From Burkholderiales bacterium (GTDB taxonomy: Bacteria > Pseudomonadota > Gammaproteobacteria > Burkholderiales > Casimicrobiaceae), in the NCBI GenBank assembly GCA_015075645.1, contig JABTUF010000003.1:248001-312000 (forward strand): 64,000 bases of DNA, given 5' to 3'. The notes under the pieces are model-generated. The model made no database searches, was not told where the DNA came from, and saw only the letters and a program-made list of their open reading frames with translations. This document shows positions 1-64,000 of the stretch, in pieces. Position numbers and translations under genes: made by a program. Position 1 is the stretch's first letter. Each line of letters begins with the position of its first letter.

Positions 1-102
1 GTTGACGACCGACATGTCCGGATTGGCCCGGCGCCCCCAGAACCAGCCGAGCGCGACCACGGCGAACACCGGGAGGATGATGCCGAGCAGGCGTTCGAGC
101 AT
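1..102 (-). CDS. AEC (auxin efflux carrier)-type transporter, N-terminal fragment
   Basis: Reading leftward from an ATG at 102, the first 34 codons give a hydrophobic start (MLERLLGIILPVFAVVALGW) followed by a WGRR stop-transfer-like stretch and NPDMSVVN. The pattern of a first membrane helix with LPVF and a glycine, then a short basic loop, is that of AEC-family permeases, which export or import organic acids across the inner membrane. The rest of the gene lies outside the window, so the family call rests on one helix only. It is downstream of hslU on the same strand, separated by a 7-bp repeat array. Confidence 0.55.
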   Translation of the reverse strand, partial: MLERLLGIILPVFAVVALGWFWGRRANPDMSVVN

Positions 103-110
103 CGGGGGAT

Positions 111-150
111 CAGGAATCAGGGAACAGGGAACAGGGAACAGGGAACAGGG
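111..150. repeat. Tandem 7-bp repeat (GGAACAG)
   Basis: Four perfect consecutive copies of GGAACAG occupy 121-148, preceded by a degenerate copy (AATCAGG). The array fills the spacer between hslU (stop at 209) and the AEC-type gene (start at 102). The unit length is the same as that of the TGACAAC arrays elsewhere in the window, but the base sequence differs. Confidence 0.85.
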
Positions 151-208
151 CGTCGTCGGCGGTCCCCGGTGCTCCTGCATGCGGCGCCCGGCTGATCCCG
201 GATTCCCG

Positions 209-1537
209 CTACAGGATGTACTTGGCGAGATTGTCGTCGCCCGCCACCCCGGCGAGCCGGGCGTCGACGTAGGCGGCGTCGATCGCGATGGTCTCGCGGT
301 CGTGCTTCGAGGCCGAGTACGAGATCTCCTCGAGCAGGCGCTCCATCACCGTGTAGAGGCGCCGCGCACCGATGTTCTCCTGCTTCTCGTTGACCGCGTG
401 CGCGATCTCGGCGATGCGGCGGATCGCGTCCGGGCGGAAGTCGAGCTCGACGTTCTCGGTGCGGAGCAGCGCCTCGTACTGGCGCACGAGGCACGCGTCG
501 GTCGCGGTGAGGATCTGGACGAAATCCTCGACCGTGAGCGAGGCGAGCTCGACGCGGATCGGAAAGCGGCCCTGCAGCTCGGGAATGAGGTCGGAGGGCT
601 TCGACAGGTGGAACGCGCCCGAAGCGATGAACAGGATGTGGTCGGTGCGCACCATGCCGTACTTGGTCGTCACCGTCGTGCCCTCGACGAGCGGCAGCAG
701 GTCGCGCTGGACGCCCTGCCGCGACACGTCGGCACCCTGCAGGTCCGAGCGCGAAGCGATCTTGTCGATCTCGTCCAGGAACACGATGCCGTTCTGCTCG
801 ACGGCCGCGAGCGCCTTCGACTTGATGTCGTCCTCGTTCAGGAGCCGCGCGGCCTCCTCGTCGGTCAGCGCCTTCATCGCGTCGGCGACCTTCATGCGCT
901 GCACCTTGCGCCGGGCGCCGCCCATCTGCTGGAACATGCCCTGGATCTGCGAGGTCAGTTCCTCCATGCCCGGCGGCGCCATGATCTCCATCGACGGCGC
1001 CGGCGCGGCCACCTCGACGTCGACGTCCTTGTCGTCGAGCCGGCCTTCGCGCAGCATCTTGCGGAATTTCTGGCGCGTGCCCGAGTCGGTCGGCTTCATG
1101 TCGTCGAGGTTCACCTCGCGCACCGGCGGCAGCAGCAGATCGAGGACGCGGTCCTCCGCGGCGTCGGTCGCGCGGTCGCGGACCTTGCGCATCTCGGACT
1201 CGCGCGTCTGCTTGACCGCGGCGTCGATCAAGTCGCGCACGATCGTGTCGACGTCGCGACCCACGTAACCCACCTCGGTGAACTTGGTCGCCTCGACCTT
1301 CACGAACGGCGCGTCGACGAGCCGGGCGAGGCGGCGCGAGATCTCGGTCTTGCCGACGCCGGTCGGTCCGATCATCAGGATGTTCTTCGGCGTGATCTCC
1401 CCGCGCAGCGGTTCGGGCACCTGCTGGCGGCGCCAGCGGTTGCGCATCGCGATCGCCACGGCCCGCTTCGCCTCGTGCTGGCCGACGATGTGCTTGTCGA
1501 GTTCGGAGACGATCTCCTGCGGCGTCATCGACGACAT
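209..1537 (-). CDS. hslU: HslU, ATPase subunit of the HslUV protease
   Basis: This AAA+ unfoldase feeds substrates to the HslV peptidase in the cytoplasm. The protein is 442 aa, the usual length. It opens with [20 protein letters not shown], has a Walker [10 protein letters not shown], a Walker [10 protein letters not shown], the acidic I-domain insertion, and the conserved C-terminal LAKYIL that docks into HslV. An open frame extends to 1633, but the family N-terminus fixes the ATG at 1537. Unlike most proteobacteria there is no hslV directly upstream: hslV is at 10129 on the other strand, 8.6 kb away. The gene is divergent from the lipoprotein gene at 1652. Confidence 0.97.
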
Positions 1538-1651
1538 GGTTTGCGGGGAGCGGGACGACGGGCGCGAGCGCGCCCGGGAGGGTTCATTGTACCGCGACAC
1601 GCTGCGGCGACCGATGGCGGCGCGGCGCGCCATCGCCTATCATGCGAGCCC

Positions 1652-2239
1652 ATGCGCTCGTCCGAAGCATCCATCCGCCCGGTCGTGCGAGCGCTCGCGC
1701 TTTGGACGCTCGCCTTCCTGCTCGGCGCCTGCGGCAGCGCGACCGGCCCGCTCGAGATGCCCGACCAGGGCCCGCGCGAACGTGCGCGCGGGCCGGGCGT
1801 GGAAGCCGTCCTCACGCCGGTGAACGGCAGCGCCGCGCAGGGCTCGCTGAAGATGGTCGATCGCAACGGGACCCTGACGGTCGTGGGCACGGTCAACAAT
1901 CTGATGACCGGCGTCTACCGCTTCGCGATCCACGAGCGCGGCAACTGCAGTTCGCCGAACGGCTTTTCGGCCGGAAAACCGTGGGCACCGCCCGGATTCC
2001 CGCGGCCGGCCGGCGAGATGCTGCCGGAGATCATGATCGGCAGCAACGGCAACGGCGTGCTGTCGACGACGCTGCGCGGCGTGACGCTCGCCGCGCCGGA
2101 CGGCGTCGAGGGCCGCTCGGTCGTCGTGCACTCGGGCGCGCGCGTCGACGACAACGTCGTTCCGGGCGTGCCGAACCGCCTCGTGCTGTGCGGAGTGCTC
2201 GGGCCGGTGCGCTCGTTCATGGACCTGTTTCGCGACTGA
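1652..2239 (+). CDS. SodC-like (Cu/Zn-superoxide dismutase fold) lipoprotein with lost metal ligands
   Basis: The 195-aa product has a lipoprotein signal (LLGAC, lipid-bearing Cys27), so it is probably anchored in the envelope. The rest aligns by eye with Cu/Zn superoxide dismutase: [11 protein letters not shown] corresponds to the GFHIHxxGxC strand, SAGKP to SAGGH, and RSVVVHSGA to the VHxGG strand, followed by the second disulfide cysteine (LVLCGVLG). Only two copper-ligand histidines (AIH, VVH) remain. The first copper histidine is Ala, the bridging His is replaced, and the zinc-loop H/H/D set is absent. It is therefore unlikely to be an active dismutase. It lies 19 nt upstream of fabI and may be cotranscribed. 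Confidence 0.7.
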
Positions 2240-2258
2240 CCGCCTCGAAGGACGTCCC

Positions 2259-3050
2259 ATGGGATTTCTCGCCGACCGCAGGATCCTCATCACCGGCATG
2301 CTGTCGAGCCGTTCGATCGCCTACGGCGTCGCGCGCGCCTGCAGGCGCGAGGGCGCGACGCTCGCGTTCACCTACGTGAACGACGAGTTGCGGGATCGCG
2401 TGGCGAAACTCGCCGCGGACTTCGGCCCGGCCCCGCTCTACCGCTGCGACGTCGCGCGCGACGAGGACATCGACGCGGTGTTCGACACGCTCGGCCGCGA
2501 GTGGGGCGCGCTCGACGGACTCTTGCACTCGATCGCGTTCGCTCCGCGCGAGGCGCTCGCCGGCGACTTCCTCGACACGATCTCGCGCCAGGCGTTCGGC
2601 ATCGCCCACGACATCTCGAGCTACAGCCTGGCCGCGCTCGCGAAGGGCGCGCGACCGCTGATGCGCGGACGGCCGGGGTCGATCGTCACGCTCACCTACC
2701 TCGGCGCGATCCGTTCGGTGCCCAACTACAACGTGATGGGCCTCGCGAAGGCGAGCCTCGAGGCCAACGTGCGCTATCTCGCGACCTGCCTCGGGCCGGA
2801 AGGCATCCGCGCGAACGGCATCTCGGCCGGCCCGATCCGTACGCTCGCGGCGTCGGGCATCGGCAACTTCGGCAAGCTGCAGGCGCGCTTCGAGGCCACC
2901 GCGCCGTTGCACCGCAGCGTCACGATCGACGAGGTCGGCAACGCCGCCGCGTTCCTGTTCTCGTCGCTGTCGAGCGCGATCACCGGCGAGATCCTCTACG
3001 TGGACGGCGGCTACTCGACCGTCGCGGTCGGCGGCGACCCGGAAGGCTGA
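2259..3050 (+). CDS. fabI: Enoyl-[acyl-carrier-protein] reductase (NADH), FabI
   Basis: It catalyses the last reduction of each fatty-acid elongation cycle, trans-2-enoyl-ACP to acyl-ACP. The 263-aa protein shows the FabI-type short-chain dehydrogenase layout: an [13 protein letters not shown] nucleotide-binding turn, the LLHSIAFAP stretch, and the catalytic Y147, Y157 and K164 (YLGA...[10 protein letters not shown]). The C-terminal VDGGYS is conserved. An AAGGACG ribosome site stands before the ATG. This is the diazaborine/triclosan target family. No other fatty-acid synthesis gene is adjacent. Confidence 0.96.
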
Positions 3051-3084
3051 CGCGCCCGCCCCCTGCGCCGCGCGACCTGTCGCG

Positions 3085-4713
3085 ATGACTTCGCGCGTCT
3101 TCGACGCGGTGTTCGTCGGCGGGGGCCACAACGGCCTCGTCTGCGCAGCGTATCTCGCGGCGGCCGGACTCGACGTGTGCGTGTGCGAACGCCGCGAGGT
3201 GGTCGGCGGCGCGGCGGTCACCGAAGCGTTCCACCCGGGCTTCCGCAACTCGACGGCGAGCTACACGGTGAGCCTGCTCGACCCGCGGGTGATCCGCGAC
3301 CTGCGTCTCGCCGAGCACGGGCTTTCGATCGTCGAGCGGCCGATCACGAACTTCCTGCCGCTGTCGGCGCGGCCGGGCGACTACCTGAAGGTGGGCGGCG
3401 GGCTCGAGGCGACGCGGCGCGAATTCGCGCGCCACTCGCGCCGCGACGCCGACGCGCTGCCCGCCTACTACGCCATGCTCGACCGCGTGGCGGACGTGCT
3501 GCGCGAACTCGTGCACCGCACGCCGCCCGACGTCGCCGACCCCGCGCGCCGGGACCTCGGGGCGATCCTCGATGCCTGGAAGACGCTGCGTTCGTTCAAG
3601 GCGCTGCCGCTCTCCGCGCGGCGCGACGTCGTCGACCTGTTCACGAAGAGCGCGGGCGAGATCCTCGACCGCCGGTTCGAGTCCGCGCCGGTGAAGGCGG
3701 CCTTCGGTTTCGACGCGGTGGTCGGCAACTTCGCGTCCCCTTACGCCCCGGGCTCGGCGTACGTGCTGCTGCACCACGTGTTCGGCGAGGTGAACGGCAA
3801 GCGCGGGCAGTGGGGACACGCGAAGGGCGGCATGGGCGCGATCACCCGGGCGATGGCGAAGGAGTGCGCCGCGCGCGGGGTGACGATCCGCATCGGTGCG
3901 CCGGTCGCGCGCGTGATCGTCAAGGCGGGGCGCGCCGCGGGCGTGGAACTCGAGGGCGGCGAGGTCGTCGAGGCGAAGCGCGTCGTCGCGAACGTCAACC
4001 CGAAGCTCCTGTTCGAGCGGCTCGTCGCCTCCGAGCACGTCGACGCGGACTTCCGCGCGCGGATGGCCGCGTACCGCTGCGGGTCGGGCACGTTCCGGAT
4101 GAACGTCGCGCTGTCGCGACTGCCCGGCTTCGCGTGCCTGCCCGGCGAAGAACCCGCGACGCACCACGCGAGCGGCATCGTGATCGCGCCATCGCTCGGC
4201 TACATGGAGCGCGCGTACTTCGACGCGAAGACCTCGGGCTGGTCGCGCGCGCCGATCGTCGAGATGCTGATTCCCTCGGTCGTCGACGACACGCTCGCGC
4301 CGAAGGGGATGCACGTCGCGAGCCTCTTCTGCCAGCACGTCCATCCGGACCTGGGGTCGGTGCGTCCCGATCGCGGCTGGGACGATGCGCGCGACGAGGT
4401 GGCCGACCTGATGATCGACACGGTCGACGCGATGGCGCCGGGCTTCCGCGCGAGCGTGGTCGGCCGGCGCGCGCTCACGCCGCTCGACCTCGAGCGCGAG
4501 TTCGGGCTCTCGGGCGGCGACATCTTCCACGGCGCGCTCGGCCTCGACCAGCTCTTCGCGACGCGGCCCACGCTCGGCGCGGCGAACTACCGGATGCCGG
4601 TGAAGGGGCTCTACCTGTGCGGCGCGGGCGCGCACCCGGGCGGAGGCGTTACCGGCATTCCGGGGCGCAACGCCGCGCGCGAGATCCTGAAGGACGTCCG
4701 GCGACGGCGCTGA
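3085..4713 (+). CDS. FAD-dependent oxidoreductase, PYROXD2 / phytoene-desaturase-like
   Basis: A 542-aa flavoprotein with an N-terminal dinucleotide-binding motif (FVGGGHNGLVCAAYL, residues about 9-23), an ERREVVGGAA follow-up, and the C-terminal FAD motif (YLCGAGAHPGGGVTGIPGRNAA). This combination is typical of the CrtI-related family that includes mitochondrial PYROXD2, whose bacterial substrates are unknown. No carotenoid gene is near, so a carotenoid role is not supported. It starts 34 nt after fabI and is followed by a convergent gene 6 nt away. Confidence 0.88.
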   Translation: MTSRVFDAVFVGGGHNGLVCAAYLAAAGLDVCVCERREVVGGAAVTEAFHPGFRNSTASYTVSLLDPRVIRDLRLAEHGLSIVERPITNFLPLSARPGDYLKVGGGLEATRREFARHSRRDADALPAYYAMLDRVADVLRELVHRTPPDVADPARRDLGAILDAWKTLRSFKALPLSARRDVVDLFTKSAGEILDRRFESAPVKAAFGFDAVVGNFASPYAPGSAYVLLHHVFGEVNGKRGQWGHAKGGMGAITRAMAKECAARGVTIRIGAPVARVIVKAGRAAGVELEGGEVVEAKRVVANVNPKLLFERLVASEHVDADFRARMAAYRCGSGTFRMNVALSRLPGFACLPGEEPATHHASGIVIAPSLGYMERAYFDAKTSGWSRAPIVEMLIPSVVDDTLAPKGMHVASLFCQHVHPDLGSVRPDRGWDDARDEVADLMIDTVDAMAPGFRASVVGRRALTPLDLEREFGLSGGDIFHGALGLDQLFATRPTLGAANYRMPVKGLYLCGAGAHPGGGVTGIPGRNAAREILKDVRRRR

Positions 4714-4719
4714 CCGGGC

Positions 4720-4962
4720 TCAGCGATCGCCGCCGGAGGCCGGTGCGCGCGGCGCGAGGTCGATCTCGCCGTCGAAGGTCACGTCGATCCCGAGGCTCTC
4801 GACGTGCAAGCGCATCGTCGCCGGGAACGGCGTGTCCTTCTCCGAGATCGCGCGTTCGGCGAGTCCCTTCGCGACCGCCTGCTCGATCTCGCGCTGCGAG
4901 CGGATGCCCACCATCTTGAGAAACCGCCGGATCGATTGGTTGAGCGCTTCTTCGTCCATCAC
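4720..4962 (-). CDS. DUF6494-like small protein
   Basis: An 80-aa soluble protein beginning MMDEEALNQSIRRFLKMVGI, with a SQREIEQAV helix and a C-terminal beta-rich part (MRLHVESLGIDVTFDGEIDL). The layout fits the small family annotated DUF6494 in proteobacteria. No function is established. A GAGCAGGTG stretch lies just before the ATG. It lies directly downstream of the RNase P RNA gene on the same strand, after a strong hairpin, and is convergent with the PYROXD2-like gene. Confidence 0.7.
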   Translation of the reverse strand: MMDEEALNQSIRRFLKMVGIRSQREIEQAVAKGLAERAISEKDTPFPATMRLHVESLGIDVTFDGEIDLAPRAPASGGDR

Positions 4963-4980
4963 CTGCTCCCGAGGGGATCG

Positions 4981-5017
4981 GCGCCGAAACCCGGGAGCAC
5001 CTGCGGGGTTTCGGCGC
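4981..5017 (-). terminator. Probable terminator hairpin of rnpB
   Basis: A perfect 12-bp inverted repeat (GCGCCGAAACCC at 4981-4992, GGGTTTCGGCGC at 5006-5017) with a 13-nt loop starts 14 nt beyond the rnpB 3' end. There is no clear U-run, so the terminator role is inferred from position and stem strength. Confidence 0.55.
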
Positions 5018-5030
5018 TGACCGCTGGAAA

Positions 5031-5390
5031 AAGTCGAAGTCCGCCGGTAAGCCGGGTTCTGTTACGGCGCGCTCGCGCGCGCTATGACCGTCATTCCTCT
5101 AGGCGTTCCGTTGCCGGAACGCTCGAGCCGCCTACCCGCGGACGACGCGAGCCACGTCATGGTCCGCCTATTTGGCGTTGCTCCGGATGGAGGTTGCCGC
5201 GTTTCACCCGCTTCCGTGTGACCGGAAGCGACTCGTCTCTGTGGCCCTGTTCCTCGCCTTGACCGCGGCGGCGAAGCCGCGGCTGCTGCGGCCGGGGGTT
5301 ACCCGGCATCCCGCTCTCTGGAGCCCGGACTTTCCTCTCCCCGTTCCGGCTTTCACCGGGCGGGCAGCGACGGTCTGGCGGACTTCGGAC
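5031..5390 (-). ncRNA. rnpB: RNase P RNA (bacterial type A)
   Basis: This is the catalytic RNA of RNase P, which trims 5' leaders from pre-tRNAs. On the minus strand the conserved 5' block GAGGAAAGTCCGGGCTCC, the ACAGAGA region and the 3' ACAGAACCCGGCTTA block are all present. The ends pair as P1: GAAGTCCGCC near 5386 with GGCGGACTTC at 5036-5045. The length of about 355 nt suits type A. The exact ends are estimated. The apparent ORFs across it are shadows. Confidence 0.96.
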
Positions 5391-5449
5391 AGGTAGGATA
5401 GCACCGCACCGCAGGAGTTCCCGGGCCGATCGGCGACGCCGGGCCGGCG

Positions 5450-6493
5450 TCAGTCCACCCGCCACCGAACCACTTCGCCCGCGCGCAGCGGCACGATCGT
5501 GTCGTCCCCGTACGGGTACTCGGCGGGCACCTGCCAGGGCTCGCGCACGAGCGTGATCGCCTCGTCGTGCGCGGGCAGGCCGTAGAACGCCGCGCCGTGG
5601 AGGCTGGCGAAGCCTTCGAGCCGGTCGAGCGCGTCGACCGCATCGAAGGCTTCGGCGTACAACTCGAGCGCCGAGGGCGCGCTGTAGCAGCCCGCGCAGC
5701 CGCACGCGTGTTCCTTGGTGTCGCGCGCGTGCGGGGCGCTGTCGGTGCCGAGGAAGAACTTCGGGCTCCCCGAGGTCGCGGCCTCGACGAGCGCGCGGCG
5801 GTGCGTTTCGCGCTTGAGGATCGGCAGGCAGTAGAGGTGCGGACGGATGCCGCCGACGAGCATCGCGTTGCGCGAGTAGACGAGGTGCTGCGGCGTGATC
5901 GTCGCCGCGACCGTCGGCGGCGCGGAGGCGACGTACTGGGCCGCTTCCCGCGTCGTGACGTGCTCGAGCGCGATGCGGAGCCCGGGGAAGTCGCGGACGA
6001 GGCGGATCAGCTCGCGCTCGACGAACACGCGCTCGCGGTCGAAGACGTCGACGTCCGGGTCGGTCACCTCGCCGTGCAGCGACAGCACGAGACCGTGCTT
6101 CTCGATCGCGGCGATGGCGCCGCGCACGGCAGCGAGCGAGGAGATGCCCGCGTCGGAGTTCGTCGTCGCGCCCGCCGGATACGCCTTCACCGCGACGATC
6201 GCGCCCGATGCCTTGGCGCGCGCGATCTCGTCGGCGGAGGTCGCGTCGGTGAGGTAGAGCGTCATCAGCGGCGCGAATCGCGTCCCGTTTCCGGCTGCCG
6301 CCACGATGCGGTCGCGATAGGCCAGCGCGGCATCCACGGTCGTCACCGGCGGCCGCAGGTTGGGCATGACCAGCGCCCGGCCGAACACGCGCGCGGTCGC
6401 ACCGACGACCGCGGCGAGCGCGGGGCCGTCGCGCAGGTGGAGATGCCAGTCGTCGGGCCGGCGGAGCGTCAGGCGTTCGGGGGCGTCGGGCAT
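5450..6493 (-). CDS. pyrC: Dihydroorotase, homodimeric class II
   Basis: It cyclises carbamoyl-aspartate to dihydroorotate, the third step of pyrimidine synthesis. The zinc-binding start [13 protein letters not shown], the [11 protein letters not shown] stretch, the carbamylated-lysine region ([15 protein letters not shown]), LHGEVT, EHVTT, the ITPQHL and [15 protein letters not shown] blocks, and GTDSAPHA are all in the order seen in E. coli PyrC. An upstream TTG at 6514 would add seven residues; the ATG at 6493 gives the family length (347 aa). It stands alone, divergent from dksA. Confidence 0.96.
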
Positions 6494-6583
6494 CGGATTT
6501 GCTTGAGATATCAAGATTCTAGGTGGGAGACTCCAACGGCCCGAGCGGACGACCCGCGCTGGCCAGGACCGGGTGCGAGACGC

Positions 6584-6589
6584 TATAAT
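6584..6589 (+). promoter_or_regulatory. Probable -10 box of dksA
   Basis: A perfect TATAAT lies 66 nt before the dksA start codon in the pyrC-dksA divergent spacer. No good TTGACA match stands at 16-18 nt upstream, so an activated or extended -10 promoter would be needed. Confidence 0.5.
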
Positions 6590-6655
6590 CCCCTGTTTCT
6601 GGTGGCCGGCCCGAACGCCACCTTGTCACGAGACCCGAACCGAACAGGGCACAGC

Positions 6656-7102
6656 ATGGCAGGGAAGACCGCAACCGCCGTCAAGAAGGTCCGCGAGTTG
6701 TCCGAGGAGGACGTCCTCAAGGCGCCCGAGAAGGACTACATGAACGAGGCGCAGCTCGCGTTCTTCAAGCGCAAGCTCGTCGAACTTCGCGACCAGCTCC
6801 TGCAGAACGCCGACGACACCGGCGAGCACCTGCGCGAAAACGAGGTGACGACCGACCCGTCCGACCGCGCGACGCTCGAGGAGGAGTACACGCTCGAGCT
6901 CCGCACCCGCGACCGCGAGCGCAAGCTGCTGAAGAAGGTCGAGAAGTCGATACGCATGATCGACGACGGCAGCTACGGCTTCTGCGAGGAAACCGGCGAG
7001 CCGATCGGCGTCGCGCGCCTCATCGCGCGCCCGACCGCGACGCTCTCGCTCGAGGCGCAGGAGCGCCGCGAGCGCGTGCAGAAGCTCTACGGCGACGATT
7101 GA
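6656..7102 (+). CDS. dksA: DksA, RNA polymerase-binding transcription factor
   Basis: DksA enters the RNA polymerase secondary channel and potentiates ppGpp control of rRNA and amino-acid promoters. The 148-aa protein keeps the coiled coil and its tip signature D67-P-S-D70-R-A72. The C-terminal globular part has a zinc-finger fold sequence, but only one cysteine (C110 in YGFCEETGEP) of the four in E. coli DksA; the others are T, S and A. This single-Cys form occurs in alpha- and betaproteobacteria and should not hold zinc. An upstream TATAAT is a likely promoter. Confidence 0.95.
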   Translation: MAGKTATAVKKVRELSEEDVLKAPEKDYMNEAQLAFFKRKLVELRDQLLQNADDTGEHLRENEVTTDPSDRATLEEEYTLELRTRDRERKLLKKVEKSIRMIDDGSYGFCEETGEPIGVARLIARPTATLSLEAQERRERVQKLYGDD

Positions 7103-7197
7103 CCGCGGCACGCGCGGGCCCCCCCGCGGCAGGCGTCGTTCCGCACGGTCGGCAGGGCGGGCGCTCCCCGGCGCCTGCGGCATGCCCGCTGGCACCG

Positions 7198-7689
7198 TCA
7201 CAGGCCGAAGGTCGCGCGATGCGACCATCCTCCGGCCATGAAGAACAGCATCGGGATCGACAGCATCAGGTTGATCCGCGACACGAGGAACGCCGTGCGG
7301 CGCGCCCTCGCCTTCTCGTCGTCGGACGCGGCGACGATTCCCAGCACCTTCTTCTGCGCGGGCCAGAGGATCGCCCAGACGTTGACGAGCATGATCGTGC
7401 CGAGCCACGCGCCGACGCCGATGCCCGCCATGCCGCCGGAGAGCGTGAACGCGTCGGCGAATCGCCCGCCGAGGAGCGCCGCTCCCGCGAGCCAGGTGAC
7501 GACGGCCGACCAGCGGAACCAGAAGAGGGCGCGCGGCGCGACGTGCCGCAGGATGCCGGTCGCCGTCTGGTCGGCTGCGGCGGCCTGCAACGCGGGATGC
7601 TGCACGAAGGTGAAGTAGTAGAGCAGGCCGAGCCACATGATCGCGGCGGCGAAATGGATGAAGCGGGCGAGGGCGGGGACGACGTCCAC
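7198..7689 (-). CDS. Four-helix membrane protein, urate hydroxylase PuuD / Urate_ox_N-like
   Basis: A 163-aa inner-membrane protein with about four hydrophobic helices (FIHFAAAIMWLGLLYYF; ALFWFRWSAVVTWLAGAALL; GAWLGTIMLVNVWAILWPAQKKV; INLMLSIPMLFFMAGG). The spacing of HF, NxWxILWPxQKKVLG and SRxNxxLSxPMLFFM matches the membrane domain of PuuD-type proteins. In such short forms the cytochrome c domain of true urate hydroxylase is missing, so the function is uncertain. It starts with GTG, 15 nt after the 31-codon frame upstream, and is convergent with dksA. Confidence 0.65.
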   Translation of the reverse strand: MDVVPALARFIHFAAAIMWLGLLYYFTFVQHPALQAAAADQTATGILRHVAPRALFWFRWSAVVTWLAGAALLGGRFADAFTLSGGMAGIGVGAWLGTIMLVNVWAILWPAQKKVLGIVAASDDEKARARRTAFLVSRINLMLSIPMLFFMAGGWSHRATFGL

Positions 7690-7704
7690 TGGAATCCGGA
7701 TCGG

Positions 7705-7800
7705 TCAGGACGCGAGTGCGTGCACGATCGCGTAGAGGACCGCGGTCAGGGCTACGCCGCAGGCGATGGTTGCGGCGAGCGAGTCGAGCGGTGACTTCAT
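7705..7800 (-). CDS. Possible 31-aa single-span membrane peptide
   Basis: An ATG at 7800 opens 31 codons encoding MKSPLDSLAATIACGVALTA then VLYAIVHALAS. It has one hydrophobic span and a stop 15 nt before the PuuD-like gene on the same strand. Length and hydrophobicity resemble small accessory subunits of membrane complexes, but no family is recognised. It could be a chance ORF; the close same-strand spacing to a membrane-protein gene is the main support. Confidence 0.35.
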   Translation of the reverse strand: MKSPLDSLAATIACGVALTAVLYAIVHALAS

Positions 7801-7877
7801 CGGGACGCCGTTGCGCGAATCCCTTGGCGGGCGGGCGGATCGTCGGAATGCGTCCGACGCGCCCATGAGCGTATCAG

Positions 7878-7950
7878 ATCAAAGGGGTCAGACTCGATTG
7901 ATCCAAGGCGGGCCCCAACGCGTCCGTCAATCGAGTCTGACCCCTTTGAT
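7878..7950. repeat. GGGGTCAGACTCGATTGA inverted-repeat element, copy 1
   Basis: Perfect 24-bp arms (7878-7901 and 7927-7950) flank a 25-nt loop; the arms start ATCAAAGGGGTCAGACTCG. It lies between the small membrane ORF and sodB. Two further copies are at 10012 and 12756. Motifs of this kind are known as REP-type hairpins mobilised by Y1 (RAYT) transposases; no such transposase is in the window. Confidence 0.9.
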
Positions 7951-8045
7951 CCCTTTGGCCATGAGCGTTCACCCCGGCGGCCGGCGCGGCGAGGGTGTCG
8001 TATCATGTGCGGTTCGTATCGACAGCCCGCCAAACGAGGCCAGCC

Positions 8046-8642
8046 ATGTTCACGCTCCCCGCGCTCCCCTACGCCGACAATGCCCTCGACCCGGTGATCT
8101 CGGCCAACACGATCTCGTTCCACTACGGCAAGCACCACAAGACCTACGTCGACAACCTGAACAACCTCGTCAAGGGCACCGAGTTCGAGGGGAAGACCCT
8201 CGAGGCGATCGTCCATGCGACGGCGGGGAAGGCGGACAAGGCCGCGCTCTTCAACAACGCCGCGCAGATCTGGAACCACACGTTCTACTGGCACAGCATG
8301 AAGCACGGCGGCGGCGGGAAGCCGGGCGCGACGCTCGCGTCGATGATCGACGCGTCGTTCGGCAGCTTCGACGAGTTCCGCAAGCAGCTCTCCGCGACCA
8401 CGGTGTCGCAGTTCGGCTCCGGCTGGGGCTGGCTCGTCGCCGAGGGCGGCGCGCTCAAGGTCGTGAAGACCGCGAACGCCGAAGTGCCGTTCACGAAGGG
8501 CCAGAAACCGCTCCTCACGATCGACGTCTGGGAGCATGCGTACTACCTCGACCACCAGAACAAGCGCGCGGCCTACGTCGATGCGGTCATCGACCGGCTG
8601 CTGAACTGGGGCTTCGCCGAGGAGAATCTCGCTCGCGGATGA
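8046..8642 (+). CDS. sodB: Superoxide dismutase [Fe]
   Basis: It converts superoxide to hydrogen peroxide and oxygen in the cytoplasm. The metal ligands are present: His26 in [12 protein letters not shown], His78 in QIWNHTFYW, and Asp160 and His164 in [11 protein letters not shown]. The glutamine in the NNAAQ block (about residue 74) and the overall motif set point to the iron rather than the manganese type. At 198 aa it is slightly longer than E. coli SodB. The ATG at 8046 is chosen because FTLPALPYA is the family start. It is monocistronic by appearance, followed by a strong hairpin. Confidence 0.95.
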
Positions 8643-8707
8643 CGCGGGCGGTCGGCATGAACCCGCGCGGGCGGGTTGTCCCCGGGGCGACCCCGGGACG
8701 ATAATCG

Positions 8708-8727
8708 GGGGCCCCTTCGGGGGCCCC
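8708..8727. terminator. GGGGCCCC-TTCG-GGGGCCCC hairpin after sodB
   Basis: A perfect 8-bp GC-only stem closes a TTCG tetraloop, 65 nt after the sodB stop and 26 nt before the next start codon. No T-run follows. It could end sodB transcripts or sit in the 5' leader of the STAS gene. Confidence 0.5.
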
Positions 8728-8753
8728 GACGTTTCGAGGAGCCCGGTCTCACG

Positions 8754-9998
8754 ATGGCGCTGTTCTCCAAGCCGCCGGTCAAGAAGTCTGCCGCAACGCC
8801 GCCCGCGACGCGTCCGGTGCCACCGCCGCCGAAGCGGCCGTCGGCGCACGAACTCGCATCGAAGGCACAGGGGCGCAAGGTCGAACCCGATCGGGCGCCC
8901 GCGGAGCCCGCCGGCAACGACATCACGGTGACCGGCGCGAGTCTCCTCGACACCGGGCGCGACCAGCCGGGATTCGAGGTGGTGCAGGCGAACCCGGGGC
9001 TGTGCGCCGTGCTCGAGAACGCGGCGCTCCTCTTCGCGAGCGGACAGGCGGCACCTGCCCGCGCGTTGCTCGAGCAGGGCGTGGCCAACGACCACGACAC
9101 GAAGCTCTCGCAACTCGCCTGGCTCGCGCTCTTCGACCTGCTGCAGCGGGGCGGCGATCGCGCCGCCTTCGACCAGTTCTCGCTCCAGTACGTCGTGCAA
9201 TTCGAGCGCTCGGCGCCGTCGTGGGAGGATTCCGCGGACAGGTCGCAGGCCGCGAGGGCCGGGCAGGGCGGCTATGTCGCGATCAGCGGCAAGCTCACCG
9301 GCGCCTCCGCCGCACAGGTCGACGGCGTGCGCCGCGCGATCGACAAAGGCATGACGCAGGCCCGCGTCGACCTCTCGCAGGTCTCCGGCTTTGACGACGA
9401 AGGCGCGAAGCTCCTCGCGGGGGCGCTCGCGGCGGCCCGCAAGCGCGCCTGCCCGCTCGCCGTCCAGCGTCCGGAGAAGTTGCGCACCTGGCTTGCCGCC
9501 GCGGTGAAGCAGGGTGTCCAGGGCGGCGAGGGCGCATGGCTCCTCGCGCTCGAACTCCTGCAGTGGCAGCAGCAGCGCGACGCGTTCGAGAACCTCGCGA
9601 TCGAGTATGCGGTCGCCTTCGAACTGTCACCGCCGTCGTGGGAGCCGCCACCCACGCCGCCCGCCGCAGCCCAGGACGCCGCGGTCGATGCTACCGGCGA
9701 AGCGGCGGCGCCGGTGCACGAAGGCGATATGCTCGTGTGGAGCGGCGTGATGGCGGGTGCAGCGCTGCCGCAGCTCGCGAAGCTCGCCGAGTACGCGCAA
9801 GGTCGCGCGATCGTGCCGGTCGACATGTCGTCGGTCGAGCGCGTCGACTTCGTCTGCGCGGGTTCGATGCTGAACGCGATCAACCGCATCGAGGCGCAAC
9901 GGAAGTCGGTCCAGATCGTCGGAGCCACGCCGATCGTCCGCGCGCTGCTGCTGCTCATCGGAATCTCGCCCCGGCATTTCCTCAGGAAGGCACAGTAG
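8754..9998 (+). CDS. STAS-domain protein with duplicated module
   Basis: A 414-aa cytoplasmic protein with a Pro/Lys-rich start. A helical module ends FDQFSLQYVVQFERSAPSWE (about residues 130-160) and recurs as FENLAIEYAVAFELSPPSWE. Each copy is followed by a STAS-like beta/alpha domain (YVAISGKLTGASAAQVDGV...RVDLSQVSGFDDEGAKLL; MLVWSGVMAGAALPQLAKL...PVDMSSVERVDFVCAGSML). STAS domains act in anti-sigma antagonism and as MlaB-like partners, but the role here is unknown. The last domain ends ILLGISPRHF-like (LLLIGISPRHFLRKAQ). hslV follows after a REP-like hairpin. Confidence 0.75.
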   Translation: MALFSKPPVKKSAATPPATRPVPPPPKRPSAHELASKAQGRKVEPDRAPAEPAGNDITVTGASLLDTGRDQPGFEVVQANPGLCAVLENAALLFASGQAAPARALLEQGVANDHDTKLSQLAWLALFDLLQRGGDRAAFDQFSLQYVVQFERSAPSWEDSADRSQAARAGQGGYVAISGKLTGASAAQVDGVRRAIDKGMTQARVDLSQVSGFDDEGAKLLAGALAAARKRACPLAVQRPEKLRTWLAAAVKQGVQGGEGAWLLALELLQWQQQRDAFENLAIEYAVAFELSPPSWEPPPTPPAAAQDAAVDATGEAAAPVHEGDMLVWSGVMAGAALPQLAKLAEYAQGRAIVPVDMSSVERVDFVCAGSMLNAINRIEAQRKSVQIVGATPIVRALLLLIGISPRHFLRKAQ

Positions 9999-10011
9999 CG
10001 CGCCTCCGGCG

Positions 10012-10089
10012 AAGGGGTCAGACTCGATTGGTCCGGCTACAACGTGCTCCGGTCACGTGCTTGTCGTTGCCAATCGAGTCTGACCCCTT
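10012..10089. repeat. GGGGTCAGACTCGATTG(G) inverted-repeat element, copy 2
   Basis: Perfect 20-bp arms (10012-10031 and 10070-10089) enclose a 38-nt loop between the STAS gene and hslV. Relative to copy 1 the last arm base is G instead of A, with the matching change in the other arm, so pairing is preserved. Confidence 0.9.
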
Positions 10090-10128
10090 TGAAATTGGCC
10101 CCGTTTGAAAGCCGAGCTCGGCAACTTC

Positions 10129-10662
10129 ATGGACGTCTTTCACGGCACCACGATCCTGTCGGTCCGGCGCGACGGCGCCGTCGCGTTGGGAGGCGACGGC
10201 CAGGTCACGCTCGGCGCGGTCGTCATCAAGGCGACCGCGCGCAAGGTTCGCCGCCTCTACCACGACAAGGTGCTGGCGGGTTTCGCCGGCGCGACCGCCG
10301 ATGCCTTCACGCTGTTCGAGCGCTTCGAGGGCAAGCTCGAAAAGCACCAGGGGCACCTGACGCGCGCCGCCGTCGAACTCGCGAAGGACTGGCGCTCCGA
10401 CCGCATCCTGCGCCGGCTGGAGGCGATGCTCGCGATCGCCGACGCGTCGGCGTCGCTCGTGATCACCGGCAACGGCGACGTGCTGGAGCCCGAACACGGG
10501 ATCGTCGCCATCGGCTCGGGCGGCGCCTACGCCCAAGCGGCGGCACGGGCCTTGCTGGAACACAGTACCTTGTCGGCGGCCGAGATTGTGAAGCAAGCGC
10601 TCACTATCGCCGGCGAGCTCTGCATCTATACCAACCAGAACCACGTGATCGAGACGCTGTGA
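10129..10662 (+). CDS. hslV: HslV, peptidase subunit of the HslUV protease
   Basis: This N-terminal-threonine peptidase forms two stacked hexamers capped by HslU. The 177-aa precursor begins MDVFHG and then [10 protein letters not shown]; cleavage before Thr7 exposes the catalytic threonine. The KKVRRLY-like block ([17 protein letters not shown]), [21 protein letters not shown] and ITGNGDV are all standard. An open frame begins at 10105, but the ATG at 10129 gives the usual short propeptide. The stop overlaps the next gene by 4 nt (GTGA). Its partner hslU is at 209-1537 on the opposite strand, an unusual separation. Confidence 0.96.
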
Positions 10663-11891
10663 CGGCGAAGTCCACGCATGACGGTACGACCTGCGACGAG
10701 CAGCACGCCGAGGGGCGCGTGGACGCAGTTTGCGACGTGCTCGTCGCCGGAGCGGGCCTACCCGGGCTCGCGACGGCCATCGCGCTCGCCCGCGCCGGAC
10801 TGTCGGTGGTGCTCGCGGACCGGCACCCGGTTGCGGCGCCTGAACCGGACCCGGCCACCTGGGACGCGCGCATCTACGCGATCAGCCCGGGGAGTGCGGC
10901 GTTCCTGCGCTCGCTCGGCGCCTGGCAGGTCCTGCCCGAGGATCGGCTGGCGCCGGTCGAGGCGATGGCGATCGAAGGCGATCGCGGCGCGAACCTGGGC
11001 TTCGACGCCTACGACCTCCACGAACGCGCGCTCGCCTGGATCGTCGAGGAACGTGCATTGCGTGCGGCGCTGGTCGCGCAGGTACACGAGGCGGGCGTCG
11101 AGGTGGTCGCGCCGGCGGCCTTCGCCTCGCTCGAGTGGTCTGCGCCGGCAGGAACGCTCGTCCTCGGGGACGGACGCCGGATAGCGGCCCGGCTCGTGGT
11201 CGGCGCCGATGGCCTGCGCTCCTGGGTCCGGGCGGCCGCCGGCATCCACGCGACCCCGAGAGCCTATGGGCAGACGGCGGTCGTCGCGAATTTCGCCACC
11301 GAGACTCCGCACCGGGGCGTCGCGCACCAATGGTTCCTGCCCGACGGCGGGGTGCTGGCTTGGCTGCCGCTTCCCGGCAACCGGATCTCGATCGTCTGGT
11401 CGGCGCCCGCCGCGCTGGCTGACGAACTGGCCGCGCTGGCGCCGGAGGACCTGGCCGCGCGCGTGGCCGACACCGGCGGTCGCAGGCTCGGGCGCCTCTC
11501 GCTCGTCACGCCGGCGGCCCGATTCCCGCTGGCATTCCTGCGCCTCCCCACGGTCATCGCCCATCGCCTGGCCCTTGTGGGCGACGCCGCCCATGGGGTC
11601 CATCCGCTGGCCGGACAGGGCGTGAACCTCGGTTTCGGCGATGCCCAGGCGCTCGCGGCGGTGCTGGCCACGCGTGGTCCGGTGGCCGACCCCGGCGCCC
11701 CGATCCTCGTCGAGCGGTATGCCCGGCGCCGCGCCGCCCCGGTTCTGGCGATGCAGGCGGTCACCGATGGTCTCGCCCGCCTGTTCGGCGCCCGGACGCC
11801 GGGCGTCGCCTTCCTGCGCAACCTTGGGCTGGCAGCGGTGTCGAAGCTCCCGCCGGTCCGCCACGCGCTGGCCGAGCCTGCGCTGCGCTGA
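10659..11891 (+). CDS. UbiH/UbiF-type FAD-dependent ubiquinone-ring hydroxylase
   Basis: A 410-aa flavin monooxygenase of the UbiH/COQ6 family, which hydroxylates the ubiquinone ring. Visible are the FAD motif [21 protein letters not shown], the [11 protein letters not shown] family signature after the first fold, the [12 protein letters not shown] block, and the second FAD motif [24 protein letters not shown] at 10659 overlaps the hslV stop (GTGA) and is taken as the start; a GTG at 10719 is the alternative. Which ring position it acts on cannot be read from sequence. dsbC follows after 41 nt. Confidence 0.88.
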
Positions 11892-11932
11892 CCCCTCCCC
11901 CCTGTTTCCGATCACGTCGCCCTGGAGTCGCC

Positions 11933-12748
11933 ATGTCCCTGACCCTCGTTCTCGCCCGCCTCGCCCGACCTTCGCTGCCGCTCCTCCTGGCCGCCCTGAC
12001 GACGGGCATCGCCTCGGCGCAGTCGCCCGCTCCGGCGACCGCCCCGCAGGCCTCCACGGCCGCCTCGCCCGACGTCGCGGCGCTGCGCAAGGTGCTCGCC
12101 GAGCGCTTCCCCGGCGCCGAGATCGGCGCGATCACCCGGACCAACTACCTCGGCGGGCTCTACGAGGTGCAGTTCGACGACCGCCTCGTCTACACCGATG
12201 CGAAGGCGAACCACGTGCTGGTCGGCGCGCTGTGGGACTCGGTCGCGAAAACCAACCTCACCGAGGACCGCCTGCGCAAGCTGAACCGCGTCGCCTGGAG
12301 CAGCCTGCCGCTCGAACTCGCGATCAAGAAGGTCAAGGGTAACGGCGAGCGCAAGCTCGTCGTGTTCTCGGACGCCGACTGCCCGTTCTGCCACAAGCTC
12401 GAGGAGGAGATGAAGGGACTCGACAACGTGACCGTCTACACGTTCCTCTTCCCGATCGACCAGCTCCATCCGCAGGCCGCGCAGAAGTCGCGCCAGATCT
12501 GGTGCTCCGACAATCCGACCAAGGCCTGGGACGCCTACTACGCGACCGGCAAGGTCCCCGACAACAAGGGCGACTGCCCGAACCCGGTGGCTGCGACGCA
12601 GGCGCTCGGGCAGAAGCTCCGCATCCAGGCCACGCCGACGATGATCCTCGCCGACGGCTCGGTGCTGCCCGGCGCGCTGCCGCTCACGCGCCTCGAGGCC
12701 GAGATGAAGACCGCCGAGGCTGAGGCGAAGAAGCTCGCGAAGAAGTAA
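11933..12748 (+). CDS. dsbC: DsbC-type thiol:disulfide interchange protein
   Basis: A periplasmic disulfide isomerase of 271 aa. A signal peptide (ending near IASAQ) is followed by an N-terminal dimerisation domain (VLAERFPGAEIGAITRTNY, LYEVQFDDRLVYTD) and a thioredoxin fold with the active site DADCPFCHKLEEEM; the motif is CPFC, where E. coli has CGYC. A second Cys pair (WCSDN, GDCPN) matches the structural disulfide. The cis-Pro loop is ATPTMIL. The C-terminus is lysine-rich. DsbD would be the reductant, not seen here. Confidence 0.93.
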   Translation: MSLTLVLARLARPSLPLLLAALTTGIASAQSPAPATAPQASTAASPDVAALRKVLAERFPGAEIGAITRTNYLGGLYEVQFDDRLVYTDAKANHVLVGALWDSVAKTNLTEDRLRKLNRVAWSSLPLELAIKKVKGNGERKLVVFSDADCPFCHKLEEEMKGLDNVTVYTFLFPIDQLHPQAAQKSRQIWCSDNPTKAWDAYYATGKVPDNKGDCPNPVAATQALGQKLRIQATPTMILADGSVLPGALPLTRLEAEMKTAEAEAKKLAKK

Positions 12749-12755
12749 CCCACAG

Positions 12756-12842
12756 ATCAATGGGGTCAGACTCGATTGATCCAGACTCGATTGATCCGAT
12801 TGATCGAGGGCGATTGGATCAATCGAGTCTGACCCCATTGAT
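12756..12842. repeat. GGGGTCAGACTCGATTGATCC inverted-repeat element, copy 3
   Basis: Perfect 27-bp arms (12756-12782 and 12816-12842). The second half of the left arm is tandemly duplicated (AGACTCGATTGATCC at 12768-12782 and 12783-12797). Compared with copy 1, ATCAAAGGGG is changed to ATCAATGGGG, and the other arm carries the complementary change. It lies between dsbC and the SPFH operon. Confidence 0.9.
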
Positions 12843-12874
12843 GCGACACTGACGAGACGAGGGGACACGCGCGC

Positions 12875-13939
12875 ATGGCGATCATCGATTTCCTGAAGAA
12901 GCAGTTCATCGACATCATCGAGTGGACCGACGACTCGCGCGACACGCTGTCGTGGCGGTTCCCCGACGAGGACAAGGAGATCAAGAACGGCGCGCAGCTC
13001 GTCGTCCGCGAGAGCCAGCTCGCGCAGTTCGTCTACCTCGGGCAATTCGGCGACGCGTTCGGCCCGGGCAAGCACACGCTCACGACCGACAACATCCCGA
13101 TCCTCACGAATCTCAAGAGCTGGAAGTACGCGCTCGAGAGCCCGTTCAAGGCGGACGTCTACTATGTCGTCACGCGGGTGTTCACCGGCAACAAGTGGGG
13201 CACCGCGAATCCGGTGATGATGCGCGACGCGGACTTCGGCGTCGTGCGGCTCCGCGCGTACGGCACCTACGACTTCCGCATCGTCGACGCGCCGCGCTTC
13301 CTCAAGGAGGTCGCGGGGACCGATCACCACTTCCGCCTCGACGAGTTCGCCGACGTGATGCGCTCGCGGCTCGTCTCGGTGTTCTCCGAGGCGCTCGCCG
13401 GCGCGAAGATCCCGGCGCTCGACGTCGCGTCGCGCTATGGAGAGCTCGGTGAGGCGCTGCTGCCGCTCATCAATCCCGCTCTGCACGAGAAGTACGGCCT
13501 CGAGATGACGACGTTCGTGGTCGAGAACGTGTCGGTGCCGCCGGAGGTCGAGCAGGCGATCGACAAGCGCAGTTCGATGGCGGCGGTCGGCAACCTGAAC
13601 GACTACGTCAAGTTCCAGATGGCGCAGGGCATGGAGAAGGGCGGTGGCGGCGCCGGCGGCATGGCGGCCGAGATGGCGGTCGGCATGGCGATGGCGCAGC
13701 AGATGATGAACCAGTCGGGCGGCCTGATGGCCCAGACGACGCCGGGAGTGAAGGGGCCGGCGGCGCCGGGCGGTGCCCCGCTGCCGGAACTGCTGACCCC
13801 CGCGCAGGTCGCGCAGGCGCTCGGGGTGTCGGAGTCCGACGTGCTCGCGAGCCTCGACTCGGGCGATCTCAAGGGCAAGAAGATCGGCACGCAATGGCGC
13901 GTCACGCGCGCCGCGGTCGAGACGTTCCTCCACTCATGA
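12875..13939 (+). CDS. SPFH-domain protein (YdjI / virion-core-like) with C-terminal excisionase-type HTH
   Basis: The 354-aa protein starts MAIIDFLKKQFIDIIEWTDD, the start typical of the YdjI-like SPFH family. The SPFH fold (about 30-240) includes VYLGQFGDAFGPGKHTL and a distal VENVSVPPEVEQAIDKR helix. A Gly/Met-rich linker (about 250-300) follows, then LTPAQVAQALGVSESDVLASL...KIGTQWRVTRAAVETFL, which looks like a helix-turn-helix of the excisionase/MerR-like class. SPFH proteins scaffold membrane microdomains. The next gene overlaps by 4 nt (ATGA), so the three genes to 15467 form an operon. Confidence 0.85.
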   Translation: MAIIDFLKKQFIDIIEWTDDSRDTLSWRFPDEDKEIKNGAQLVVRESQLAQFVYLGQFGDAFGPGKHTLTTDNIPILTNLKSWKYALESPFKADVYYVVTRVFTGNKWGTANPVMMRDADFGVVRLRAYGTYDFRIVDAPRFLKEVAGTDHHFRLDEFADVMRSRLVSVFSEALAGAKIPALDVASRYGELGEALLPLINPALHEKYGLEMTTFVVENVSVPPEVEQAIDKRSSMAAVGNLNDYVKFQMAQGMEKGGGGAGGMAAEMAVGMAMAQQMMNQSGGLMAQTTPGVKGPAAPGGAPLPELLTPAQVAQALGVSESDVLASLDSGDLKGKKIGTQWRVTRAAVETFLHS

Positions 13940-14364
13940 CACGGTTCGCCGGACGACGCGCCGCGCTCGCGGCGATCGCCGCGGGCGTCCTCGCGCCGCT
14001 CGCGCGCGCGCAGGACCCACGCTCCGCGGCGGCGCAGGATGCGGCGCGCGAATGGCTCGCGATCGTCGACCGCTTCGACATCGAGGGAAGTTTCGAGGCC
14101 GCCGGCGCGCTCTTCCGCGAGGCGCTCAAGGCCGACGGCTGGGTCGCGGCGATGCGCAAGGTGCGCCAGCCGCTGGGTGCGGTGGTCCAGCGCACCGCGG
14201 TTCGCACGACCTTCTCGAACGAGATCGCGGGCAGGCCCGCGGGCGAGTTCGCGCTCATCACCTTCCGCACCTCGTTCGCCAACCAGTCGGTGGCGCGCGA
14301 ACTGGTGACGCTCGAAGTCGACGGATACCGCTGGCGCGTGGTCGGCTACTCGATCCAGCGATGA
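13936..14364 (+). CDS. DUF4019 exported protein
   Basis: A 142-aa protein with an N-terminal export signal (RFAGRRAALAAIAAGVLAPLARAQ, with a twin-arginine GRR before the hydrophobic core, so Tat export is possible). The mature part shows the DUF4019 pattern: AAREWLAIVDRFDIEGSF, a W-AAMRKVRQPLG core, the TFSN-AGRPAGEFALITFRTSFANQ strand pair, and the end GYRWRVVGYSIQ. The biochemical role is unknown. It is translationally coupled on both sides (ATGA overlaps), between an SPFH protein and a membrane-anchored zinc-ribbon protein, which suggests an envelope function. Confidence 0.82.
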   Translation: MTRFAGRRAALAAIAAGVLAPLARAQDPRSAAAQDAAREWLAIVDRFDIEGSFEAAGALFREALKADGWVAAMRKVRQPLGAVVQRTAVRTTFSNEIAGRPAGEFALITFRTSFANQSVARELVTLEVDGYRWRVVGYSIQR

Positions 14365-15467
14365 CCGGCACCCGGCCGGAAACCGAGCGCGACGCACTCG
14401 CGAAGTTCGCTTGCCCCGCCTGCGGTGGCGAGGCAGTCTGGCATCCCGGCCGGCAGAAGCTCGTGTGCCCGTTCTGCGGCACCGAGTCGCCCGCGCCGCC
14501 GGAAGTCGCGGCGACGGCGCAGGAGCACGATCTCGCCGGCGCGCTCGCGAGCCTCGTGCGCGATGCGCCGGACTGGACCGAGGCGAAGCGGCAGGTGCGC
14601 TGCCAGAGCTGCCGGGCGATCTCGGTACTCGATCCCGCGCGCCAGGCGCAGAACTGCGAATTCTGCGGTTCCGCGCAGCTCGTGCCCTACGACGAGACTG
14701 CGCCGGCGTTCCGTCCCGAGAGCGTGCTGCCGTTCCGCATCGCGGAGAGCGATGCACGCGACCGGCTGCGCGCCTGGTTCGGCAAGCTGTGGTTCGCGCC
14801 GAACGCCCTGAAGCGCCGTGCGCTCACCGACACGGTGCGCGGCGTCTACCTGCCCTACTGGACCTTCGACGCGAAGGTCGAGGCCGACTGGACCGCCGAG
14901 GCGGGACACTATTACTACACGACCGAGACGTACGTCGAGAACGGCCAGACGCGCACCCGGCAGGTGCGCCACGTCCGCTGGGTGCCCGCCTCCGGGCACG
15001 TCTCCCACTTCTTCGACGACGACCTCGTCTGCGCGTCGATCGGCGTGCATCCGGGACTCATGCGCGGGATCGAACCCTTCCCTACCGGCGAACTTCGGGC
15101 CTACGATCCGGGTTTCGTCGCCGGCTGGGTCGTCGAGCGCTACCAGATCGACCTCGCCGCGGCCGCGGAACGCGCGCGCGCCGCGATGGCGGCGCAACTG
15201 GAGGCGATGTGCGGACGGCAGGTCCCCGGCGACACGTATCGCAACCTGTCGGTGCGGGCCGACTGGTCGGGGCAGACCTACAAGCACATCCTCGCGCCGG
15301 TATGGCTGCTCTCGTACGACTACGGTCGCCGCGCGTTCCAGTGCGCGATCAACGGCGTGACCGGCAAGGTCGCCGGCGAGTATCCGAAGAGCTTCTGGAA
15401 GATCGCGTTCGTCGCGCTCGGCATCCTGGTGCTGTTCCTCGTCTTCGGGGCGATGTCGGGTCGCTGA
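14361..15467 (+). CDS. Double zinc-ribbon, tail-anchored membrane protein (YdjG-like)
   Basis: A 368-aa protein with two CxxC-x14-CxxC ribbons (C18/C21/C36/C39 and C81/C84/C99/C102), then a long mixed domain containing PYWTFDAKVEADWTAEAGHYYY and VGAVW-like strands. It ends in one membrane helix (FVALGILVLFLVFGAMSG). Zinc-ribbon proteins of this build are encoded with SPFH proteins; in Bacillus subtilis YdjG and YdjI are part of the pspA operon. It is probably tail-anchored with ribbons in the cytoplasm. The ATG overlaps the DUF4019 stop (ATGA). Confidence 0.82.
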   Translation: MTGTRPETERDALAKFACPACGGEAVWHPGRQKLVCPFCGTESPAPPEVAATAQEHDLAGALASLVRDAPDWTEAKRQVRCQSCRAISVLDPARQAQNCEFCGSAQLVPYDETAPAFRPESVLPFRIAESDARDRLRAWFGKLWFAPNALKRRALTDTVRGVYLPYWTFDAKVEADWTAEAGHYYYTTETYVENGQTRTRQVRHVRWVPASGHVSHFFDDDLVCASIGVHPGLMRGIEPFPTGELRAYDPGFVAGWVVERYQIDLAAAAERARAAMAAQLEAMCGRQVPGDTYRNLSVRADWSGQTYKHILAPVWLLSYDYGRRAFQCAINGVTGKVAGEYPKSFWKIAFVALGILVLFLVFGAMSGR

Positions 15468-15480
15468 CTTCGGAGGCTCC

Positions 15481-15686
15481 ATGCGCGTGGTGATCGTCAC
15501 CGGCGTGTCGCGCGGACTCGGTCCGGCGATCGCGCGCGTACTGCTCGACCGGGGGCTCACGGTGCTCGGCGTCGGGCGCTCGTCGGCCGCGGGGCTCGAA
15601 GGCGATCGCTACCGGTTCGCGCCCTGCGACCTCGCCGATCTCGCGGGCATCGACGCCGCGCTCGCGGGCGCGTTCGGCGCGCTGGC
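15481..15686 (+). pseudogene. YueD-like short-chain dehydrogenase, 5' part (split by IS)
   Basis: The first 68 codons encode the NAD(P)-binding start of a short-chain dehydrogenase: VVIVTGVSRGLGPAIARVLL, then VLGVGRSS and the APCDLADL stretch. At 15687 the frame runs into the left end of an insertion sequence and stops at 15777 after about 30 foreign codons. Deleting the insertion and one 6-bp target copy rejoins it in frame with the 3' part at 17928. It starts 13 nt after the zinc-ribbon gene. Confidence 0.93.
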
Positions 15687-15745
15687 CTTACATTCCGCAC
15701 ATCGGCAGACGCATTTCTCGGTAATTTCCCGATCGCACGTCGGAG

Positions 15746-16117
15746 TCAGTGATCGCGGGGTTGTTCGGCTTCGATGAGTCGCGCGGATTCTCTCTCCCAT
15801 TCGCGTAGCAGTTTCTTGAGCTTGCGGTAGTTGGCGATCGCCAGGCGCATGAGGCGGGCCTGCTCGGCCGAGAGGCGGCGACGCACGAGCTTGCCGTCCT
15901 GCATGTACCCCCAGTCGTAGTACGGCCCGTGGCGAGCTGCCAGGTCGGTGGCGCAGCGACAGCCAGCCTTGCCGCAGCGGCTCAGATGTTCGTAGAGCGT
16001 GCCGGTGCACAGGTAGTCGATCGTGCCGACGGCAGCGCGAATCTTCTCGATGCGTTGCCGCGACCGTCTGGCCTGGGTGGCGAGGGATCGCTTGGATGGG
16101 GGGCTTGACTTGGTCAT
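15746..16117 (-). CDS. DUF6788-type IS accessory protein
   Basis: A 123-aa basic protein with the signature YEHLSRCGKAGCRCATD (CGKxGCRC) followed by HGPYYDWGYMQDGKLVRRRLS and a C-terminal helical coil (ANYRKLKKLLREWERESA). This matches the DUF6788 family, often found beside transposases; the clustered cysteines suggest a metal or nucleic-acid-binding knuckle. Its function in transposition is unknown. Its start codon overlaps the transposase start codon on the other strand (CATG at 16115-16118), so the two genes share one divergent start region within the element. Confidence 0.75.
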   Translation of the reverse strand: MTKSSPPSKRSLATQARRSRQRIEKIRAAVGTIDYLCTGTLYEHLSRCGKAGCRCATDLAARHGPYYDWGYMQDGKLVRRRLSAEQARLMRLAIANYRKLKKLLREWERESARLIEAEQPRDH

Positions 16118-17858
16118 GTCTGGCGATAATACTATCGTCAGGTTGAAGAAACCACAAGTCTACCCGCCCGAACGCTTCGCCCTGAACAGCGAGCGACTGG
16201 GACCGCTACCCCTGGTCAATCACTTCCTCGAGCGCATGGGGTTGCCGGCGCTGCTCGAGAAGTTCGTGCCCACCGCCGATCGACGCCGTGCCGTCAGCCA
16301 CGCGCAGGCACTCGGCGTGCTGCTGCGCTCGATCCTGGTCGAGCGCGAGCCCGTCTACCGCCAGCAGGAGACCGTGCACGGCTTTGCGCCGGGGTGCTTC
16401 GGCATCGACGCGGCGCAGATGGTGCGGCTGACCGACGACCGCATTGGGCGCGCGCTCGATCGGCTCTTCGACGCCGACCGTGGAGCCCTGCTCACCGCGG
16501 TGGTGGTCGCAGTGGGGCAGCGCTTCGGGGTGACCTTCGAGCGGCTGCACAACGACTCGACCTCGATCGCCTTCTGCGGCCAGTACCGGGCGGCGACCGG
16601 CCGCGAGCTGCGCGGGCGCACCGCACCGGCGATCGCCTTCGGCTTTTCCAAGGACCACCGCCCGGATTTGCGCCAGCTGCTGTTCATCCTCACCGTCACC
16701 GCCGAGGGGGTTCCGGCGTCGTTTCGCTGCGCCGACGGCAATACCAGCGACTCGGTCACCCACGTCCAGACCTGGGAGGCATTGCGGGCGGTGGCCGGCC
16801 GTGCCGACTTCCTGTATGTCGCCGATTCCAAGCTGTGCTCCTACGAGAACATGCGTCACATCGATGCCGCGGGCGGGCGTTTCGTTACCGTGATGCCACG
16901 CAGCCGCCAGGAGGATGCACGCTTTCGCCAGTGGATCCAGACCCATGACCCGGCCTGGGAACAAGTCTGGGATCGGCCGAATACTCGGCACCGTGACGGA
17001 CCACGGGACTGCTGGTACGTCTACCGCCAACCGTTGCCCTCGATGGAGGTCTGGCCGATCACCTGGGTGTGGAGCACGCTGCTCACGCTGCACCAGCGTG
17101 CCCGACGCGACCGCCAGCTCGCCGCGGCCAGCGAAGCGCTCGAACAGTTGCACCGGCGCCTGATCGCAACCCGCGCGCGGCTGCGGGGTGCTGCCGAGAT
17201 CGATCAGCGCGTGGCCGAGATCCTCGAGCAGTACCGGGTCACCCGCTACCTCAAGGTCAAACGCGTGGTGCGCGAGGAGCACAGCTTCAAGCAGGTCCGC
17301 CGTGGTCGTCCTGGCCCCGACACCGCGTACCGCAAGATCACCCGCCGGCGCTTCGACATCGAATGGTCGATCGACGCCGCCGCCGTGGCCTACGACCAGA
17401 AGAGCGATGGCATGTATCCGTTGCTCAGCAACGACCGGACCCTCACCCCCGCCCAAGTGCTCGAGGCCCACAAGGGCCAGCCCACCATCGAGAAGCGTTT
17501 CGAGCAGGTGAAGACCGTGCACGAGATCGCCCCGATCTTCCTCAAGAACGAAGGGCGCATCGAGGCCCTGTTCACGCTGTACTTCCTGGCCCTGCTCGTG
17601 CAGGCGCTCATCGAGCGTGAATTACGCGGCGCGATGCGCCACGAGGTGATCGCCGAGCTACCGCTGTATCCGGAGCAGCGTCAATGTCGGCGGCCTACCA
17701 CCGAGCAGGTGCTGCGCCTGTTCAGCCTCGCCCAACGCCACCGCCTGTTGCGCGACGGCCAAACCGTCCAGACCTTTGACGCCGACCTCACCGACCTGCA
17801 GCGCCAAGTCCTCGCGTTGCTCGGAGTTCCCGCACACGCCTACCGCGTCTGCGCGTGA
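16116..17858 (+). CDS. IS1634-family transposase
   Basis: A 580-aa DDE transposase. The N-terminus has the DUF4277-type block (LGPLPLVNHFLERMGLPALLEKFVP). The catalytic core shows LHNDSTSIAFCG (first Asp), FLYVADSKLCSYEN (second Asp) and QPTIEKRFEQVKTV (Glu), separated by a long insertion with a coiled-coil-like stretch (RDRQLAAASEALEQLHRRL). The order and spacing are those of the IS1634 branch of IS4-like elements. The frame is open and undamaged. The ATG at 16116 is the only good start before the conserved block. A 14-bp palindrome CGATA-ATAC-TATCG follows at 16124-16137. Confidence 0.93.
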   Translation: MSGDNTIVRLKKPQVYPPERFALNSERLGPLPLVNHFLERMGLPALLEKFVPTADRRRAVSHAQALGVLLRSILVEREPVYRQQETVHGFAPGCFGIDAAQMVRLTDDRIGRALDRLFDADRGALLTAVVVAVGQRFGVTFERLHNDSTSIAFCGQYRAATGRELRGRTAPAIAFGFSKDHRPDLRQLLFILTVTAEGVPASFRCADGNTSDSVTHVQTWEALRAVAGRADFLYVADSKLCSYENMRHIDAAGGRFVTVMPRSRQEDARFRQWIQTHDPAWEQVWDRPNTRHRDGPRDCWYVYRQPLPSMEVWPITWVWSTLLTLHQRARRDRQLAAASEALEQLHRRLIATRARLRGAAEIDQRVAEILEQYRVTRYLKVKRVVREEHSFKQVRRGRPGPDTAYRKITRRRFDIEWSIDAAAVAYDQKSDGMYPLLSNDRTLTPAQVLEAHKGQPTIEKRFEQVKTVHEIAPIFLKNEGRIEALFTLYFLALLVQALIERELRGAMRHEVIAELPLYPEQRQCRRPTTEQVLRLFSLAQRHRLLRDGQTVQTFDADLTDLQRQVLALLGVPAHAYRVCA

Positions 17859-17927
17859 CGCCCCAGCCTTCCGGCCTCGCCTCCGGAAATTCACTCCAAT
17901 TGCGTCCGCCGATGTGCGGAATGTAAG

Positions 17928-18477
17928 GCTGGCCGGGCTCGCGCCGGAGTTCGCGTGCCTCGTCAACAACGCCGCGACGACCGAACCGTTCGGTGTCGTT
18001 CCGCGCCACGACGGCGCCGCGGTGGCGGGCTCGCTCGCGGTGAACCTGGGGGCGCCGGTCGCGCTCGCCGCGCTGTTCCTGCGCGCGTTCCCCGAGGCAA
18101 CCGTCGAGCGCAGGATCGTGAACGTCTCGTCGGGCACCGCGCGCGCCGCGATCGCGGGCTCCGGGCTCTACTGCGCGGGGAAGGCCGGCCTCGAGATGCT
18201 GACCCGCGTGCTCGCGGTCGAATCGCAGGATCCGGCGTTCCGCGCGGTGTCGCTGCGTCCCGGCGTCATCGACACCGACATGCAGACCCGCGCGCGCGAG
18301 CAGTCCGAGGACGTGCTCCCGTCGGTTGCGATGTTCCGCAAGTTCCACGCCGACCGCAGGCTCGTCGCGCCCGAGGTCGCGGCCGCGAAGATCGTCGAGC
18401 AGGTGATCCTCGGCAAGGTCCGCAACGGCGCGACCTACGCGTGGCCGGACCTGTTGAAGCCGCTCCCGGAAGTCTAG
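17928..18477 (+). pseudogene. YueD-like short-chain dehydrogenase, 3' part (split by IS)
   Basis: In frame with the 5' part once the insertion is removed, this segment encodes CLVNNAATTEPFGVV (NNA motif), the catalytic serine in IVNVSSGTAR, the YCAGK catalytic Tyr-Lys, and the LRPGVIDTDMQ tail. The NNA-x-x-EP, SSG and PGVxDTxMQ set resembles benzil reductase YueD, a relative of sepiapterin reductase. It has no obvious own start near the junction, so the enzyme is probably lost. Confidence 0.92.
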
Positions 18478-18555
18478 GATGCCCGAACGCGGGCTGCCGC
18501 GACCGCGCGGCTACCTGGCTCACGCCCTGAGCCTCGCGCAACGTATCGTCCGGGC

Positions 18556-19431
18556 ATGACCGACTCCCTCCGGAACGAGACCCCGACCCCTTCCACCCAC
18601 CTGCCGATCCCCGTGTACTTCGCGGCGGAGCAGGTCGCCGAACCGCAGTTCGGCTCCCCGTCGGCCAGCAAGCCGCGCGACGTCGTCGCGCGCTGGCACG
18701 AGCGCCACCGGCCCATCGTCCAGCGCAGGCCGAGTCCGGTGACGCCGGACGAACTCGCGCGCGCCCACGATCCGGAGTACGTCGAGGCGGTCCTCTCGCT
18801 GCGCGAGGACAACGGTTTCGGCAACCGCAGCGCCTCCGTGGCCGCATCGCTGCCGTGGACGAGCGGCGCGATGCTGTCCGCCGCGCGCCATGCGCTCGCG
18901 ACCCGCGCGGTCGCCTGCGCGCCGTGTTCCGGCTTCCACCACGCGCACTGGGACGGTGCGGCAGGCTTCTGCACGTTCAACGGGCTGATGGTGACGGTGC
19001 TCGCCTTGCGCGCGGAAGGCGCGGCGCGGCGGATCGGGATACTCGATTGCGACCAGCATTACGGCGACGGCACCGAGGACATCATCGCGCGCACCGGCGC
19101 CCGCGACGTCGTGCGACACATCACCGCCGGTCGCGACTACCCGCGCCACGCGGCCCGCTTCCTCGAGGCATTGCCCGGCATCGTGCGGTCGTTCGCCGGA
19201 TGCGACCTCGTGCTCTACCAGGCCGGCGCCGATCCGCACGTCGACGATCCGCTGGGCGGCTACCTCGACGACGACGAGCTCGCGCGGCGCGACGCGATCG
19301 TGTTCACCGAAGCGCGCGCGGCCGGGCTGCCGATCGCGTGGAACCTCGCCGGCGGCTATCAGGAGCCGCTCGCGCGCGTCCTCGACATCCACGACCGGAC
19401 GATGGCGGCCTGCGCGGCGGCGTGGCGGTGA
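18556..19431 (+). CDS. Histone-deacetylase-like (AcuC/HDAC family) hydrolase
   Basis: A 291-aa zinc amidohydrolase of the arginase/deacetylase fold. Active-site blocks are APCSGFHHAHWD (catalytic His pair), GILDCDQHYGDGTEDI (zinc Asp and His) and YQAGADPHVDDPLGGYLDD (zinc Asp). It is shorter than AcuC and closer to the small bacterial polyamine or acyl-amide deacetylases; the substrate is not predictable. NLAGGYQ near the C-terminus replaces the usual LEGGY. It stands alone after the split dehydrogenase gene and before a repeat array. Confidence 0.87.
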   Translation: MTDSLRNETPTPSTHLPIPVYFAAEQVAEPQFGSPSASKPRDVVARWHERHRPIVQRRPSPVTPDELARAHDPEYVEAVLSLREDNGFGNRSASVAASLPWTSGAMLSAARHALATRAVACAPCSGFHHAHWDGAAGFCTFNGLMVTVLALRAEGAARRIGILDCDQHYGDGTEDIIARTGARDVVRHITAGRDYPRHAARFLEALPGIVRSFAGCDLVLYQAGADPHVDDPLGGYLDDDELARRDAIVFTEARAAGLPIAWNLAGGYQEPLARVLDIHDRTMAACAAAWR

Positions 19432-19454
19432 CGATCCCTCGCGGCGGGATGCAA

Positions 19455-19605
19455 TGTCGGCCTGAAGGCCGACCCACAACCTCTCCCGTGGGTCGGGCTT
19501 CAGCCCGACGCGTATCCGGCTTCAGCCCGACGCGTATCCGGCTTCAGCCCGACGCGTATCCGGCTTCAGCCCGACGCGTACTCGCCTTCAGCCCGGCGCG
19601 CTCAT
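19455..19605. repeat. GTCGGGCTTCAGCCCGAC palindrome and 22-bp tandem array
   Basis: A palindrome GTCGGCCTGAAGGCCGAC (19455-19472) and a facing GTCGGGCTTCAGCCCGAC are joined by complementary CCGACCCAC/GTGGGTCGG. They are followed by four 22-bp tandem copies of GGCTTCAGCCCGACGCGTAT plus CC (19496-19583) and a diverged fifth (19584-19605). The fifth copy overlaps the 3' end of the HAD gene, providing its stop codon and last residues. Confidence 0.9.
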
Positions 19606-20286
19606 CCGCGACTCCAGCGCCTCGAGAACGCCGGGAAGCTCCGCCGGCGTGCGTGCGATCGCATCGGCACCCGCCAGTTCATCCTGCGATCCGTAGCCCC
19701 AGAGCACGCCGACCGCGCGAGCGCCGTTGACGCGGGCCGCGCGGATGTCGTGGCTGCGATCGCCGATCATCACCGCGCGCGCCGCGTCGATCCGTTCGGT
19801 CGCCGCGAGGTGCGCGAGGAGTTCCGCCTTGTCGTCGTGGCGCCCGCCGAGTTCGGAGCCGTAGACGCCGTCGAGGAACTCGGAGAGTCCGAACAGCGTC
19901 ACGATGCGGCGCGCGTAGAGTTCCGGCTTGGCGGTGCACAGGAAGAGCCGCCGCGTGCGCGCGAGCGAGGCGAGCGCCTCGGGAATGCCGTCGTAGACGA
20001 CGTTCTCGCGCCAGCCCAGGTCGGAATAGCGTTCGCGGTAGAGCGCGATCGCGTGCTCGATCGCGTCGGACTCCCCGGTGTCGAGCAGCGCGGCGAAGGT
20101 CGTGCGGAGCGGCGGCCCGACGAACTGCCGCAGTTCCGCGGCGGTGGGCGTCTCGACCCCGAGGTGGTCGAGCGCGTAGACGATCGAGCGCGCGATGCCG
20201 GTGAAGTTGTCGGTGAGCGTGCCGTCGAGGTCGAACAGCAGCGCGTCGGCCGCGCCGGATCCGGTGACGCGCGGTGGATCGCTCAT
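19588..20286 (-). CDS. HAD-superfamily phosphatase, phosphoglycolate phosphatase-like
   Basis: A 232-aa haloacid-dehalogenase-type hydrolase. Motif I is LLFDLDGTLTDNF, motif II the CTAKP threonine, motif III the lysine region (HDDKAELL), and motif IV MIGDRSHDIRAA. The helical cap between motif I and II is of the Gph/YjjG type. The substrate is not determinable. Its ATG overlaps the stop of the upstream lipoprotein gene (ATGA), and that gene overlaps the GNAT gene likewise, giving a three-gene minus-strand operon. The last codons and stop come from a repeat array. Confidence 0.87.
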   Translation of the reverse strand: MSDPPRVTGSGAADALLFDLDGTLTDNFTGIARSIVYALDHLGVETPTAAELRQFVGPPLRTTFAALLDTGESDAIEHAIALYRERYSDLGWRENVVYDGIPEALASLARTRRLFLCTAKPELYARRIVTLFGLSEFLDGVYGSELGGRHDDKAELLAHLAATERIDAARAVMIGDRSHDIRAARVNGARAVGVLWGYGSQDELAGADAIARTPAELPGVLEALESRMSAPG

Positions 20287-20648
20287 CGCGCAGCGCGGAC
20301 CGGCACGACGCGGTAGCTGATCAACGCGCCGAGCGGCCCGGCCTCCCACATCGCGCAGTAGTCCTGCGGCACGCGCACCGGGAAGATGCCGGAGTCGCCG
20401 AAGCTCGCGGTCTTCACGAGCGGCGACACGACGGCCGCGCCCTCGTGGTAGTGGAAGTTGAAATCGACCGGCTGGCGCGACTCGAAGCGCCAGTCGACCC
20501 GGTCGCCTTCGGCGAGCTTGAAGCAGACCTCGTGGATCGCGTAGGGCTGGATCCAGAGCGCGTCGGCCGTGCGGGCGGCATCCGGCGCCGGCGTGGCGCA
20601 TGAAGCCAACGCGATCGTGAGCACGAACGCCCCGGTATGGGCCTTCAT
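20283..20648 (-). CDS. Hypothetical lipoprotein
   Basis: A 121-aa protein with a lipoprotein signal (MKAHTGAFVLTIALASCATP, lipid-bearing Cys17). The mature part has WIQPYAIHEVCFKLAEGDRVDWRFESRQPVDFNFHYHEG and ends near YCAMWEAG-LGALISYRVV. The alternating strands and the histidine cluster (FHYHEG) suggest a small beta-sandwich, perhaps ligand- or metal-binding; no family is recognised. The ATG at 20648 is preferred over an upstream ATG at 20687 because it gives a clean signal. It overlaps both neighbours by 4 nt. Confidence 0.72.
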   Translation of the reverse strand: MKAHTGAFVLTIALASCATPAPDAARTADALWIQPYAIHEVCFKLAEGDRVDWRFESRQPVDFNFHYHEGAAVVSPLVKTASFGDSGIFPVRVPQDYCAMWEAGPLGALISYRVVPVRAAR

Positions 20649-21223
20649 CGCCGGCGTTCCCTGTGCTTGCGCTTCAACGCCCGCCAATCCTCGGCGAGCA
20701 TCGCGAAGCGCACGTGGTCGCGCCAGCGCCCGCCGATCTTCAGATAGCGGCGCGAATAGCCTTCGCGGACGAAGCCGGTCCGCGTGACGAGCGCGACCGA
20801 CCTGCGGTTCGCCGGCTGCACGTTCACCTCGACGCGATGGAGCCGCAGCTTCCCGAACGCGAAGTCGAGTGCGCGCGCGAGCGCCTCGGCCATGTAGCCC
20901 TGCCCGGCGTGCGGCGCGAACGCGTAGTAGCCGAGGAAGGCGTTGCGGAACGGCCCGCGAACGATGTTGCTGAAGTTGAGGACGCCGACGAGCGCGCCGT
21001 CCGCGCGCCGGACCGCGAGGAGTCCCGCGTGGTTCGCGCGCGGGCCGGCATCGCCGTAGCGCTTCACATAGGCGCTGAACGTGGCGGGCGTGTCCGGAGC
21101 GCGCACCCAGGACCCGTGCAGGCGCCGGCTCGCGCGGGCGGCGGCGAGGAACGCGGCACGATCCGCGTTCGCGGGATGTCGCACCAGAACGTCCCCCCGC
21201 CGCACGGTAGGCATAATCCGCAT
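20645..21223 (-). CDS. GNAT acetyltransferase, RimJ/RimL-like
   Basis: A 192-aa acetyltransferase. It has the RimJ-type start (RGDVLVRHPANADRAAFLAAARASRRLHGSWV), the acetyl-CoA loop near PHAGQGYMAEAL, and the characteristic LRLHRVEVNVQPANRRSVALVTRTGFVREG. RimJ-like enzymes acetylate protein N-termini such as ribosomal S5, but many members act on other amines, so the substrate is open. The start may be the ATG at 21223 or at 21214. The gene is divergent from the ferredoxin reductase gene, only 23 nt apart, and heads a three-gene operon. Confidence 0.87.
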   Translation of the reverse strand: MRIMPTVRRGDVLVRHPANADRAAFLAAARASRRLHGSWVRAPDTPATFSAYVKRYGDAGPRANHAGLLAVRRADGALVGVLNFSNIVRGPFRNAFLGYYAFAPHAGQGYMAEALARALDFAFGKLRLHRVEVNVQPANRRSVALVTRTGFVREGYSRRYLKIGGRWRDHVRFAMLAEDWRALKRKHRERRR

Positions 21224-21246
21224 ATTACCGTCCCGGACCGCGCATC

Positions 21247-22002
21247 ATGTCATCGTGGATCGAAGGCCGCGTCGCGGCGTGCCGCGCCTGGACCGACGCG
21301 TTGTTCTCGCTCGAGGTCGAGGCACCGGCGCTCGACTTCGTCGCCGGCCAGTTCGCCCGCCTGGGACTCCCCGCGCCGCCGGGCGAGAAGGACCCGATGG
21401 TCGGACGGCCCTATTCGTTCGTGAATCCGCCCGGCACGCCGCACCACGAGTTCACGTTCAACGTGGTGCCAAGCGGGCCGCTGTCCCCGCGTCTCGCCGC
21501 GTTGCGGCCCGGCGATCCGTTGTGGCTCGGCGCGCGCGCGAACGGCTTCTTCAGCATTCCCGAGGTGCCCGCCGCCGACGCGCTGTGGTGTTTCGCGACC
21601 GGCACCGGCATCGGGCCGTTCCTGTCGATCCTGCGTACCGCCGAACCGTGGGAGAAGTTCGGTCGCGTGGTGCTCGTGCACGCGGTGCGGCAGGCGGGCG
21701 CGCTCATCTATCCCGAGGTGATCGCGACGCTCGCCCGCGAGCGTGCCGGCGTGTTCACGTTCGTGCCGGTCGTGAGCCGCGAGCCTCACCCCGCAGCGCT
21801 GACCGGGCGCATTCCCGCATTGATCGCCGACGGCCGGCTCGAGGCGCGCGCGGGCATGCCGCTGACCGCCGACAGCGCGCACGCGATGCTGTGCGGCAAT
21901 CCCGCGATGGTCGACGACGTGCAGGCGGTGCTCGCCTCGCGCGGGATGCGGCGGCACCGGCGGAAGGAGCCGGGGCACGTGACGCTCGAAACCTACTGGT
22001 GA
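21247..22002 (+). CDS. fpr: Ferredoxin/flavodoxin-NADP reductase
   Basis: A 251-aa FAD enzyme that exchanges electrons between NADPH and ferredoxin or flavodoxin. The FAD-binding GRPYSFVNPP, the NADP-binding FATGTGIGPFLSIL, the MLCGNPAMVDDV block and the aromatic C-terminus HVTLETYW, which stacks on the flavin in this subclass, are all present. The size and C-terminus match E. coli Fpr. It is divergent from the GNAT gene. Downstream lies a 480-nt repeat-filled gap, so it is probably monocistronic. Confidence 0.94.
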   Translation: MSSWIEGRVAACRAWTDALFSLEVEAPALDFVAGQFARLGLPAPPGEKDPMVGRPYSFVNPPGTPHHEFTFNVVPSGPLSPRLAALRPGDPLWLGARANGFFSIPEVPAADALWCFATGTGIGPFLSILRTAEPWEKFGRVVLVHAVRQAGALIYPEVIATLARERAGVFTFVPVVSREPHPAALTGRIPALIADGRLEARAGMPLTADSAHAMLCGNPAMVDDVQAVLASRGMRRHRRKEPGHVTLETYW

Positions 22003-22484
22003 TATTCCGGACGGGGCCGGCGGCGGGCGATGGTGTTCGCGATGCGGGAAGACATGCGCCGCCGGCGGCCCCGCCGGAATATCGGTCCGCGTTGGAGCGT
22101 CGCGGTTGCGACGCTCAACACGGACGGGTTGGTGCGTGTTCCGAAGCTCCGAATGAATCCAGCATCGCGCCGGAATATCGGTCCGCGTTCGAGCGTCGCC
22201 GTAGCGACGCTCAACGCGGACGACTGGGGGCGTGAAGAAAGGGTGGCGCATTCGCGAACCATCGACGGGTATTGCCGCAGCGATTGCCCACCCCGCGGTG
22301 TCCTGTTTGCGACGTTCAACGCTGGCCGATTGGAGCGCGTGCGAATGTGCTGGCCCACTCGCGAGCGGTCGCCGGTTACTGCCGCAGCGACTGCCCTCCT
22401 CGCAGCGTTCCGTTTGCGACGCTCAACGCGGACGGATCGGTCCTTGCGCGGCGATCGTGGCCGTCACCTGCCCCGCCTGAGTTC
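22003..22484. repeat. Cluster of GTCCGCGTT-GAGCGTCGC hairpin repeats
   Basis: This 482-nt gap without a credible gene holds two direct copies of a unit starting GCCGGAATATCGGTCCGCGTT (22073-22127 and 22169-22222). Each folds as GTCCGCGTT-GAGCGTCGC / GCGACGCTC-AACGCGGAC. Two copies of a second, longer unit follow (about 22242-22329 and 22351-22435) with TGCCGCAGCGAYTGCCC and TTTGCGACG(C/T)TCAACG. The ORFs across it are consequences of the repeats. Confidence 0.85.
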
Positions 22485-23678
22485 ATGACACGCTCGACTC
22501 CCCCACGCACGCGCCCGTGGGCAACCTGGTCCGCGCGGGCCGCGCTCGTCCTGGCGATGCTGGCACCGCACGCCGCGTTCGCTGCCGACGTGCGCGAGAC
22601 CTTCAAACGCTTCATCGATCCTCAGGACGGCCAACTCGACCTGTCCGAATGGCTGCTCGACCGCAAGGGCTTCCTGCCGGTCCCGATCATCATCACTGAG
22701 CCCGCGGTCGGGTACGGCGCGGGAGTCGCGCTCGTGTTCATCAGCGGCACGATCGGCAACGCGATCGAGAAGGCGAAGGCGGAAGGCGGCCACCTCGTGC
22801 CGCCGGACATCTGGGCGTTGGCGGGCTTCGCGACGGAGAACGGCACGCGCGGCGTCGCGATCGGCGGGCAGTTCACCTTTCAGGACGATCGCTGGCGCTA
22901 CCGTGGCGGCGTAGGCGACTTCCGCGTCAACCTCGACTTCTACGGCATCGGCGGCCGGCTCCCGATCCCGGTCGCCAGCATCGGCTATACGTTGCAGGGC
23001 TTCGGCTCGTTCCAGCAGGGCATGTACCGGCTGGGGAAGGGCGACACCTTCGTCGGTGCGCGCTGGATCTACACCGACCTCTCGACCTCGCTCGACGTGG
23101 GCGCGGGCGACGCCGGCCTCACGTCGAGGGAACTCGCCAAGCGCAACTCCGGCCTGGGGCTCGTCGTCGAGCACGACTCGCGCGACAACATCTTCACGCC
23201 GAACAAGGGGTGGATCGGCGCGGTGGAAGCGACGTTCTACGAACCGGACTTCGGCGGCGCGAACCGCTTCCAGGCGTATCGGGCCCACGTGTTCGCGTAC
23301 TGGCCCGCCCGCGACGACCTGACGGTCGGGCTGCGCGTCGACGGTCGCGCGGCGCGCGGCGACGTCCCGTTCTACTTCCTGCCGTTCATCGACATGCGCG
23401 GCATTCCCGCCGCGCGGTATCAGGACCAGAACACCGGCGTGCTGGAGACCGAGGTGCGCTACGACGTGAACGGGCGCTGGTCGGTCGTCGGATTCATCGG
23501 GGCCGGGCGCGCCTGGGGCCGTAACGCGTCGTTCGCCGACTCACCGACCGAGGTGTCGAAGGGCGCAGGCCTGCGCTACCTGATCGCACGCCGGCTCGGA
23601 CTCTACGTCGGCATCGACGTCGCGCGCGGCCCCGAGGACACGGCGTTCTACCTGCAGGTCGGCAACGGCTGGCGCTGA
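22485..23678 (+). CDS. BamA/TamA-like outer-membrane beta-barrel protein
   Basis: A 397-aa exported protein. The signal peptide ends near HAAFAAD. After DGQLDLSEWLLDRKGFLPVPIIITEPAVGYGAG comes a series of amphipathic strands, with HDSRDNIFTPNKGWIGAVEATFYEP, the surface-antigen (D15) type motif, in the middle. It lacks POTRA repeats, so it is a barrel-only member. It ends VGNGWR rather than with a terminal Phe/Trp as in most barrels. Cargo or partners are unknown. The start is the ATG at 22485, right after a repeat cluster; pepN converges from the right, 20 nt away. Confidence 0.82.
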   Translation: MTRSTPPRTRPWATWSARAALVLAMLAPHAAFAADVRETFKRFIDPQDGQLDLSEWLLDRKGFLPVPIIITEPAVGYGAGVALVFISGTIGNAIEKAKAEGGHLVPPDIWALAGFATENGTRGVAIGGQFTFQDDRWRYRGGVGDFRVNLDFYGIGGRLPIPVASIGYTLQGFGSFQQGMYRLGKGDTFVGARWIYTDLSTSLDVGAGDAGLTSRELAKRNSGLGLVVEHDSRDNIFTPNKGWIGAVEATFYEPDFGGANRFQAYRAHVFAYWPARDDLTVGLRVDGRAARGDVPFYFLPFIDMRGIPAARYQDQNTGVLETEVRYDVNGRWSVVGFIGAGRAWGRNASFADSPTEVSKGAGLRYLIARRLGLYVGIDVARGPEDTAFYLQVGNGWR

Positions 23679-23698
23679 GCCTGCGCCGCGCGACCTCG

Positions 23699-26368
23699 TC
23701 AGTCGGCGAGGCTGCGCGAGACGATCTCGCCCACGTCCGGCGACAACGCCGGCGCGGCGCCGATGCGCCGGAGTTCGATCTCCGCGCGGGCGCGGCGCGG
23801 TTCGGGCAGCCGCTTCCACAGCTCGAAGGCGCCGGCGAGGCGCGCGGCGAGTTGCGGATTCATCGGGTCGATCGCGAGCACCTGGTCGGCGACGAACGCG
23901 TAGCCGGAGCCGTCGGCGGCGTGGAAGCGCCCGAAGTTGCGCAGCGCGAAGGCCCCGAGGAGCGAGCGCACGCGGTTCGGATTCTTGGCGTTGTAGCGCG
24001 GATGCCGCACGAGTTCGCGCACGCGCGCGAGCGTGCCCTCGCGGCGCGACTGCGCCTCCAGGGCGAACCACTTGTCGAGTACCAGCGGCTCGTGCTGCCA
24101 GGTCTCTTCGAAGCTCGCGAACAGGCGGTTCCGTTCGTCGGACGCCTGGTCGCCGAGCGCCGCCAGCGCGCCGATCGTGTCGGTCATGTTGTCGGCGGCC
24201 TCGAACTGCGCGACCGCGAACGCCCGGCCGGCGGGGTCGCCGCGCTCGCCCAGGTAGCGCAGGCAGGTGTTCGCGAGCTTGCGCATCGCGACCTGCTTCG
24301 GCGTGGGTTCGTAGGGTCCGCGACGCTGTTGCGCGGCGTGGACGCGCTCGAAGCGATCGGCGAGCGCGCGCGCGAGTTCGCGCAGCACGAAGGCGCGGGC
24401 GTGATCGACGCCGTCGATGTCGAGCACCGGGTCGAGCGCGGCGACGACGGCCGGATCGGGCGGCGTCAACGCCAGCGCGATCAGCGCCGGATCGCTCGTG
24501 CGATCGTCGAGGAGCGCCGCGGCGACGCGGACGAGCGTCGGCGGCAGCGCCTCGGGAAGTCCCGCGCGGTGCTGCGCCGCGATCGCCCGGACCGCCTGCG
24601 TGAAGGTCCGCTGCGCGGCGTCCCAGCGGTTGACCGGATCGCTGTCGTGCGCGGCGAGGAGCGCGAGGTCGTCGTCGCCGTAGTCGAACTCGACGCGCAC
24701 CGGGGCCGAGAAACCGCGGGCGAGCGAGGGAACCGGCGGCTCAGGCACGTCGACGAAGGTGAACGTCTGGCTCGGCGCGACGACGTCGAGCACGCGCGTC
24801 GTCCCGGGCGATTCCGCTTCGCCGTCGAGGCGGAGCGCGAGATCGCGTCCGTCCGGACCGACGAGTCCGACCGCGAACGGGATGTGGAACGGCAGCTTCT
24901 CCGCCTGTCCGGGCGTCGGGTCGGTGTGCTGGAGGACCTCGAGCGCGTAGGTCCTCGCCGCCGCATCGTAGCGGCCGCGCGCGCGCACGACCGGCGTGCC
25001 CGCCTGCGCGTACCAGCGCCGGAACTGCGTGAGGTCGACGCCCGACGCGTCGCTCATCGCCTGCACGAAGTCGTCGCAGGTGACCGCCTGCCCGTCGTGG
25101 CGCTCGAAGTAGAGGTCCATGCCGCGCCGGAAGCGCTCCGGCCCGAGCAGCGTGTGCTGCATCCGGATCACCTCGGCGCCCTTCTCGTAGACGGTCGCGG
25201 TGTAGAAGTTGTTGATCTCCTGGTACTCGTCGGGGCGCACCGGATGCGCCATCGGGCCCGCGTCCTCGGGCATCTGCATGCGGCGCAGGCCCTCGACCGC
25301 GCCGATGCGCTCGACCGCGCGCGAACCCAGGTCGCTCGAGAACTCCTGGTCGCGGAAGACCGTGAGCCCCTCCTTGAGCGAGAGCTGGAACCAGTCGCGG
25401 CAGGTCACGCGGTTGCCGGTCCAGTTGTGGAAGTACTCGTGGCCGACCACCGCCTCGACCGCGCCGTAGTCGTCGTCGGTCGCCGTCTGCGGGTCGGCGA
25501 GGACGAGCTTGCTGTTGAAGATGTTGAGGCCCTTGTTCTCCATCGCGCCCATGTTGAAGTCGTCGGCGCAGAAGATCATGAAGCGGTCGAGGTCGTACTC
25601 GCGTCCGAAGCGCTCCTCGTCCCAGCGCATCGCGCGCTTCAGGCTCTCCATCGCGAACGCGCAGCGCGGCAGGTTCGCGGGCGTCGAGTAGATCGCGAGG
25701 TGCACGCGCCGTCCCGACATCGTCGTGAAACTGTCCTCGAGCGAGGCGAGGTCGCCCGCGACGAGCGCGAACAGATAGGTGGGTTTGGGGAACGGGTCGT
25801 GCCAGGTCGCGAAGTGGCGGCCGTCGGAGAGCCCGCCGGTGGCGACGAGGTTGCCGTTCGACAGCAGGACCGGATAGCGCTCGCGATCGGCCCGCAAGGT
25901 GACGGTGAACGACGCGAGCACGTCCGGACGATCGGGGAAGTACGCGATGCGGCGGAACCCTTCCGGCTCGCACTGGGTGCAGAAGACGCCCGACGATACG
26001 TAGAGCCCTTCGAGCGCGATGTTCTTCGCCGGTGCGATGCGCGAACGCACGACGACGGTGCCGCGGTCGGGTGCGTCGGGCAGCGCGAGCGCGACATCGG
26101 AGAGCACCGCCTCCGCGGCGCCGAGCGCCCGGCCGTTCAACTCGACGCGGACCTGATCCTGCATTTCGCCGTCGAGGACGAGCGGCGCATAGCGGTCCTC
26201 GCCGGTGGCCTCCGGATTGCGCCGGAAGAAGAGCGTCGTGGTGACCTCGGTCGCGGCCGGGTCGAGGTCGAGTTCGAGCGCGACCTTGTCGACGAGGAAT
26301 GCCGGTGGACGGTAATCCGAGCGCCGTTTCGCGCTCGGGCGGCCGTCCAGCGGGGAGAGTGCGCTCAA
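23699..26368 (-). CDS. pepN: Aminopeptidase N (M1 family)
   Basis: A cytoplasmic zinc aminopeptidase of 889 aa, near the 870 of E. coli PepN. The [10 protein letters not shown] substrate motif and the [11 protein letters not shown]...E zinc site (HExxH-x18-E) are intact, as is [15 protein letters not shown] with the catalytic Tyr. The start is a TTG at 26368 whose last bases form the stop of the FKBP gene (TTGA overlap); an open frame runs much farther upstream, but that part is the shadow of other genes. Coupled translation with the isomerase upstream is likely. Confidence 0.95.
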
Positions 26369-26847
26369 CGGACCTCGAGGAGTTCGACGTCGAACACGAG
26401 CACGGCGTTGGGCGGAATGACGCCGCCCGCGCCGCGCGCGCCGTACGCCAGGTCCGCCGGGATGATCAGGGTGCGCTTGCCGCCGACCTTCATGCCGACG
26501 ACGCCCTCGTCCCAGCCGCGGATGACGCGCCCCCCACCCAACGGAAACACGAACGGCTCGCGGCGGTCGAGCGAACTGTCGAACTTTGCCCCCTTGCCCT
26601 CCGGCTTCGACGGGTCGTAGAGCCAGCCGGTGTAATGGACGGCCACCGGCTTGCCCTTGACGGCTTCGGCGCCAGCGCCTTGTTTCGTATCGATTTTCTT
26701 GAGACTGGTCACCGTGGCATCCATCTTGCTGGCCTCCTTGGGCGTGGGAGCGGAACCCTGCTGGGCGGTCGCCGGCGACATGCAGACGGCCAGAAGGGCT
26801 ACCAGGGACAGGGCATGGAACGTCAATCGGGTCATGGGCTCGGTCAT
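26365..26847 (-). CDS. FKBP-type peptidyl-prolyl cis-trans isomerase, exported
   Basis: A 160-aa periplasmic prolyl isomerase. An N-terminal signal ([19 protein letters not shown]) is followed by a short linker and one FKBP domain ([74 protein letters not shown]). The active-site tyrosines, Phe, Trp and Asp are all in place. The ATG may be 26847 or 26835; both leave a good signal. It is the first gene of a two-gene operon with pepN, with a TACAAT -10-like box at 26923-26928 on the minus strand. Confidence 0.92.
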
Positions 26848-26973
26848 GTTGGTGCGGGGCTGACCCGCAGGGAGCTGCCGGCCCGGCCGCGCGCCATCGC
26901 GCGCCGGGTTTCGGGGGCGGCCATTGTATCGGAGCGCCGATTCCCGGTTCTGGCGGGGCCGTGCGAATTGGTC

Positions 26974-27001
26974 TATAAATCAAGGTTCGCGTTACGAACC
27001 T
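26974..27001 (+). promoter_or_regulatory. TATAAA box followed by AGGTTCG/CGAACCT palindrome
   Basis: TATAAA (26974-26979) lies 98 nt before the start of the 27077 gene. A perfect 7-bp inverted repeat (AGGTTCG at 26983-26989, CGAACCT at 26995-27001, 5-nt loop) begins 4 nt after it, at the expected transcription start. It could be an operator or a 5' leader stem. No clear -35 box was found. Confidence 0.4.
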
Positions 27002-27076
27002 GGATTGTCGGCATACCTCCCGGGCCGGCAGGGGAGCGCGTCGCAGTCGCGAAGGCCGTGGGCGGATTCTGAGGGC

Positions 27077-28771
27077 ATGTTCGAGTTCCTGACATCGCCG
27101 GGCAAGGACAGCACCGATCCGCTGGTGTCGGCGAAATCGGTGTCGAGCTGGCTGCGCCAGTTGCCCGCGCTCGACGTCGTCGGACGGCAGCAGCACGTGA
27201 TGCGTGCGTTCGACGGCATGCGTCTGTCGCGCAAGCCGTTCGATCCCGCTCGCGTGCTCGCGGTGCAGTTCCTCGACTCCGCGCTCGGCACCGATCGCCG
27301 CCAGTTGATCAAGCAGTACGTCGAGAACGCCGAAACCAGCCCAAAGCTCGCGGAACGGCTGTGGCAGGCGGTCTATGAACTCGCGCAGGGGTTCATGTCG
27401 GCGTACCAGGCGTCGCTCGAGGAGGCCCTGTCGCAGCCCGCGAACGCCCGCTGGAAGCCGCTGATCCCGCTCCTGTTCACGCGGCTCACGCACTACGCGG
27501 GCACCGACGCCAAGCTGCGCGTGTATCGCTACGAGCGCTGGATCCCGGCGAAATGGGCCGAACTGCACCGTACGTTCCTGCGCGCGACCGAACTCGGCGT
27601 CGAGCGCACGCCCACCTCGCTCGTGGGCACCGGCGCGAACGCGACGCAGTGGACGCTCGAGCAGGAGTACGTCTACACGCTGCTCGTGCACCAGCTCAAC
27701 ACCGGCAACATGACACCCGGCGAGATCGACTGGGCGTGCTCGCAGCTTCGCGCCTGGAGCCGCCGCCTGCAACTCGACGCGGTGCCGCGCACGCCCGAGG
27801 GGTTCTTCGTCGACATCGCCGGTCGCACCGGGCTGCAGCGGCGAACCGGCAACGATTCCGGTTCGATGCTGCGCTACCTCGACACCTCGCCGCTCGCCGA
27901 CCAGATCGACCGCGCCATCGCGGCGCTGCGCCACGCGGAGTCGACCGACGCGGGACCCGCGGCGCCGATCAACCAGCTTCGCATCGCGACGCTGGAGAAG
28001 GTGCGGCCGTCGGTGGCGCCCAGCCTGTTGAGCGATCTGCGGCGCGACCCGCGCATCGCCTGCAAGGTCTCGGCGCGCGTACGCATCGGGCTCGCGCGCA
28101 TCTGCCGCGAACTCGCGACGAAGGGCGTGGCGGACGCCGTGCCCGACAGCGGCGGCGCCGAGCAGATCGAGGTCTACGCGGTCGCGGATTCCCCCCGCCC
28201 CCGGCGGCCCGCCCACGACGAGCACGATTCGCTCGTCGCGAGCCTCTCTTCGTTCTCCGACCCGATGTGGCAGGTCAAGGACCGCAGCATCGCGGGCCTG
28301 CGCATCGCCGCATCCGGCGGCATCGGGCAGAGTCTCGCGCTCGGCGGGATCGTCGCGGTGCGTCAGAGCGATGTGTCCGATTTCGTGCTGGGCGTCGTGA
28401 GGCGCCTGAACAAGGTCAGCAACGATGAGGTCGAGGCCGGCGTATCGATCATCGCCGAGCGCTTCGTGCCGGTCACGCTGCACATGCGCCGCGAGCCGCG
28501 CGATGACCTGGGGTTCGTCGTCAACGGCATCGAAGTCGCGACGATCGGCTCGCGCTTCGACGGCCTCTACCTGCCGCCGCCGTCGCGGCCCGACAAGCCG
28601 CTCGCGGTGAAGACGCTCATCGTCCCCACCTCCGAGTACTCGGAGGGCCGCAGCGTCATCCTGATGACCGGGCGCTCGATCTACACCGTCGCGATGCGCC
28701 ACCTGGTCGAGCAGCGCGCCGAGTGGAGCTGGGCGACGATCCAGATCCTCGAGAAGAAGGCGCGCGTCTGA
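27077..28771 (+). CDS. Conserved-looking protein of unknown function (564 aa)
   Basis: Not recognised with certainty. The protein starts MFEFLTSPGKDSTDPLVSAKS, has no signal peptide or membrane helix, and is mainly helical over about residues 30-390. Its last 150 residues look beta-rich: SIAGLRIAASGGIGQSLALGGIVAVRQ, FVLGVVRRLNKVSNDEVEAGVSIIAERFVPV, then LIVPTSEYSEGRSVILMTG. That last pattern recalls a PilZ-like barrel (a c-di-GMP sensor fold), but the canonical RxxxR and DxSxxG motifs are not evident, so this is a guess. GAGGG precedes the ATG. It is transcribed alone, divergent from the FKBP-pepN pair. Confidence 0.8.
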   Translation: MFEFLTSPGKDSTDPLVSAKSVSSWLRQLPALDVVGRQQHVMRAFDGMRLSRKPFDPARVLAVQFLDSALGTDRRQLIKQYVENAETSPKLAERLWQAVYELAQGFMSAYQASLEEALSQPANARWKPLIPLLFTRLTHYAGTDAKLRVYRYERWIPAKWAELHRTFLRATELGVERTPTSLVGTGANATQWTLEQEYVYTLLVHQLNTGNMTPGEIDWACSQLRAWSRRLQLDAVPRTPEGFFVDIAGRTGLQRRTGNDSGSMLRYLDTSPLADQIDRAIAALRHAESTDAGPAAPINQLRIATLEKVRPSVAPSLLSDLRRDPRIACKVSARVRIGLARICRELATKGVADAVPDSGGAEQIEVYAVADSPRPRRPAHDEHDSLVASLSSFSDPMWQVKDRSIAGLRIAASGGIGQSLALGGIVAVRQSDVSDFVLGVVRRLNKVSNDEVEAGVSIIAERFVPVTLHMRREPRDDLGFVVNGIEVATIGSRFDGLYLPPPSRPDKPLAVKTLIVPTSEYSEGRSVILMTGRSIYTVAMRHLVEQRAEWSWATIQILEKKARV

Positions 28772-28791
28772 TACGCCGACTTCGGCGGCGT

Positions 28792-29055
28792 TCAGGAGTC
28801 AGAGGACAGACGCGTCGGTGTGTCCGGTGGCGGCGCATTCAGCGCCGCTGCGAGGCCCCCATTGGGCCCGGCGGCAGCCGCATGCCTTTCGCTTCAATGC
28901 GGCAACCCCCGCCAGCTCGGGTCTCGAGACATGGCGGTTCCGCAACGGCGCTCAATGCGCCGCCACCGGAATCACCTCGGCTTCTGTCCTCTGACTCCTG
29001 ATTCCTGAACCCGGCGCTACTGACAACTGACAACTGACAACTGTCAACTGACGCC
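28792..29055. repeat. Composite element: nested inverted repeats plus TGACAAC heptamers
   Basis: The outer arms are a perfect 19-bp inverted repeat (TCAGGAGTCAGAGGACAGA at 28792-28810, complement at 28983-29001). The inner arms are a 25-bp repeat with one mismatch (28823-28847 and 28946-28970; TCCGGTGGCGGCGCATT...). A run of TGACAAC units with degenerate ends follows (29021-29055). It fills the gap between the 564-aa gene and the convergent FAD oxidoreductase gene, and its end encodes that gene's last residues (SGVS) and stop. Confidence 0.92.
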
Positions 29056-30126
29056 TGACCCCCTCCGATGGAAGAACACGCGGCGGGCGAACGCGGCGAA
29101 CGCGCCGGTGCGGATCGCGAGGTCGAACAGGCGGTCGTGCTGCACCCGATCGTAGACCCGGCGCAGCCAGCGCTTGACGGTGAAGTCGGGCACTGGCGGA
29201 TCGACGAAGAGCGCCCCTCCGCGGTCTTCCGCCAGCGCGGCGGCGATCGCGCGTCCGGCACGAAAGCCGGAATCGAGCGCGGTGTGGATGCCGCCCGCGG
29301 TGAGCGGTGACACGAGTCCCGCGGCGTCGCCCACGAGCGTGACGCGATCGCCTGCGCGCGGACGCACGGGACCGCCGACCGGGATCAGCCCGGCGCGCTT
29401 CGCGACGACCGTTCCTCCAGCGAGCCCGATGCGTGGCGCGATCGCCTGCGCGAACGCTTCCGCGTCGGGGAAATCCCGTCGCGCGTCGCGGGCGCAGGCG
29501 AGCCCGACCTGGATGACGCCGACCCCGGCGAACGCCCAGCCGAGGTAGCCGCGCGCGCGTTTCGCGTCGAGGAAGCAGTGCAGGCGATCGGGTTCCGTGA
29601 GCGTCGCGCCGCGGATTTCGAGTTCGGCGCCGAACAGGAAGCGCGCGTTGATGCCGAGGCCGCAATCGCGTGCGACCCGCGACGCGGGGCCGTCCGCGCC
29701 GACGAGGAAGTGCGCCTCGCGCCCGGAACTCGTGCGCCAGCCGGACGACGTTCGCTCGGCGCCCGCCCAGGGCTCGCCGAGCGCCACCGCCGCCCCCGAC
29801 TCGCGGGCGCAATCGACGAGCCAGCGCATCATCGCCGGCGTGTCGGTCGCGAGAAAGAAGTAGCCGGGGGAGTCGAGCGCGAGGCTCGCACCGCCCGGCG
29901 CGTGCAGTCTCACCCCTTCGACCGGACGCACGATCGCCGGCGGGATCGGAGCGATCGCCTCGATCGACGAGAGAGCGTCCTTGACGACGATTCCGGTGGT
30001 GTGGAGCCGTTCGCCCGCGTCGCGCTTGCGCTCGAGCAGCGCGACCCGCGCGCCCGCGCGCGCGGCGGCGACCGCGCAGGCGATGCCGGCGAAGCTCGCG
30101 CCGGCGATCAGGAGGTCGTGGCGCAC
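29044..30126 (-). CDS. FAD-dependent oxidoreductase, geranylgeranyl-reductase-like
   Basis: A 360-aa flavoprotein with the FAD motif LLIAGASFAGIACAVAAARAG, the LVGADGPASRVAR block and VTLVGDAAGLVSPLTAGGIHTALDSG, the arrangement of the geranylgeranyl reductase / FixC-like family that reduces isoprenoid or similar double bonds. The substrate is unknown. It lies 12 nt downstream of tolA and may be the last gene of the tol operon. The final residues SGVS and the stop codon are encoded by a heptamer repeat; the same tetrapeptide ends HprK, from another copy. Confidence 0.85.
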   Translation of the reverse strand: MRHDLLIAGASFAGIACAVAAARAGARVALLERKRDAGERLHTTGIVVKDALSSIEAIAPIPPAIVRPVEGVRLHAPGGASLALDSPGYFFLATDTPAMMRWLVDCARESGAAVALGEPWAGAERTSSGWRTSSGREAHFLVGADGPASRVARDCGLGINARFLFGAELEIRGATLTEPDRLHCFLDAKRARGYLGWAFAGVGVIQVGLACARDARRDFPDAEAFAQAIAPRIGLAGGTVVAKRAGLIPVGGPVRPRAGDRVTLVGDAAGLVSPLTAGGIHTALDSGFRAGRAIAAALAEDRGGALFVDPPVPDFTVKRWLRRVYDRVQHDRLFDLAIRTGAFAAFARRVFFHRRGSGVS

Positions 30127-30138
30127 CGGTCGGGCGGA

Positions 30139-31005
30139 TCAGTCGAGCGGGCGGAACTTCAGTTCGAGTTCGCGCTGGAACATCTCCTGCCGATCCGGGC
30201 GCGGCAGCGGGCTCGACTTGAGGATCGCGCGGTTGACCGCATCGTCGTAGGCCTTGACGCCGCTGGACTTCGCCAAGCGCACGTCGAGGATCTCGCCGGT
30301 CGGCAACTGGATCACCCGGAACACCGCTTCCGGATTGCCGGGCATGCCCGGCGGCAGCGTCACGTTGCCGCGGATCTTCGCCTGGATGCGCCGAATCCAG
30401 TCGGCCTGCGCGGTCGCGCGCGCGTTCGCTTCCGCCTGTGCCTTCGCGCGCGCCTCCGCCTCGACGCGCGCCCTTGCGTCCTGCTCGGCGCGCTGCGTCG
30501 CCTCCTTCTGCGCCTGAGCGAGCATCGCGTCGGTCTCGCGTTTCTGGCGCTCGCGCGCCTCGGCCGCGCGCTTCTCGTCGGCCTTGCGTTTTTCGTCCGC
30601 GATCCGTTTTTCTTCCGCGGCCCGTTTCTCGTCGGCCTTGCGTTTCTCGTCGGCGAGACGTTCTCGCTCCCGCTCCCTGCGTTCCTCCTCCCGCTTCGCC
30701 TTGAGCGCGATCTCCGCCTGGTCGGGTTCCGCCTTCGGCGGAGGCGGAGGAGGGGGCGGCTCGACCTTCGGCTCGGTCCGGGGCGGCGGCGGCTCCACCT
30801 TCGGCTCAGGGTCGGGCGCGCGAACTTTCGGGGGCGGTGCGTAGAGCTCCGCGACGATCGGCTCGGGCGGCCGGCTCTGCCAGCGCACCGACCAGATCAG
30901 CACGCCGACGAACGCGACGTGCACGAGGATCGCGAGCACCAGCGCGAGCGTCCGGCCCGGACTCCGGCGCGCGCTGCCGTTGCCCGCACGGCGCTCGCCC
31001 TTCAT
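30139..31005 (-). CDS. tolA: TolA, periplasm-spanning subunit of the Tol-Pal system
   Basis: The 288-aa protein has one N-terminal membrane helix (TLALVLAILVHVAFVGVLIW), a Pro/Lys/Glu-rich stretch (PPPKVRAPDPEPKVEPPPP), a long charged helix of KRKADEKRAAEEKR-type repeats (about 105-205), and a C-terminal domain of the TolA/TonB fold (IRGNVTLPPGMPGNPEAVFRVIQLPTGEI...NRAILKSSPLPRP). It couples the TolQR motor to Pal and TolB during outer-membrane constriction. tolR lies 13 nt upstream. tolB and pal are not in the window. Confidence 0.95.
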   Translation of the reverse strand: MKGERRAGNGSARRSPGRTLALVLAILVHVAFVGVLIWSVRWQSRPPEPIVAELYAPPPKVRAPDPEPKVEPPPPRTEPKVEPPPPPPPPKAEPDQAEIALKAKREEERRERERERLADEKRKADEKRAAEEKRIADEKRKADEKRAAEARERQKRETDAMLAQAQKEATQRAEQDARARVEAEARAKAQAEANARATAQADWIRRIQAKIRGNVTLPPGMPGNPEAVFRVIQLPTGEILDVRLAKSSGVKAYDDAVNRAILKSSPLPRPDRQEMFQRELELKFRPLD

Positions 31006-31018
31006 CGCATGCCTCGGG

Positions 31019-31435
31019 TCACGTCTGCGGCGGCCGGGCGAGTAGTCCGACCTTGCGCACGCCGTTGCGTTGCAGGAGGTCGAGGATCGCGAGGACGTCC
31101 TCGTAGCGCGAGGCCTTGTCCGCGGCGATCACGACGCCCTGGTCGGGCGAGCGCGCCTGCTTCTCGACGATGCGCGCGACCAGTTCGTCGCGCGACAACC
31201 GGATCGGCGAAGTGCCGGCGGCCGCGCGGTCGCGCAACCACAGCGACTGATCGGTCCGCAGCGTCACCTCCATCGGCGCGACCGGCACGGTGAGCCTCGA
31301 TCCGACCGACGGCAGCGCGATCTCGCCGGGCGACACGAGCGGAGCCGTGACCATGAAGATCACGAGCAGCACCAGCATCACGTCGATGTACGGCACGACG
31401 TTGATCTGGCTCATCGATTTTCTCGCGCGGCGCAT
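31019..31435 (-). CDS. tolR: TolR (ExbD family), Tol-Pal motor subunit
   Basis: A 138-aa ExbD-type protein. The single helix carries the proton-relay Asp in VVPYIDVMLVLLVIFMVTAPLV, and the periplasmic domain ends VLAILDLLQRNGVRKVGLLARP. It forms the proton channel with TolQ. The gene is separated from tolQ by a 259-bp repeat element rather than the usual few bases. The base directly before its ATG already belongs to the heptamer array, leaving no recognisable Shine-Dalgarno sequence. A second ATG, seven codons in (MSQINVVPY), is an alternative start. Confidence 0.95.
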   Translation of the reverse strand: MRRARKSMSQINVVPYIDVMLVLLVIFMVTAPLVSPGEIALPSVGSRLTVPVAPMEVTLRTDQSLWLRDRAAAGTSPIRLSRDELVARIVEKQARSPDQGVVIAADKASRYEDVLAILDLLQRNGVRKVGLLARPPQT

Positions 31436-31694
31436 GTCAGTTGACAGTTGACAGTTGACAGTTGGCAGTTGCGGCGGCGATTCCCGCGGCCGCGCATCGA
31501 GCGCGGATGGGAGATCCCGTCGAGTGGCCAGAGGCGCGTCGCGACACGGCCTCGACCAGCACTCCCGGGACGACTACTCTTCGCATGCCATGCCGTCCTT
31601 CCAACGATGACGCCCCAACGGCGCTCGATGCGCCGCCACCGGAAACACCGCCGCAACTGACAACTGACAACTGACAACTGACAACTGACAACTG
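31436..31694. repeat. Composite heptamer / inverted-repeat element between tolQ and tolR
   Basis: It exactly fills the tolQ-tolR spacer. Left end: TTGACAG repeated, with one TTGGCAG (31441-31468). Right end: six CAACTGA-type units in the opposite sense (31654-31694), touching the tolQ stop codon. The interior contains a GGCGCTCGATGCGCCGCCACCGGA segment (about 31619-31642) shared with the copies at 28946, 59596, 59670 and 61318. The long inverted ends could pair across the element. Confidence 0.92.
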
Positions 31695-32363
31695 CTACCC
31701 CTGCCGCTGCAGGATGTTCGAAAACTCCTCGATGAACGTCTCGTAGCGCGTGGCGAGGCGGTCGACGTCGTGGGTGTAGCGGTTGTAGGCGACCACGGCC
31801 GGAATGGCGGCGAACAGGCCCATCGCCGTGGCGACGAGCGCCTCGGCGATGCCGGGCGCGACCTGGGTGAGCGTCGCCTGCGCGACGTTCGCGAGGCCGC
31901 GGAAGGCGTTCATGATCCCCCACACGGTGCCGAAGAGGCCGATGTAGGGCGACACCGATCCGACGCTCGCGAGGCCCGACAGGTGCGCTTCCATCGCGTC
32001 GATCTCGCGCTGGCAGGCCGCGCGCATCGCGCGACGCGCGGCGTCGAGCGTCAGCGTCGCGCTCGATCCCTGCCTCCGGTGCTTCGCGTACTCGCGGAAA
32101 CCCGCGACGAAGATCGGCTCGAGGCCGGCGCCGCTTCGCCCCTGCGCCGAGCGCTGGTAGAGCTCGTTCAGGTCGCCGCCCTTCCAGAACTCGTCCTCGA
32201 ACCGGTCGGCGTCGCGCTTCGCGGCGCGCAGTTGGAACATCTTGAGGAAGATCTGCCACCAGCTCCACATCGACAGCAGCGCGAGCAGCGCCATCACCGC
32301 CTGCACGACGAACGAAGCGTTGGCGACCATCGCGAGGAACGACAGGTCGGCGTGGACGTTCAA
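31695..32363 (-). CDS. tolQ: TolQ, Tol-Pal motor subunit
   Basis: A 222-aa MotA/TolQ/ExbB protein with three membrane helices: VVQAVMALLALLSMWSWWQIFLK near the start, and the pair around VGSVSPYIGLFGTVWGIMNAF and IAEALVATAMGLFAAIPAVVAYN with the conserved Thr and Pro residues. It drives TolA using the proton gradient. The family N-terminus (MNVHADLS) requires a TTG start at 32363, which overlaps the ybgC stop as TTGA. The stop codon abuts a heptamer repeat. Confidence 0.95.
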   Translation of the reverse strand: MNVHADLSFLAMVANASFVVQAVMALLALLSMWSWWQIFLKMFQLRAAKRDADRFEDEFWKGGDLNELYQRSAQGRSGAGLEPIFVAGFREYAKHRRQGSSATLTLDAARRAMRAACQREIDAMEAHLSGLASVGSVSPYIGLFGTVWGIMNAFRGLANVAQATLTQVAPGIAEALVATAMGLFAAIPAVVAYNRYTHDVDRLATRYETFIEEFSNILQRQG

Positions 32364-32772
32364 CGGTCATCCTCCAGCAGGCGGGCGAGTTCGGCGGGTA
32401 CGCGCGCGGGCTTCCAGCCTTCGCGCGCGAGGCAGGCGAGTCGGATGCGCGCGTCGACCAGCACCTCGCCGTCGCGCCGCACGCTCTGGCGTGCCACGAG
32501 TTGCGCGCGGCCGGCCGCCTCGAACGCGGCGGTGGCCTCGAGGCGGTCGCCCAGGCGGGCGGCGCCGCGGAAGTCGATCTCGGCCCGGGTCACGACGAAT
32601 ACGACGCCGTGCGCGCGTTCGAGTTCCGGCAGCGGCAGCGCATGGCGCTCGAGCCACTCGGTGCGCGCGCGTTCGAGGAACTTGAGGTAGTTCGCGTAGT
32701 AGACGACGCCGGCGGCATCGGTGTCCTCGTAGTACACCCGGACGGATAACGCGAACGGCCCGGCGGCGGGGT

Positions 32773-32776
<4 letters not shown>
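32360..32776 (-). CDS. ybgC: YbgC acyl-CoA thioesterase (Tol-Pal associated)
   Basis: A 138-aa hot-dog-fold thioesterase. The catalytic-site stretch [29 protein letters not shown] contains the conserved Tyr, Asp and the His/Tyr-type motif of the 4-hydroxybenzoyl-CoA family, and [16 protein letters not shown] follows. YbgC is the customary first gene of tol operons and acts on acyl-CoA or acyl-ACP near the inner membrane. It overlaps ruvB upstream (ATGA) and tolQ downstream (TTGA), so translation is coupled across all three. Confidence 0.93.
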
Positions 32777-33825
<1,049 letters not shown>

Positions 33826-33848
33826 CGCGCTATCTTAAGCCGCCCGGG

Positions 33849-34430
33849 TCAGGCCTTCGCGAGGCGCTTGAGCGCCTGCCGGATCCCGTCGGCGACCGCG
33901 ATGCCCTCGGGCAGGTCCTTCACCGCCGCGACCGCCTCCTTGTCGCTGTAGCCCAGCGCGACGAGCGCGTTCAGGATGTCCGACGACGCCGGCGCGGCCC
34001 GGTGCACGCCGACCGCGGACGAGAGATCCGCGCCGAGCCTGTCCTTCATCTCGAGGAGGATCCGCTCGGCGGTCTTCTTGCCGATGCCCGGGATCTTCGT
34101 CAGCCGGCCGGACTCCTGCAACGTGATCGCCTGCGCGAGTTCGGCGACCGACAGGCCCGAGAGGACCGCGAGCGCGATCTTCGCGCCGATGCCGCTGATC
34201 CGCGTCAGCAGCCGGAACGCGCGGCGCTCGCCCTCCGACCCGAAACCGTAGAGGAGGTGCGCGTCCTCGCGGACGACGAGGTGGGTGAAGAGCGTCACCT
34301 TCCCGCCGGCGTCCGGCAGGTTGTAGAACGTGCTCATCGGGACGTCGACCTCGTAGGCGACGCCGCCGACGTCGAGCAGGATCTGCGGCGGGTTCTTCTC
34401 GAGCAGGGTGCCGGACAGTCGGCCGATCAT
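33849..34430 (-). CDS. ruvA: RuvA, Holliday-junction binding protein
   Basis: A 193-aa protein in three parts: the OB-fold ([28 protein letters not shown]), two helix-hairpin-helix motifs ([17 protein letters not shown] and [20 protein letters not shown]), and the C-terminal RuvB-binding domain after a flexible linker ([19 protein letters not shown]). It tetramerises on four-way junctions. The ATG at 34430 fits the family; the frame stays open upstream as shadow. It is separated from ruvC by a HAD phosphatase gene. Confidence 0.96.
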
Positions 34431-34459
34431 CGTCGCGCGCCGTGCGAAGAGGTGGGCGA

Positions 34460-35167
34460 TTATCGCACGATCGTTCGATGGCGGGCGGTGCGCTCTCCGC
34501 CGATCAGCGCAACGAGATGGGGAATCGCATGCTGCAGCGTCTCCACGACCAGCGGCTTCGCGCGGAGCACCTCCTGCGAGGGCGGCCGCCCGTCCGGGAT
34601 CATGATCGGCGTCATGCCGGCGGCGAGCGCGCCCAGTACGCCCGCGTCCGAGTCCTCGAGCACCGCGCAGTCCGCGGGCGCGATGGCGAGACGTGCCGCG
34701 GCTTCGAGGAAAATGTCCGGAGCGGGCTTCCCGCGCGCGACCTCGTCGCCGCCGACGACCGCGTGGAGACGCGCAGCGAGGCCGGCGCTCTGGAGCTTCG
34801 CGAGCGCACGGCCACGCCGGGTCGAGGTGGCGACGGCGCGTGGAACGTCCGCGTCGTCGAGCCAGTCGAAGAGTTCGGCGACGCCGACCTTGAACGCGAG
34901 GCCCTCGCGCTCGACGATCCGGTCGTACGCGGCGTGCCAGCCATGCATCAGGCGGTCGACCGCGTCGGAGTCGCCGACGCTCGCGACCAGGAGCGCGCGG
35001 CAGTCGACGTAGGTGCGGCCGACCATCGACGGCAGCAGTGCTTCGTCGAACCGGACGCCGAGATTCGAGGCCGCTTCCAGCCATGCGCGCGCGGCGAGCG
35101 GCTCGGTGTCGAGCAGCGTGCCGTCCATGTCGAGGACGACGGCGCATAGCGGCAGGGGGTCGCGCAC
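34460..35167 (-). CDS. HAD-superfamily phosphatase (beta-phosphoglucomutase-like)
   Basis: A 235-aa HAD hydrolase: motif [15 protein letters not shown], motif [13 protein letters not shown], motif [15 protein letters not shown], motif [19 protein letters not shown]. The Gly-Lys-Pro-Ala-Pro and EDSxxGV set is characteristic of the beta-phosphoglucomutase and sugar-phosphatase branch. The substrate is unknown. It starts with GTG only 2 nt after the ruvC stop and is placed inside the ruvC-ruvA pair, so it is likely coexpressed with them; no recombination role is implied by sequence. Confidence 0.88.
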
Positions 35168-35169
35168 GA

Positions 35170-35715
35170 TCAGCGGGTGCGGATGCGCAGCATCCGTCCG
35201 CCGCGCATGCGCGGCGTGCCGCGCGCGAGCGCGCCGATGCCGGACGTGGCGTGCGCGTGGCAGATGGCCGCCGCCAGCGCGTCCGCCGCGTCGGGCGAAG
35301 GGAGGCCCGGCAGCGCGAGCAGCCGGCTCACCATCGCCTGGACCTGCGTTTTCGCCGCGCGGCCGCCGCCGACCACCGCCTGCTTGATCTGGCCGGCGGT
35401 GTACTCGTGCACCGGAAGTCCCGCGAGCACCGCGGCGGCGATCGCGGCGCCACGCGCCTGTCCGAGCGCCAGCGTCGACGTCGGGTTCACGTTGACGAAC
35501 ACGCGTTCGACGACGACTTCCGCCGGCGAGAACTCCGCGATCACGTGCGCGAGGTCGCGGACGATGACGCCGAGCCGCCCCGGCATGTCGCCGGTGCCGG
35601 TGCGCACGACGCCGCTCGCGACGCAGGCGAGCGCGCCGCCCGTGCAGTCGACGATTCCGAAGCCCGTCAGGCGCAACCCCGGATCGATGCCGAGGATGCG
35701 TCTGGCGGGAGACAT
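35170..35715 (-). CDS. ruvC: RuvC, crossover-junction endonuclease
   Basis: A 181-aa Holliday-junction resolvase of the RNase H fold. The acidic residues are in [14 protein letters not shown] (Asp), [23 protein letters not shown] (Glu) and [16 protein letters not shown] (Asp pair). The C-terminal tail is short and Arg-rich ([12 protein letters not shown]). It is the second gene after yebC, 54 nt away, which is a common order (yebC-ruvC-ruvA-ruvB), here with a HAD gene inserted after ruvC. Confidence 0.96.
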
Positions 35716-35769
35716 CCGGGATTCAATCGGCGACGGCCGTGCTCGCGCCGGGCTTCGCCGTCGCGGGCA

Positions 35770-36498
35770 TCAGGCGTCCTCGAACACCGCCGACGTGTAG
35801 ACCTCCTGCACGTCGTCCAGCGATTCGAGCGCGTCGATGAGCTTCTGCATGCGCACGGCGTCCTCGCCGGCCATCTCGACCTCGTTCTGCGGCTTCATCA
35901 CGACCTCGGCGACGTCGGGCACGAGGCCCGCCTTCGCGAGCGCGTCCTTGACCGCGACGAGATCGTAGGGGCCGGTGACTACCTCGATGCTGCCGTCGTC
36001 GTGGGTCACGACGTCGTCCGCGCCGGCGTCGATCGCCGCTTCCATCACCTTGTCCTCGTTCGTGCCGGGCGCGAACACGATCTGGCCGCAGTGCCGGAAC
36101 AGGAAGGCGACCGATCCGTCGGTCCCGAGGTTGCCGCCGTGCTTCGAGAACGCGTGGCGCACGTCACCCGCGGTGCGCGTGCGGTTGTCCGTCATGCAGT
36201 CGACGATCACCGCCGCGCCGTTGATGCCGTAGCCCTCGTAGCGGATCTCCTCGTAGCTCACGCCGTCCAGCTGGCCCGCGCCGCGCCGGATCGCGTTGTC
36301 GATCGTGTCCTTCGGCATGTTCTGCTCGCGGGCCTTGTCGATCGCGAGCCGCAGCCGCGGATTCGACGACGCGTCGGGACCGCCGAGGCGGGCGCTGACG
36401 GTGATCTCCTTGATGAGGCGCGTGAAGATCTTGCCGCGCTTCGCGTCCGCCGCGGCCTTCTTGTGCTTGATGTTCGCCCACTTGCTGTGGCCTGCCAT
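35770..36498 (-). CDS. yebC: YebC/TACO1-family protein
   Basis: A 242-aa protein starting [22 protein letters not shown], the unmistakable YebC start, with [14 protein letters not shown] and a central beta domain ([34 protein letters not shown]). The family has been described as a DNA-binding transcription regulator and, more recently, as relieving ribosome stalling at proline-rich stretches. A TATAAT on the minus strand at 36532-36537 lies 34 nt upstream, so yebC likely begins its own transcript leading into ruvC. Confidence 0.95.
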
Positions 36499-36531
36499 GA
36501 CGCGTCGACGAATCGGTGTGCCGGGGCCGGA

Positions 36532-36537
36532 ATTATA
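36532..36537 (-). promoter_or_regulatory. Probable -10 box of the yebC-ruv transcript
   Basis: The minus strand reads TATAAT here, 34 nt before the yebC ATG, between the LON-domain gene stop (36563) and yebC. No convincing -35 box is visible. Confidence 0.5.
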
Positions 36538-36562
36538 GCCTCCGCGGGCGGCGGGATCGGCC

Positions 36563-37183
36563 CTACAGCACGCCTTGCTGCTCGAGGAACCGCCGCAGCA
36601 CCGACAGCCGCACGACGGCATCGTTGATCTCGAGCATGCCCTGCTTGACGGAGAGCGGCAGCGGCAGCAGTTCGGCGAGCCGGTAGCCCACCCAGCTCGC
36701 GTCGCCGTAGTCCTGCACGGCCGGGAAATTCCGCGCGCCCACGCGCGCGGCCGCGAGTTCGAGCAGGCGCGCGAGCGGCTCCGCGTCCGACGGAAGCGGC
36801 ACTCGCGGCTCGTCCGGGATGTCGGCGACGTCCGCGACGACGAGGTGGTTCGGCTGCACCCGGTGCTCGCGCACCTGAAAGCGGGAGCCACCCTCGGTCG
36901 CGACGTGGAGGATGCCGAGTTCGGGCATGTCCCAGCCGGTGATGGCCGCGAGCGTCCCGACCTTCGAGAACGACGGTGTCCCGCCTTGCCCGGCCACCTC
37001 GTCACCCGAGGTGATCGTCACGACGCCGAACGGCCTGCGCTCCTTCATGCAGGTCTTCGTCATGTCGATGTAGCGCTGCTCGAACACCTTGAGCGGCAGG
37101 ATGCCGCCCGGGAACAGCACCGCGCGCAGCGGAAACAGCGGGATCGTGGCGCCGCGCGCGGGCCGCATCGAATGCCCGGTCAA
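36563..37183 (-). CDS. LON substrate-binding-domain protein (no protease domain)
   Basis: A 206-aa protein containing only the N-terminal LON domain: [32 protein letters not shown], then [12 protein letters not shown], and [11 protein letters not shown]. No ATPase or Ser-Lys protease part follows, so this is the stand-alone form whose function is unclear. The TTG at 37183 overlaps the rapZ stop (TTGA), but the ATG at 37168 ([13 protein letters not shown]) is also a plausible start. Coupling to rapZ suggests it is the end of the lpt-rpoN-rapZ block. Confidence 0.85.
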
Positions 37184-38019
37184 CCGAGTTCGCGATGCCG
37201 GCGCAGCACCTGGTAGCGCGGCGCGAACGCGCGCGCGAGCCGCTCGACCAGGTAGACCGACCGATGCCGTCCACCGGTGCAGCCGATCGCGACCGTCAGG
37301 TAGTTGCGGTTGTCGCGCGCGTAGTCGGGCAGCCAGCTCGCGACGAAATGGTAGATGTCGCCGTACATGCGCTCGACTTCCGGATGGCGTTCGAGGAACG
37401 CGATGACCTCGGCGTCCTCGCCGGTCCTGGGCGCGAGCGACGGCTCGTAGTGCGGATTGGGGAGGCAGCGCACGTCGAACACGAGGTCGGCGTCGAGCGG
37501 GACGCCGAGTTTGAAGCCGAACGACTCGAACAGCAGCGCGAGGCGCGTGGGATCGACGCTCAGGAAGTCGCGGACCCAGTGACGCAACGCCGCCGCGGGC
37601 AGGTCGCTCGTGTCGAACACCGTGCCGAGGAGCCGTGCTCCCTCGAGCTGGCTGCGTTCGTGGACGATCGCCTCGACGAGCGTGCGGTCGTCGCTCGAGA
37701 ACGGATGCCGGCGGCGCGTCTCGGAGAAGCGCTTGACCAGCGTCTCGACCTTGGCGTCGAGGAACACGAAACGCACGTGCCAGCCGCGCGCCTTGAGCGC
37801 CGCGATCGTGGTTTCGAGCCCGGGAAGCCCCGGACTGCTCTTCGCGTCGAGCGCGATCGCCACGCGCGTCCCGGCCGCCTCGCGCGCGAGATGGTCGGCG
37901 GTCGGCACGACGAGCGCGAGCGGCAGGTTGCCGACGGTGTCGTAGCCCGCATCCTCGAGCGCGGCCAGCGCCACGCTCTTGCCCGAGCCCGAGACGCCGC
38001 CGATGAGCAGGAGATCCAT
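37180..38019 (-). CDS. rapZ: RapZ, RNase adapter / nucleotide-binding protein
   Basis: A 279-aa P-loop protein. Walker A is LIGGVSGSGKSVALAALEDAGY and the C-terminal RNA-binding half contains GFKLGVPLDADLVFDVRCLPNPH and IGCTGGRHRSVYLVERLA. In enterobacteria RapZ delivers the sRNA GlmZ to RNase E; elsewhere its target is less known. The ATG directly follows an inverted heptamer element, leaving no clear ribosome site. Its stop overlaps the LON-domain gene start (TTGA). Confidence 0.94.
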   Translation of the reverse strand: MDLLLIGGVSGSGKSVALAALEDAGYDTVGNLPLALVVPTADHLAREAAGTRVAIALDAKSSPGLPGLETTIAALKARGWHVRFVFLDAKVETLVKRFSETRRRHPFSSDDRTLVEAIVHERSQLEGARLLGTVFDTSDLPAAALRHWVRDFLSVDPTRLALLFESFGFKLGVPLDADLVFDVRCLPNPHYEPSLAPRTGEDAEVIAFLERHPEVERMYGDIYHFVASWLPDYARDNRNYLTVAIGCTGGRHRSVYLVERLARAFAPRYQVLRRHRELG

Positions 38020-38063
38020 GTCAGGAGTCAGTTGTCAGTTGCCAACTGTCAACTGACTCCTGA
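38020..38063. repeat. Heptamer hairpin between hprK and rapZ
   Basis: Arms TCAGGAGTCAGTTGTCAGTTG (38021-38041) and CAACTGTCAACTGACTCCTGA (38043-38063) pair with one mismatch. It has the TCAGGAGTCAG ends of the 28792 element and the CAGTTGA heptamers, without the GGTGGCGGC core. It forms the whole hprK-rapZ spacer and the last five codons (SGVS and stop) of hprK. Confidence 0.9.
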
Positions 38064-39020
38064 GCCCTGATCGTCCATCAGCTTCTGCTGGCGCTCGATG
38101 AACTCCATCGTGCTGTCGATGCCGCGCTGGTGCAGCACGAAGTTGCGCACGGCGGCCTCGACGAGCACGGCGAGGTTGCGCCCCGCCGCGACCGGAATCG
38201 TCACGCGCCGGATCGGGACGCCGAGCACTTCCTGGGTGTTCGCATCGACCTTCAGGCGGTCGAGCTCGGAGAACGCCTCGTGCCCGTGGTCCTCGAGATG
38301 GACGATGAGCTTCAGGAGCTTGCGCGGGCGCACCGCGGTCTCGCCGAAGATCGTCCGGATGTTCAGCACGCCGATGCCGCGTACCTCGAGGAAGTCGCGG
38401 AGCACGGCGGGGCAGCGGCCTTCGACCGTGTCCGGCGAGATCCGGTAGAGCTCGACGATGTCGTCGGCGACGAGGCCGTTCCCGCGCGAGATGAGTTCGA
38501 GCGCGAGTTCGCTCTTGCCGATCGCGGACGCGCCGGTGATGAGCACGCCCATCTCGAGCACGTCGAGGAACACGCCGTGCAGCGTCGTCGACTCGGCCAG
38601 CACGCGCGACAGGTAGAGCCTGAACACGTCGACGACGTGCGGCGAGGGTTGGGGCGAGGTGAAGAGCGGGACGTGGTGCGCGTCGCAGTTCTCCTCGAGA
38701 TCGGGCGGCATGGCCTCGCCGTTCGCGACGACGATCGCGACGAGTTCGCCGTCGAACAGCCGGCGGAGCGACGAGGCGAACTCGCCGGGCGGCAGTGCCT
38801 TCAGGTGGGCGACCTCGGCCGCGCCCAGGAGCTGGACGCGGAACGGGTGGATGAAGTTCATGTGCCCGACCTGGCCGACGGTGGGTTTCATCGCGGCCTC
38901 GCCGGTGAGCACCCGGTTGCCGCCGTCGCGGCCCGCGACCCACTCGAGTCCGAGGCGCTCGCGGTTGTCCGCGTAGAGCCGCTCGACGCTGACCTGCCGC
39001 AGGTGCGTGTCGGCCGACAT
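38049..39020 (-). CDS. hprK: HPr kinase/phosphorylase
   Basis: A 323-aa bifunctional enzyme that phosphorylates and dephosphorylates a seryl residue of HPr. The N-terminal domain has GRDGGNRVLTGE-like and MNFIHPFRVQLLG stretches. The catalytic core has the P-loop GVLITGASAIGKSELALELI, GLVADDIVELYR, the HprK signature EVRGIGVLNIRTIFGETAV, and K/R-rich VLVEAAVRN. With PtsN and RapZ this is the regulatory PTS-Ntr locus of betaproteobacteria. Its last four residues (SGVS) come from a heptamer repeat. Confidence 0.95.
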   Translation of the reverse strand: MSADTHLRQVSVERLYADNRERLGLEWVAGRDGGNRVLTGEAAMKPTVGQVGHMNFIHPFRVQLLGAAEVAHLKALPPGEFASSLRRLFDGELVAIVVANGEAMPPDLEENCDAHHVPLFTSPQPSPHVVDVFRLYLSRVLAESTTLHGVFLDVLEMGVLITGASAIGKSELALELISRGNGLVADDIVELYRISPDTVEGRCPAVLRDFLEVRGIGVLNIRTIFGETAVRPRKLLKLIVHLEDHGHEAFSELDRLKVDANTQEVLGVPIRRVTIPVAAGRNLAVLVEAAVRNFVLHQRGIDSTMEFIERQQKLMDDQGSGVS

Positions 39021-39031
39021 CGTGCCGCCGG

Positions 39032-39490
39032 TCAGGCCCTCGCCACCCAGTCGCGGATCGCGATCCAGGCGGCGTGCGCGTCCGCGGCCGCGGCGAGGCG
39101 TTCCCGGAACGCGCGCTCGCTGAACATCTGCGCCAGTTCCGAGAGGAGCTCGAGGTGCTGCTCGGTCGCGTGCTCGGGCACGAGCAGCACGAACACCTGG
39201 TTGACCGGTCGACCGTCGGGCGCGTCGAACGCCACCGGCTGCGCCAGGCGCACGAACGCCCCGAGCGCGTCCTTCAGCCCCTTGATGCGGCCGTGGGGGA
39301 TGGCGATGCCCTGTCCGAGCCCGGTCGAGCCGAGCTTCTCGCGCGCGGAGAGCGCATCGATCACGGCGGTCCGGGCCAACCCGCCCGCCTCGAACATCGC
39401 TGCGACGGTCGCGAACAGGTCGCGTTTCGTCGCGACGTCGAGGCCGACGGCGACGTGGGATTCCGGCAGGAGCTCGGCGATTCGGTTCAT
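39032..39490 (-). CDS. ptsN: PtsN, nitrogen-regulatory PTS enzyme IIA
   Basis: A 152-aa EIIA-type protein, phosphorylated on the His in GLGQGIAIPHGRIKG. The family layout is kept: NRIAELLPESHVAVGL, KRDLFATVAAMFEAGG, then FDAPDGRPVNQVFVLLVPE and HLELLSELAQMF. It regulates potassium and nitrogen-related targets in other proteobacteria. The ATG at 39490 is used because the frame upstream (to 39673) lacks similarity. It is 11 nt before hprK and downstream of a hairpin-bearing spacer after hpf. Confidence 0.94.
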   Translation of the reverse strand: MNRIAELLPESHVAVGLDVATKRDLFATVAAMFEAGGLARTAVIDALSAREKLGSTGLGQGIAIPHGRIKGLKDALGAFVRLAQPVAFDAPDGRPVNQVFVLLVPEHATEQHLELLSELAQMFSERAFRERLAAAADAHAAWIAIRDWVARA

Positions 39491-39513
39491 CGTGGAGGTC
39501 CCCGAAATGACGA

Positions 39514-39537
39514 CCGGCGGACCGCGGAGTCCGCCGG
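39514..39537 (-). other. Stable hairpin ahead of ptsN
   Basis: A perfect 9-bp inverted repeat CCGGCGGAC / GTCCGCCGG with a 6-nt loop lies 24 nt before the ptsN start in the 158-nt hpf-ptsN spacer. It lacks a T-run, so attenuation, processing or translation control are all possible. A TAGAAT (minus strand of 39561-39566) upstream could be a -10 box for ptsN. Confidence 0.4.
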
Positions 39538-39648
39538 CGAGGGTCGAGGACCGATCGTCGATTCTACACGCGGGGGGCGCCCTCGACGGACGTCGCACCG
39601 CGTGCGTCCGGGAAGGGCGCGACGCCCGGATGCCGGGCCGCGGGACGT

Positions 39649-39993
39649 TCAGCCGTCGGCATTGCGCGCCCATGTCTCGGGATCGCGCTTGACCGCCGGG
39701 TCGTGGCGCCCATCGACGCGTTTCTCCTTCGCCTTCAGGACCTGGCGATCGAGCTTGTCGGCGAGCGCGTCGATCGCGGCGTACATGTCCGGCTCGACGC
39801 TCTCCGCATGGATGTCCTTGCCGCGTATGTGCAGGTTCGCCTCCACCTTCTGTCGCAGCTTGTCCACCGACAGCACCACGTTGACGTCGATGACGTGGTC
39901 GAAATGACGCGTGACGCGGTCGAGCTTGGCCACGACGTAGTCGCGGATCGCGGGCGTGATCTCGAGGTGATTGCCGGTGAGGTTCAGGTTCAT
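39649..39993 (-). CDS. hpf: Ribosome hibernation promoting factor
   Basis: A 114-aa HPF/RaiA-type protein (NLTGNHLEITPAIRDYVVAKLDRVTRHFDHVIDVNVVLSV...LHIRGKDIHAESVEPDMYAAIDALADKLDRQVLKAKEK). It binds the 30S subunit in the mRNA channel and helps form inactive ribosome dimers in stationary phase. The size corresponds to short HPF, with a slightly longer tail. It is downstream of rpoN by 55 nt, the standard order rpoN-hpf-ptsN. Confidence 0.95.
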   Translation of the reverse strand: MNLNLTGNHLEITPAIRDYVVAKLDRVTRHFDHVIDVNVVLSVDKLRQKVEANLHIRGKDIHAESVEPDMYAAIDALADKLDRQVLKAKEKRVDGRHDPAVKRDPETWARNADG

Positions 39994-40048
39994 GCGTACT
40001 CCTTCCGGACGTCTGCGGATCGCGCGAGCCGTGTGCGCGGGACGCGCG

Positions 40049-41539
40049 TCACAGCGACTTGCGCAGGTTGACGGGAGGGATGGACAACGCCTCCCGGTAC
40101 TTCGCCACGGTGCGGCGGGCGACGAGGATGCCCTGCTCGCCCAGCACCTCGGCGATCTTGCTGTCGGTCAACGGCGCCTTCGGGTCCTCCGCCCCGATCA
40201 ACTGGCGTATCAACGCACGGATGGCGGTCGCGGAGGCCGCGCCGCCGGTGTCGGTCGCCACGTGGCTGCCGAAGAAATACTTGAGCTCGTAGGTGCCGCG
40301 CGGGGTCAGCAGGTACTTCTGGGTGGTGACGCGCGAGATCGTCGATTCGTGCAGCCCGAGCATGTCGGCGATCTCGCGCAGCACCATCGGGCGCATCGCG
40401 ACCTCGCCATGCTCGAAGAATCGGCGCTGCCGGTCGACGATCGCCTGCGCGACCCGAAGGATGGTCTCGAAGCGCTGCTGCACGTTGCGGATCAGCCACT
40501 TCGCCTCCTGCAACTGGGCGGCGAGCTGCTGGTTCGACGCGTCGCGGCTGCGCGACAGGATGTCGGCGTAGATGCGGTTGACGCGCAGCTTCGGCATCGC
40601 CGCCTCGTTCAGCGAGGCGACCCACTGGCCGCGCACCTTCCGCACGAGCACGTCGGGCACGACGTAGTTGGCCTCCGCGTTCGCGAACGCGGCACCGGGC
40701 TTGGGCTTGAGCGTCCGGATCAGGTCGCGGATCGCGCGGACCGTCGCCTCGTCGCAGTGCAGGAGCCGCCGCAGCCGCGTCACGTCGCGGTTGGCGAGGA
40801 GTTCGAGGTGGCCGTCGACGACCTTGAGCGCGGCCTCGCGGAACGGCGTTCCTTCCGGCAGCGCCCGCAGTTGCAGCGCGAGCGCCTCGCCGATGTCGCG
40901 GGCGCCGACGCCGGTGGGCTCGAGGCCCTGCAGGTACCGGAGCGCGATCGCGAGATCCCCGACATCGATCTCGAGTTCCTCGGGGAACAGCTCGGCGAGT
41001 TCCTCGAGCGAACTCGAGAGGAAACCGTCCTCGTCGAGCGCATCGATCAACGCCGCGACGAGCTGGCGGTCGCGCTGCGGCAGCGACAGCATGCCGAGCT
41101 GCGCCATCAGGTGGTCGCGCAGCGTCGAGGAGGCGATCTGCTGAGGGTAGAACTCGTCGTCGTCGTCGCCGGGGCCCGCGCTGCCCCAGTCGCCGTCGCT
41201 TCCCCCTTCGTCGCCGAAATCCGTCTCGGACGCGGGCGCCGAGCCTTCCGCGGCCTCCGCGGTGTCGACCGGCTCCTCGGCGCGTTCGTCGTCGCCGTCT
41301 CCGGCGCGCGCGCTGTCCCCGGATTCGGAAGGCGCGCTGCCGGGCGCGGTGACGAGGGCCTCTGCGGGGGGGGCGTCCTCGTCCTCGTTCTCCTTCTCGA
41401 GCAGCGGGTTCTCCTGCAGCATGCGCTCCACCTCGGCGTTCAACTCGAGCGTCGAGAGCTGCAGGAGCCGGATCGACTGCTGCAGCTGGGGCGTCAGCGT
41501 GAGGTGCTGCGAGAGCTTGAGCTGCAGCGTCGGCTTCAT
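40049..41539 (-). CDS. rpoN: RNA polymerase sigma-54 factor
   Basis: A 496-aa sigma-54. Region I ([32 protein letters not shown]) is Gln/Leu-rich and contacts activators; an acidic region II follows (residues about 55-125). The core-binding and DNA-binding parts end with the RpoN box [16 protein letters not shown] preceded by the HTH around [28 protein letters not shown]. It transcribes nitrogen, flagellar and other genes requiring enhancer-binding proteins. The upstream spacer to lptB is 101 nt, with no strong promoter match. Confidence 0.97.
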
Positions 41540-41640
41540 CGGCCGCCGGTGAAGGGGCCCGGCACGTTCTCGCGATGGCTGCGCGAGCGTGTCTGCGCGG
41601 GCGGGACGGGAAGGCGCGACGAGTGCCGGCGTGGCGTCAT

Positions 41641-42363
41641 CTACAGGCGGAAGTGCTCTCCGAGATAGACCTTGCGGACCGCTTCATTATAGACAATCTC
41701 GTCCGGCGCGCCCGAGGCCAGCACGCTGCCCTCGTTGATGATGTAGGCGCGGTCGCAGATGCCGAGCGTCTCCCGCACGTTGTGGTCGGTGATCAGCACG
41801 CCGATGCCGCGCTCCTTGAGGAAGCCGATGATGCGCTGGATGTCCAGCACCGCGATCGGGTCGACGCCCGCGAAGGGCTCGTCGAGGAGGATGAAGCGCG
41901 GCCGCGTGGCCAGCGCCCGGGCGATCTCGCAGCGGCGGCGCTCCCCCCCGGAGAGCGACACCGCCGGCGCGTCGGCGAGATGCGCGATCGACAGGTCCTC
42001 GAGCAGCGCGTCGAGCCGGTTGGCGATCGCGTCGGGATCGGACTCCTGCAGTTCCAGGATCGCGCGCACGTTCTCCGCGACCGTGAGCTTGCGGAAGATC
42101 GACGCCTCCTGCGGCAGGTAGGAGAGTCCGAGCCGGGCGCGCTGGTGGATCGCGAGGCGCGACAGGTTCCGGCCGTCGATCGTGATCTGGCCGCCGTCGC
42201 CGGGCACGAGGCCGACGATCATGTAGAAGCAGGTGGTCTTGCCGGCTCCGTTGGGCCCGAGCAATCCGACGACCTCCCCGCTCGCGACCTCGAGCGACAC
42301 GTCGTGCACGACGGTGCGCGACTTGTAGCGCTTGCGCAGGTGGGTCGCCGAGAGCTGGCTCAC
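41641..42363 (-). CDS. lptB: LptB, LPS-export ABC transporter ATPase
   Basis: A 240-aa ATPase that powers LPS extraction by LptFG. Walker A is [15 protein letters not shown], the Q-loop [13 protein letters not shown], the signature [15 protein letters not shown], Walker [14 protein letters not shown], and the H-loop ITDHNVRE. The GTG at 42363 overlaps the lptA stop (GTGA) and yields the family N-terminus ([15 protein letters not shown]). The last residues GEHFRL are typical of LptB. rpoN follows. Confidence 0.96.
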
Positions 42364-43016
42364 TTCGCGGCCGTCTCGCCCGCCGGACGGAGCTCGAGCG
42401 AGTCGGTCGCCTTCGCGCCCTGTCCGGCGGCGGACCCCTTCGGCGCGGCCTTCGCGCCGCCCTTCGGCGCGGAGTTCGGCGCGAGGGACTCGCCCTCGCG
42501 CGGCTGGAACGTGCCGCGCACGCGCGCGCCCGGTCCGGTGTCGGAGGCCGCCGCGGCCGGGGTGTCCGGGCGTCCCTCGGCCTTGAACACCTCGGTCTTC
42601 GTGTTGTAGGACACGTAGTTGCTGCGGATCTCGTCGACGCCGCGCTTCAGGAGCGCGCGGTCGAAGAGTTCGAGCAGGTCCTTCGCGCCGTCGTACTCGA
42701 TGCGCTGCGCGAACCCCTCGTAGTACTCGTCGCTGCCGTCGCGCTTCTGGCGGAACGACACCGGGTTGCCGGTCGCGGTGACCTGCATCGAGTTGTCGGG
42801 ATTCTGGCGGAACGTGAGCCTGTCGGCGCGCACGGTGATCGTTCCCTGCGTCAGCACGACATTGCCGTCGAGCTTGCCGAGCTTCGTCTCGTAGTTGAGG
42901 TCGCCCCGGTCCGCCGAGAAGTTGATCGGCTTCTCGCGGTCGCCGGTCTCGGCGTTCGAGACCGTGGCGACGACGGCGGCGAGGATCGCGGTGAGCAGGC
43001 GCGTCGGTCGGGTCAC
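42360..43016 (-). CDS. lptA: LptA, periplasmic LPS-bridge protein
   Basis: A 218-aa exported protein (signal [18 protein letters not shown]). The beta-jellyroll shows [40 protein letters not shown] and [16 protein letters not shown]. It forms the bridge carrying LPS across the periplasm. The C-terminus has a low-complexity Ala/Gly/Lys-rich extension (about 165-218) not seen in E. coli LptA. GTG starts overlap on both sides (GTGA with lptC, GTGA into lptB). Confidence 0.92.
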
Positions 43017-43639
43017 GGGGTCTTGGCGGGCGGGGACTGCGGCTCGATGGTGCCGGTGACCTGGCCGCGGAGCGACGCGGTCTTCGCCAGATTGTCGAAA
43101 TCGAGGCCGACGCCGCGGATGATGCCACGCGCGTCCTCGATCGTCACCGGCTCCGCGGTGTCGATGCGCTCCTCGCGCGTCGCGACGTGCAGCGCCTCGG
43201 TCCTGAGCGTCATCTTCCCGCCTGGAGAGCCGTCCGGCGCGCCGTCTTTCGGCGCATCGCGCACCGCGCGCACGTCGCCGCTGAACCACGCGTCGTCCTG
43301 GTCGGCGGAGAGCCTCCCGTGCTTCGCCGTCAGTTCGAGCGAGGGCTTGCCCGCCTCGGTGAGCACGAGACGCGGTTCGGTGAACTCGCTCGTCCGGTCG
43401 TCGGGGAAGTGCTCGGCGCGCTTCGCGGTCAGCGACTGGCGCGGCGTGCCGTCCGGGCCGAGGCCGACCGCGCGGAAGTTCTCGATGTACATGTCGGGTT
43501 CGTGGCGCGCCGTCCGGGCGTCCTTGTCCGGTGCCGGACCCACCTGCGCGTCGAGCCAGTACGTCAGCGCCGCGAGACCGCCCAGCATCAGCGCCGGCGA
43601 CCACGCGGTCAGCCGATCGAGGAAGCGTCGGAAGTTCAT
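43013..43639 (-). CDS. lptC: LptC, inner-membrane LPS-export protein
   Basis: A 208-aa protein with one N-terminal membrane helix ([21 protein letters not shown]) and a periplasmic jellyroll beginning [34 protein letters not shown]. It passes LPS from LptBFG to LptA. The ATG at 43639 ([10 protein letters not shown]) is preferred; the frame continues to 43768 without similarity. It is 135 nt downstream of kdsC and overlaps lptA by 4 nt. Confidence 0.9.
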
Positions 43640-43774
43640 GTCGGCGGCGATCGGTGCGGTGGATGCGTCAGGGTTCGCGGAGCGCGTTCGCGGCGCCCCG
43701 ACATCCGCCGGGGACGCGCGGAACGGCGCCGCAGCCGCTAGCGTGGGGGATTCCCGGCGGCGGCGCAACCGCCT

Positions 43775-44323
43775 TCATGCAATCCGGTCGCGCGCGGCGA
43801 GGATCAGGTCGGCGAGTTCGCGCACCGCGCCGCATCCGCCTCGAAGCCGCGTCACGTAATGCGCGCGGCGCAGCACGACCGGTGGCGCGTTCGGGACGGT
43901 CGCGGCGAAGCCGCAGGCGCGCATCAGCGGCAGGTCGGGCAGGTCGTCGCCGATGTGCGCGCAGGCGGCCGGCTCGACGCCGAGGTCCGCGCGGAGCCGT
44001 TCCCAGTGGGGCAGCTTGTCGTCGGTGCCGCGGACGAGGTGGACGACGCCGAGCGCGCGCGCCCGGTGGACGACCGAGGACGAGGCGCTGCCGGTGATCC
44101 AGGCCACCGCGACGCCGGCAGCCATCAGCCGCTTGAGGCCGACCCCGTCGTGGGCGTGGAACGCCTTGCTCTCGCGGCCGTCGTCGTCGACGTGGATGCG
44201 TCCGTCGGTCAGGACGCCGTCGACGTCGCAGGTGAGGAGACGCACCGCGCGTGCGCGCGCGGCGAGCGCGGCGTCGATCGGCGCGGGATCGTGGTCCTCG
44301 GGCGTGAACCTCCGATCGTCCAC
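43775..44323 (-). CDS. kdsC: KDO-8-phosphate phosphatase
   Basis: A 182-aa HAD phosphatase without cap domain, acting as a tetramer. It removes phosphate from 3-deoxy-manno-octulosonate-8-phosphate in LPS core synthesis. Motif I is LLTCDVDGVLTDGRI, motif II AWITGSAS, the C-terminal motifs are HIGDDLPDLPLM, and there is the KAFHAHDGVGLKRL KdsC stretch. GTG starts 1 nt after the kdsD stop. Confidence 0.93.
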   Translation of the reverse strand: MDDRRFTPEDHDPAPIDAALAARARAVRLLTCDVDGVLTDGRIHVDDDGRESKAFHAHDGVGLKRLMAAGVAVAWITGSASSSVVHRARALGVVHLVRGTDDKLPHWERLRADLGVEPAACAHIGDDLPDLPLMRACGFAATVPNAPPVVLRRAHYVTRLRGGCGAVRELADLILAARDRIA

Positions 44324-44324
44324 G

Positions 44325-45338
44325 TCAGACCACCCTCGCGCGGAACAGGTCGTGCAGGTGCAGCGCGCCGACCAGCACGCCTTCCCCGTCCACCACCAGC
44401 AGTTGCGACACCTTCGGCGCAGTCTCCATCAGGCCGACGCAGTCGATCGCGAGCCGGTCGGCGCCGATCGTGCGCGGCCCGGCCGTCATGACGTCGTCGA
44501 CTCGGGCAGAGGGGAGATCGCGCACGCGGGCCACCGCGCGGCGCAGGTCGCCGTCGGTGAAGATGCCGAGCACGCGCCGCCGGCGATCGACGACCGCGGT
44601 CATGCCGAGCCCCTTGGCGCTCATCTCGGCGATCGCCGCCGGGAGCGCGGCGCCGCTCTCCACCGACGGCACGGCCGCGTCGGTGCGCATGACGTCGGCG
44701 ACGCGGATGAGGCGCCGGCCGAGCGCGCCACCCGGGTGCGAACGGGCGAAGTCGTCGGCCGAGAATCCTCTCGCATCGAGGAGCGCGAGCGCCAGCGCGT
44801 CGCCGAGCGCGAGCGCCGCGGTCGTGCTCGCGGTGGGCGCGAGGCCGAGCGGGCAGGCCTCCGCGTCGACCGCCGCGTCGAGGTGGACGTCCGCGGCGGC
44901 CGCGAGCGAGCTCTCGCGGTTCCCGGTGATCGCCACGATGCCCGCGCCCTGGCGCTTGACATGCGGCACCAGCGTCACGAGCTCATCGGTCTCGCCCGAG
45001 TTCGACAGCATGACGACGACGTCGTCGGCGGTGATCATGCCGAGGTCGCCGTGCTGCGCTTCCGCCGGATGCACGAAGAACGCCGGCGTTCCGGTCGAGG
45101 CGAGCGTGGCCGCGAGCTTGCGGGCGATGTGGCCCGACTTGCCGAGTCCCGACACGACGACGCGCCCCCGGCAGTCGTGGATCCGTCGCGCCGCGTCGAC
45201 GAACGACGCGCCGAGGCGCTCGGCGAGACGGTCGATGGCGCGTGCCTCGGTCGCGAGCACCTCGCGCGCGAGCGCGAGCGCGCGTCCTGCGACGACGCCT
45301 GGCGGGGACGGGGAGGCGGGACGGTCCACGGCGGCCAA
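44325..45338 (-). CDS. kdsD: Arabinose-5-phosphate isomerase
   Basis: It makes arabinose-5-phosphate for KDO synthesis. The SIS domain shows VVVSGLGKSGHIARKLAATLASTGTPAFFVHPAEAQHGDLG and SNSGETDEL; two CBS domains follow (VADVMRTDAAVPSV..., VDDVMTAGPRTIG...). The 337-aa length uses a TTG at 45338; a GTG at 45329 gives 334 aa. A TATACT sequence on the minus strand (45338-45343) overlaps the TTG, so if it is the promoter, the GTG start would be favoured. It heads the kds-lpt-rpoN block and is divergent from the antiporter gene. Confidence 0.94.
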   Translation of the reverse strand: MAAVDRPASPSPPGVVAGRALALAREVLATEARAIDRLAERLGASFVDAARRIHDCRGRVVVSGLGKSGHIARKLAATLASTGTPAFFVHPAEAQHGDLGMITADDVVVMLSNSGETDELVTLVPHVKRQGAGIVAITGNRESSLAAAADVHLDAAVDAEACPLGLAPTASTTAALALGDALALALLDARGFSADDFARSHPGGALGRRLIRVADVMRTDAAVPSVESGAALPAAIAEMSAKGLGMTAVVDRRRRVLGIFTDGDLRRAVARVRDLPSARVDDVMTAGPRTIGADRLAIDCVGLMETAPKVSQLLVVDGEGVLVGALHLHDLFRARVV

Positions 45339-45343
45339 GTATA
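45338..45343 (-). promoter_or_regulatory. Possible -10 box of the kdsD-lpt block
   Basis: TATACT on the minus strand lies at the edge of the 75-nt spacer between kdsD and the divergent antiporter gene, overlapping the proposed TTG start. Transcription beginning about 7 nt downstream would give a nearly leaderless message from the GTG at 45329. Confidence 0.35.
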
Positions 45344-45413
45344 CGGTCCGCGTCGAAACGCGCGCGGCGGCGCCGCCGCGGGCGTGCTAACGTCGGAGCA
45401 CCGAACCGCGACC

Positions 45414-47378
45414 ATGCTCCACGCCCTTCCGCTCGTTCTCGTCCTCCTCGCCGCGGCGGTGGTGGTGGTCGTCGCCTGCCGGCTCGCGCGCCTGCCGCCG
45501 ATCCTGGGCTACCTGATCGTCGGGACCGCGATCGGTCCGCACGCGCTCGGATGGGTCGCCGACGACGAGGCCACGCGCAAGGTCGCCGAGTTCGGGATCG
45601 TGTTCCTGCTCTTCTCGGTCGGCCTCGAGTTCAGCCTGCCCAAGCTTCGCGCGATGCGCCGCGCGGTCTTCGGACTCGGCCTCGCGCAGGTGGCGATCAC
45701 CACGCTGGCGGGCGTCGCCGCCCTGTCGGTCGCGGGATTCGGCTGGCAAGCCGGACTGGTGCTGGGCGGAGCGCTCGCGATGAGTTCGACCGCGATCGTC
45801 TCGAAGATGCTCGCCGAGCGCGGGGAACTCGCGACGCCCCATGCGCGCGACGCGATCGCCATCCTGCTGTTCCAGGACCTGGCCGTCGTCGCGTTCCTGA
45901 TCGTGATCCCGTCGCTGCACGCGGAAGCATCCACGCTCGCGCTCGCGCTCTCTCTCGCCGCGCTCAAGGCGGCCGTCGCGCTGGTGGTCGTCCTCTATGC
46001 CGGACAGCGGCCGATGCGCTGGTGGTTCTCGCTGGTGGCCCGGCAGCGCTCGCGCGAACTCTTCACGCTGAACGTGCTGTTCGTCACGCTGGGACTGGCC
46101 GCGCTCACCGACTTCGCCGGGCTGTCGCTGGAACTCGGGGCCTTCCTCGCCGGGATGCTGATCGCCGAGACCGAGTTCCGCTACCAGGTCGAGGAGGACA
46201 TCGCGCCGTTCCGCGACGTGCTGCTCGGCCTGTTCTTCGTGACGATCGGGATGGCGCTCGACCTCGCGGTCGTCGGCGCCAACATCGGCTGGGTCCTCGC
46301 GCTCCTCATCGTCCCGGTCGCGGCGAAACTCGCGCTGATCGTGCTGCTCGCGCGGGCGTTCGGCTCGCCGCTCGCGACCGCGATGCGCACCGGCCTCTAC
46401 CTCGCGCAGGCCGGCGAACTCGCGCTCGTGATGCTCGCCTTGGCGGCGCAGAACCGACTTATCGACGGGGCGAGTCTGCAGATCGTGCTGGCCGCGATGG
46501 TGCTGTCGATGCTCGCCGCGCCGGTGCAGATCCAGTTCATCGAGCCGATCGTGCGGCGGCTGACCGCGAACGACTGGCTCGCGCGCGCGGCGCAGGTCAC
46601 CGCGATCGCGTCGCAGGCGATGGCCCGGCAGGAGCACGTGATCGTCTGCGGCTACGGACGGAGCGGGCAGAATCTCGCGCGGCTCCTCGACGCCGAGGAC
46701 ATTCCCTACGTCGCGCTCGACAACGATCCGCAACGCGTGCGCGAGGCCGCGGGCGCGGGCGGAAGCGTCGTCTACGGCGACGCCGGCCGGCGCGAGACGC
46801 TCGTCGCGGCCGGACTCCCGAAGGCTCGTGCGGTGGTCGTGACCTTCGCCGACGTGCCGCTCGCGCTCAAGATCCTGCACCTGGTGCAAGCCGTGCGGCC
46901 GGAACTTCCGGTCGTGGTGCGCACGGTCGACGACGCGGAACTCGACCGCCTGCTCCGGGCGGGCGCGACCGAGGTGGTGCCCGAGGTGCTCGAAGGCAGC
47001 CTGATGCTCGCGTCGCACTCGCTCCTGCTCCTCGGCGTGCCGCTGAACCGCGTGCTCGCGCGCATCCGGGCGATCCGCGAGGAGCGCTACAACCTGTTCC
47101 GCGGCTTCTTCCATGGCGCGACCGACGCCGCCGACGCCGCCGAGAACCTGCAGCCGCGATTGCACACGGTGGTGCTCACCGAGCGCGCCGCGGCGGTCGG
47201 GCGCACGCTCGACGAGGTCGCGCTCGCGGGCCTGGTCGAGGTCAACGGCGTGCGGCGGCGCGGCGCGCGTCCGGCGCGTCCGACGCCGGACTGGCGCTTC
47301 GAACCCGGCGACGTCATCGTGCTGCTCGGCCGGCCGGAGAGTCTCGCGATCGCGGAGGGCCGCTTGCTCGACGGTTGA
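45414..47378 (+). CDS. CPA2 (KefB/KefC-type) cation:proton antiporter with TrkA-N domain
   Basis: A 654-aa membrane protein: about 12 hydrophobic helices (residues 1-385) with the CPA2 stretch LFQDLAVVAFLIVIPS and FAGLSLELGAFLAGMLIAETEFRYQVE, then a cytoplasmic RCK/TrkA-N domain (HVIVCGYGRSGQNLARLLDAEDIPYVALDND) and a RCK-C part (VGRTLDEVALAGLVEVNGVRRRG...DWRFEPGDVIVLLGR). Such proteins move potassium or sodium against protons; glutathione gating as in KefC is not shown. The ATG at 45414 begins the first helix. Divergent from kdsD; mlaF follows after 36 nt. Confidence 0.92.
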   Translation: MLHALPLVLVLLAAAVVVVVACRLARLPPILGYLIVGTAIGPHALGWVADDEATRKVAEFGIVFLLFSVGLEFSLPKLRAMRRAVFGLGLAQVAITTLAGVAALSVAGFGWQAGLVLGGALAMSSTAIVSKMLAERGELATPHARDAIAILLFQDLAVVAFLIVIPSLHAEASTLALALSLAALKAAVALVVVLYAGQRPMRWWFSLVARQRSRELFTLNVLFVTLGLAALTDFAGLSLELGAFLAGMLIAETEFRYQVEEDIAPFRDVLLGLFFVTIGMALDLAVVGANIGWVLALLIVPVAAKLALIVLLARAFGSPLATAMRTGLYLAQAGELALVMLALAAQNRLIDGASLQIVLAAMVLSMLAAPVQIQFIEPIVRRLTANDWLARAAQVTAIASQAMARQEHVIVCGYGRSGQNLARLLDAEDIPYVALDNDPQRVREAAGAGGSVVYGDAGRRETLVAAGLPKARAVVVTFADVPLALKILHLVQAVRPELPVVVRTVDDAELDRLLRAGATEVVPEVLEGSLMLASHSLLLLGVPLNRVLARIRAIREERYNLFRGFFHGATDAADAAENLQPRLHTVVLTERAAAVGRTLDEVALAGLVEVNGVRRRGARPARPTPDWRFEPGDVIVLLGRPESLAIAEGRLLDG

Positions 47379-47414
47379 GGAGCCGGCCCGCTACAATGGC
47401 GGGTTCCGCCCTCG

Positions 47415-48281
47415 ATGCCCCCGAACGTGACCCCATCCTCCACGGCCCGACCGGCCGCGACCTTCGATCGCCGCCAGGCGACCGCGGTGGAATTGGCCGA
47501 CGTGACGTTCGGATACGACCGCACGCGCCCGATCCTCAAGGGCATGTCGATGACGATTCCGCAAGGCAAGGTCGTCGCGATCATGGGCGGATCCGGATGC
47601 GGCAAGACCACGATCCTGCGCCTGATCGGCGGCCAGGTGCGGCCGACGGCGGGACGGGTGGTCGTCGCCGGGCAGTCGGTGCCCGACCTCGACCGCGAAG
47701 GCCTCTACCAATTGCGCCGGCAGGTGGGCATGCTGTTCCAGTTCGGCGCCCTGTTCACCGATCTGTCGGTGTTCGAGAACGTCGCGTTCCCGTTGCGCGA
47801 GCTCACCGATCTCTCCGACGAGCTCATCCGCGACCTCGTGCTGATGAAGCTGAACGCGGTCGGCCTGCGGGGCGCTGCCGCGCTCAGGCCCTCGCAACTC
47901 TCCGGAGGCATGGCCCGCCGCGTCGCGCTCGCGCGCGCGATCGCCCTCGATCCGATGCTCGTCATGTACGACGAGCCGTTCGCCGGGCTCGATCCCATCT
48001 CGCTCGGCGTCGTGGGCCAGTTGATCCGCAAGCTCAACGACGCGCTGGGCATCACCTCGGTGGTCGTCACCCACGACGTGTACGAGTCGCTCAAGATCGT
48101 CGACTACCTGTACTTCGTCTCGGACGGGCGCATCGTCGCGCAGGGCACGCCCGACGAGGTGCGAGCCTCCGGCGACGCGTTCGTGCGCCAGTTCGTCGAC
48201 GGCGAGGTGGACGGACCGGTTCCGTTCCACGTGGCCGCGCCGCCGCTCGAGCGCTCGTTCGCGATCGGCCATGCCGGCTAG
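47415..48281 (+). CDS. mlaF: MlaF, phospholipid-transport ABC ATPase
   Basis: A 288-aa ATPase of the MlaFEDB inner-membrane complex, which moves phospholipids between the membranes. Walker A is [18 protein letters not shown], the Q-loop [19 protein letters not shown], the signature [15 protein letters not shown], Walker [16 protein letters not shown], and [12 protein letters not shown] the switch His. The first 25 residues are an unstructured extension. A TACAAT stands 17 nt before the ATG, but a -35 is lacking. It overlaps mlaE by 11 nt. Confidence 0.95.
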
Positions 48282-49077
48282 CGCCATCGCCGACGGCGTG
48301 CGCCGGATCGGCGCGGGAACGCGGCGCGCGGTCGCGCGGCTGGGGTTCGCGGCGCGTTTCTTCGTCGCGGTCATCGCGCACTCGCCCGCGGGCCTGCGTC
48401 GCATCCGGCTGACGCTGCGCGAGATCTACTTCGCCGGAGTGCTGTCGCTCGTCATCATCCTGGTGTCGGGCCTGTTCGTCGGCATGGTCCTCGCACTGCA
48501 GGGCTACGACGTGCTGCAGCGCTACGGCGCGTCCGAATCGCTCGGGATCCTCGTCGCCCTCTCGCTCGTGCGCGAACTCGGACCGGTGGTCGCCGGCCTC
48601 CTGTTCGCGAGCCGCGCCGGCAGCGCGATCACCGCCGAGATCGGGTTGATGAAGGCCACCGAACAGCTCTCGGCGATGGAGATGATGGCGGTCGATCCGC
48701 TCGCCCGGGTCGTCGCGCCGCGCTTCTGGGGCGGCGTGATCTCGATGCCGCTCCTCGCCGCGCTGTTCTCGACGCTGGGCATCTTCGGCGCCTACCTGGT
48801 CGGCGTCCGCCTGATCGGGATCGACGCCGGCTCGTTCTGGGGCAACATGCAGTCGGTCGTCGATTTCCGCAGCGACATCGTCAACGGGATCATCAAGAGC
48901 GTCGTTTTCGGCCTGATCGTGAGCCTCATCGCCGTGTTCGAGGGGTACGACGCCGCGCCCACCGCCGAAGGCGTGTCGGGCGCGACCACGCGCACCGTCG
49001 TCGGCTCGTCGCTCGCGATCCTCGCGGCGGACTTCGTCCTCACCGTATTCATGTTCCGCGGCGTCGGGGTGATCTGA
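48271..49077 (+). CDS. mlaE: MlaE, phospholipid-transport permease
   Basis: A 268-aa inner-membrane permease with an N-terminal amphipathic helix and about five membrane helices. The MlaE signature is present: [75 protein letters not shown]. The end [14 protein letters not shown] is typical. It overlaps mlaF by 11 nt and is followed by a 160-nt gap before mlaD. Confidence 0.95.
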
Positions 49078-49237
49078 TGGCGCCGTCGCGTCCGCCTCCC
49101 TCCCGCTCGTCCCTGCGCCGCGCGTGCTACGCTGGGGCAGACCTGCGACGGGACCGGCGCCGCGAACGATCGTCCACCGCGCGGCGCGGGCGAACCCGCC
49201 CGGCGCGTTCGCCGGTCACGTCCACGAACCCACTGCC

Positions 49238-49708
49238 ATGAACCGATCGACCATCGACCTCTGGGTCGGCATCTTCGTCCTGCTGGGCCTGGGCGCGATC
49301 CTGTTCCTCTCGCTCAAGGTCGGCAACCTGCTGCAGACGAACACCCGCGAGGGCTACCACATCGAGGCGGCGTTCGACAACATCGGCGGCCTCAAGATGC
49401 GCGCCCCCGCGAAGGCGGCCGGCGTGGTCGTCGGGCGCGTCGAGCGCATCCGGCTCGACCCGAAGACCTTCGAGGCCGTCGTGACGCTCGTCATCGACCC
49501 GCAGTACAAGTTCAGCAAGGACACGATCGCGTCGATCAACACCTCGGGCCTCCTGGGCGAGGTGTACATCGGTCTCGACGCCGGCGGGGATCCGCAGATG
49601 ATCGCCGACGGCGGGCGCATCGCGAAGACGCAGTCGGCGGTCGTGCTCGAGAAGCTCATCAGCCAGTTCCTGTTCGACAAGGCGCAGCAGCAGGGGAGCG
49701 GGAAGTGA
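49238..49708 (+). CDS. mlaD: MlaD, MCE-domain substrate-binding protein
   Basis: A 156-aa protein with one N-terminal helix (DLWVGIFVLLGLGAILFLSLKVG) and an MCE domain (YHIEAAFDNIGGLKMRAPAKAAGVVVGRVERIRLDP...YKFSKDTIASINTSGLLGEVYIGLDAGG). It forms the hexameric periplasmic ring on MlaFEB. The 160-nt spacer before it (49078-49237) contains no gene; apparent frames starting at 49124 lack similarity. It overlaps mlaA as GTGA. Confidence 0.95.
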   Translation: MNRSTIDLWVGIFVLLGLGAILFLSLKVGNLLQTNTREGYHIEAAFDNIGGLKMRAPAKAAGVVVGRVERIRLDPKTFEAVVTLVIDPQYKFSKDTIASINTSGLLGEVYIGLDAGGDPQMIADGGRIAKTQSAVVLEKLISQFLFDKAQQQGSGK

Positions 49709-50427
49709 CGATACCGTCACGCATCGGCCGCGCCGGCGCGGCGCTCGTGCTCGCGGCGGCGCTCGCCGGCTGCGCGACGCTGCCGGACGGCAGCGAGGCG
49801 AACAAGGCCGACCCGTTCGAGCCGATGAATCGGGCGATGTACGCGATCCACGAGCCGATCGACCAGCACGCGTTCCGCCCGCTCGCGCAGGCCTGGGTCG
49901 ACTACGTGCCGTCGCCGGTGCAGGCGGCGGTGCGCACGTTCTTCGGCAACATCGACGACGGCTTCTCGGCGCTGAACGGCCTCTTGCAGGGCAAGTGGGA
50001 GAAGGCCGGCAACGATCTCGGGCGCCTGACCGTCAACGTGTGGGGCTTCGGGTTCATCGACATCGCGACCGACGCCGGCATTCCGAAGGGCGAGGAGGAC
50101 TTCGGCCAGACCTTCGGCTACTGGGGCTTCCCGCAGGGCCCGTACCTGTTCGTGCCGATCATCGGGCCGACGACCTTCCGCGACGGGACCGGGCTCGTCA
50201 TCCGCGCCTACATGTCGCCGATCTACTACGCGGTCAGCGACGTGCCGCTGCGGAACGTCCTGTACTTCATCGGCGCGCTCGACCTGCGCGTGCAGGCGCT
50301 CGATGCGTCCGCGATGATCGACAAGGCCGCGATCGACCGCTACACGTTCATCCGGCGCTCGTACCTGCAGCGCCGCGAGTACCTGGTCTGGGACGGCAAT
50401 CCGCCGAAACGGGAGGACGACGAATGA
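49705..50427 (+). CDS. mlaA: MlaA (VacJ), outer-membrane phospholipid-extraction lipoprotein
   Basis: A 240-aa lipoprotein (AAALAGCATLPDG, lipid-bearing Cys23) with the VacJ domain: DPFEPMNRAMYAIHEPIDQHAFRPLAQAWVDYVPSPVQAAVRTFFGNIDD and FGQTFGYWGFPQGPYLFVPIIGPTTFRDG. It removes phospholipids from the outer leaflet and passes them to MlaC. In E. coli it is unlinked; in betaproteobacteria, Neisseria and others it lies within the mla operon, as here. GTG start overlaps the mlaD stop. Confidence 0.95.
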   Translation: MTIPSRIGRAGAALVLAAALAGCATLPDGSEANKADPFEPMNRAMYAIHEPIDQHAFRPLAQAWVDYVPSPVQAAVRTFFGNIDDGFSALNGLLQGKWEKAGNDLGRLTVNVWGFGFIDIATDAGIPKGEEDFGQTFGYWGFPQGPYLFVPIIGPTTFRDGTGLVIRAYMSPIYYAVSDVPLRNVLYFIGALDLRVQALDASAMIDKAAIDRYTFIRRSYLQRREYLVWDGNPPKREDDE

Positions 50428-51050
50428 TTCGCGGATTCGACCGGGGACGCCGCGGGATCGTCCTCGCCTCGCTCGTGGCGCTCGTCGCCGGCCCCGCGTA
50501 CGCGCAGGAGGCGCCCGACGCGCTCGTGAAGCGCGTGTCGCAGGAGGTGCTGCAGATCATCAAGACCGACCCGAAGGTCCAGGACGGCGACCAGGCGCGC
50601 ATCCGCGAGGTGGTCGAGACGAAGCTCCTGCAGCACTTCGACTTCCCGCGGATGACCGCGCTGGCGATGGGCCGCAACTGGCGCAAGGCGTCGCCGGACC
50701 AGCAGAAGCGCCTCGCCGACGAGTTCCGTTCGCTGCTGGTGCGCACCTACTCCGGCGCGCTGGTGCAGTACCGCAACCAGACGATCGACTACAAGCCGCT
50801 CCGCGCGGATGCGGGCGCGACCGACGTCACGGTGCGAACCGAGGTGGTGCGTTCCGGCCAGGCGCCGGTGCCGATCGACTACAGCATGGCGAAGGGCCCG
50901 GACGGCTGGCGCGCCTACGACGTCATCATCGGCGGCGTGTCGCTCGTCACCAACTACCGCGACGAGTTCAACGAACAGGTCCGCTCGGGCGGCGTCGACG
51001 GCCTGATCGCGTCGCTCGCAGCGCGCAACAAGGGCGGCGCGGCCAAGTGA
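50424..51050 (+). CDS. mlaC: MlaC, periplasmic phospholipid shuttle
   Basis: A 208-aa exported protein (signal ending AGPAYAQEAPD) of the Ttg2D/MlaC family: LVKRVSQEVLQIIKTDPKVQ, FDFPRMTALAMGRNWRKASPDQQKRLADEFRSLLVRTYSGAL, and DGWRAYDVIIGGVSLVTNYRDEFNEQVRSGGVDGLIASL. It carries phospholipid between MlaA and MlaD. ATG overlaps the mlaA stop (ATGA); the end overlaps mlaB (GTGA). Confidence 0.95.
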   Translation: MIRGFDRGRRGIVLASLVALVAGPAYAQEAPDALVKRVSQEVLQIIKTDPKVQDGDQARIREVVETKLLQHFDFPRMTALAMGRNWRKASPDQQKRLADEFRSLLVRTYSGALVQYRNQTIDYKPLRADAGATDVTVRTEVVRSGQAPVPIDYSMAKGPDGWRAYDVIIGGVSLVTNYRDEFNEQVRSGGVDGLIASLAARNKGGAAK

Positions 51051-51355
51051 GCGGTACGGCCCCCGCGGGAGGCTTCGCGCTCGCCGAAGGGGGCGCGCGC
51101 TGGAACTGCGCGGGCCAGATCACCTTCGACAACGCCACGACGGTGCTCGACGCGGCGCGTGCGCTCCCGCTGCCGTCCGACGGGCAGGTCGACCTCTCGG
51201 GACTCGGTCACGCCGACTCCGCGGCACTCGCCGTGCTGCTCGCGCTGCGGCGCCGCGCCGTCGCGGAAGGGGCCGCGCTGGCGTTCGTGTCGATGCCGCC
51301 GCTGCTCGCGTCGCTCGCGCGCGTCTACGGGGTCGACGAACTGATCGGCGCGTGA
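51047..51355 (+). CDS. mlaB: MlaB, STAS-domain subunit of the Mla complex
   Basis: A 102-aa STAS protein. Strands and helices follow the fold: WNCAGQITFDNATTVLDAARAL, then VDLSGLGHADSAALAVLLALRRRAVAEGAALAFVSMPPLLASLARVYGVDELI. It binds MlaF and stabilises the transporter. The operon order mlaFEDACB is therefore complete. GTG starts on both sides overlap neighbours by 4 nt. Confidence 0.92.
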   Translation: MSGTAPAGGFALAEGGARWNCAGQITFDNATTVLDAARALPLPSDGQVDLSGLGHADSAALAVLLALRRRAVAEGAALAFVSMPPLLASLARVYGVDELIGA

Positions 51356-52317
51356 CCGCGGCCGTCGACATCGTCGCTCTCGCGCGCCGGTTCGGGCCGG
51401 TCCAGGCGCTCGACGGCGTCGACCTCGCGGTCGCGCAGGGCGAGTTCTTCGGCCTCCTCGGCCCGAACGGCGCCGGCAAGACGACGCTGATCTCGATCCT
51501 CGCGGGGCTGGTGCGCGCGGACGCCGGGTACGCGCGCGTCATGGGCCACGACGTCGTCGCCGACTACCGCGAGGCACGCCGGGCGCTCGGCGTCGTGCCG
51601 CAGGAGCTCGTGTTCGATCCGTTCTTCTCGGTGCGCGAGACGCTGCGCATCCAGTCCGGTTACTTCGGGCTCGCGCGGAACGACGACTGGATCGACGAGA
51701 TCCTGCACCACCTCGACCTCACCGAGAAGGCGGACGCGAACATGCGCTCGCTCTCCGGCGGCATGAAGCGCCGCGTGCTGGTCGGGCAGGCGCTGGTGCA
51801 CCGTCCGCCGGTCATCGTGCTCGACGAGCCGACGGCGGGCGTCGACGTCGAGTTGCGCCGGAACCTGTGGACCTTCGTCCGCCGGCTCAACGCCGACGGC
51901 CACACGGTGATCCTCACGACGCACTATCTCGAGGAGGCCGAGGCGCTGTGCGGGCGCATCGCGATGCTGAAGGCCGGGCGCGTGGTCGCGCTCGACACGA
52001 CGCAGGCGCTGCTGTCGCGCAACGCGGGGCTCACCGTTCGCCTCGTCGCGCGCGACCTGCCCGACGCCTGGAAGCCGAGGCTCCTCCGCCGCACCGGCGA
52101 CACCTGGCACCTCGGCATCGAACGCCCCGCCGAACTCGAGTCGCTGCTCTCGGCGATGCGGCTCGCCGGCATCCCCGTCCAGGAACTCACGCTCGACGAG
52201 GCGGACCTCGAACAGGTGTTCCTGCGCATCATGCAGTCGGGTCCCGCCCCGGCGGCGCCCGTGGCGCATGGAAACCGGCCCGGGATGCCCACGAGCGCCG
52301 ATGAGGTGTCGTGGTGA
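51352..52317 (+). CDS. ABC-2 type exporter, ATPase (YadG-like)
   Basis: A 321-aa ATPase: Walker [21 protein letters not shown]-loop VPQELVFDPFFSVRETL, signature LSGGMKRRVLVGQAL, Walker B VIVLDEPTAGVDVELRR and H-loop LTTHYLEEAEAL. The first 230 residues and the pairing with an ABC-2 permease fit the E. coli YadG/YadH pair, whose substrate is unknown. It is coupled to mlaB by a GTGA overlap and follows mla in many betaproteobacteria, hinting at an envelope lipid or polymer role (inference). Confidence 0.92.
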   Translation: MTAAVDIVALARRFGPVQALDGVDLAVAQGEFFGLLGPNGAGKTTLISILAGLVRADAGYARVMGHDVVADYREARRALGVVPQELVFDPFFSVRETLRIQSGYFGLARNDDWIDEILHHLDLTEKADANMRSLSGGMKRRVLVGQALVHRPPVIVLDEPTAGVDVELRRNLWTFVRRLNADGHTVILTTHYLEEAEALCGRIAMLKAGRVVALDTTQALLSRNAGLTVRLVARDLPDAWKPRLLRRTGDTWHLGIERPAELESLLSAMRLAGIPVQELTLDEADLEQVFLRIMQSGPAPAAPVAHGNRPGMPTSADEVSW

Positions 52318-53108
52318 GCCTCGCTGCGGCCCCGATGCCGACTGGCGTCGGCGCTTGGACGCTGTTCCGCAAGGAGGTCCTGCGCTTCTGGAAGGTGAGC
52401 TTCCAGACCATCGCCGCGCCGATCCTGACGGCGCTCCTGTACCTCCTGATCTTCTCGCACGTGCTGGAGTCCCACGTCGCGGTGTTCGACGGGCGGGTCC
52501 GCTACACCGAGTTCCTCGTGCCCGGACTCGTGATGATGTCGGTGCTGCAGAACGCCTTCGCCAACACGTCGTCGTCGCTCATCCAGTCGAAGGTCACCGG
52601 GAACCTCGTGTTCGTGCTGCTGGCCCCGTTGAGTCCGCAGGGACTGTTCACCGCGTACGTCGCCGGCGCGATGGTGCGCGGCCTCGCCGTCGGGCTCGGC
52701 GTGTTCGTCGTGACGCTCGCGTTCGCGCCGGCGCTCATGTTCCCGGCGCATCCCGGCTGGGTCGTCGTCTTCGCGCTCCTCGGCAGCGCGATCCTCGGGA
52801 CGCTCGGGCTCCTCGCCGGCATCTGGGCCGACAAGTTCGACCAGCTCGCGGCGTTCCAGAACTTCATCGTCGTGCCGCTCACCTTCCTGTCCGGCGTGTT
52901 CTACTCGATCCACTCGCTGCCGCCGGCCTGGCAGGCAGCGTCGCAGTTCAACCCGTTCTTCTACATGATCGACGGCTTCCGCTACGGCTTCTTCGGCCTC
53001 TCCGACTCGCCGCCGCTCGCGAGCCTCGCGATCGTCGCGGGATTCGCGTTCGCGCTGGCGGGCGCGGCGCTCGCGCTGATCGGCCGCGGCTGGAAGCTCC
53101 GTCCCTGA
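52314..53108 (+). CDS. ABC-2 type exporter, permease (YadH-like)
   Basis: A permease of about 264 aa with six predicted helices. It has WTLFRKEVLRFWKVSFQTIAAPILTALLYLLIF at the N-terminus, the LVPGLVMMSVLQNAFANTSSSLIQSK stretch and FQNFIVVPLTFLSGVFYSIHSLPPAWQAASQFNPFFYMIDGFRYGFFG, both ABC-2 family marks. The GTG at 52314 overlaps the ATPase stop (GTGA); a GTG one codon earlier is also possible. bolA follows 8 nt later. Confidence 0.92.
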   Translation: MSLAAAPMPTGVGAWTLFRKEVLRFWKVSFQTIAAPILTALLYLLIFSHVLESHVAVFDGRVRYTEFLVPGLVMMSVLQNAFANTSSSLIQSKVTGNLVFVLLAPLSPQGLFTAYVAGAMVRGLAVGLGVFVVTLAFAPALMFPAHPGWVVVFALLGSAILGTLGLLAGIWADKFDQLAAFQNFIVVPLTFLSGVFYSIHSLPPAWQAASQFNPFFYMIDGFRYGFFGLSDSPPLASLAIVAGFAFALAGAALALIGRGWKLRP

Positions 53109-53116
53109 ACCACACC

Positions 53117-53380
53117 ATGGTCACTCCCGAATCGATCCGTGCCTCGATCGCCGCCGGCTTCGCCTGCGAACACCTCGACGTGGAAGGCGACGACGGGCAC
53201 CACTTCGCCGCGCTGGTGGTCTCCGCCGCGTTCGAGGGTTTGCCCCGCGTGCAGCGCCACCAGCGCGTCTACGCCGCGCTCGGCGAGCGGATGCGCGAGG
53301 AGATCCACGCGCTGTCGATGACGACGCTCACCCCCGCCGAGTGGGAGGCGCGCCGCCCGCGCGAGGCCGGCGCGCCATGA
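53117..53380 (+). CDS. BolA-family protein (IbaG-like)
   Basis: An 87-aa BolA-fold protein (IRASIAAGFACEHLDVEGDDGHHFAALVVSAAFEGLPRVQRHQRVYAALGERMREEIHALSMTTLTP). The HxRV motif (HQRVY) and the C-terminal ALSMxTLTPxEW are diagnostic. The position before murA is that of IbaG (YrbA) in E. coli, where it is linked to acid resistance and iron-sulfur handling with monothiol glutaredoxins. 150 nt without a gene follow, GC-rich with CGCCGGTTCGCC-type internal repeats. Confidence 0.9.
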   Translation: MVTPESIRASIAAGFACEHLDVEGDDGHHFAALVVSAAFEGLPRVQRHQRVYAALGERMREEIHALSMTTLTPAEWEARRPREAGAP

Positions 53381-53530
53381 GAAAGCCCGAATCCCGCCGC
53401 GGTTCGCCCGGCGGTTCGCCGGTCCGCCGCCCGGTTCGCGGGCGATGCTCGGCGCATGGCTACGCTCGCCCCCTTCGCGCTGCCGCTCCGCGCGGCATCG
53501 GCCCGGCCTGACGCTTCGCGGAACGACGTC

Positions 53531-54784
53531 GTGGACAAGCTCGTGATCGAAGGCGGCCGGCCCCTCGAGGGCACGGTCGCCGTCTCGGGCGCGAAGAACG
53601 CCGCGCTGCCGATCCTCTGCGCGGCGCTCCTCGCCGACGAGCCGCTCGAGCTCTCGCAGGTGCCGAAACTGAACGACGTGCGCACGATGCGCACGCTGCT
53701 GTCGCAGATGGGCGTGCGGATCGACGAGACGGCGGGAGGCGCGCTCGCGCTCGATGCCTCCCGCATCGAATGGCCGCTCGCGCCCTACGAGCTCGTCAAG
53801 ACGATGCGGGCGTCGATCCTCGTGCTCGGCCCCCTGCTCGCGCGCTGCCGCGAGGCGCGGGTGTCGCTGCCCGGCGGCTGCGCGATCGGCCTGCGGCCGG
53901 TCGACCAGCACGTCAAGGGGCTGCAGGCGATGGGCGCCGAGATCGACCTCGACCACGGCTACATCGGCGCCCGCACGACGCGGCTTCGCGGCGCGCGCTT
54001 CGTGTTCGACGTCGTCACCGTGACCGGCACCGAGAACCTGCTGATGGCGGCCACGCTCGCCGAGGGGACGACCGTCCTCGAGAACGCGGCGCGCGAGCCG
54101 GAAGTCGTCGATCTCGCGCAATGCCTGGTTTCGATGGGCGCGCGCATCAGCGGAGCGGGCAGCGACCGCATCGTCGTCGAGGGCGTGGAGCGCCTGGGCG
54201 GAGCGAGGCACCGAATCATGCCGGACCGCATCGAAACCGGCACGTTCCTCGCGGCGGTGGCGGCGGCGGGCGGCGACGCGACGCTCACCGGCGCGCGCGC
54301 CGACACGCTCGAAGCGGTGATCGACAAGCTCGTGGAAGCCGGCGCGAGGATCGACGTCGCGCCCGGCGCGCTGCGGATCGTGCGCGACGGGCCGCTCGTC
54401 GCGGCGAACGTGCGCACCGCGCCCTATCCCGCGTTCCCGACCGACATGCAGGCCCAGTTCATGGCGCTGGCGACGCGCGCTTCGGGCACGTCGGTCGTCA
54501 CCGAGACGATCTTCGAGAACCGGATGATGCACGTGCAGGAACTCGTCCGGCTCGGCGCCGACATCGAGGTCGAGGGGAGCACCGCGATCGTGCGCGGCGT
54601 CGGACGCCTGACCGGCGCGAACGTCATGGCGACCGATCTGCGCGCCTCGGCCTGCCTCGTGATCGCCGGGCTCGTCGCCGACGGGGCCACGACGATCGAT
54701 CGGATCTATCATCTCGACCGGGGCTACGAGCGGCTCGAGGAGAAGCTCGCCGCGCTCGGCGCTTCCATCCATCGCGTCAAATGA
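53531..54784 (+). CDS. murA: UDP-N-acetylglucosamine 1-carboxyvinyltransferase
   Basis: It catalyses the first committed step of peptidoglycan synthesis and is the fosfomycin target. The catalytic Cys117 is in [16 protein letters not shown]; also present are [17 protein letters not shown], the [10 protein letters not shown] block, PDRIETGTF and the [12 protein letters not shown] and [13 protein letters not shown] stretches. The GTG at 53531 gives VDKLVIEGG, in register with E. coli MurA (417 aa). An upstream ATG at 53456 would add 25 residues. Confidence 0.95.
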
Positions 54785-54837
54785 GCGATGACGCGAGCCA
54801 TGCGGGTCATTGAGGCGGATCGGCGGGGGCCTGCCCC

Positions 54838-55701
54838 TTGGGGACGGAGGCCGCCCGCTGCGATGCGCGGAGTGACAAACTGACAGACTTGGGTGCCTCG
54901 CCGCTCGCCCGTCCGACGCCGCAGCCCGGACGCTACGACCCGGAGTTGCTGTTCCCGGTCGATCGTGCCGACGCGCGCGCCGCGATCGGGCTCGCGCCGC
55001 CGTTGCCGTTCGTCGGCCACGACGCGTGGACCGCGTGGGAACTCACCTGGCTCGACGCGCACGGCCGCCCGCAGGCGGCGGTGGCGCGTTTCGAGGTTCC
55101 CGCCGCGTCGCCGCGCATCGTCGAGTCGAAGTCGATGAAGCTCTTCCTCGCGTCGCTGCACGACGAACGCTTCGAGTCGCGGGAACAGGTCGTCGCGGCG
55201 ATCGGACGCGACCTCGGGCGCGCGACGGGCGCGGAGGTGCGTGTGACGCTCGCGCTGCCGCCGGCCTATGGCGGGCTCGCCCGCGAACCGATGGATGGGG
55301 CGTCGATCGACCAGGCGCCGCTCGTCTCGGTGCCCGACGCGCCGGACGCCTCGCGCCTCGCGACCACGCCGTGGGACGGCGACGAGACGCTCTTCACCTC
55401 GCTGTTCCGTTCGGTCTGCCCGGTCACCGGCCAGCCCGACTACGCGGCCGTGAGCCTGCGCTACCGCGGCCCGCGCATCGAGCGCGGCTCGCTCCTCGCC
55501 TACCTCGTCGGCTACCGGCACCACCCCGGTTTCCACGAGCATTGCGTCGAGCGCATCTTCGTCGACGTCGCGGCCGCGTGCCGTCCGAGCAAGCTCGCCG
55601 TCGAGGCGCGCTTCACCCGTCGCGGCGGGATCGACATCAATCCGTTCCGTTCGAGCGAGGCGACCTGGCGCGCGCGCTCGGCGCCCGACGTGCGCCAATA
55701 G
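54838..55701 (+). CDS. queF: NADPH-dependent 7-cyano-7-deazaguanine reductase, type II
   Basis: It reduces preQ0 to preQ1 in queuosine synthesis. The long (bimodular) type is shown by [17 protein letters not shown] in the N-terminal half, the nucleophile in [16 protein letters not shown], and [18 protein letters not shown] and [13 protein letters not shown] near the end. The start is uncertain: TTG at 54838 (287 aa) or TTG at 54889 (270 aa); no in-frame ATG exists. It is 53 nt after murA. No other que gene is nearby. Confidence 0.92.
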
Positions 55702-55811
55702 CGCGGGCCGGCCCGCCGGCCGCGACATCACGTTGCCCGGCGATCGATGAGGCGTGGCCCGGCGACGGCCCGGGAGGCGAGCGCGGGCGAACGGGTAGAA
55801 TCCCCGGTTCC

Positions 55812-56471
55812 ATGTCGCTCACGATCGCCCTGTCGAAAGGACGCATCCTCGACGAAACGCTGCCGCTCCTCGCGCTGGCGGGGATCGTGCCGGCCGAGGA
55901 TCCGGACGTCTCGCGCAAGCTCGTGCTGCCGACGAACCGGAGCGGCGTGTCGCTGATGGTCGTGCGGGCCACCGACGTGCCGACCTACGTGCAGTGGGGC
56001 GCCGCCGACGTGGGCATCGCGGGCAAGGACGTGCTGCTCGAGCACGGCGGCGACGGGCTCTACCAGCCGGTGGATCTCGGCGTCGCGCGCTGCCGGATGT
56101 CGGTGGCCACGCGCCGCGGCTACGACTGGGCCGGCAACGTGCAGCGCGGCGCGAGGATCCGCGTCGCGACCAAGTACGTGACGATCGCCCGCGAGCACTT
56201 CGCCTCGAAGGGCATGCACGTCGACCTGATCAAGCTCTACGGGTCGATGGAACTCGCGCCGATCTCGGGGCTCGCCGACGCGATCGTCGACCTCGTGTCG
56301 AGCGGCAACACGCTCAGGGCCAACGATCTCGTCGAGGTCGAGACGGTCATGCCGATCACCGCGCGGCTCGTCGTGAACCCGGCCGCGCTCAAGCTGAAGC
56401 GCGACGTCGTCAAGCCGCTCGTCGACGCGATCGCGGCGGCCGTGCCCGCGCGCGCGGAGGCGGCGGCGTGA
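55812..56471 (+). CDS. hisG: ATP phosphoribosyltransferase, short form
   Basis: First enzyme of histidine synthesis. The 219-aa protein shows [34 protein letters not shown], and the PRPP loop near [23 protein letters not shown]. The short form lacks the C-terminal regulatory domain and needs HisZ, which is not encoded in this window. A TAGAAT lies 10 nt before the ATG. The stop overlaps hisD (GTGA). It starts the his operon. Confidence 0.95.
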
Positions 56472-57808
56472 CCGTCGTGTTTCGCCGGCTGTCGACCGTC
56501 TCGGCCGAGTTCGACGCCGAACTCGGGCGGCTGATCGCGTTCGAGGCGGGCCAGGACCCGGACATCGACGACGCGGTCGCGCGCATCGTCGACGAGGTGC
56601 GCCGGCACGGCGACGACGCCCTCCTCGAACTCTCCCGCAAGCATGACCGGCTCGAGTTGCCCTCGGCGGCGGCGTTCGAGATCTCGGCCGACGAGATGCG
56701 CCGCGCGTACGAACTCCTGCCCGACGGCCAGCGCGACGCGCTCGCGGCCGCCGCGGCGCGCATCCGCGCGTTCCACGAGGCGCAGAGGGCGCACGGCGGC
56801 GGCTTCGAGGTCGTCGAACCCGACGGCACCGTGCTCGGCCAGCGCGTCACGCCGCTCGACCGCGTCGGCATCTACGTGCCGGGCGGCAAGGCGGCGTACC
56901 CGTCGTCGGTGCTGATGAACGCGATCCCGGCGCAGGTCGCCGGCGTGCGCGAGATCGTGATGGTGGTTCCGACACCGGGCGGCGTGCGCAACGCGCTGGT
57001 GCTGGCTGCGGCGCACCTCGCGGGTGTGACGCGCGCGTTCACGGTCGGCGGCGCGCAGGCGATCGCCGCGCTCGCGTACGGCACCGAGACGATCCCCGCG
57101 GTCGACAAGATCTGCGGGCCGGGGAACGCCTACGTCGCGGCGGCCAAGCGCCGGGTGTTCGGCGCGGTCGGCATCGACATGGTGGCCGGCGTCTCCGAGA
57201 TCCTGGTGATCGCGGACGCGTCGGCGAATCCGGACTGGGTCGCCATCGACCTCTTCTCGCAGGCCGAGCACGACGAGATGGCGCAGGCGATCCTGCTCAC
57301 CCCCGACGACGCGCTGCTCGACGCGGTGGACGCGGCGATGCACCGCGCGCTCGCGTCGATGCCCCGGGCCGCCGTCATCGAGGCGTCGTTCGCGAAGCGC
57401 GGCGCGCTGGTGAAGGTTCGCGACCTCGCGGAAGCCTGCGAGGTCGCGAACCGCATCGCGGCCGAGCACCTCGAACTCGCGGTGGCCGACCCCGACGCGC
57501 TCCTGCCGCGCATCCGGCACGCCGGCGCGATCTTCGTCGGCCACCACGCCTGCGAGGCGCTCGGCGACTACTGCGCCGGACCCAACCACGTGCTGCCGAC
57601 CGGCCGCACCGCGCGCTTCTCGTCGCCGCTCGGCGTCCACGATTTCCAGAAGCGCTCGAGCGTGCTGCGCATCTCCGCGGCCGGCGCGCGCACGCTCGCG
57701 CCGATCGCCGCGACGCTCGCGCACGGCGAGGGCCTCACCGCGCACGCACGCTCGGCGGAAGCCCGGCTCGCCGCCGCGGCAGGGCGGCGGGAACCGGCCG
57801 CGACATGA
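56468..57808 (+). CDS. hisD: Histidinol dehydrogenase
   Basis: A 446-aa zinc enzyme performing the last two oxidations, histidinol to histidine. Blocks include [68 protein letters not shown] (zinc-ligand Gln/His) and [22 protein letters not shown] overlaps the hisG stop, and ATGA joins it to hisC. Confidence 0.96.
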
Positions 57809-58911
57809 GCGGCCCGGCGCCCGTTCGCGCGGTCGAGGCGTCGGCGGTCGAGGCCCGCGTGGCCGCGACCATTCGAGGGGAGATCCTCGCGACGACGAGC
57901 TACGCGACCGCGAAGCCCGCGGGCATGATCGAGCTCCACGCGAACGAGAATCCCTTTCCGCTGCCCGCGTCGCTGCGCGGCGAACTCGCCGCCGTGCTGG
58001 CGGAGGCGGCGGTGAACCGCTATCCCGAAGGCGCGGGTGAAGGCGTGAAGCGCGCGCTCGCCGCCGCGCTGCCGATCCCGCACGGCGCGGAGATGGTGCT
58101 GGGCAACGGTTCCGACGAACTGATCCAGGTGATCACCGCGGCGGTGGCGCGCCCGGGCGCCGCGATCCTCGCGCCCGATCCGACCTTCGTCATGTACCGG
58201 ATCTACGCCGCGCAATCGGCGGTGCGCTACGTGTCGGTGCCGCTGCGCGCGGATTTCACGCTCGACGACGAAGCGTTCGCCGCGGCGATCGGACGCGAAC
58301 GTCCCGCGCTCGTGTGGCTCGCGAGCCCGAACAACCCGACCGGGCGCGCGCTGCCGCGCGCCTCGATCGAGCGCATCCTCGGCGCCGCGCCCGGCCTCGT
58401 GGTCGTCGACGAGGCCTACGCCGACTTCGCCGGGACCTCCTTCCTGCCGCGCGTGCTCGACTTCCCCAACCTGGTCGTGCTGCGGACGCTCTCCAAGATC
58501 GGGCTCGCCGGCGCGCGCCTGGGCTACGCGGTCGGGCATCCGGCCTGGATCGCGGAACTCGACAAGGTGCGATCGCCCTACAACGTGAACGCGCTGACGC
58601 AGGCCGCGGTCCCGGTGGTGCTCGCTGCCGCCGACGTGCTCGCGGCCCAGGTGGCGAAGATCGTCGCTGAACGCGCGCGCCTCGCTGCCGCGCTCGCCGC
58701 CGTCCCCGGCGCGGAGGTGACGCAGAGCGACGCGAACTTCCTGCTGGTGCGCGTGCCCGATGCGGACGCCATGGCGACGCGATTGCGCGCCGCCGGCATC
58801 CTGGTGAAGAATCTGCACGGCGGGCATCCGCTGACCGCGAACTGCCTGCGGATCACCGTCGGCACGCCCGCCGAGAACGATGCGCTGGTTCGCGCGATGA
58901 CCCCGCCATGA
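57805..58911 (+). CDS. hisC: Histidinol-phosphate aminotransferase
   Basis: A 368-aa PLP enzyme (class I/II fold). [16 protein letters not shown] at the start, the GSDELIQ helix, [24 protein letters not shown], and the PLP lysine in [28 protein letters not shown] closes it. It transaminates imidazole-acetol phosphate. It is coupled to hisD and hisB by ATGA overlaps. Confidence 0.95.
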
Positions 58912-59513
58912 ACGCCCCGCCTCCTGCCCGCACCGCCCGCGTCGAGCGCCACACGCGCGAGACCCGGATCGTCGTCGAACTCGGCCTCGACGGCACCGGG
59001 CGCTCCGACCTCGCGTCGGGGATCCCGTTCCTCGACCACATGCTCGACCAGGTGGCCCGCCACGGTATGGTCGACCTGACCGTCCGAGCCGAGGGCGATC
59101 TCGAAATCGACGCGCACCACACGGTCGAGGACATCGGCATCGTGCTCGGGCAGGCGCTCGCGAAGGCCGTCGGCGACAAGACCGGGCTCGCGCGCTACGG
59201 CCACGCCTACGTGCCGCTCGACGAGGCGCTCTCGCGCGTCGTGATCGACCTGTCGGGGCGGCCGGGCCTCGAGTTCCACGTCGCCTTCACGCGCGCGCGC
59301 GTCGGGACCTTCGACGTCGATCTCACGCACGAATTCTTCCAGGGATTCGCCAACCACGCGTTCGCGACGCTGCACGTCGACAACCTGCGCGGCGCGAACG
59401 CCCATCACCAGTGCGAGACGGTGTTCAAGGCGTTCGGGCGCGCGCTGCGCATGGCGGTCGCCCGCGATCCGCGCGCGGCGGGGGCCATTCCCTCGACCAA
59501 GGGAGCGCTTTGA
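58908..59513 (+). CDS. hisB: Imidazoleglycerol-phosphate dehydratase
   Basis: A 201-aa monofunctional HisB (no phosphatase domain). The manganese-binding motifs are [45 protein letters not shown] and [17 protein letters not shown]. Histidinol-phosphate phosphatase must therefore be encoded elsewhere. The TGA stop lies in the first heptamer of the repeat element that follows. Confidence 0.96.
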
Positions 59514-59737
59514 CAGTTGTCAGTTGTCAGTTGACAGTTGGCAGTGGTGGCGGCGCTTCCGGTGGTACTACGCCTTTCAACTGACTACCGAACCCGGCGC
59601 TCGATGCGCCGCCACCGGAGACACCGGCATCACTGCCAACTGTCAACTGTGAACTGACTCCTGAACCCGGCGCTCGACGCGCCGCCACCGGAGACTCCGT
59701 CGCTACTGCCAACGGACAACTGTCAACTGAACACTGA
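59511..59737. repeat. Composite heptamer / inverted-repeat element between hisB and hisH
   Basis: It begins inside the hisB stop (TGACAGTTGTCAGTTG...) and ends CAACTGAACACTGA directly before the hisH ATG. The interior holds a GGTGGCGGCGC half and two direct copies of CCCGGCGCTCGAYGCGCCGCCACCGGAGA (about 59590 and 59664), each followed by heptamers. It fills the whole spacer of an otherwise overlapping operon. Confidence 0.92.
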
Positions 59738-60376
59738 ATGATCGCGGTCATCGACTACGGCATGGGCAACCTTCGCTCGGTGGCGAAGGCGCTGCGGCAT
59801 GTCGCGCCGGCGAGCGAGGTCGTCGTGACGGGCGACGCAGCGGTCGTGCGGCGCGCGGAGCGCGTCGTGCTGCCGGGGCAGGCGGCGATGCCGGATTGCA
59901 TGCGCTGCCTGGATGCGTCCGGGCTGCGCGAAGTCGTGATCGAGGTCGCGCGCGACCGGCCGTTCCTCGGCGTCTGCCTCGGGCTGCAGATGCTGTTCGA
60001 CGCGAGCGAGGAAGGGCCGACGGCGTGCCTGGGGATCCTGGCCGGACAGGTCGTGCGTTTCCGCGACGACGCGATGGCGCTTCCGGACGGCGAGCGCCTG
60101 AAGGTCCCGCACATGGGCTGGAGCCGCGTGCACCAGGCGCGTGCGCACCCGCTCTGGGAGCGCATCGCCGACGACGAGCGCTTCTACTTCGCGCACAGCT
60201 ACCATCCGGTCCCGGGGGACCGGAGCGTGGTCGCGGCCACCACCGACTATCCCGCGCCGTTTACTTGCGCGGTGGCACGGGCTAATATCTTCGCGACCCA
60301 GTTCCATCCGGAGAAGAGCCACCGCGCCGGTCTGCAGTTGCTCGCCAACTTCGTCGCCTGGAACGGACGCGCCTGA
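59738..60376 (+). CDS. hisH: Imidazole glycerol phosphate synthase, glutaminase subunit
   Basis: A 212-aa class I amidotransferase that supplies ammonia to His[13 protein letters not shown] at the start, the oxyanion strand ([11 protein letters not shown]), the nucleophile [13 protein letters not shown], and the His-Glu pair in [10 protein letters not shown] are intact. The region before the ATG is the repeat end, with no visible Shine-Dalgarno site. Confidence 0.95.
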
Positions 60377-60420
60377 CGGGCGCGCCCTCCGCACCGCCGC
60401 CATCCCCCACGCCCGCGGCC

Positions 60421-61167
60421 ATGCTGATCATTCCCGCCATCGACATCAAGGACGGCCACTGCGTCCGCCTGAAGCAGGGCGACATGCAGGCGGTGACCGT
60501 GTTCTCCGAGGATCCCGCCGCCATGGCGCAGCACTGGCTCGAGCGCGGCGCGGAGCGGCTGCACATCGTCGACCTGAACGGCGCGGTCGCCGGGCGGCCG
60601 AAGAACGAACTCGCCATCCGCGAGATCGTGAGCGTCGTCGGCGAGGAGATCCCGGTCCAGCTGGGCGGCGGCATCCGCGACCTCGACACGATCGAGCGCT
60701 ACCTCGACGACGGCATCACCTACGTGGTGATCGGCACCGCCGCGGTGAAGAATCCGGGCTTCCTGCACGATGCGTGCTACGCGTTCCCCGGCCACATCAT
60801 CGTCGGCCTCGACGCGCGCGACGGCAAGGTGGCGACCGACGGCTGGTCGAAGATGACCGGCCACGACGTGATCGACCTCGCCCGCAAGTTCGAGGACTAC
60901 GGCGTCGAGGCGGTCGTCTACACCGACATCGGGCGCGACGGCATGCTGACCGGCATCAACGTCGAGGCGACGGTGCGGCTCGCGAAGGCGATCAAGGTGC
61001 CGGTGATCGCGTCCGGCGGCCTGTCCTCGCTCGACAACGTCCGCACGCTGATGAAGCACGAGGCCGACGGCATCGTCGGCGCGATCGCGGGCCGGGCGAT
61101 CTACGAGGGCACGCTCGACTTCGCGCAGGCGGTCGAGGCGGGAAGGCAGAAGTCAGTTGACAGTTGA
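60421..61167 (+). CDS. hisA: ProFAR isomerase
   Basis: A 248-aa (beta-alpha)8 barrel. [19 protein letters not shown] carries the first catalytic Asp; [15 protein letters not shown], the [14 protein letters not shown] stretch and [12 protein letters not shown] (second Asp) and [11 protein letters not shown] follow. The final residues SVDS and the TGA come from the heptamer repeat (TCAGTTGACAGTTGA) that starts at 61153. 44 nt separate it from hisH. Confidence 0.95.
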
Positions 61168-61387
61168 CAGTTGGCAGTTGGCAGTGGCGCCGGAGTCTCC
61201 AGTGGCGGCGCGTGGAGCGCCGCTGCGAGATCGTGGTAGGTCAACCGTCAGCCTGCGAATTTCGATGTGTCGACGCGAAGAGCGTCCGACTCAAGTCGGA
61301 CCTGCCGCCGACCCGCAACGGCGCTGAATGCGCCGCCACCGGAAACGCCGACCGCACTGTCAACTGCCAACTGCCAACTGAACACTG
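61153..61387. repeat. Composite heptamer / inverted-repeat element between hisA and hisF
   Basis: It begins inside hisA with CAGTTGA heptamers and ends CAACTGAACACTG right before the hisF ATG. It contains a CCAGTGGCGGCGC...GCGCCGCTGCG arm (about 61199-61227) and the facing CGCAACGGCGCTGAATGCGCCGCCACCGG (about 61314-61342). The centre (about 61232-61312) is different from other copies and holds its own palindrome CCGACTCAAGTCGG. Confidence 0.92.
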
Positions 61388-62143
61388 ATGCTGGCCAAAC
61401 GGATCATCCCCTGCCTCGACGTCGCCGCCGGCCGCGTCGTGAAGGGCGTCAACTTCGTGAACCTGCGTGACGCGGGCGACCCGGTCGAAGTCGCGCGGCG
61501 CTACGACGAAGAGGGCGCGGACGAGCTCGCGTTCCTCGACATCCGCGCGAGCATCGAGACGCGCGGACTGCTGTGCGACATGATCGAGGCGGTCGCCGAC
61601 CAGGTGTTCATCCCGCTGACCGTGGGCGGCGGCGTCAACACGATCGAGGACATCCGCGCGCTTCTGAACGCGGGCGCCGACAAGGTCAGCATCAACACGG
61701 CCGGCGTGAAGCGCCCCGAGTTCATCGCCGAGGCGTCGGCGCGCTTCGGCGCGCAGTGCGTGGTCGCGGCGATCGACGCGAAGCAATGCGCGGTGGACGC
61801 CTGGCAGGTCGTCATCCACGGCGGACGCACGCCGACCGGGCTCGACGCGATCGACTGGGCGCGGGAGGTCGCGTCGCTCGGCGCCGGCGAGATCCTGCTC
61901 ACGAGCATGGACCGCGACGGCGCGAAGACCGGCTTCGACCTGAAGCTCACGCGCGCGGTGGCCGACGCGGTCGACGTTCCGGTCATCGCGTCGGGGGGCG
62001 TCGGGTCGCTCGAACATCTGGTCGACGGCATCGTCCTGGGGGGCGCGGACGCGGTGCTCGCCGCGTCGATCTTCCATTACGGCGAGTACACGATCGCGCA
62101 GGCGAAGTCCGCGATGCGCGGCGCGGGCATCGAGGTGCGATGA
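61388..62143 (+). CDS. hisF: Imidazole glycerol phosphate synthase, cyclase subunit
   Basis: A 251-aa barrel homologous to His[31 protein letters not shown] with the catalytic Asp11, [46 protein letters not shown] (Asp130-equivalent) and [11 protein letters not shown]. It joins HisH to make IGP and AICAR. Its ATG directly follows the repeat end CAACTGAACACTG; no Shine-Dalgarno site is visible. 115 nt follow before hisI. Confidence 0.96.
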
Positions 62144-62258
62144 TGCGCCGGGACCTCCGTTGTCCGATGCCTGCCGCACTTCGCGGCCGCTCGACCGGAT
62201 ACGCGACCCGCACGACGGATCCTCGCGGCGCGGGCGGTTCGAACGCGGCGCTCCGGCC

Positions 62259-62642
62259 ATGAGCTATCTCGACGCCGTCCGCTGGAACGCCGACGGTCTC
62301 GTTCCCGCGATCGCCCAGGACCAGGCGACCGGGCGGGTGCTGACGCTCGCCTGGATGAACCGCGAGGCGCTCGAGCGCACCGCCGCCACGCGCGAGGCGC
62401 ACTACTGGTCGCGTTCGCGGGGACGCCTGTGGCGCAAGGGCGAATCCTCGGGCCACGTCCAGCACGTGCGCGAGATCCGGCTCGACTGCGACGAGGACGC
62501 GATCCTCATCGTCGTCGAGCAGGCGGGCGGCATCGCCTGCCACACCGGCCGCGCGCGCTGCTTCCACCAGCGGCTCGACGACGGCGCGTGGCGCGTCGAC
62601 GAACCGGTGCTGCGCGACCCGAAGGCGATCTATGGCGACTGA
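62259..62642 (+). CDS. hisI: Phosphoribosyl-AMP cyclohydrolase
   Basis: A 127-aa monofunctional enzyme: [73 protein letters not shown] and the zinc cysteines in [13 protein letters not shown] (with LDCD). The ATG at 62259 gives SYLDAVRW, the family start; the frame upstream to 62160 has no similarity. It overlaps hisE by 11 nt. Confidence 0.95.
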
Positions 62643-62964
62643 CGGCACGCGCGCGGACGTTCTCGCGCGCCTGGCGGCGACGATCGAGTCGCGCCGCGGC
62701 GCGGATCCGGCATCGTCCTATGTCGCTAGCCTTCTCGCGAAGGGCCGCGACGCGATCCTGAAGAAGATCGGCGAGGAGGCGACCGAAACGGTCATGGCGT
62801 CGAAGGACGGCGTCCCCTCGCGTGTCGCCGCGGAGATGGCGGACCTCTGGTTCCATTGCCTCGTGCTGCTCGCGCATCACGGACTCTCGCCCGATGACGT
62901 GCTCGAGGAACTCGAGCGGCGCGAGGGCCGCTCCGGACACGACGAGAAGGCCTCGCGGCGCTGA
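62632..62964 (+). CDS. hisE: Phosphoribosyl-ATP pyrophosphatase
   Basis: A 110-aa all-alpha MazG-fold enzyme. The metal site is [17 protein letters not shown] (ExxE) and [18 protein letters not shown]. Start [14 protein letters not shown] helix precedes. It is separate from HisI, as usual in betaproteobacteria. Overlaps hisI by 11 nt; the next gene starts 22 nt later. Confidence 0.95.
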
Positions 62965-62986
62965 GGCGGCGCGCGATCCGCGGCGC

Positions 62987-63454
62987 GTGCCCTACGAGCG
63001 CACCCAGTTCGGGACCCTGATGGCGGTGGGGACGCTCCTGGGCTTCGCCGCCGCGGGTTACGTGCTCGCGTTCGTCGTGTCGCCCGCGACGCGCGAGGCC
63101 GTCCCCTGGCTGACTTGGGCGCTCTGCGGCGTGCTCGTCGCGGGATTCCTGCTCGTGGGCTGGATGCGCGTGCGTGTCGACGATCGCAGGTTGCACGCGG
63201 TCATGGGCGTCGGACTGCTGCGCAAATCGGTCGAGATCGCCGACGTGCGCAAGGCCGAGGTCGTCCGGACGCGGGTCCTGTGGGGATGGGGCGTCCATCT
63301 GACGCCGGCCGGTTGGCTATACAATGTCGGCGGCCGCTGGGCAGTCCGGCTGGAACTCGCCTCCGAGCGGGCGGTCATGATCGGGAGCGACGACCCGGGA
63401 GGGCTCCACGACGCCATCGAAGCCGCGCGGGCCGCGGCCAACCGACCACGCTGA
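62987..63454 (+). CDS. Small membrane protein, two helices and PH-like tail
   Basis: A 155-aa protein with two membrane helices (LMAVGTLLGFAAAGYVLAFVV; WLTWALCGVLVAGFLLVGWMRV) and a cytoplasmic part (DDRRLHAVMGVGLLRKSVEIADVRKAEVVRTRVLWGWGVHLTPAGWLYNVGGRWAVRLELASERAVMIGSDDP) whose strands resemble a bacterial PH domain. The start is a GTG at 62987, matching the first helix; function is unknown. It sits between hisE and a HIT-family gene in the his-tat block. Confidence 0.75.
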   Translation: MPYERTQFGTLMAVGTLLGFAAAGYVLAFVVSPATREAVPWLTWALCGVLVAGFLLVGWMRVRVDDRRLHAVMGVGLLRKSVEIADVRKAEVVRTRVLWGWGVHLTPAGWLYNVGGRWAVRLELASERAVMIGSDDPGGLHDAIEAARAAANRPR

Positions 63455-63457
63455 TCC

Positions 63458-63820
63458 ATGCACGATCCGGACTGCATCTTCTGCAAGATCGTCGCCGGCA
63501 GGATTCCCTGCCGGAAAGCGCACGAGGACGGCGAGGTCCTGGCGTTCCACGACATCCAGCCGCAGGCGCCGGTGCATGTGCTGTTGATCCCGAAGAAGCA
63601 CATCGCGACGCTGTACGATGCGGCGCCCGCCGACGAGGCGCTCCTGGGGCGCATGCTGGCGCTGGCGCCCTCGATCGCGAAGGCGCAGGGCGCGAACGAC
63701 GGGTTCCGGGTCATCGTGAACACCGGACGCGTCGGCAATCAGGAAGTGCAGCACGTTCATCTGCACGTGATCGGGGGGCCGGACCCGCTGGGCCGGATGC
63801 TCCCCCGCAAGGAACCGTAA
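63458..63820 (+). CDS. HIT-family nucleotide hydrolase (HinT-like)
   Basis: A 120-aa histidine-triad protein: [44 protein letters not shown], and the triad HVHLHVIGG near the C-terminus. HinT enzymes cleave nucleoside phosphoramidates and aminoacyl adenylates. The two N-terminal Cys (CIFC) are common in bacterial members. It lies 3 nt after the membrane protein gene and 10 nt before tatA. Confidence 0.95.
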
Positions 63821-63830
63821 GGAGAAGGAC

Positions 63831-64000
63831 ATGGGCGGTCTCTCGATCTGGCACTGGCTGATCGTGCTTCTGGTCGTCGTGCTGATCTTCGGCACGAAGA
63901 AGCTTCGCAATATCGGGCAGGACCTCGGTGGCGCGGTCAAGGGTTTCAAGGAAGGCGTGAAGGGCGCCGAGGACGACGCGAACGCCGCGAAGTCGGCGGC
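63831..64000 (+). CDS. tatA: TatA, twin-arginine translocase subunit (truncated by window end)
   Basis: The 56 visible codons encode [21 protein letters not shown] then [28 protein letters not shown]. This is the TatA start: one membrane helix, the [10 protein letters not shown] hinge and an amphipathic helix. TatA oligomers form the pore for folded-protein export. A GGAGAAGG ribosome site precedes the ATG by 3 nt. The gene continues beyond the window; tatB and tatC would be expected next. Confidence 0.95.

Follow-up and report, generated by a model that had tools for sequence, protein, structure and literature searches.

Results

Heptad-armed elements in the window

The window, the whole 64,000-nucleotide stretch of DNA analysed, holds tolQ/tolR, hprK/rapZ and his genes, and the identities assigned in an earlier, sequence-only reading are backed by Pfam matches to HisB, a HisH-like amidotransferase, HisA/HisF, TolQ- and TolR-family proteins, RapZ and HprK. 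The five intergenic elements described there, at 28792, 31436, 38020, 59511 and 61153, are all present (Table 1), as are the 4-nt overlaps in the operons (57805/57808, 58908/58911 and 32360/32363). A GCGCC hairpin core is common to four of the elements (28792, 31436, 59511 and 61153), and the fifth, at 38020, is made of arms alone. The claim that the elements split operons holds for tolQ/tolR, hisB/hisH and hisA/hisF and fails for the element at 28792, whose convergent surroundings form no operon. The first bases of the hisB/hisH element overlap the hisB stop codon, a stop codon also present in G019. The array at 106–150 had been overlooked in the earlier reading.

Table 1. Heptad arrays, hairpin cores and composite elements in the window
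Feature	Position	Strand	Remark
GGGAACA heptad array, x6.4	106..150	.	downstream partner only degenerate (by eye)
Element 1, left heptad arm TTCAGGAGTCAGAGGACAG	28791..28809	.	between convergent reading frames
Element 1, left hairpin core CCGGTGGCGGCGC-ATTCA-GCGCCG	28824..28847	+	
Element 1, right hairpin core, inverted	28946..28969	-	
Element 1, right heptad arm CTGTCCT CTGACTC CTGATTC CTGAA	28984..29009	.	
Additional CTGACAA array	29020..29061	.	holds stop codon (29044) of FAD-protein frame
tolQ/tolR element, left heptad arm	31437..31468	.	
tolQ/tolR element, right hairpin core	31619..31642	-	
tolQ/tolR element, right heptad arm, CAACTGA x5.9	31654..31694	.	adjoins tolQ stop codon
hprK/rapZ arms-only element	38020..38073	.	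predicted hairpin fold, z -5.7; contains hprK stop
hisB/hisH element	59511..59737	.	left arm and a degenerate left core; two tandem right halves
hisA/hisF element, full-length copy	61153..61387	.	left arm contains hisA stop codon

Family size and anatomy

Across the source genome (G000, likely of a betaproteobacterium; 4.39 Mb in 14 contigs), ACTGACAACTGACAACTG with at most two mismatches gave 123 forward and 123 reverse matches, compared with 9 and 11 for a reversed control, and exact GCGCCGCCACCGGA gave 24 on each strand (3 and 1 for the control). BLASTN with the 61153 element as query returned 110 matches genome-wide, each palindromic copy counting on both strands, and placed full-length copies of this type at five further positions with 68–74% identity. 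In 684 kb of the genome, chiefly sequence surrounding matches, 53 loci contain 71 copies of a hairpin module that is rich in GC and carries 7-base arms, besides which there are arms-only elements. The family is larger than the earlier reading described.

A complete element runs from an arm through a 14-nt linker and the CCGGTGGCGGCGC hairpin to a variable interior, which may contain other REP hairpins, followed by the inverted repeat of all of these; many of the copies are half-elements. In 65–68 of the 71 half-modules the arm's final CAG and the core are the same number of bases apart, and 8 of the 14 linker positions hold a single base in 64–69 of them. Inversion of the 7-bp units at the two ends was confirmed beyond the window, neighbouring arms being inverted in 40 pairs and of the opposite polarity in 3, a count based on the 145 of 200 arrays retained after removal of those above 80% G+C without CCTTC/GAAGG. 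The element at 28792 is outside the 40 pairs, its short left arm falling below threshold; the other four window elements are among them.

This anatomy overlaps several known classes. The palindrome is tagged (GTGG plus CGGCGC-loop-GCGCCG), as in REPIN/REP-RAYT systems, and inverted doublets, the main unit of a REPIN, account for 14 of the 53 loci (head-out, '><'), the rest being 36 single armed halves and 3 other arrangements. Terminal inverted repeats are present, as in MITEs, and so are head-to-tail 7-nt units at many intergenic sites, as in STRR-like arrays. The 71 half-modules at fixed spacing depart from the pattern of an array without an attached conserved module, to which the arms-only elements conform.

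Heptamer units and period

The shared units of the earlier reading, TGACAAC and CAGTTGA, are present in the arms, but the heptamer is variable and TGACAAC is one unit among several: CTG-type arms contain CTGTCAA, CTGACAA, CTGCCAA, CTGACTC and CTGTCCT, and arms of CCCTTCC type occur in other spacers. The CAACTG class, detected by period alone, makes up 34 of the 40 arm pairs; a figure of 97–100% CTG for the arms is a product of search design and carries no evidential weight for a CTGA regulator. At a strict threshold, runs at lags 7, 14 and 21 numbered 8, 6 and 3 in the window (any other lag, 2 or fewer) and 4, 5 and 5 in ten other 20-kb pieces (other lags, 3 or fewer), a control that is not wholly blind in that two pieces include previously listed arrays. 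At looser thresholds multiple-of-3 lags equalled or exceeded these, as expected for coding sequence, and 7 and 14 were prominent only among the remaining lags. Within the CTGNCAA class, similarity between an element's own arms did not exceed that between arms taken from separate elements (0.689 vs 0.674; 2,684/20,000), so that fine arm-to-arm concerted evolution is unsupported; the variable base of own arms differed more than in shuffles (0.916 vs 0.822).

Insertion sites

As had been claimed, the elements fill their spacers with almost no spare bases: for 38 of the 40 pairs (the two within 23S rRNA being excluded), the median arm-to-gene gaps are 2 and 0 nt and the median fill is 0.96. Flanking gene pairs are co-directional in 28 of 32 cases, compared with 127 of 168 in the background (raw counts, no formal test), and are otherwise convergent (3/32) or divergent (1/32).

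Heptad arms also occupy spacers of the rRNA operon, where the tRNA-Ile/tRNA-Ala spacer consists of arm, 45 nt and arm without anything further, and they adjoin tRNA ends exactly. They form two inserts in 23S rRNA, which start past Rfam positions 583 and 1218 in hairpin loops that we assign, by position, to helix 25 and helix 45; both are closed by a stem, as are 23S intervening sequences (IVS). The first has a predicted fold of −122 kcal/mol over 195 nt; at its site the loops of G022, G033 and G037 are short. The second encodes a PF05635 (23S-IVS) protein. The search for 23S genes matched 5 of 64 family genomes, G000 among them. Insertion had been thought either targeted to stop/start junctions or tolerated only there. 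Arms at tRNA ends and in 23S loops rule out stop/start-codon targeting as a general rule, and what the sites have in common seems to be tolerance rather than a codon.

The suggested Y1 transposase gene with the element's own ends did not emerge from the genome. Two Y1 genes were found, one with flanking REPs of another sequence and the other with a 22-nt inverted repeat, and no GCGCC core was seen beside either; among the Y1 genes of the genome we found no autonomous element with identical ends and no cognate RAYT flanked by the REP of this family. The RAYT, the Y1 gene at C1:34721, is flanked by GTGG/GTAG REPs of sequence GTCGGGCTTCAGCCCGAC, different from the GCGCC core. No target-site duplication was readable in the empty sites compared, those at hisA/hisF and hisB/hisH in diverged congeners.

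Comparison with congeners

The family is dispersed and lineage-specific, ACTGNCAACTGNCAACTG having 195 matches in G000 and 0–4 per genome in 21 congeners. Orthologous spacers include the anticipated empty sites: the hisA/hisF junction is bare in 11 of 19 other congeners, where the hisA stop and the HisF motif lie 2–14 nt apart, a distance that takes in the start codon. Period 7 is weak at this junction in congeners (3 windows, in 2 of 19 spacers). Inverted heptad arms recur at hisB/hisH in several congeners, built of differing units; in an energy matrix of 8 of 18 spacers, those of at least 100 nt, G019, G009 and G003 had no excess of own-arm pairing.

In a close congener (G001) the module is unchanged and the units are others. 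CTGNCAA accounts for 157 of 352 units in G000 vs 0 of 94 in 20 G001 stretches, chosen from listed places and leaving out contig C319, the one known G001 place with CTGNCAA arms. Polarity in G001 is inverted 12 to 0. An arms-only CTGNCAA element between tRNA genes, its interior nearly identical, is common to G000 and G001 and, judged from this likeness, looks inherited by both, suggesting that not all elements are recent copies. Inversion as a general rule beyond these genomes is unsupported: G036 has 22 arrays with just 3 inverted neighbour pairs, and in five other class members the loci are mainly single arrays at few distinct places, some ended by contig edges.

Transcript folding

All five window elements are predicted to fold as transcripts, with z-scores of −5.7 to −13.3. 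For the 36 of 40 pairs with known direction, own arms pair at −45.1 kcal/mol, compared with −35.3 kcal/mol for arms re-dealt among elements (0 of 20,000 as good). G–U strand asymmetry in these 36 pairs gave no signal of RNA-level selection, which is thus unsupported: sense pairing was stronger in 14 and weaker in 22.

Discussion

Heptanucleotide over-representation in bacteria has been noted for years without an accepted cause. Cyanobacterial STRRs are heptanucleotide arrays of several sequences, and the inverted composite is not among their features in the accounts available in part. Heptamers of this kind in Calothrix are mentioned in the available sections of PMC4692102. There, the Xanthomonas GGGAATC repeats (Rehm et al. 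2015, PMC4692102) resemble our family as 7-base arrays, mainly intergenic and many 0–50 bp from ORFs, whose positions are kept while sequence and length change; inverted cases number 70 in one species and 75 in another. Unlike it, they consist of a single G-rich unit discussed as a G-quadruplex, and those sections describe no module, rRNA insert or unit replacement. The earlier reading knew of no description of this composite form for a betaproteobacterium; inverted heptamer pairs as such are described in Xanthomonas, and the literature searched gave no description of the present composite, of a constant module with changing units or of a 23S link. The TAACTGA repeats of Beggiatoaceae (MacGregor 2015, PMC4679880) are likewise CTGANNN-type heptamers adjoining start codons, patchy across phyla, but in the excerpted text they are direct repeats with one inverted case, and a module is not described.

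Could these be plain heptanucleotide microsatellites, produced by 7-base polymerase slippage wherever harmless, with inversion secondary? Many bacteria have an excess of heptamers, and a slippage model built on the polymerase footprint has been put forward (PMC4692102, PMC4679880, in the parts available); the strict threshold singles out lags 7, 14 and 21, and the G036 arrays are rarely inverted. We nevertheless think this improbable, as it leaves unexplained the 40 to 3 polarity, the fixed spacing to the hairpin module and the outer CTGACTC units. An ordinary REPIN family mobilised by a resident RAYT is very unlikely. The core of our elements, GTGG plus palindrome, does resemble the GTGG/GTAG REPs that flank the Y1 gene, head-out doublets occur at 14 loci, and REP/BIME/REPIN elements with RAYT (PMC3733652, PMC3116915, as partly available) are tetranucleotide-tagged GC palindromes, in inverted doublets and intergenic. 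The present family differs in having heptad arms outside the palindromes, absent from the REPIN description in the available part of PMC3116915, more singles than doublets (36 vs 14), and RAYT-flanking REPs unlike its core, with no matching RAYT found. Binding-site arrays for a CTGA-recognising regulator we regard as scarcely credible: the CAACTG class predominates, and a repeat-binding protein is proposed for TAACTGA in the sections available of PMC4679880, but CCCTTCC, CGGATNC and GGCGGTA arms lack CTGA and the sites extend to rRNA and tRNA spacers.

A function in RNA deserves more weight and is still unlikely. Here the cell would use the stem-forming arms to cut or protect operon transcripts, in the manner of Correia/NEMIS elements, which are inverted repeats that RNase III can bind and that may be either cleaved or protected, and for which heptads are not stated (PMC2649163, as partly available). 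Strong folding, the best overall pairing of own arms, the recurrence of arms at hisB/hisH with different units and the placing of the rRNA inserts in native hairpins are consistent with such a use; the missing G–U asymmetry, the convergent and divergent gene pairs and the many congeners without an element at the same junction speak against it.

On a slight balance of probability, we favour reading four of the five spacers as copies of one dispersed repeat and the fifth as arms only. The family likely multiplied by DNA-level copying, and its transcripts are predicted to form a stem that RNase III would cut, which likely explains why inserts are tolerated beside genes and within 23S rRNA. Since strand asymmetry gave no sign of RNA-level selection, we prefer spread at the level of DNA and assign to RNA folding the part of making the inserts tolerable. 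Because two close congeners share the module yet differ in units, arms may grow and alter by 7-base slippage and be homogenised among copies; new copies might be placed by a REPIN-like, transposase-dependent step. Long-stem folding, as modelled, would render the inserts harmless, and cutting of the stem by RNase III, whose gene is in the genome, would separate adjacent cistrons or rRNA pieces. Cutting is proposed by likeness to 23S IVS, which RNase III excises (PMC8708148, in the part available). Like IVS, the present inserts lie in the regions of helices 25 and 45, have a stem and, in one case, carry the 23S-IVS-protein gene (PMC8708148, PMC2801512, both in part); they differ in that the stem is made of heptad arms that also fill mRNA spacers. 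Tying intergenic repeats to IVS means that a known processing enzyme could explain tolerance in essential operons. Several results count against this reading: 36 of 53 loci have one armed half only, no transposase with these ends and no target-site duplication came to light, own arms of the CTGNCAA class are not especially similar, RNA-level selection is unsupported, G019, G009 and G003 lack an own-arm excess at hisB/hisH, and one element looks inherited by both G000 and G001.

More speculatively, and with little expectation that it is right, the inserts may be defined by geometry rather than sequence: inverted arms in 7-base steps at gene edges and in 23S loops, with a unit that is rewritten genome-wide from one close species to another although module, register, inversion and site are retained, both arms being written by an unrecognised DNA process. 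If so, there would be no distinction between rRNA intervening sequences and the elements of mRNA spacers. The genus offers a natural series, in which one operon junction occurs bare, arms-only or composite and the units differ between close species.

Heptad arms and a hairpin module form one repeat unit

All five intergenic elements claimed by a sequence-only reading are present. In four of them, an arm of 7-base units (heptads) is followed by a linker, a CCGGTGGCGGCGC-loop-GCGCCG hairpin, a variable interior and then the same parts inverted; the hprK/rapZ element has arms alone. The core proposed for four elements is upheld, with one left core degenerate in each of the tolQ/tolR and hisB/hisH elements. 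A survey of 683,554 bp fetched from the host genome (G000), mostly picked around matches, yielded 131 core-like sites, 71 with an arm outside. These armed half-modules lie at 53 loci (20 oriented >, 16 <, 14 >< and three others); the remaining 60 sites, most of them armless, can largely be put down to chance in G+C-rich sequence. The gap between the last CAG and the core is constant in 65–68 of the 71 armed half-modules, and 8 of 14 linker positions are single-base in 64–69 of them, so that arm and hairpin make up one unit.

The repeats go far beyond a handful of copies, as had been anticipated. Across G000 (4.39 Mb in 14 contigs, the window being C3:248001-312000), a three-unit heptad array with at most two mismatches gave 246 matches versus 20 for its control, the core 14-mer gave 48 versus 4, and one element used as a BLAST query returned 110, both strands counted. 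Judged by HisA, the nearest named relatives are uncultured betaproteobacterial assemblies, at no more than 85% identity, which makes a betaproteobacterial host likely.

In arm units from a search that requires CTG by design, the fourth base varies, being A in 43%, T in 40% and C in 15%; the fifth is C in 95%. CTGACTC is common among outer units and CTGNCAA among inner ones, and unrelated heptads such as GGGAAGG/CCCTTCC occupy other spacers in the same inverted layout. When arrays were detected by period alone and neighbours up to 450 bp apart were paired, 40 pairs had CAG/GAAGG on the left and CTG/CCTTC on the right, compared with 3 reverse, 11 direct and 2 unclear.

Coordinates of heptad elements and other repeats (in the window unless a contig or fetched stretch, L, is named)
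Feature	Position	Remarks
GGGAACA array, x6.4	106-150	Sixth heptad site in window; downstream partner only degenerate
RNase P RNA, class A	5032-5386, minus strand	Rfam, 205.6 bits
CAGACTCGATTGATC repeats	12767-12805	CAGACTCGATTGA shared with Y1-flanking repeat in L176
22-bp tandem repeat GGCTTCAGCCCGACGCGTATCC, x4.8	19496-19600	Holds REP palindrome also found beside RAYT gene
107-bp tandem repeat, 2.3 copies	22192-22434	75% matches
Element, convergent frames	28792	
Element, tolQ/tolR	31436	
Element, hprK/rapZ	38020	
Element, hisB/hisH	59511	
Element, hisA/hisF	61153	
Small gene in loop between inverted heptad arms	L209 5002-5251 (G000 C5:395001-395250)	Presumably rpmJ (L36), from its sequence
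tRNA-Gly/tRNA-Tyr element	G000 C5:427408-427524	
CTGNCAA arms-only element, no module	G001 C319 (L146 1418-1528)	
Y1 transposase gene	L177 2180-3770 (G000 C1:34.2-35.8k)	Many GTGG/GTAG-GTCGGGCTTCAGCCCGAC REPs both sides, including array of ~112-bp period; REPtron-like layout
22-nt perfect inverted repeat flanking Y1 gene	L176 3198-3219 and 4083-4104	

Elements fill gene spacers and lie in rRNA loops

The elements were said to fill their spacers with few extra bases, and this is borne out: among 38 pairs outside 23S, the median distance between outer edge and flanking gene is 2 nt on one side and 0 nt on the other, and the median filled fraction is 0.96 (range 0.17 to more than 1 where an arm overlaps a gene), single values being approximate since flanking genes came from a simple codon-likelihood caller. 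The hisA, hprK and FAD-frame stop codons each lie within an arm.

In the G000 rRNA operon, all four spacers contain a heptad array; that between tRNA-Ile and tRNA-Ala comprises an arm, 45 nt and an arm, touching both tRNA ends. Two further arm pairs lie within 23S rRNA, in inserts that start in hairpin loops after Rfam model positions 583 and 1218, whose position points to helices 25 and 45. The first insert is predicted to fold into a nearly continuous stem (-122 kcal/mol), and the second carries the gene for a 122-aa protein that matches PF05635, 23S rRNA-intervening sequence protein (107.7 bits). Helix-25 loops are short in three family members (G022, G033, G037). Both helices are regions that a Campylobacter study surveyed for intervening sequences (IVS) (PMC2801512).

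Turnover among relatives

Orthologous spacers do include empty sites, as the comparison suggested earlier had envisaged: the hisA/hisF junction is bare in 11 of 19 other congeners, with composite elements in G000 and G019. At hisB/hisH, sorted by eye in 18 genomes, inverted arms occur in G000, G001, G003, G004, G009 and G015 and a decayed composite in G019; the spacer is at most 63 nt in eight. In the 17 spacers without G000, period 7 was seen in 109 windows from 5 spacers, period 14 in 74 from 6 and any other period in at most 6 windows, and after shuffling a period-7 run was present in a mean of 0.12 spacers.

At hisB/hisH, own-arm pairing is on the whole stronger than pairing across genomes (477 of 100,000 permutations). 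The excess is strong in G000, G001 and G015, slight in G004 and G002 (the latter heptad-free by eye) and absent in G019, G009 and G003; a further comparison found own arms better in G000, not in G019. At tuf/rpsJ and hisA/hisF, own arms outpair cross-genome arms in four of five cases, the exception being the G000 left arm at tuf/rpsJ, which pairs slightly better with the G010 right arm. G001 contig C188 (L153/L384) terminates in a fold-back that comprises hisA and its spacer to hisF; this probably reflects misassembly at inverted GGCGGTA arms.

The hairpin module of the close congener G001 bears CTGATCC, CTGTCCT, CTGATTC and CTGTTCC units; CTGNCAA accounts for 0 of 94 units in 20 G001 stretches versus 157 of 352 in G000. 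The interior of the arms-only G001 element is, by eye, almost identical to that of the G000 tRNA-Gly/tRNA-Tyr element, and this resemblance makes common ancestry likely. Since G001 has CTGNCAA in this arms-only element and none in its module stretches, the unit seems to be older there and to have later come to occupy the composite's arms in G000.

TGACAAC, put forward as the shared unit, is borne out in G000, with 195 ACTGNCAACTGNCAACTG matches, but is local: each of 21 congeners has 0–4, 26 other family genomes have none, one of 32 other-family genomes has a single match, and other heptads occur elsewhere and in relatives. The general CTG-period-7 pattern matches more widely (controls in brackets): 193 (24) in G000, 97 (29) in G001, 35 (0) in G002, 12 (0) in G019 and 993 (315) in G036, of another genus. 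Class-wide, at least one match occurs in 43 of 274 genomes (counting G000), patchily and with the control equalling the pattern score in some. TGACAAC is thus a local example of a more widespread use of heptads. In the G036 stretches (L210-L215), CTGANNN arrays mostly stand alone, interspersed with further degenerate periodic modules (CTTTGCGTTCTTTGCGG, CTTCGCGCCTTCGCG), and three of five genus mates lack CTG-heptad matches in the same comparison.

Known systems and a possible mechanism

Like REPINs, the composite has GTGG-tagged palindromes, some inverted doublets and other REPs inside; unlike REPINs, it departs from the doublet rule (14 of 53 loci ><), and no cognate RAYT was found for it. 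A Y1 or other transposase gene with the element's ends, as once envisaged, did not emerge. The claim that 7-base arrays are undescribed in this composite form survives in part. Inverted pairs of heptamer arrays are known from Xanthomonas (PMC4692102), and TAACTGA arrays from Beggiatoaceae (PMC4679880); a link of heptad arrays to 23S IVS or a REP-like module was not found in a literature search that covered subscription journals thinly.

Own arms in G000 pair much better than re-dealt arms (reached in 0 of 20,000). Selection for RNA stems could be proposed for such arms. Within the CTGNCAA class, however, own arms resemble each other no more than arms from different elements do, and sense pairing is not favoured over antisense (14 vs 22 elements), which argues for DNA-level processes and against strong RNA-stem selection. 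With DNA-level processes favoured, the REP-like module probably spreads by copying, and arms would grow and change through 7-base slippage and be homogenised among copies. Inserts would survive at gene edges and in rRNA loops, places in which the RNA is able to fold them away, and folded inserts could be cleaved by RNase III, whose gene is present in G000.
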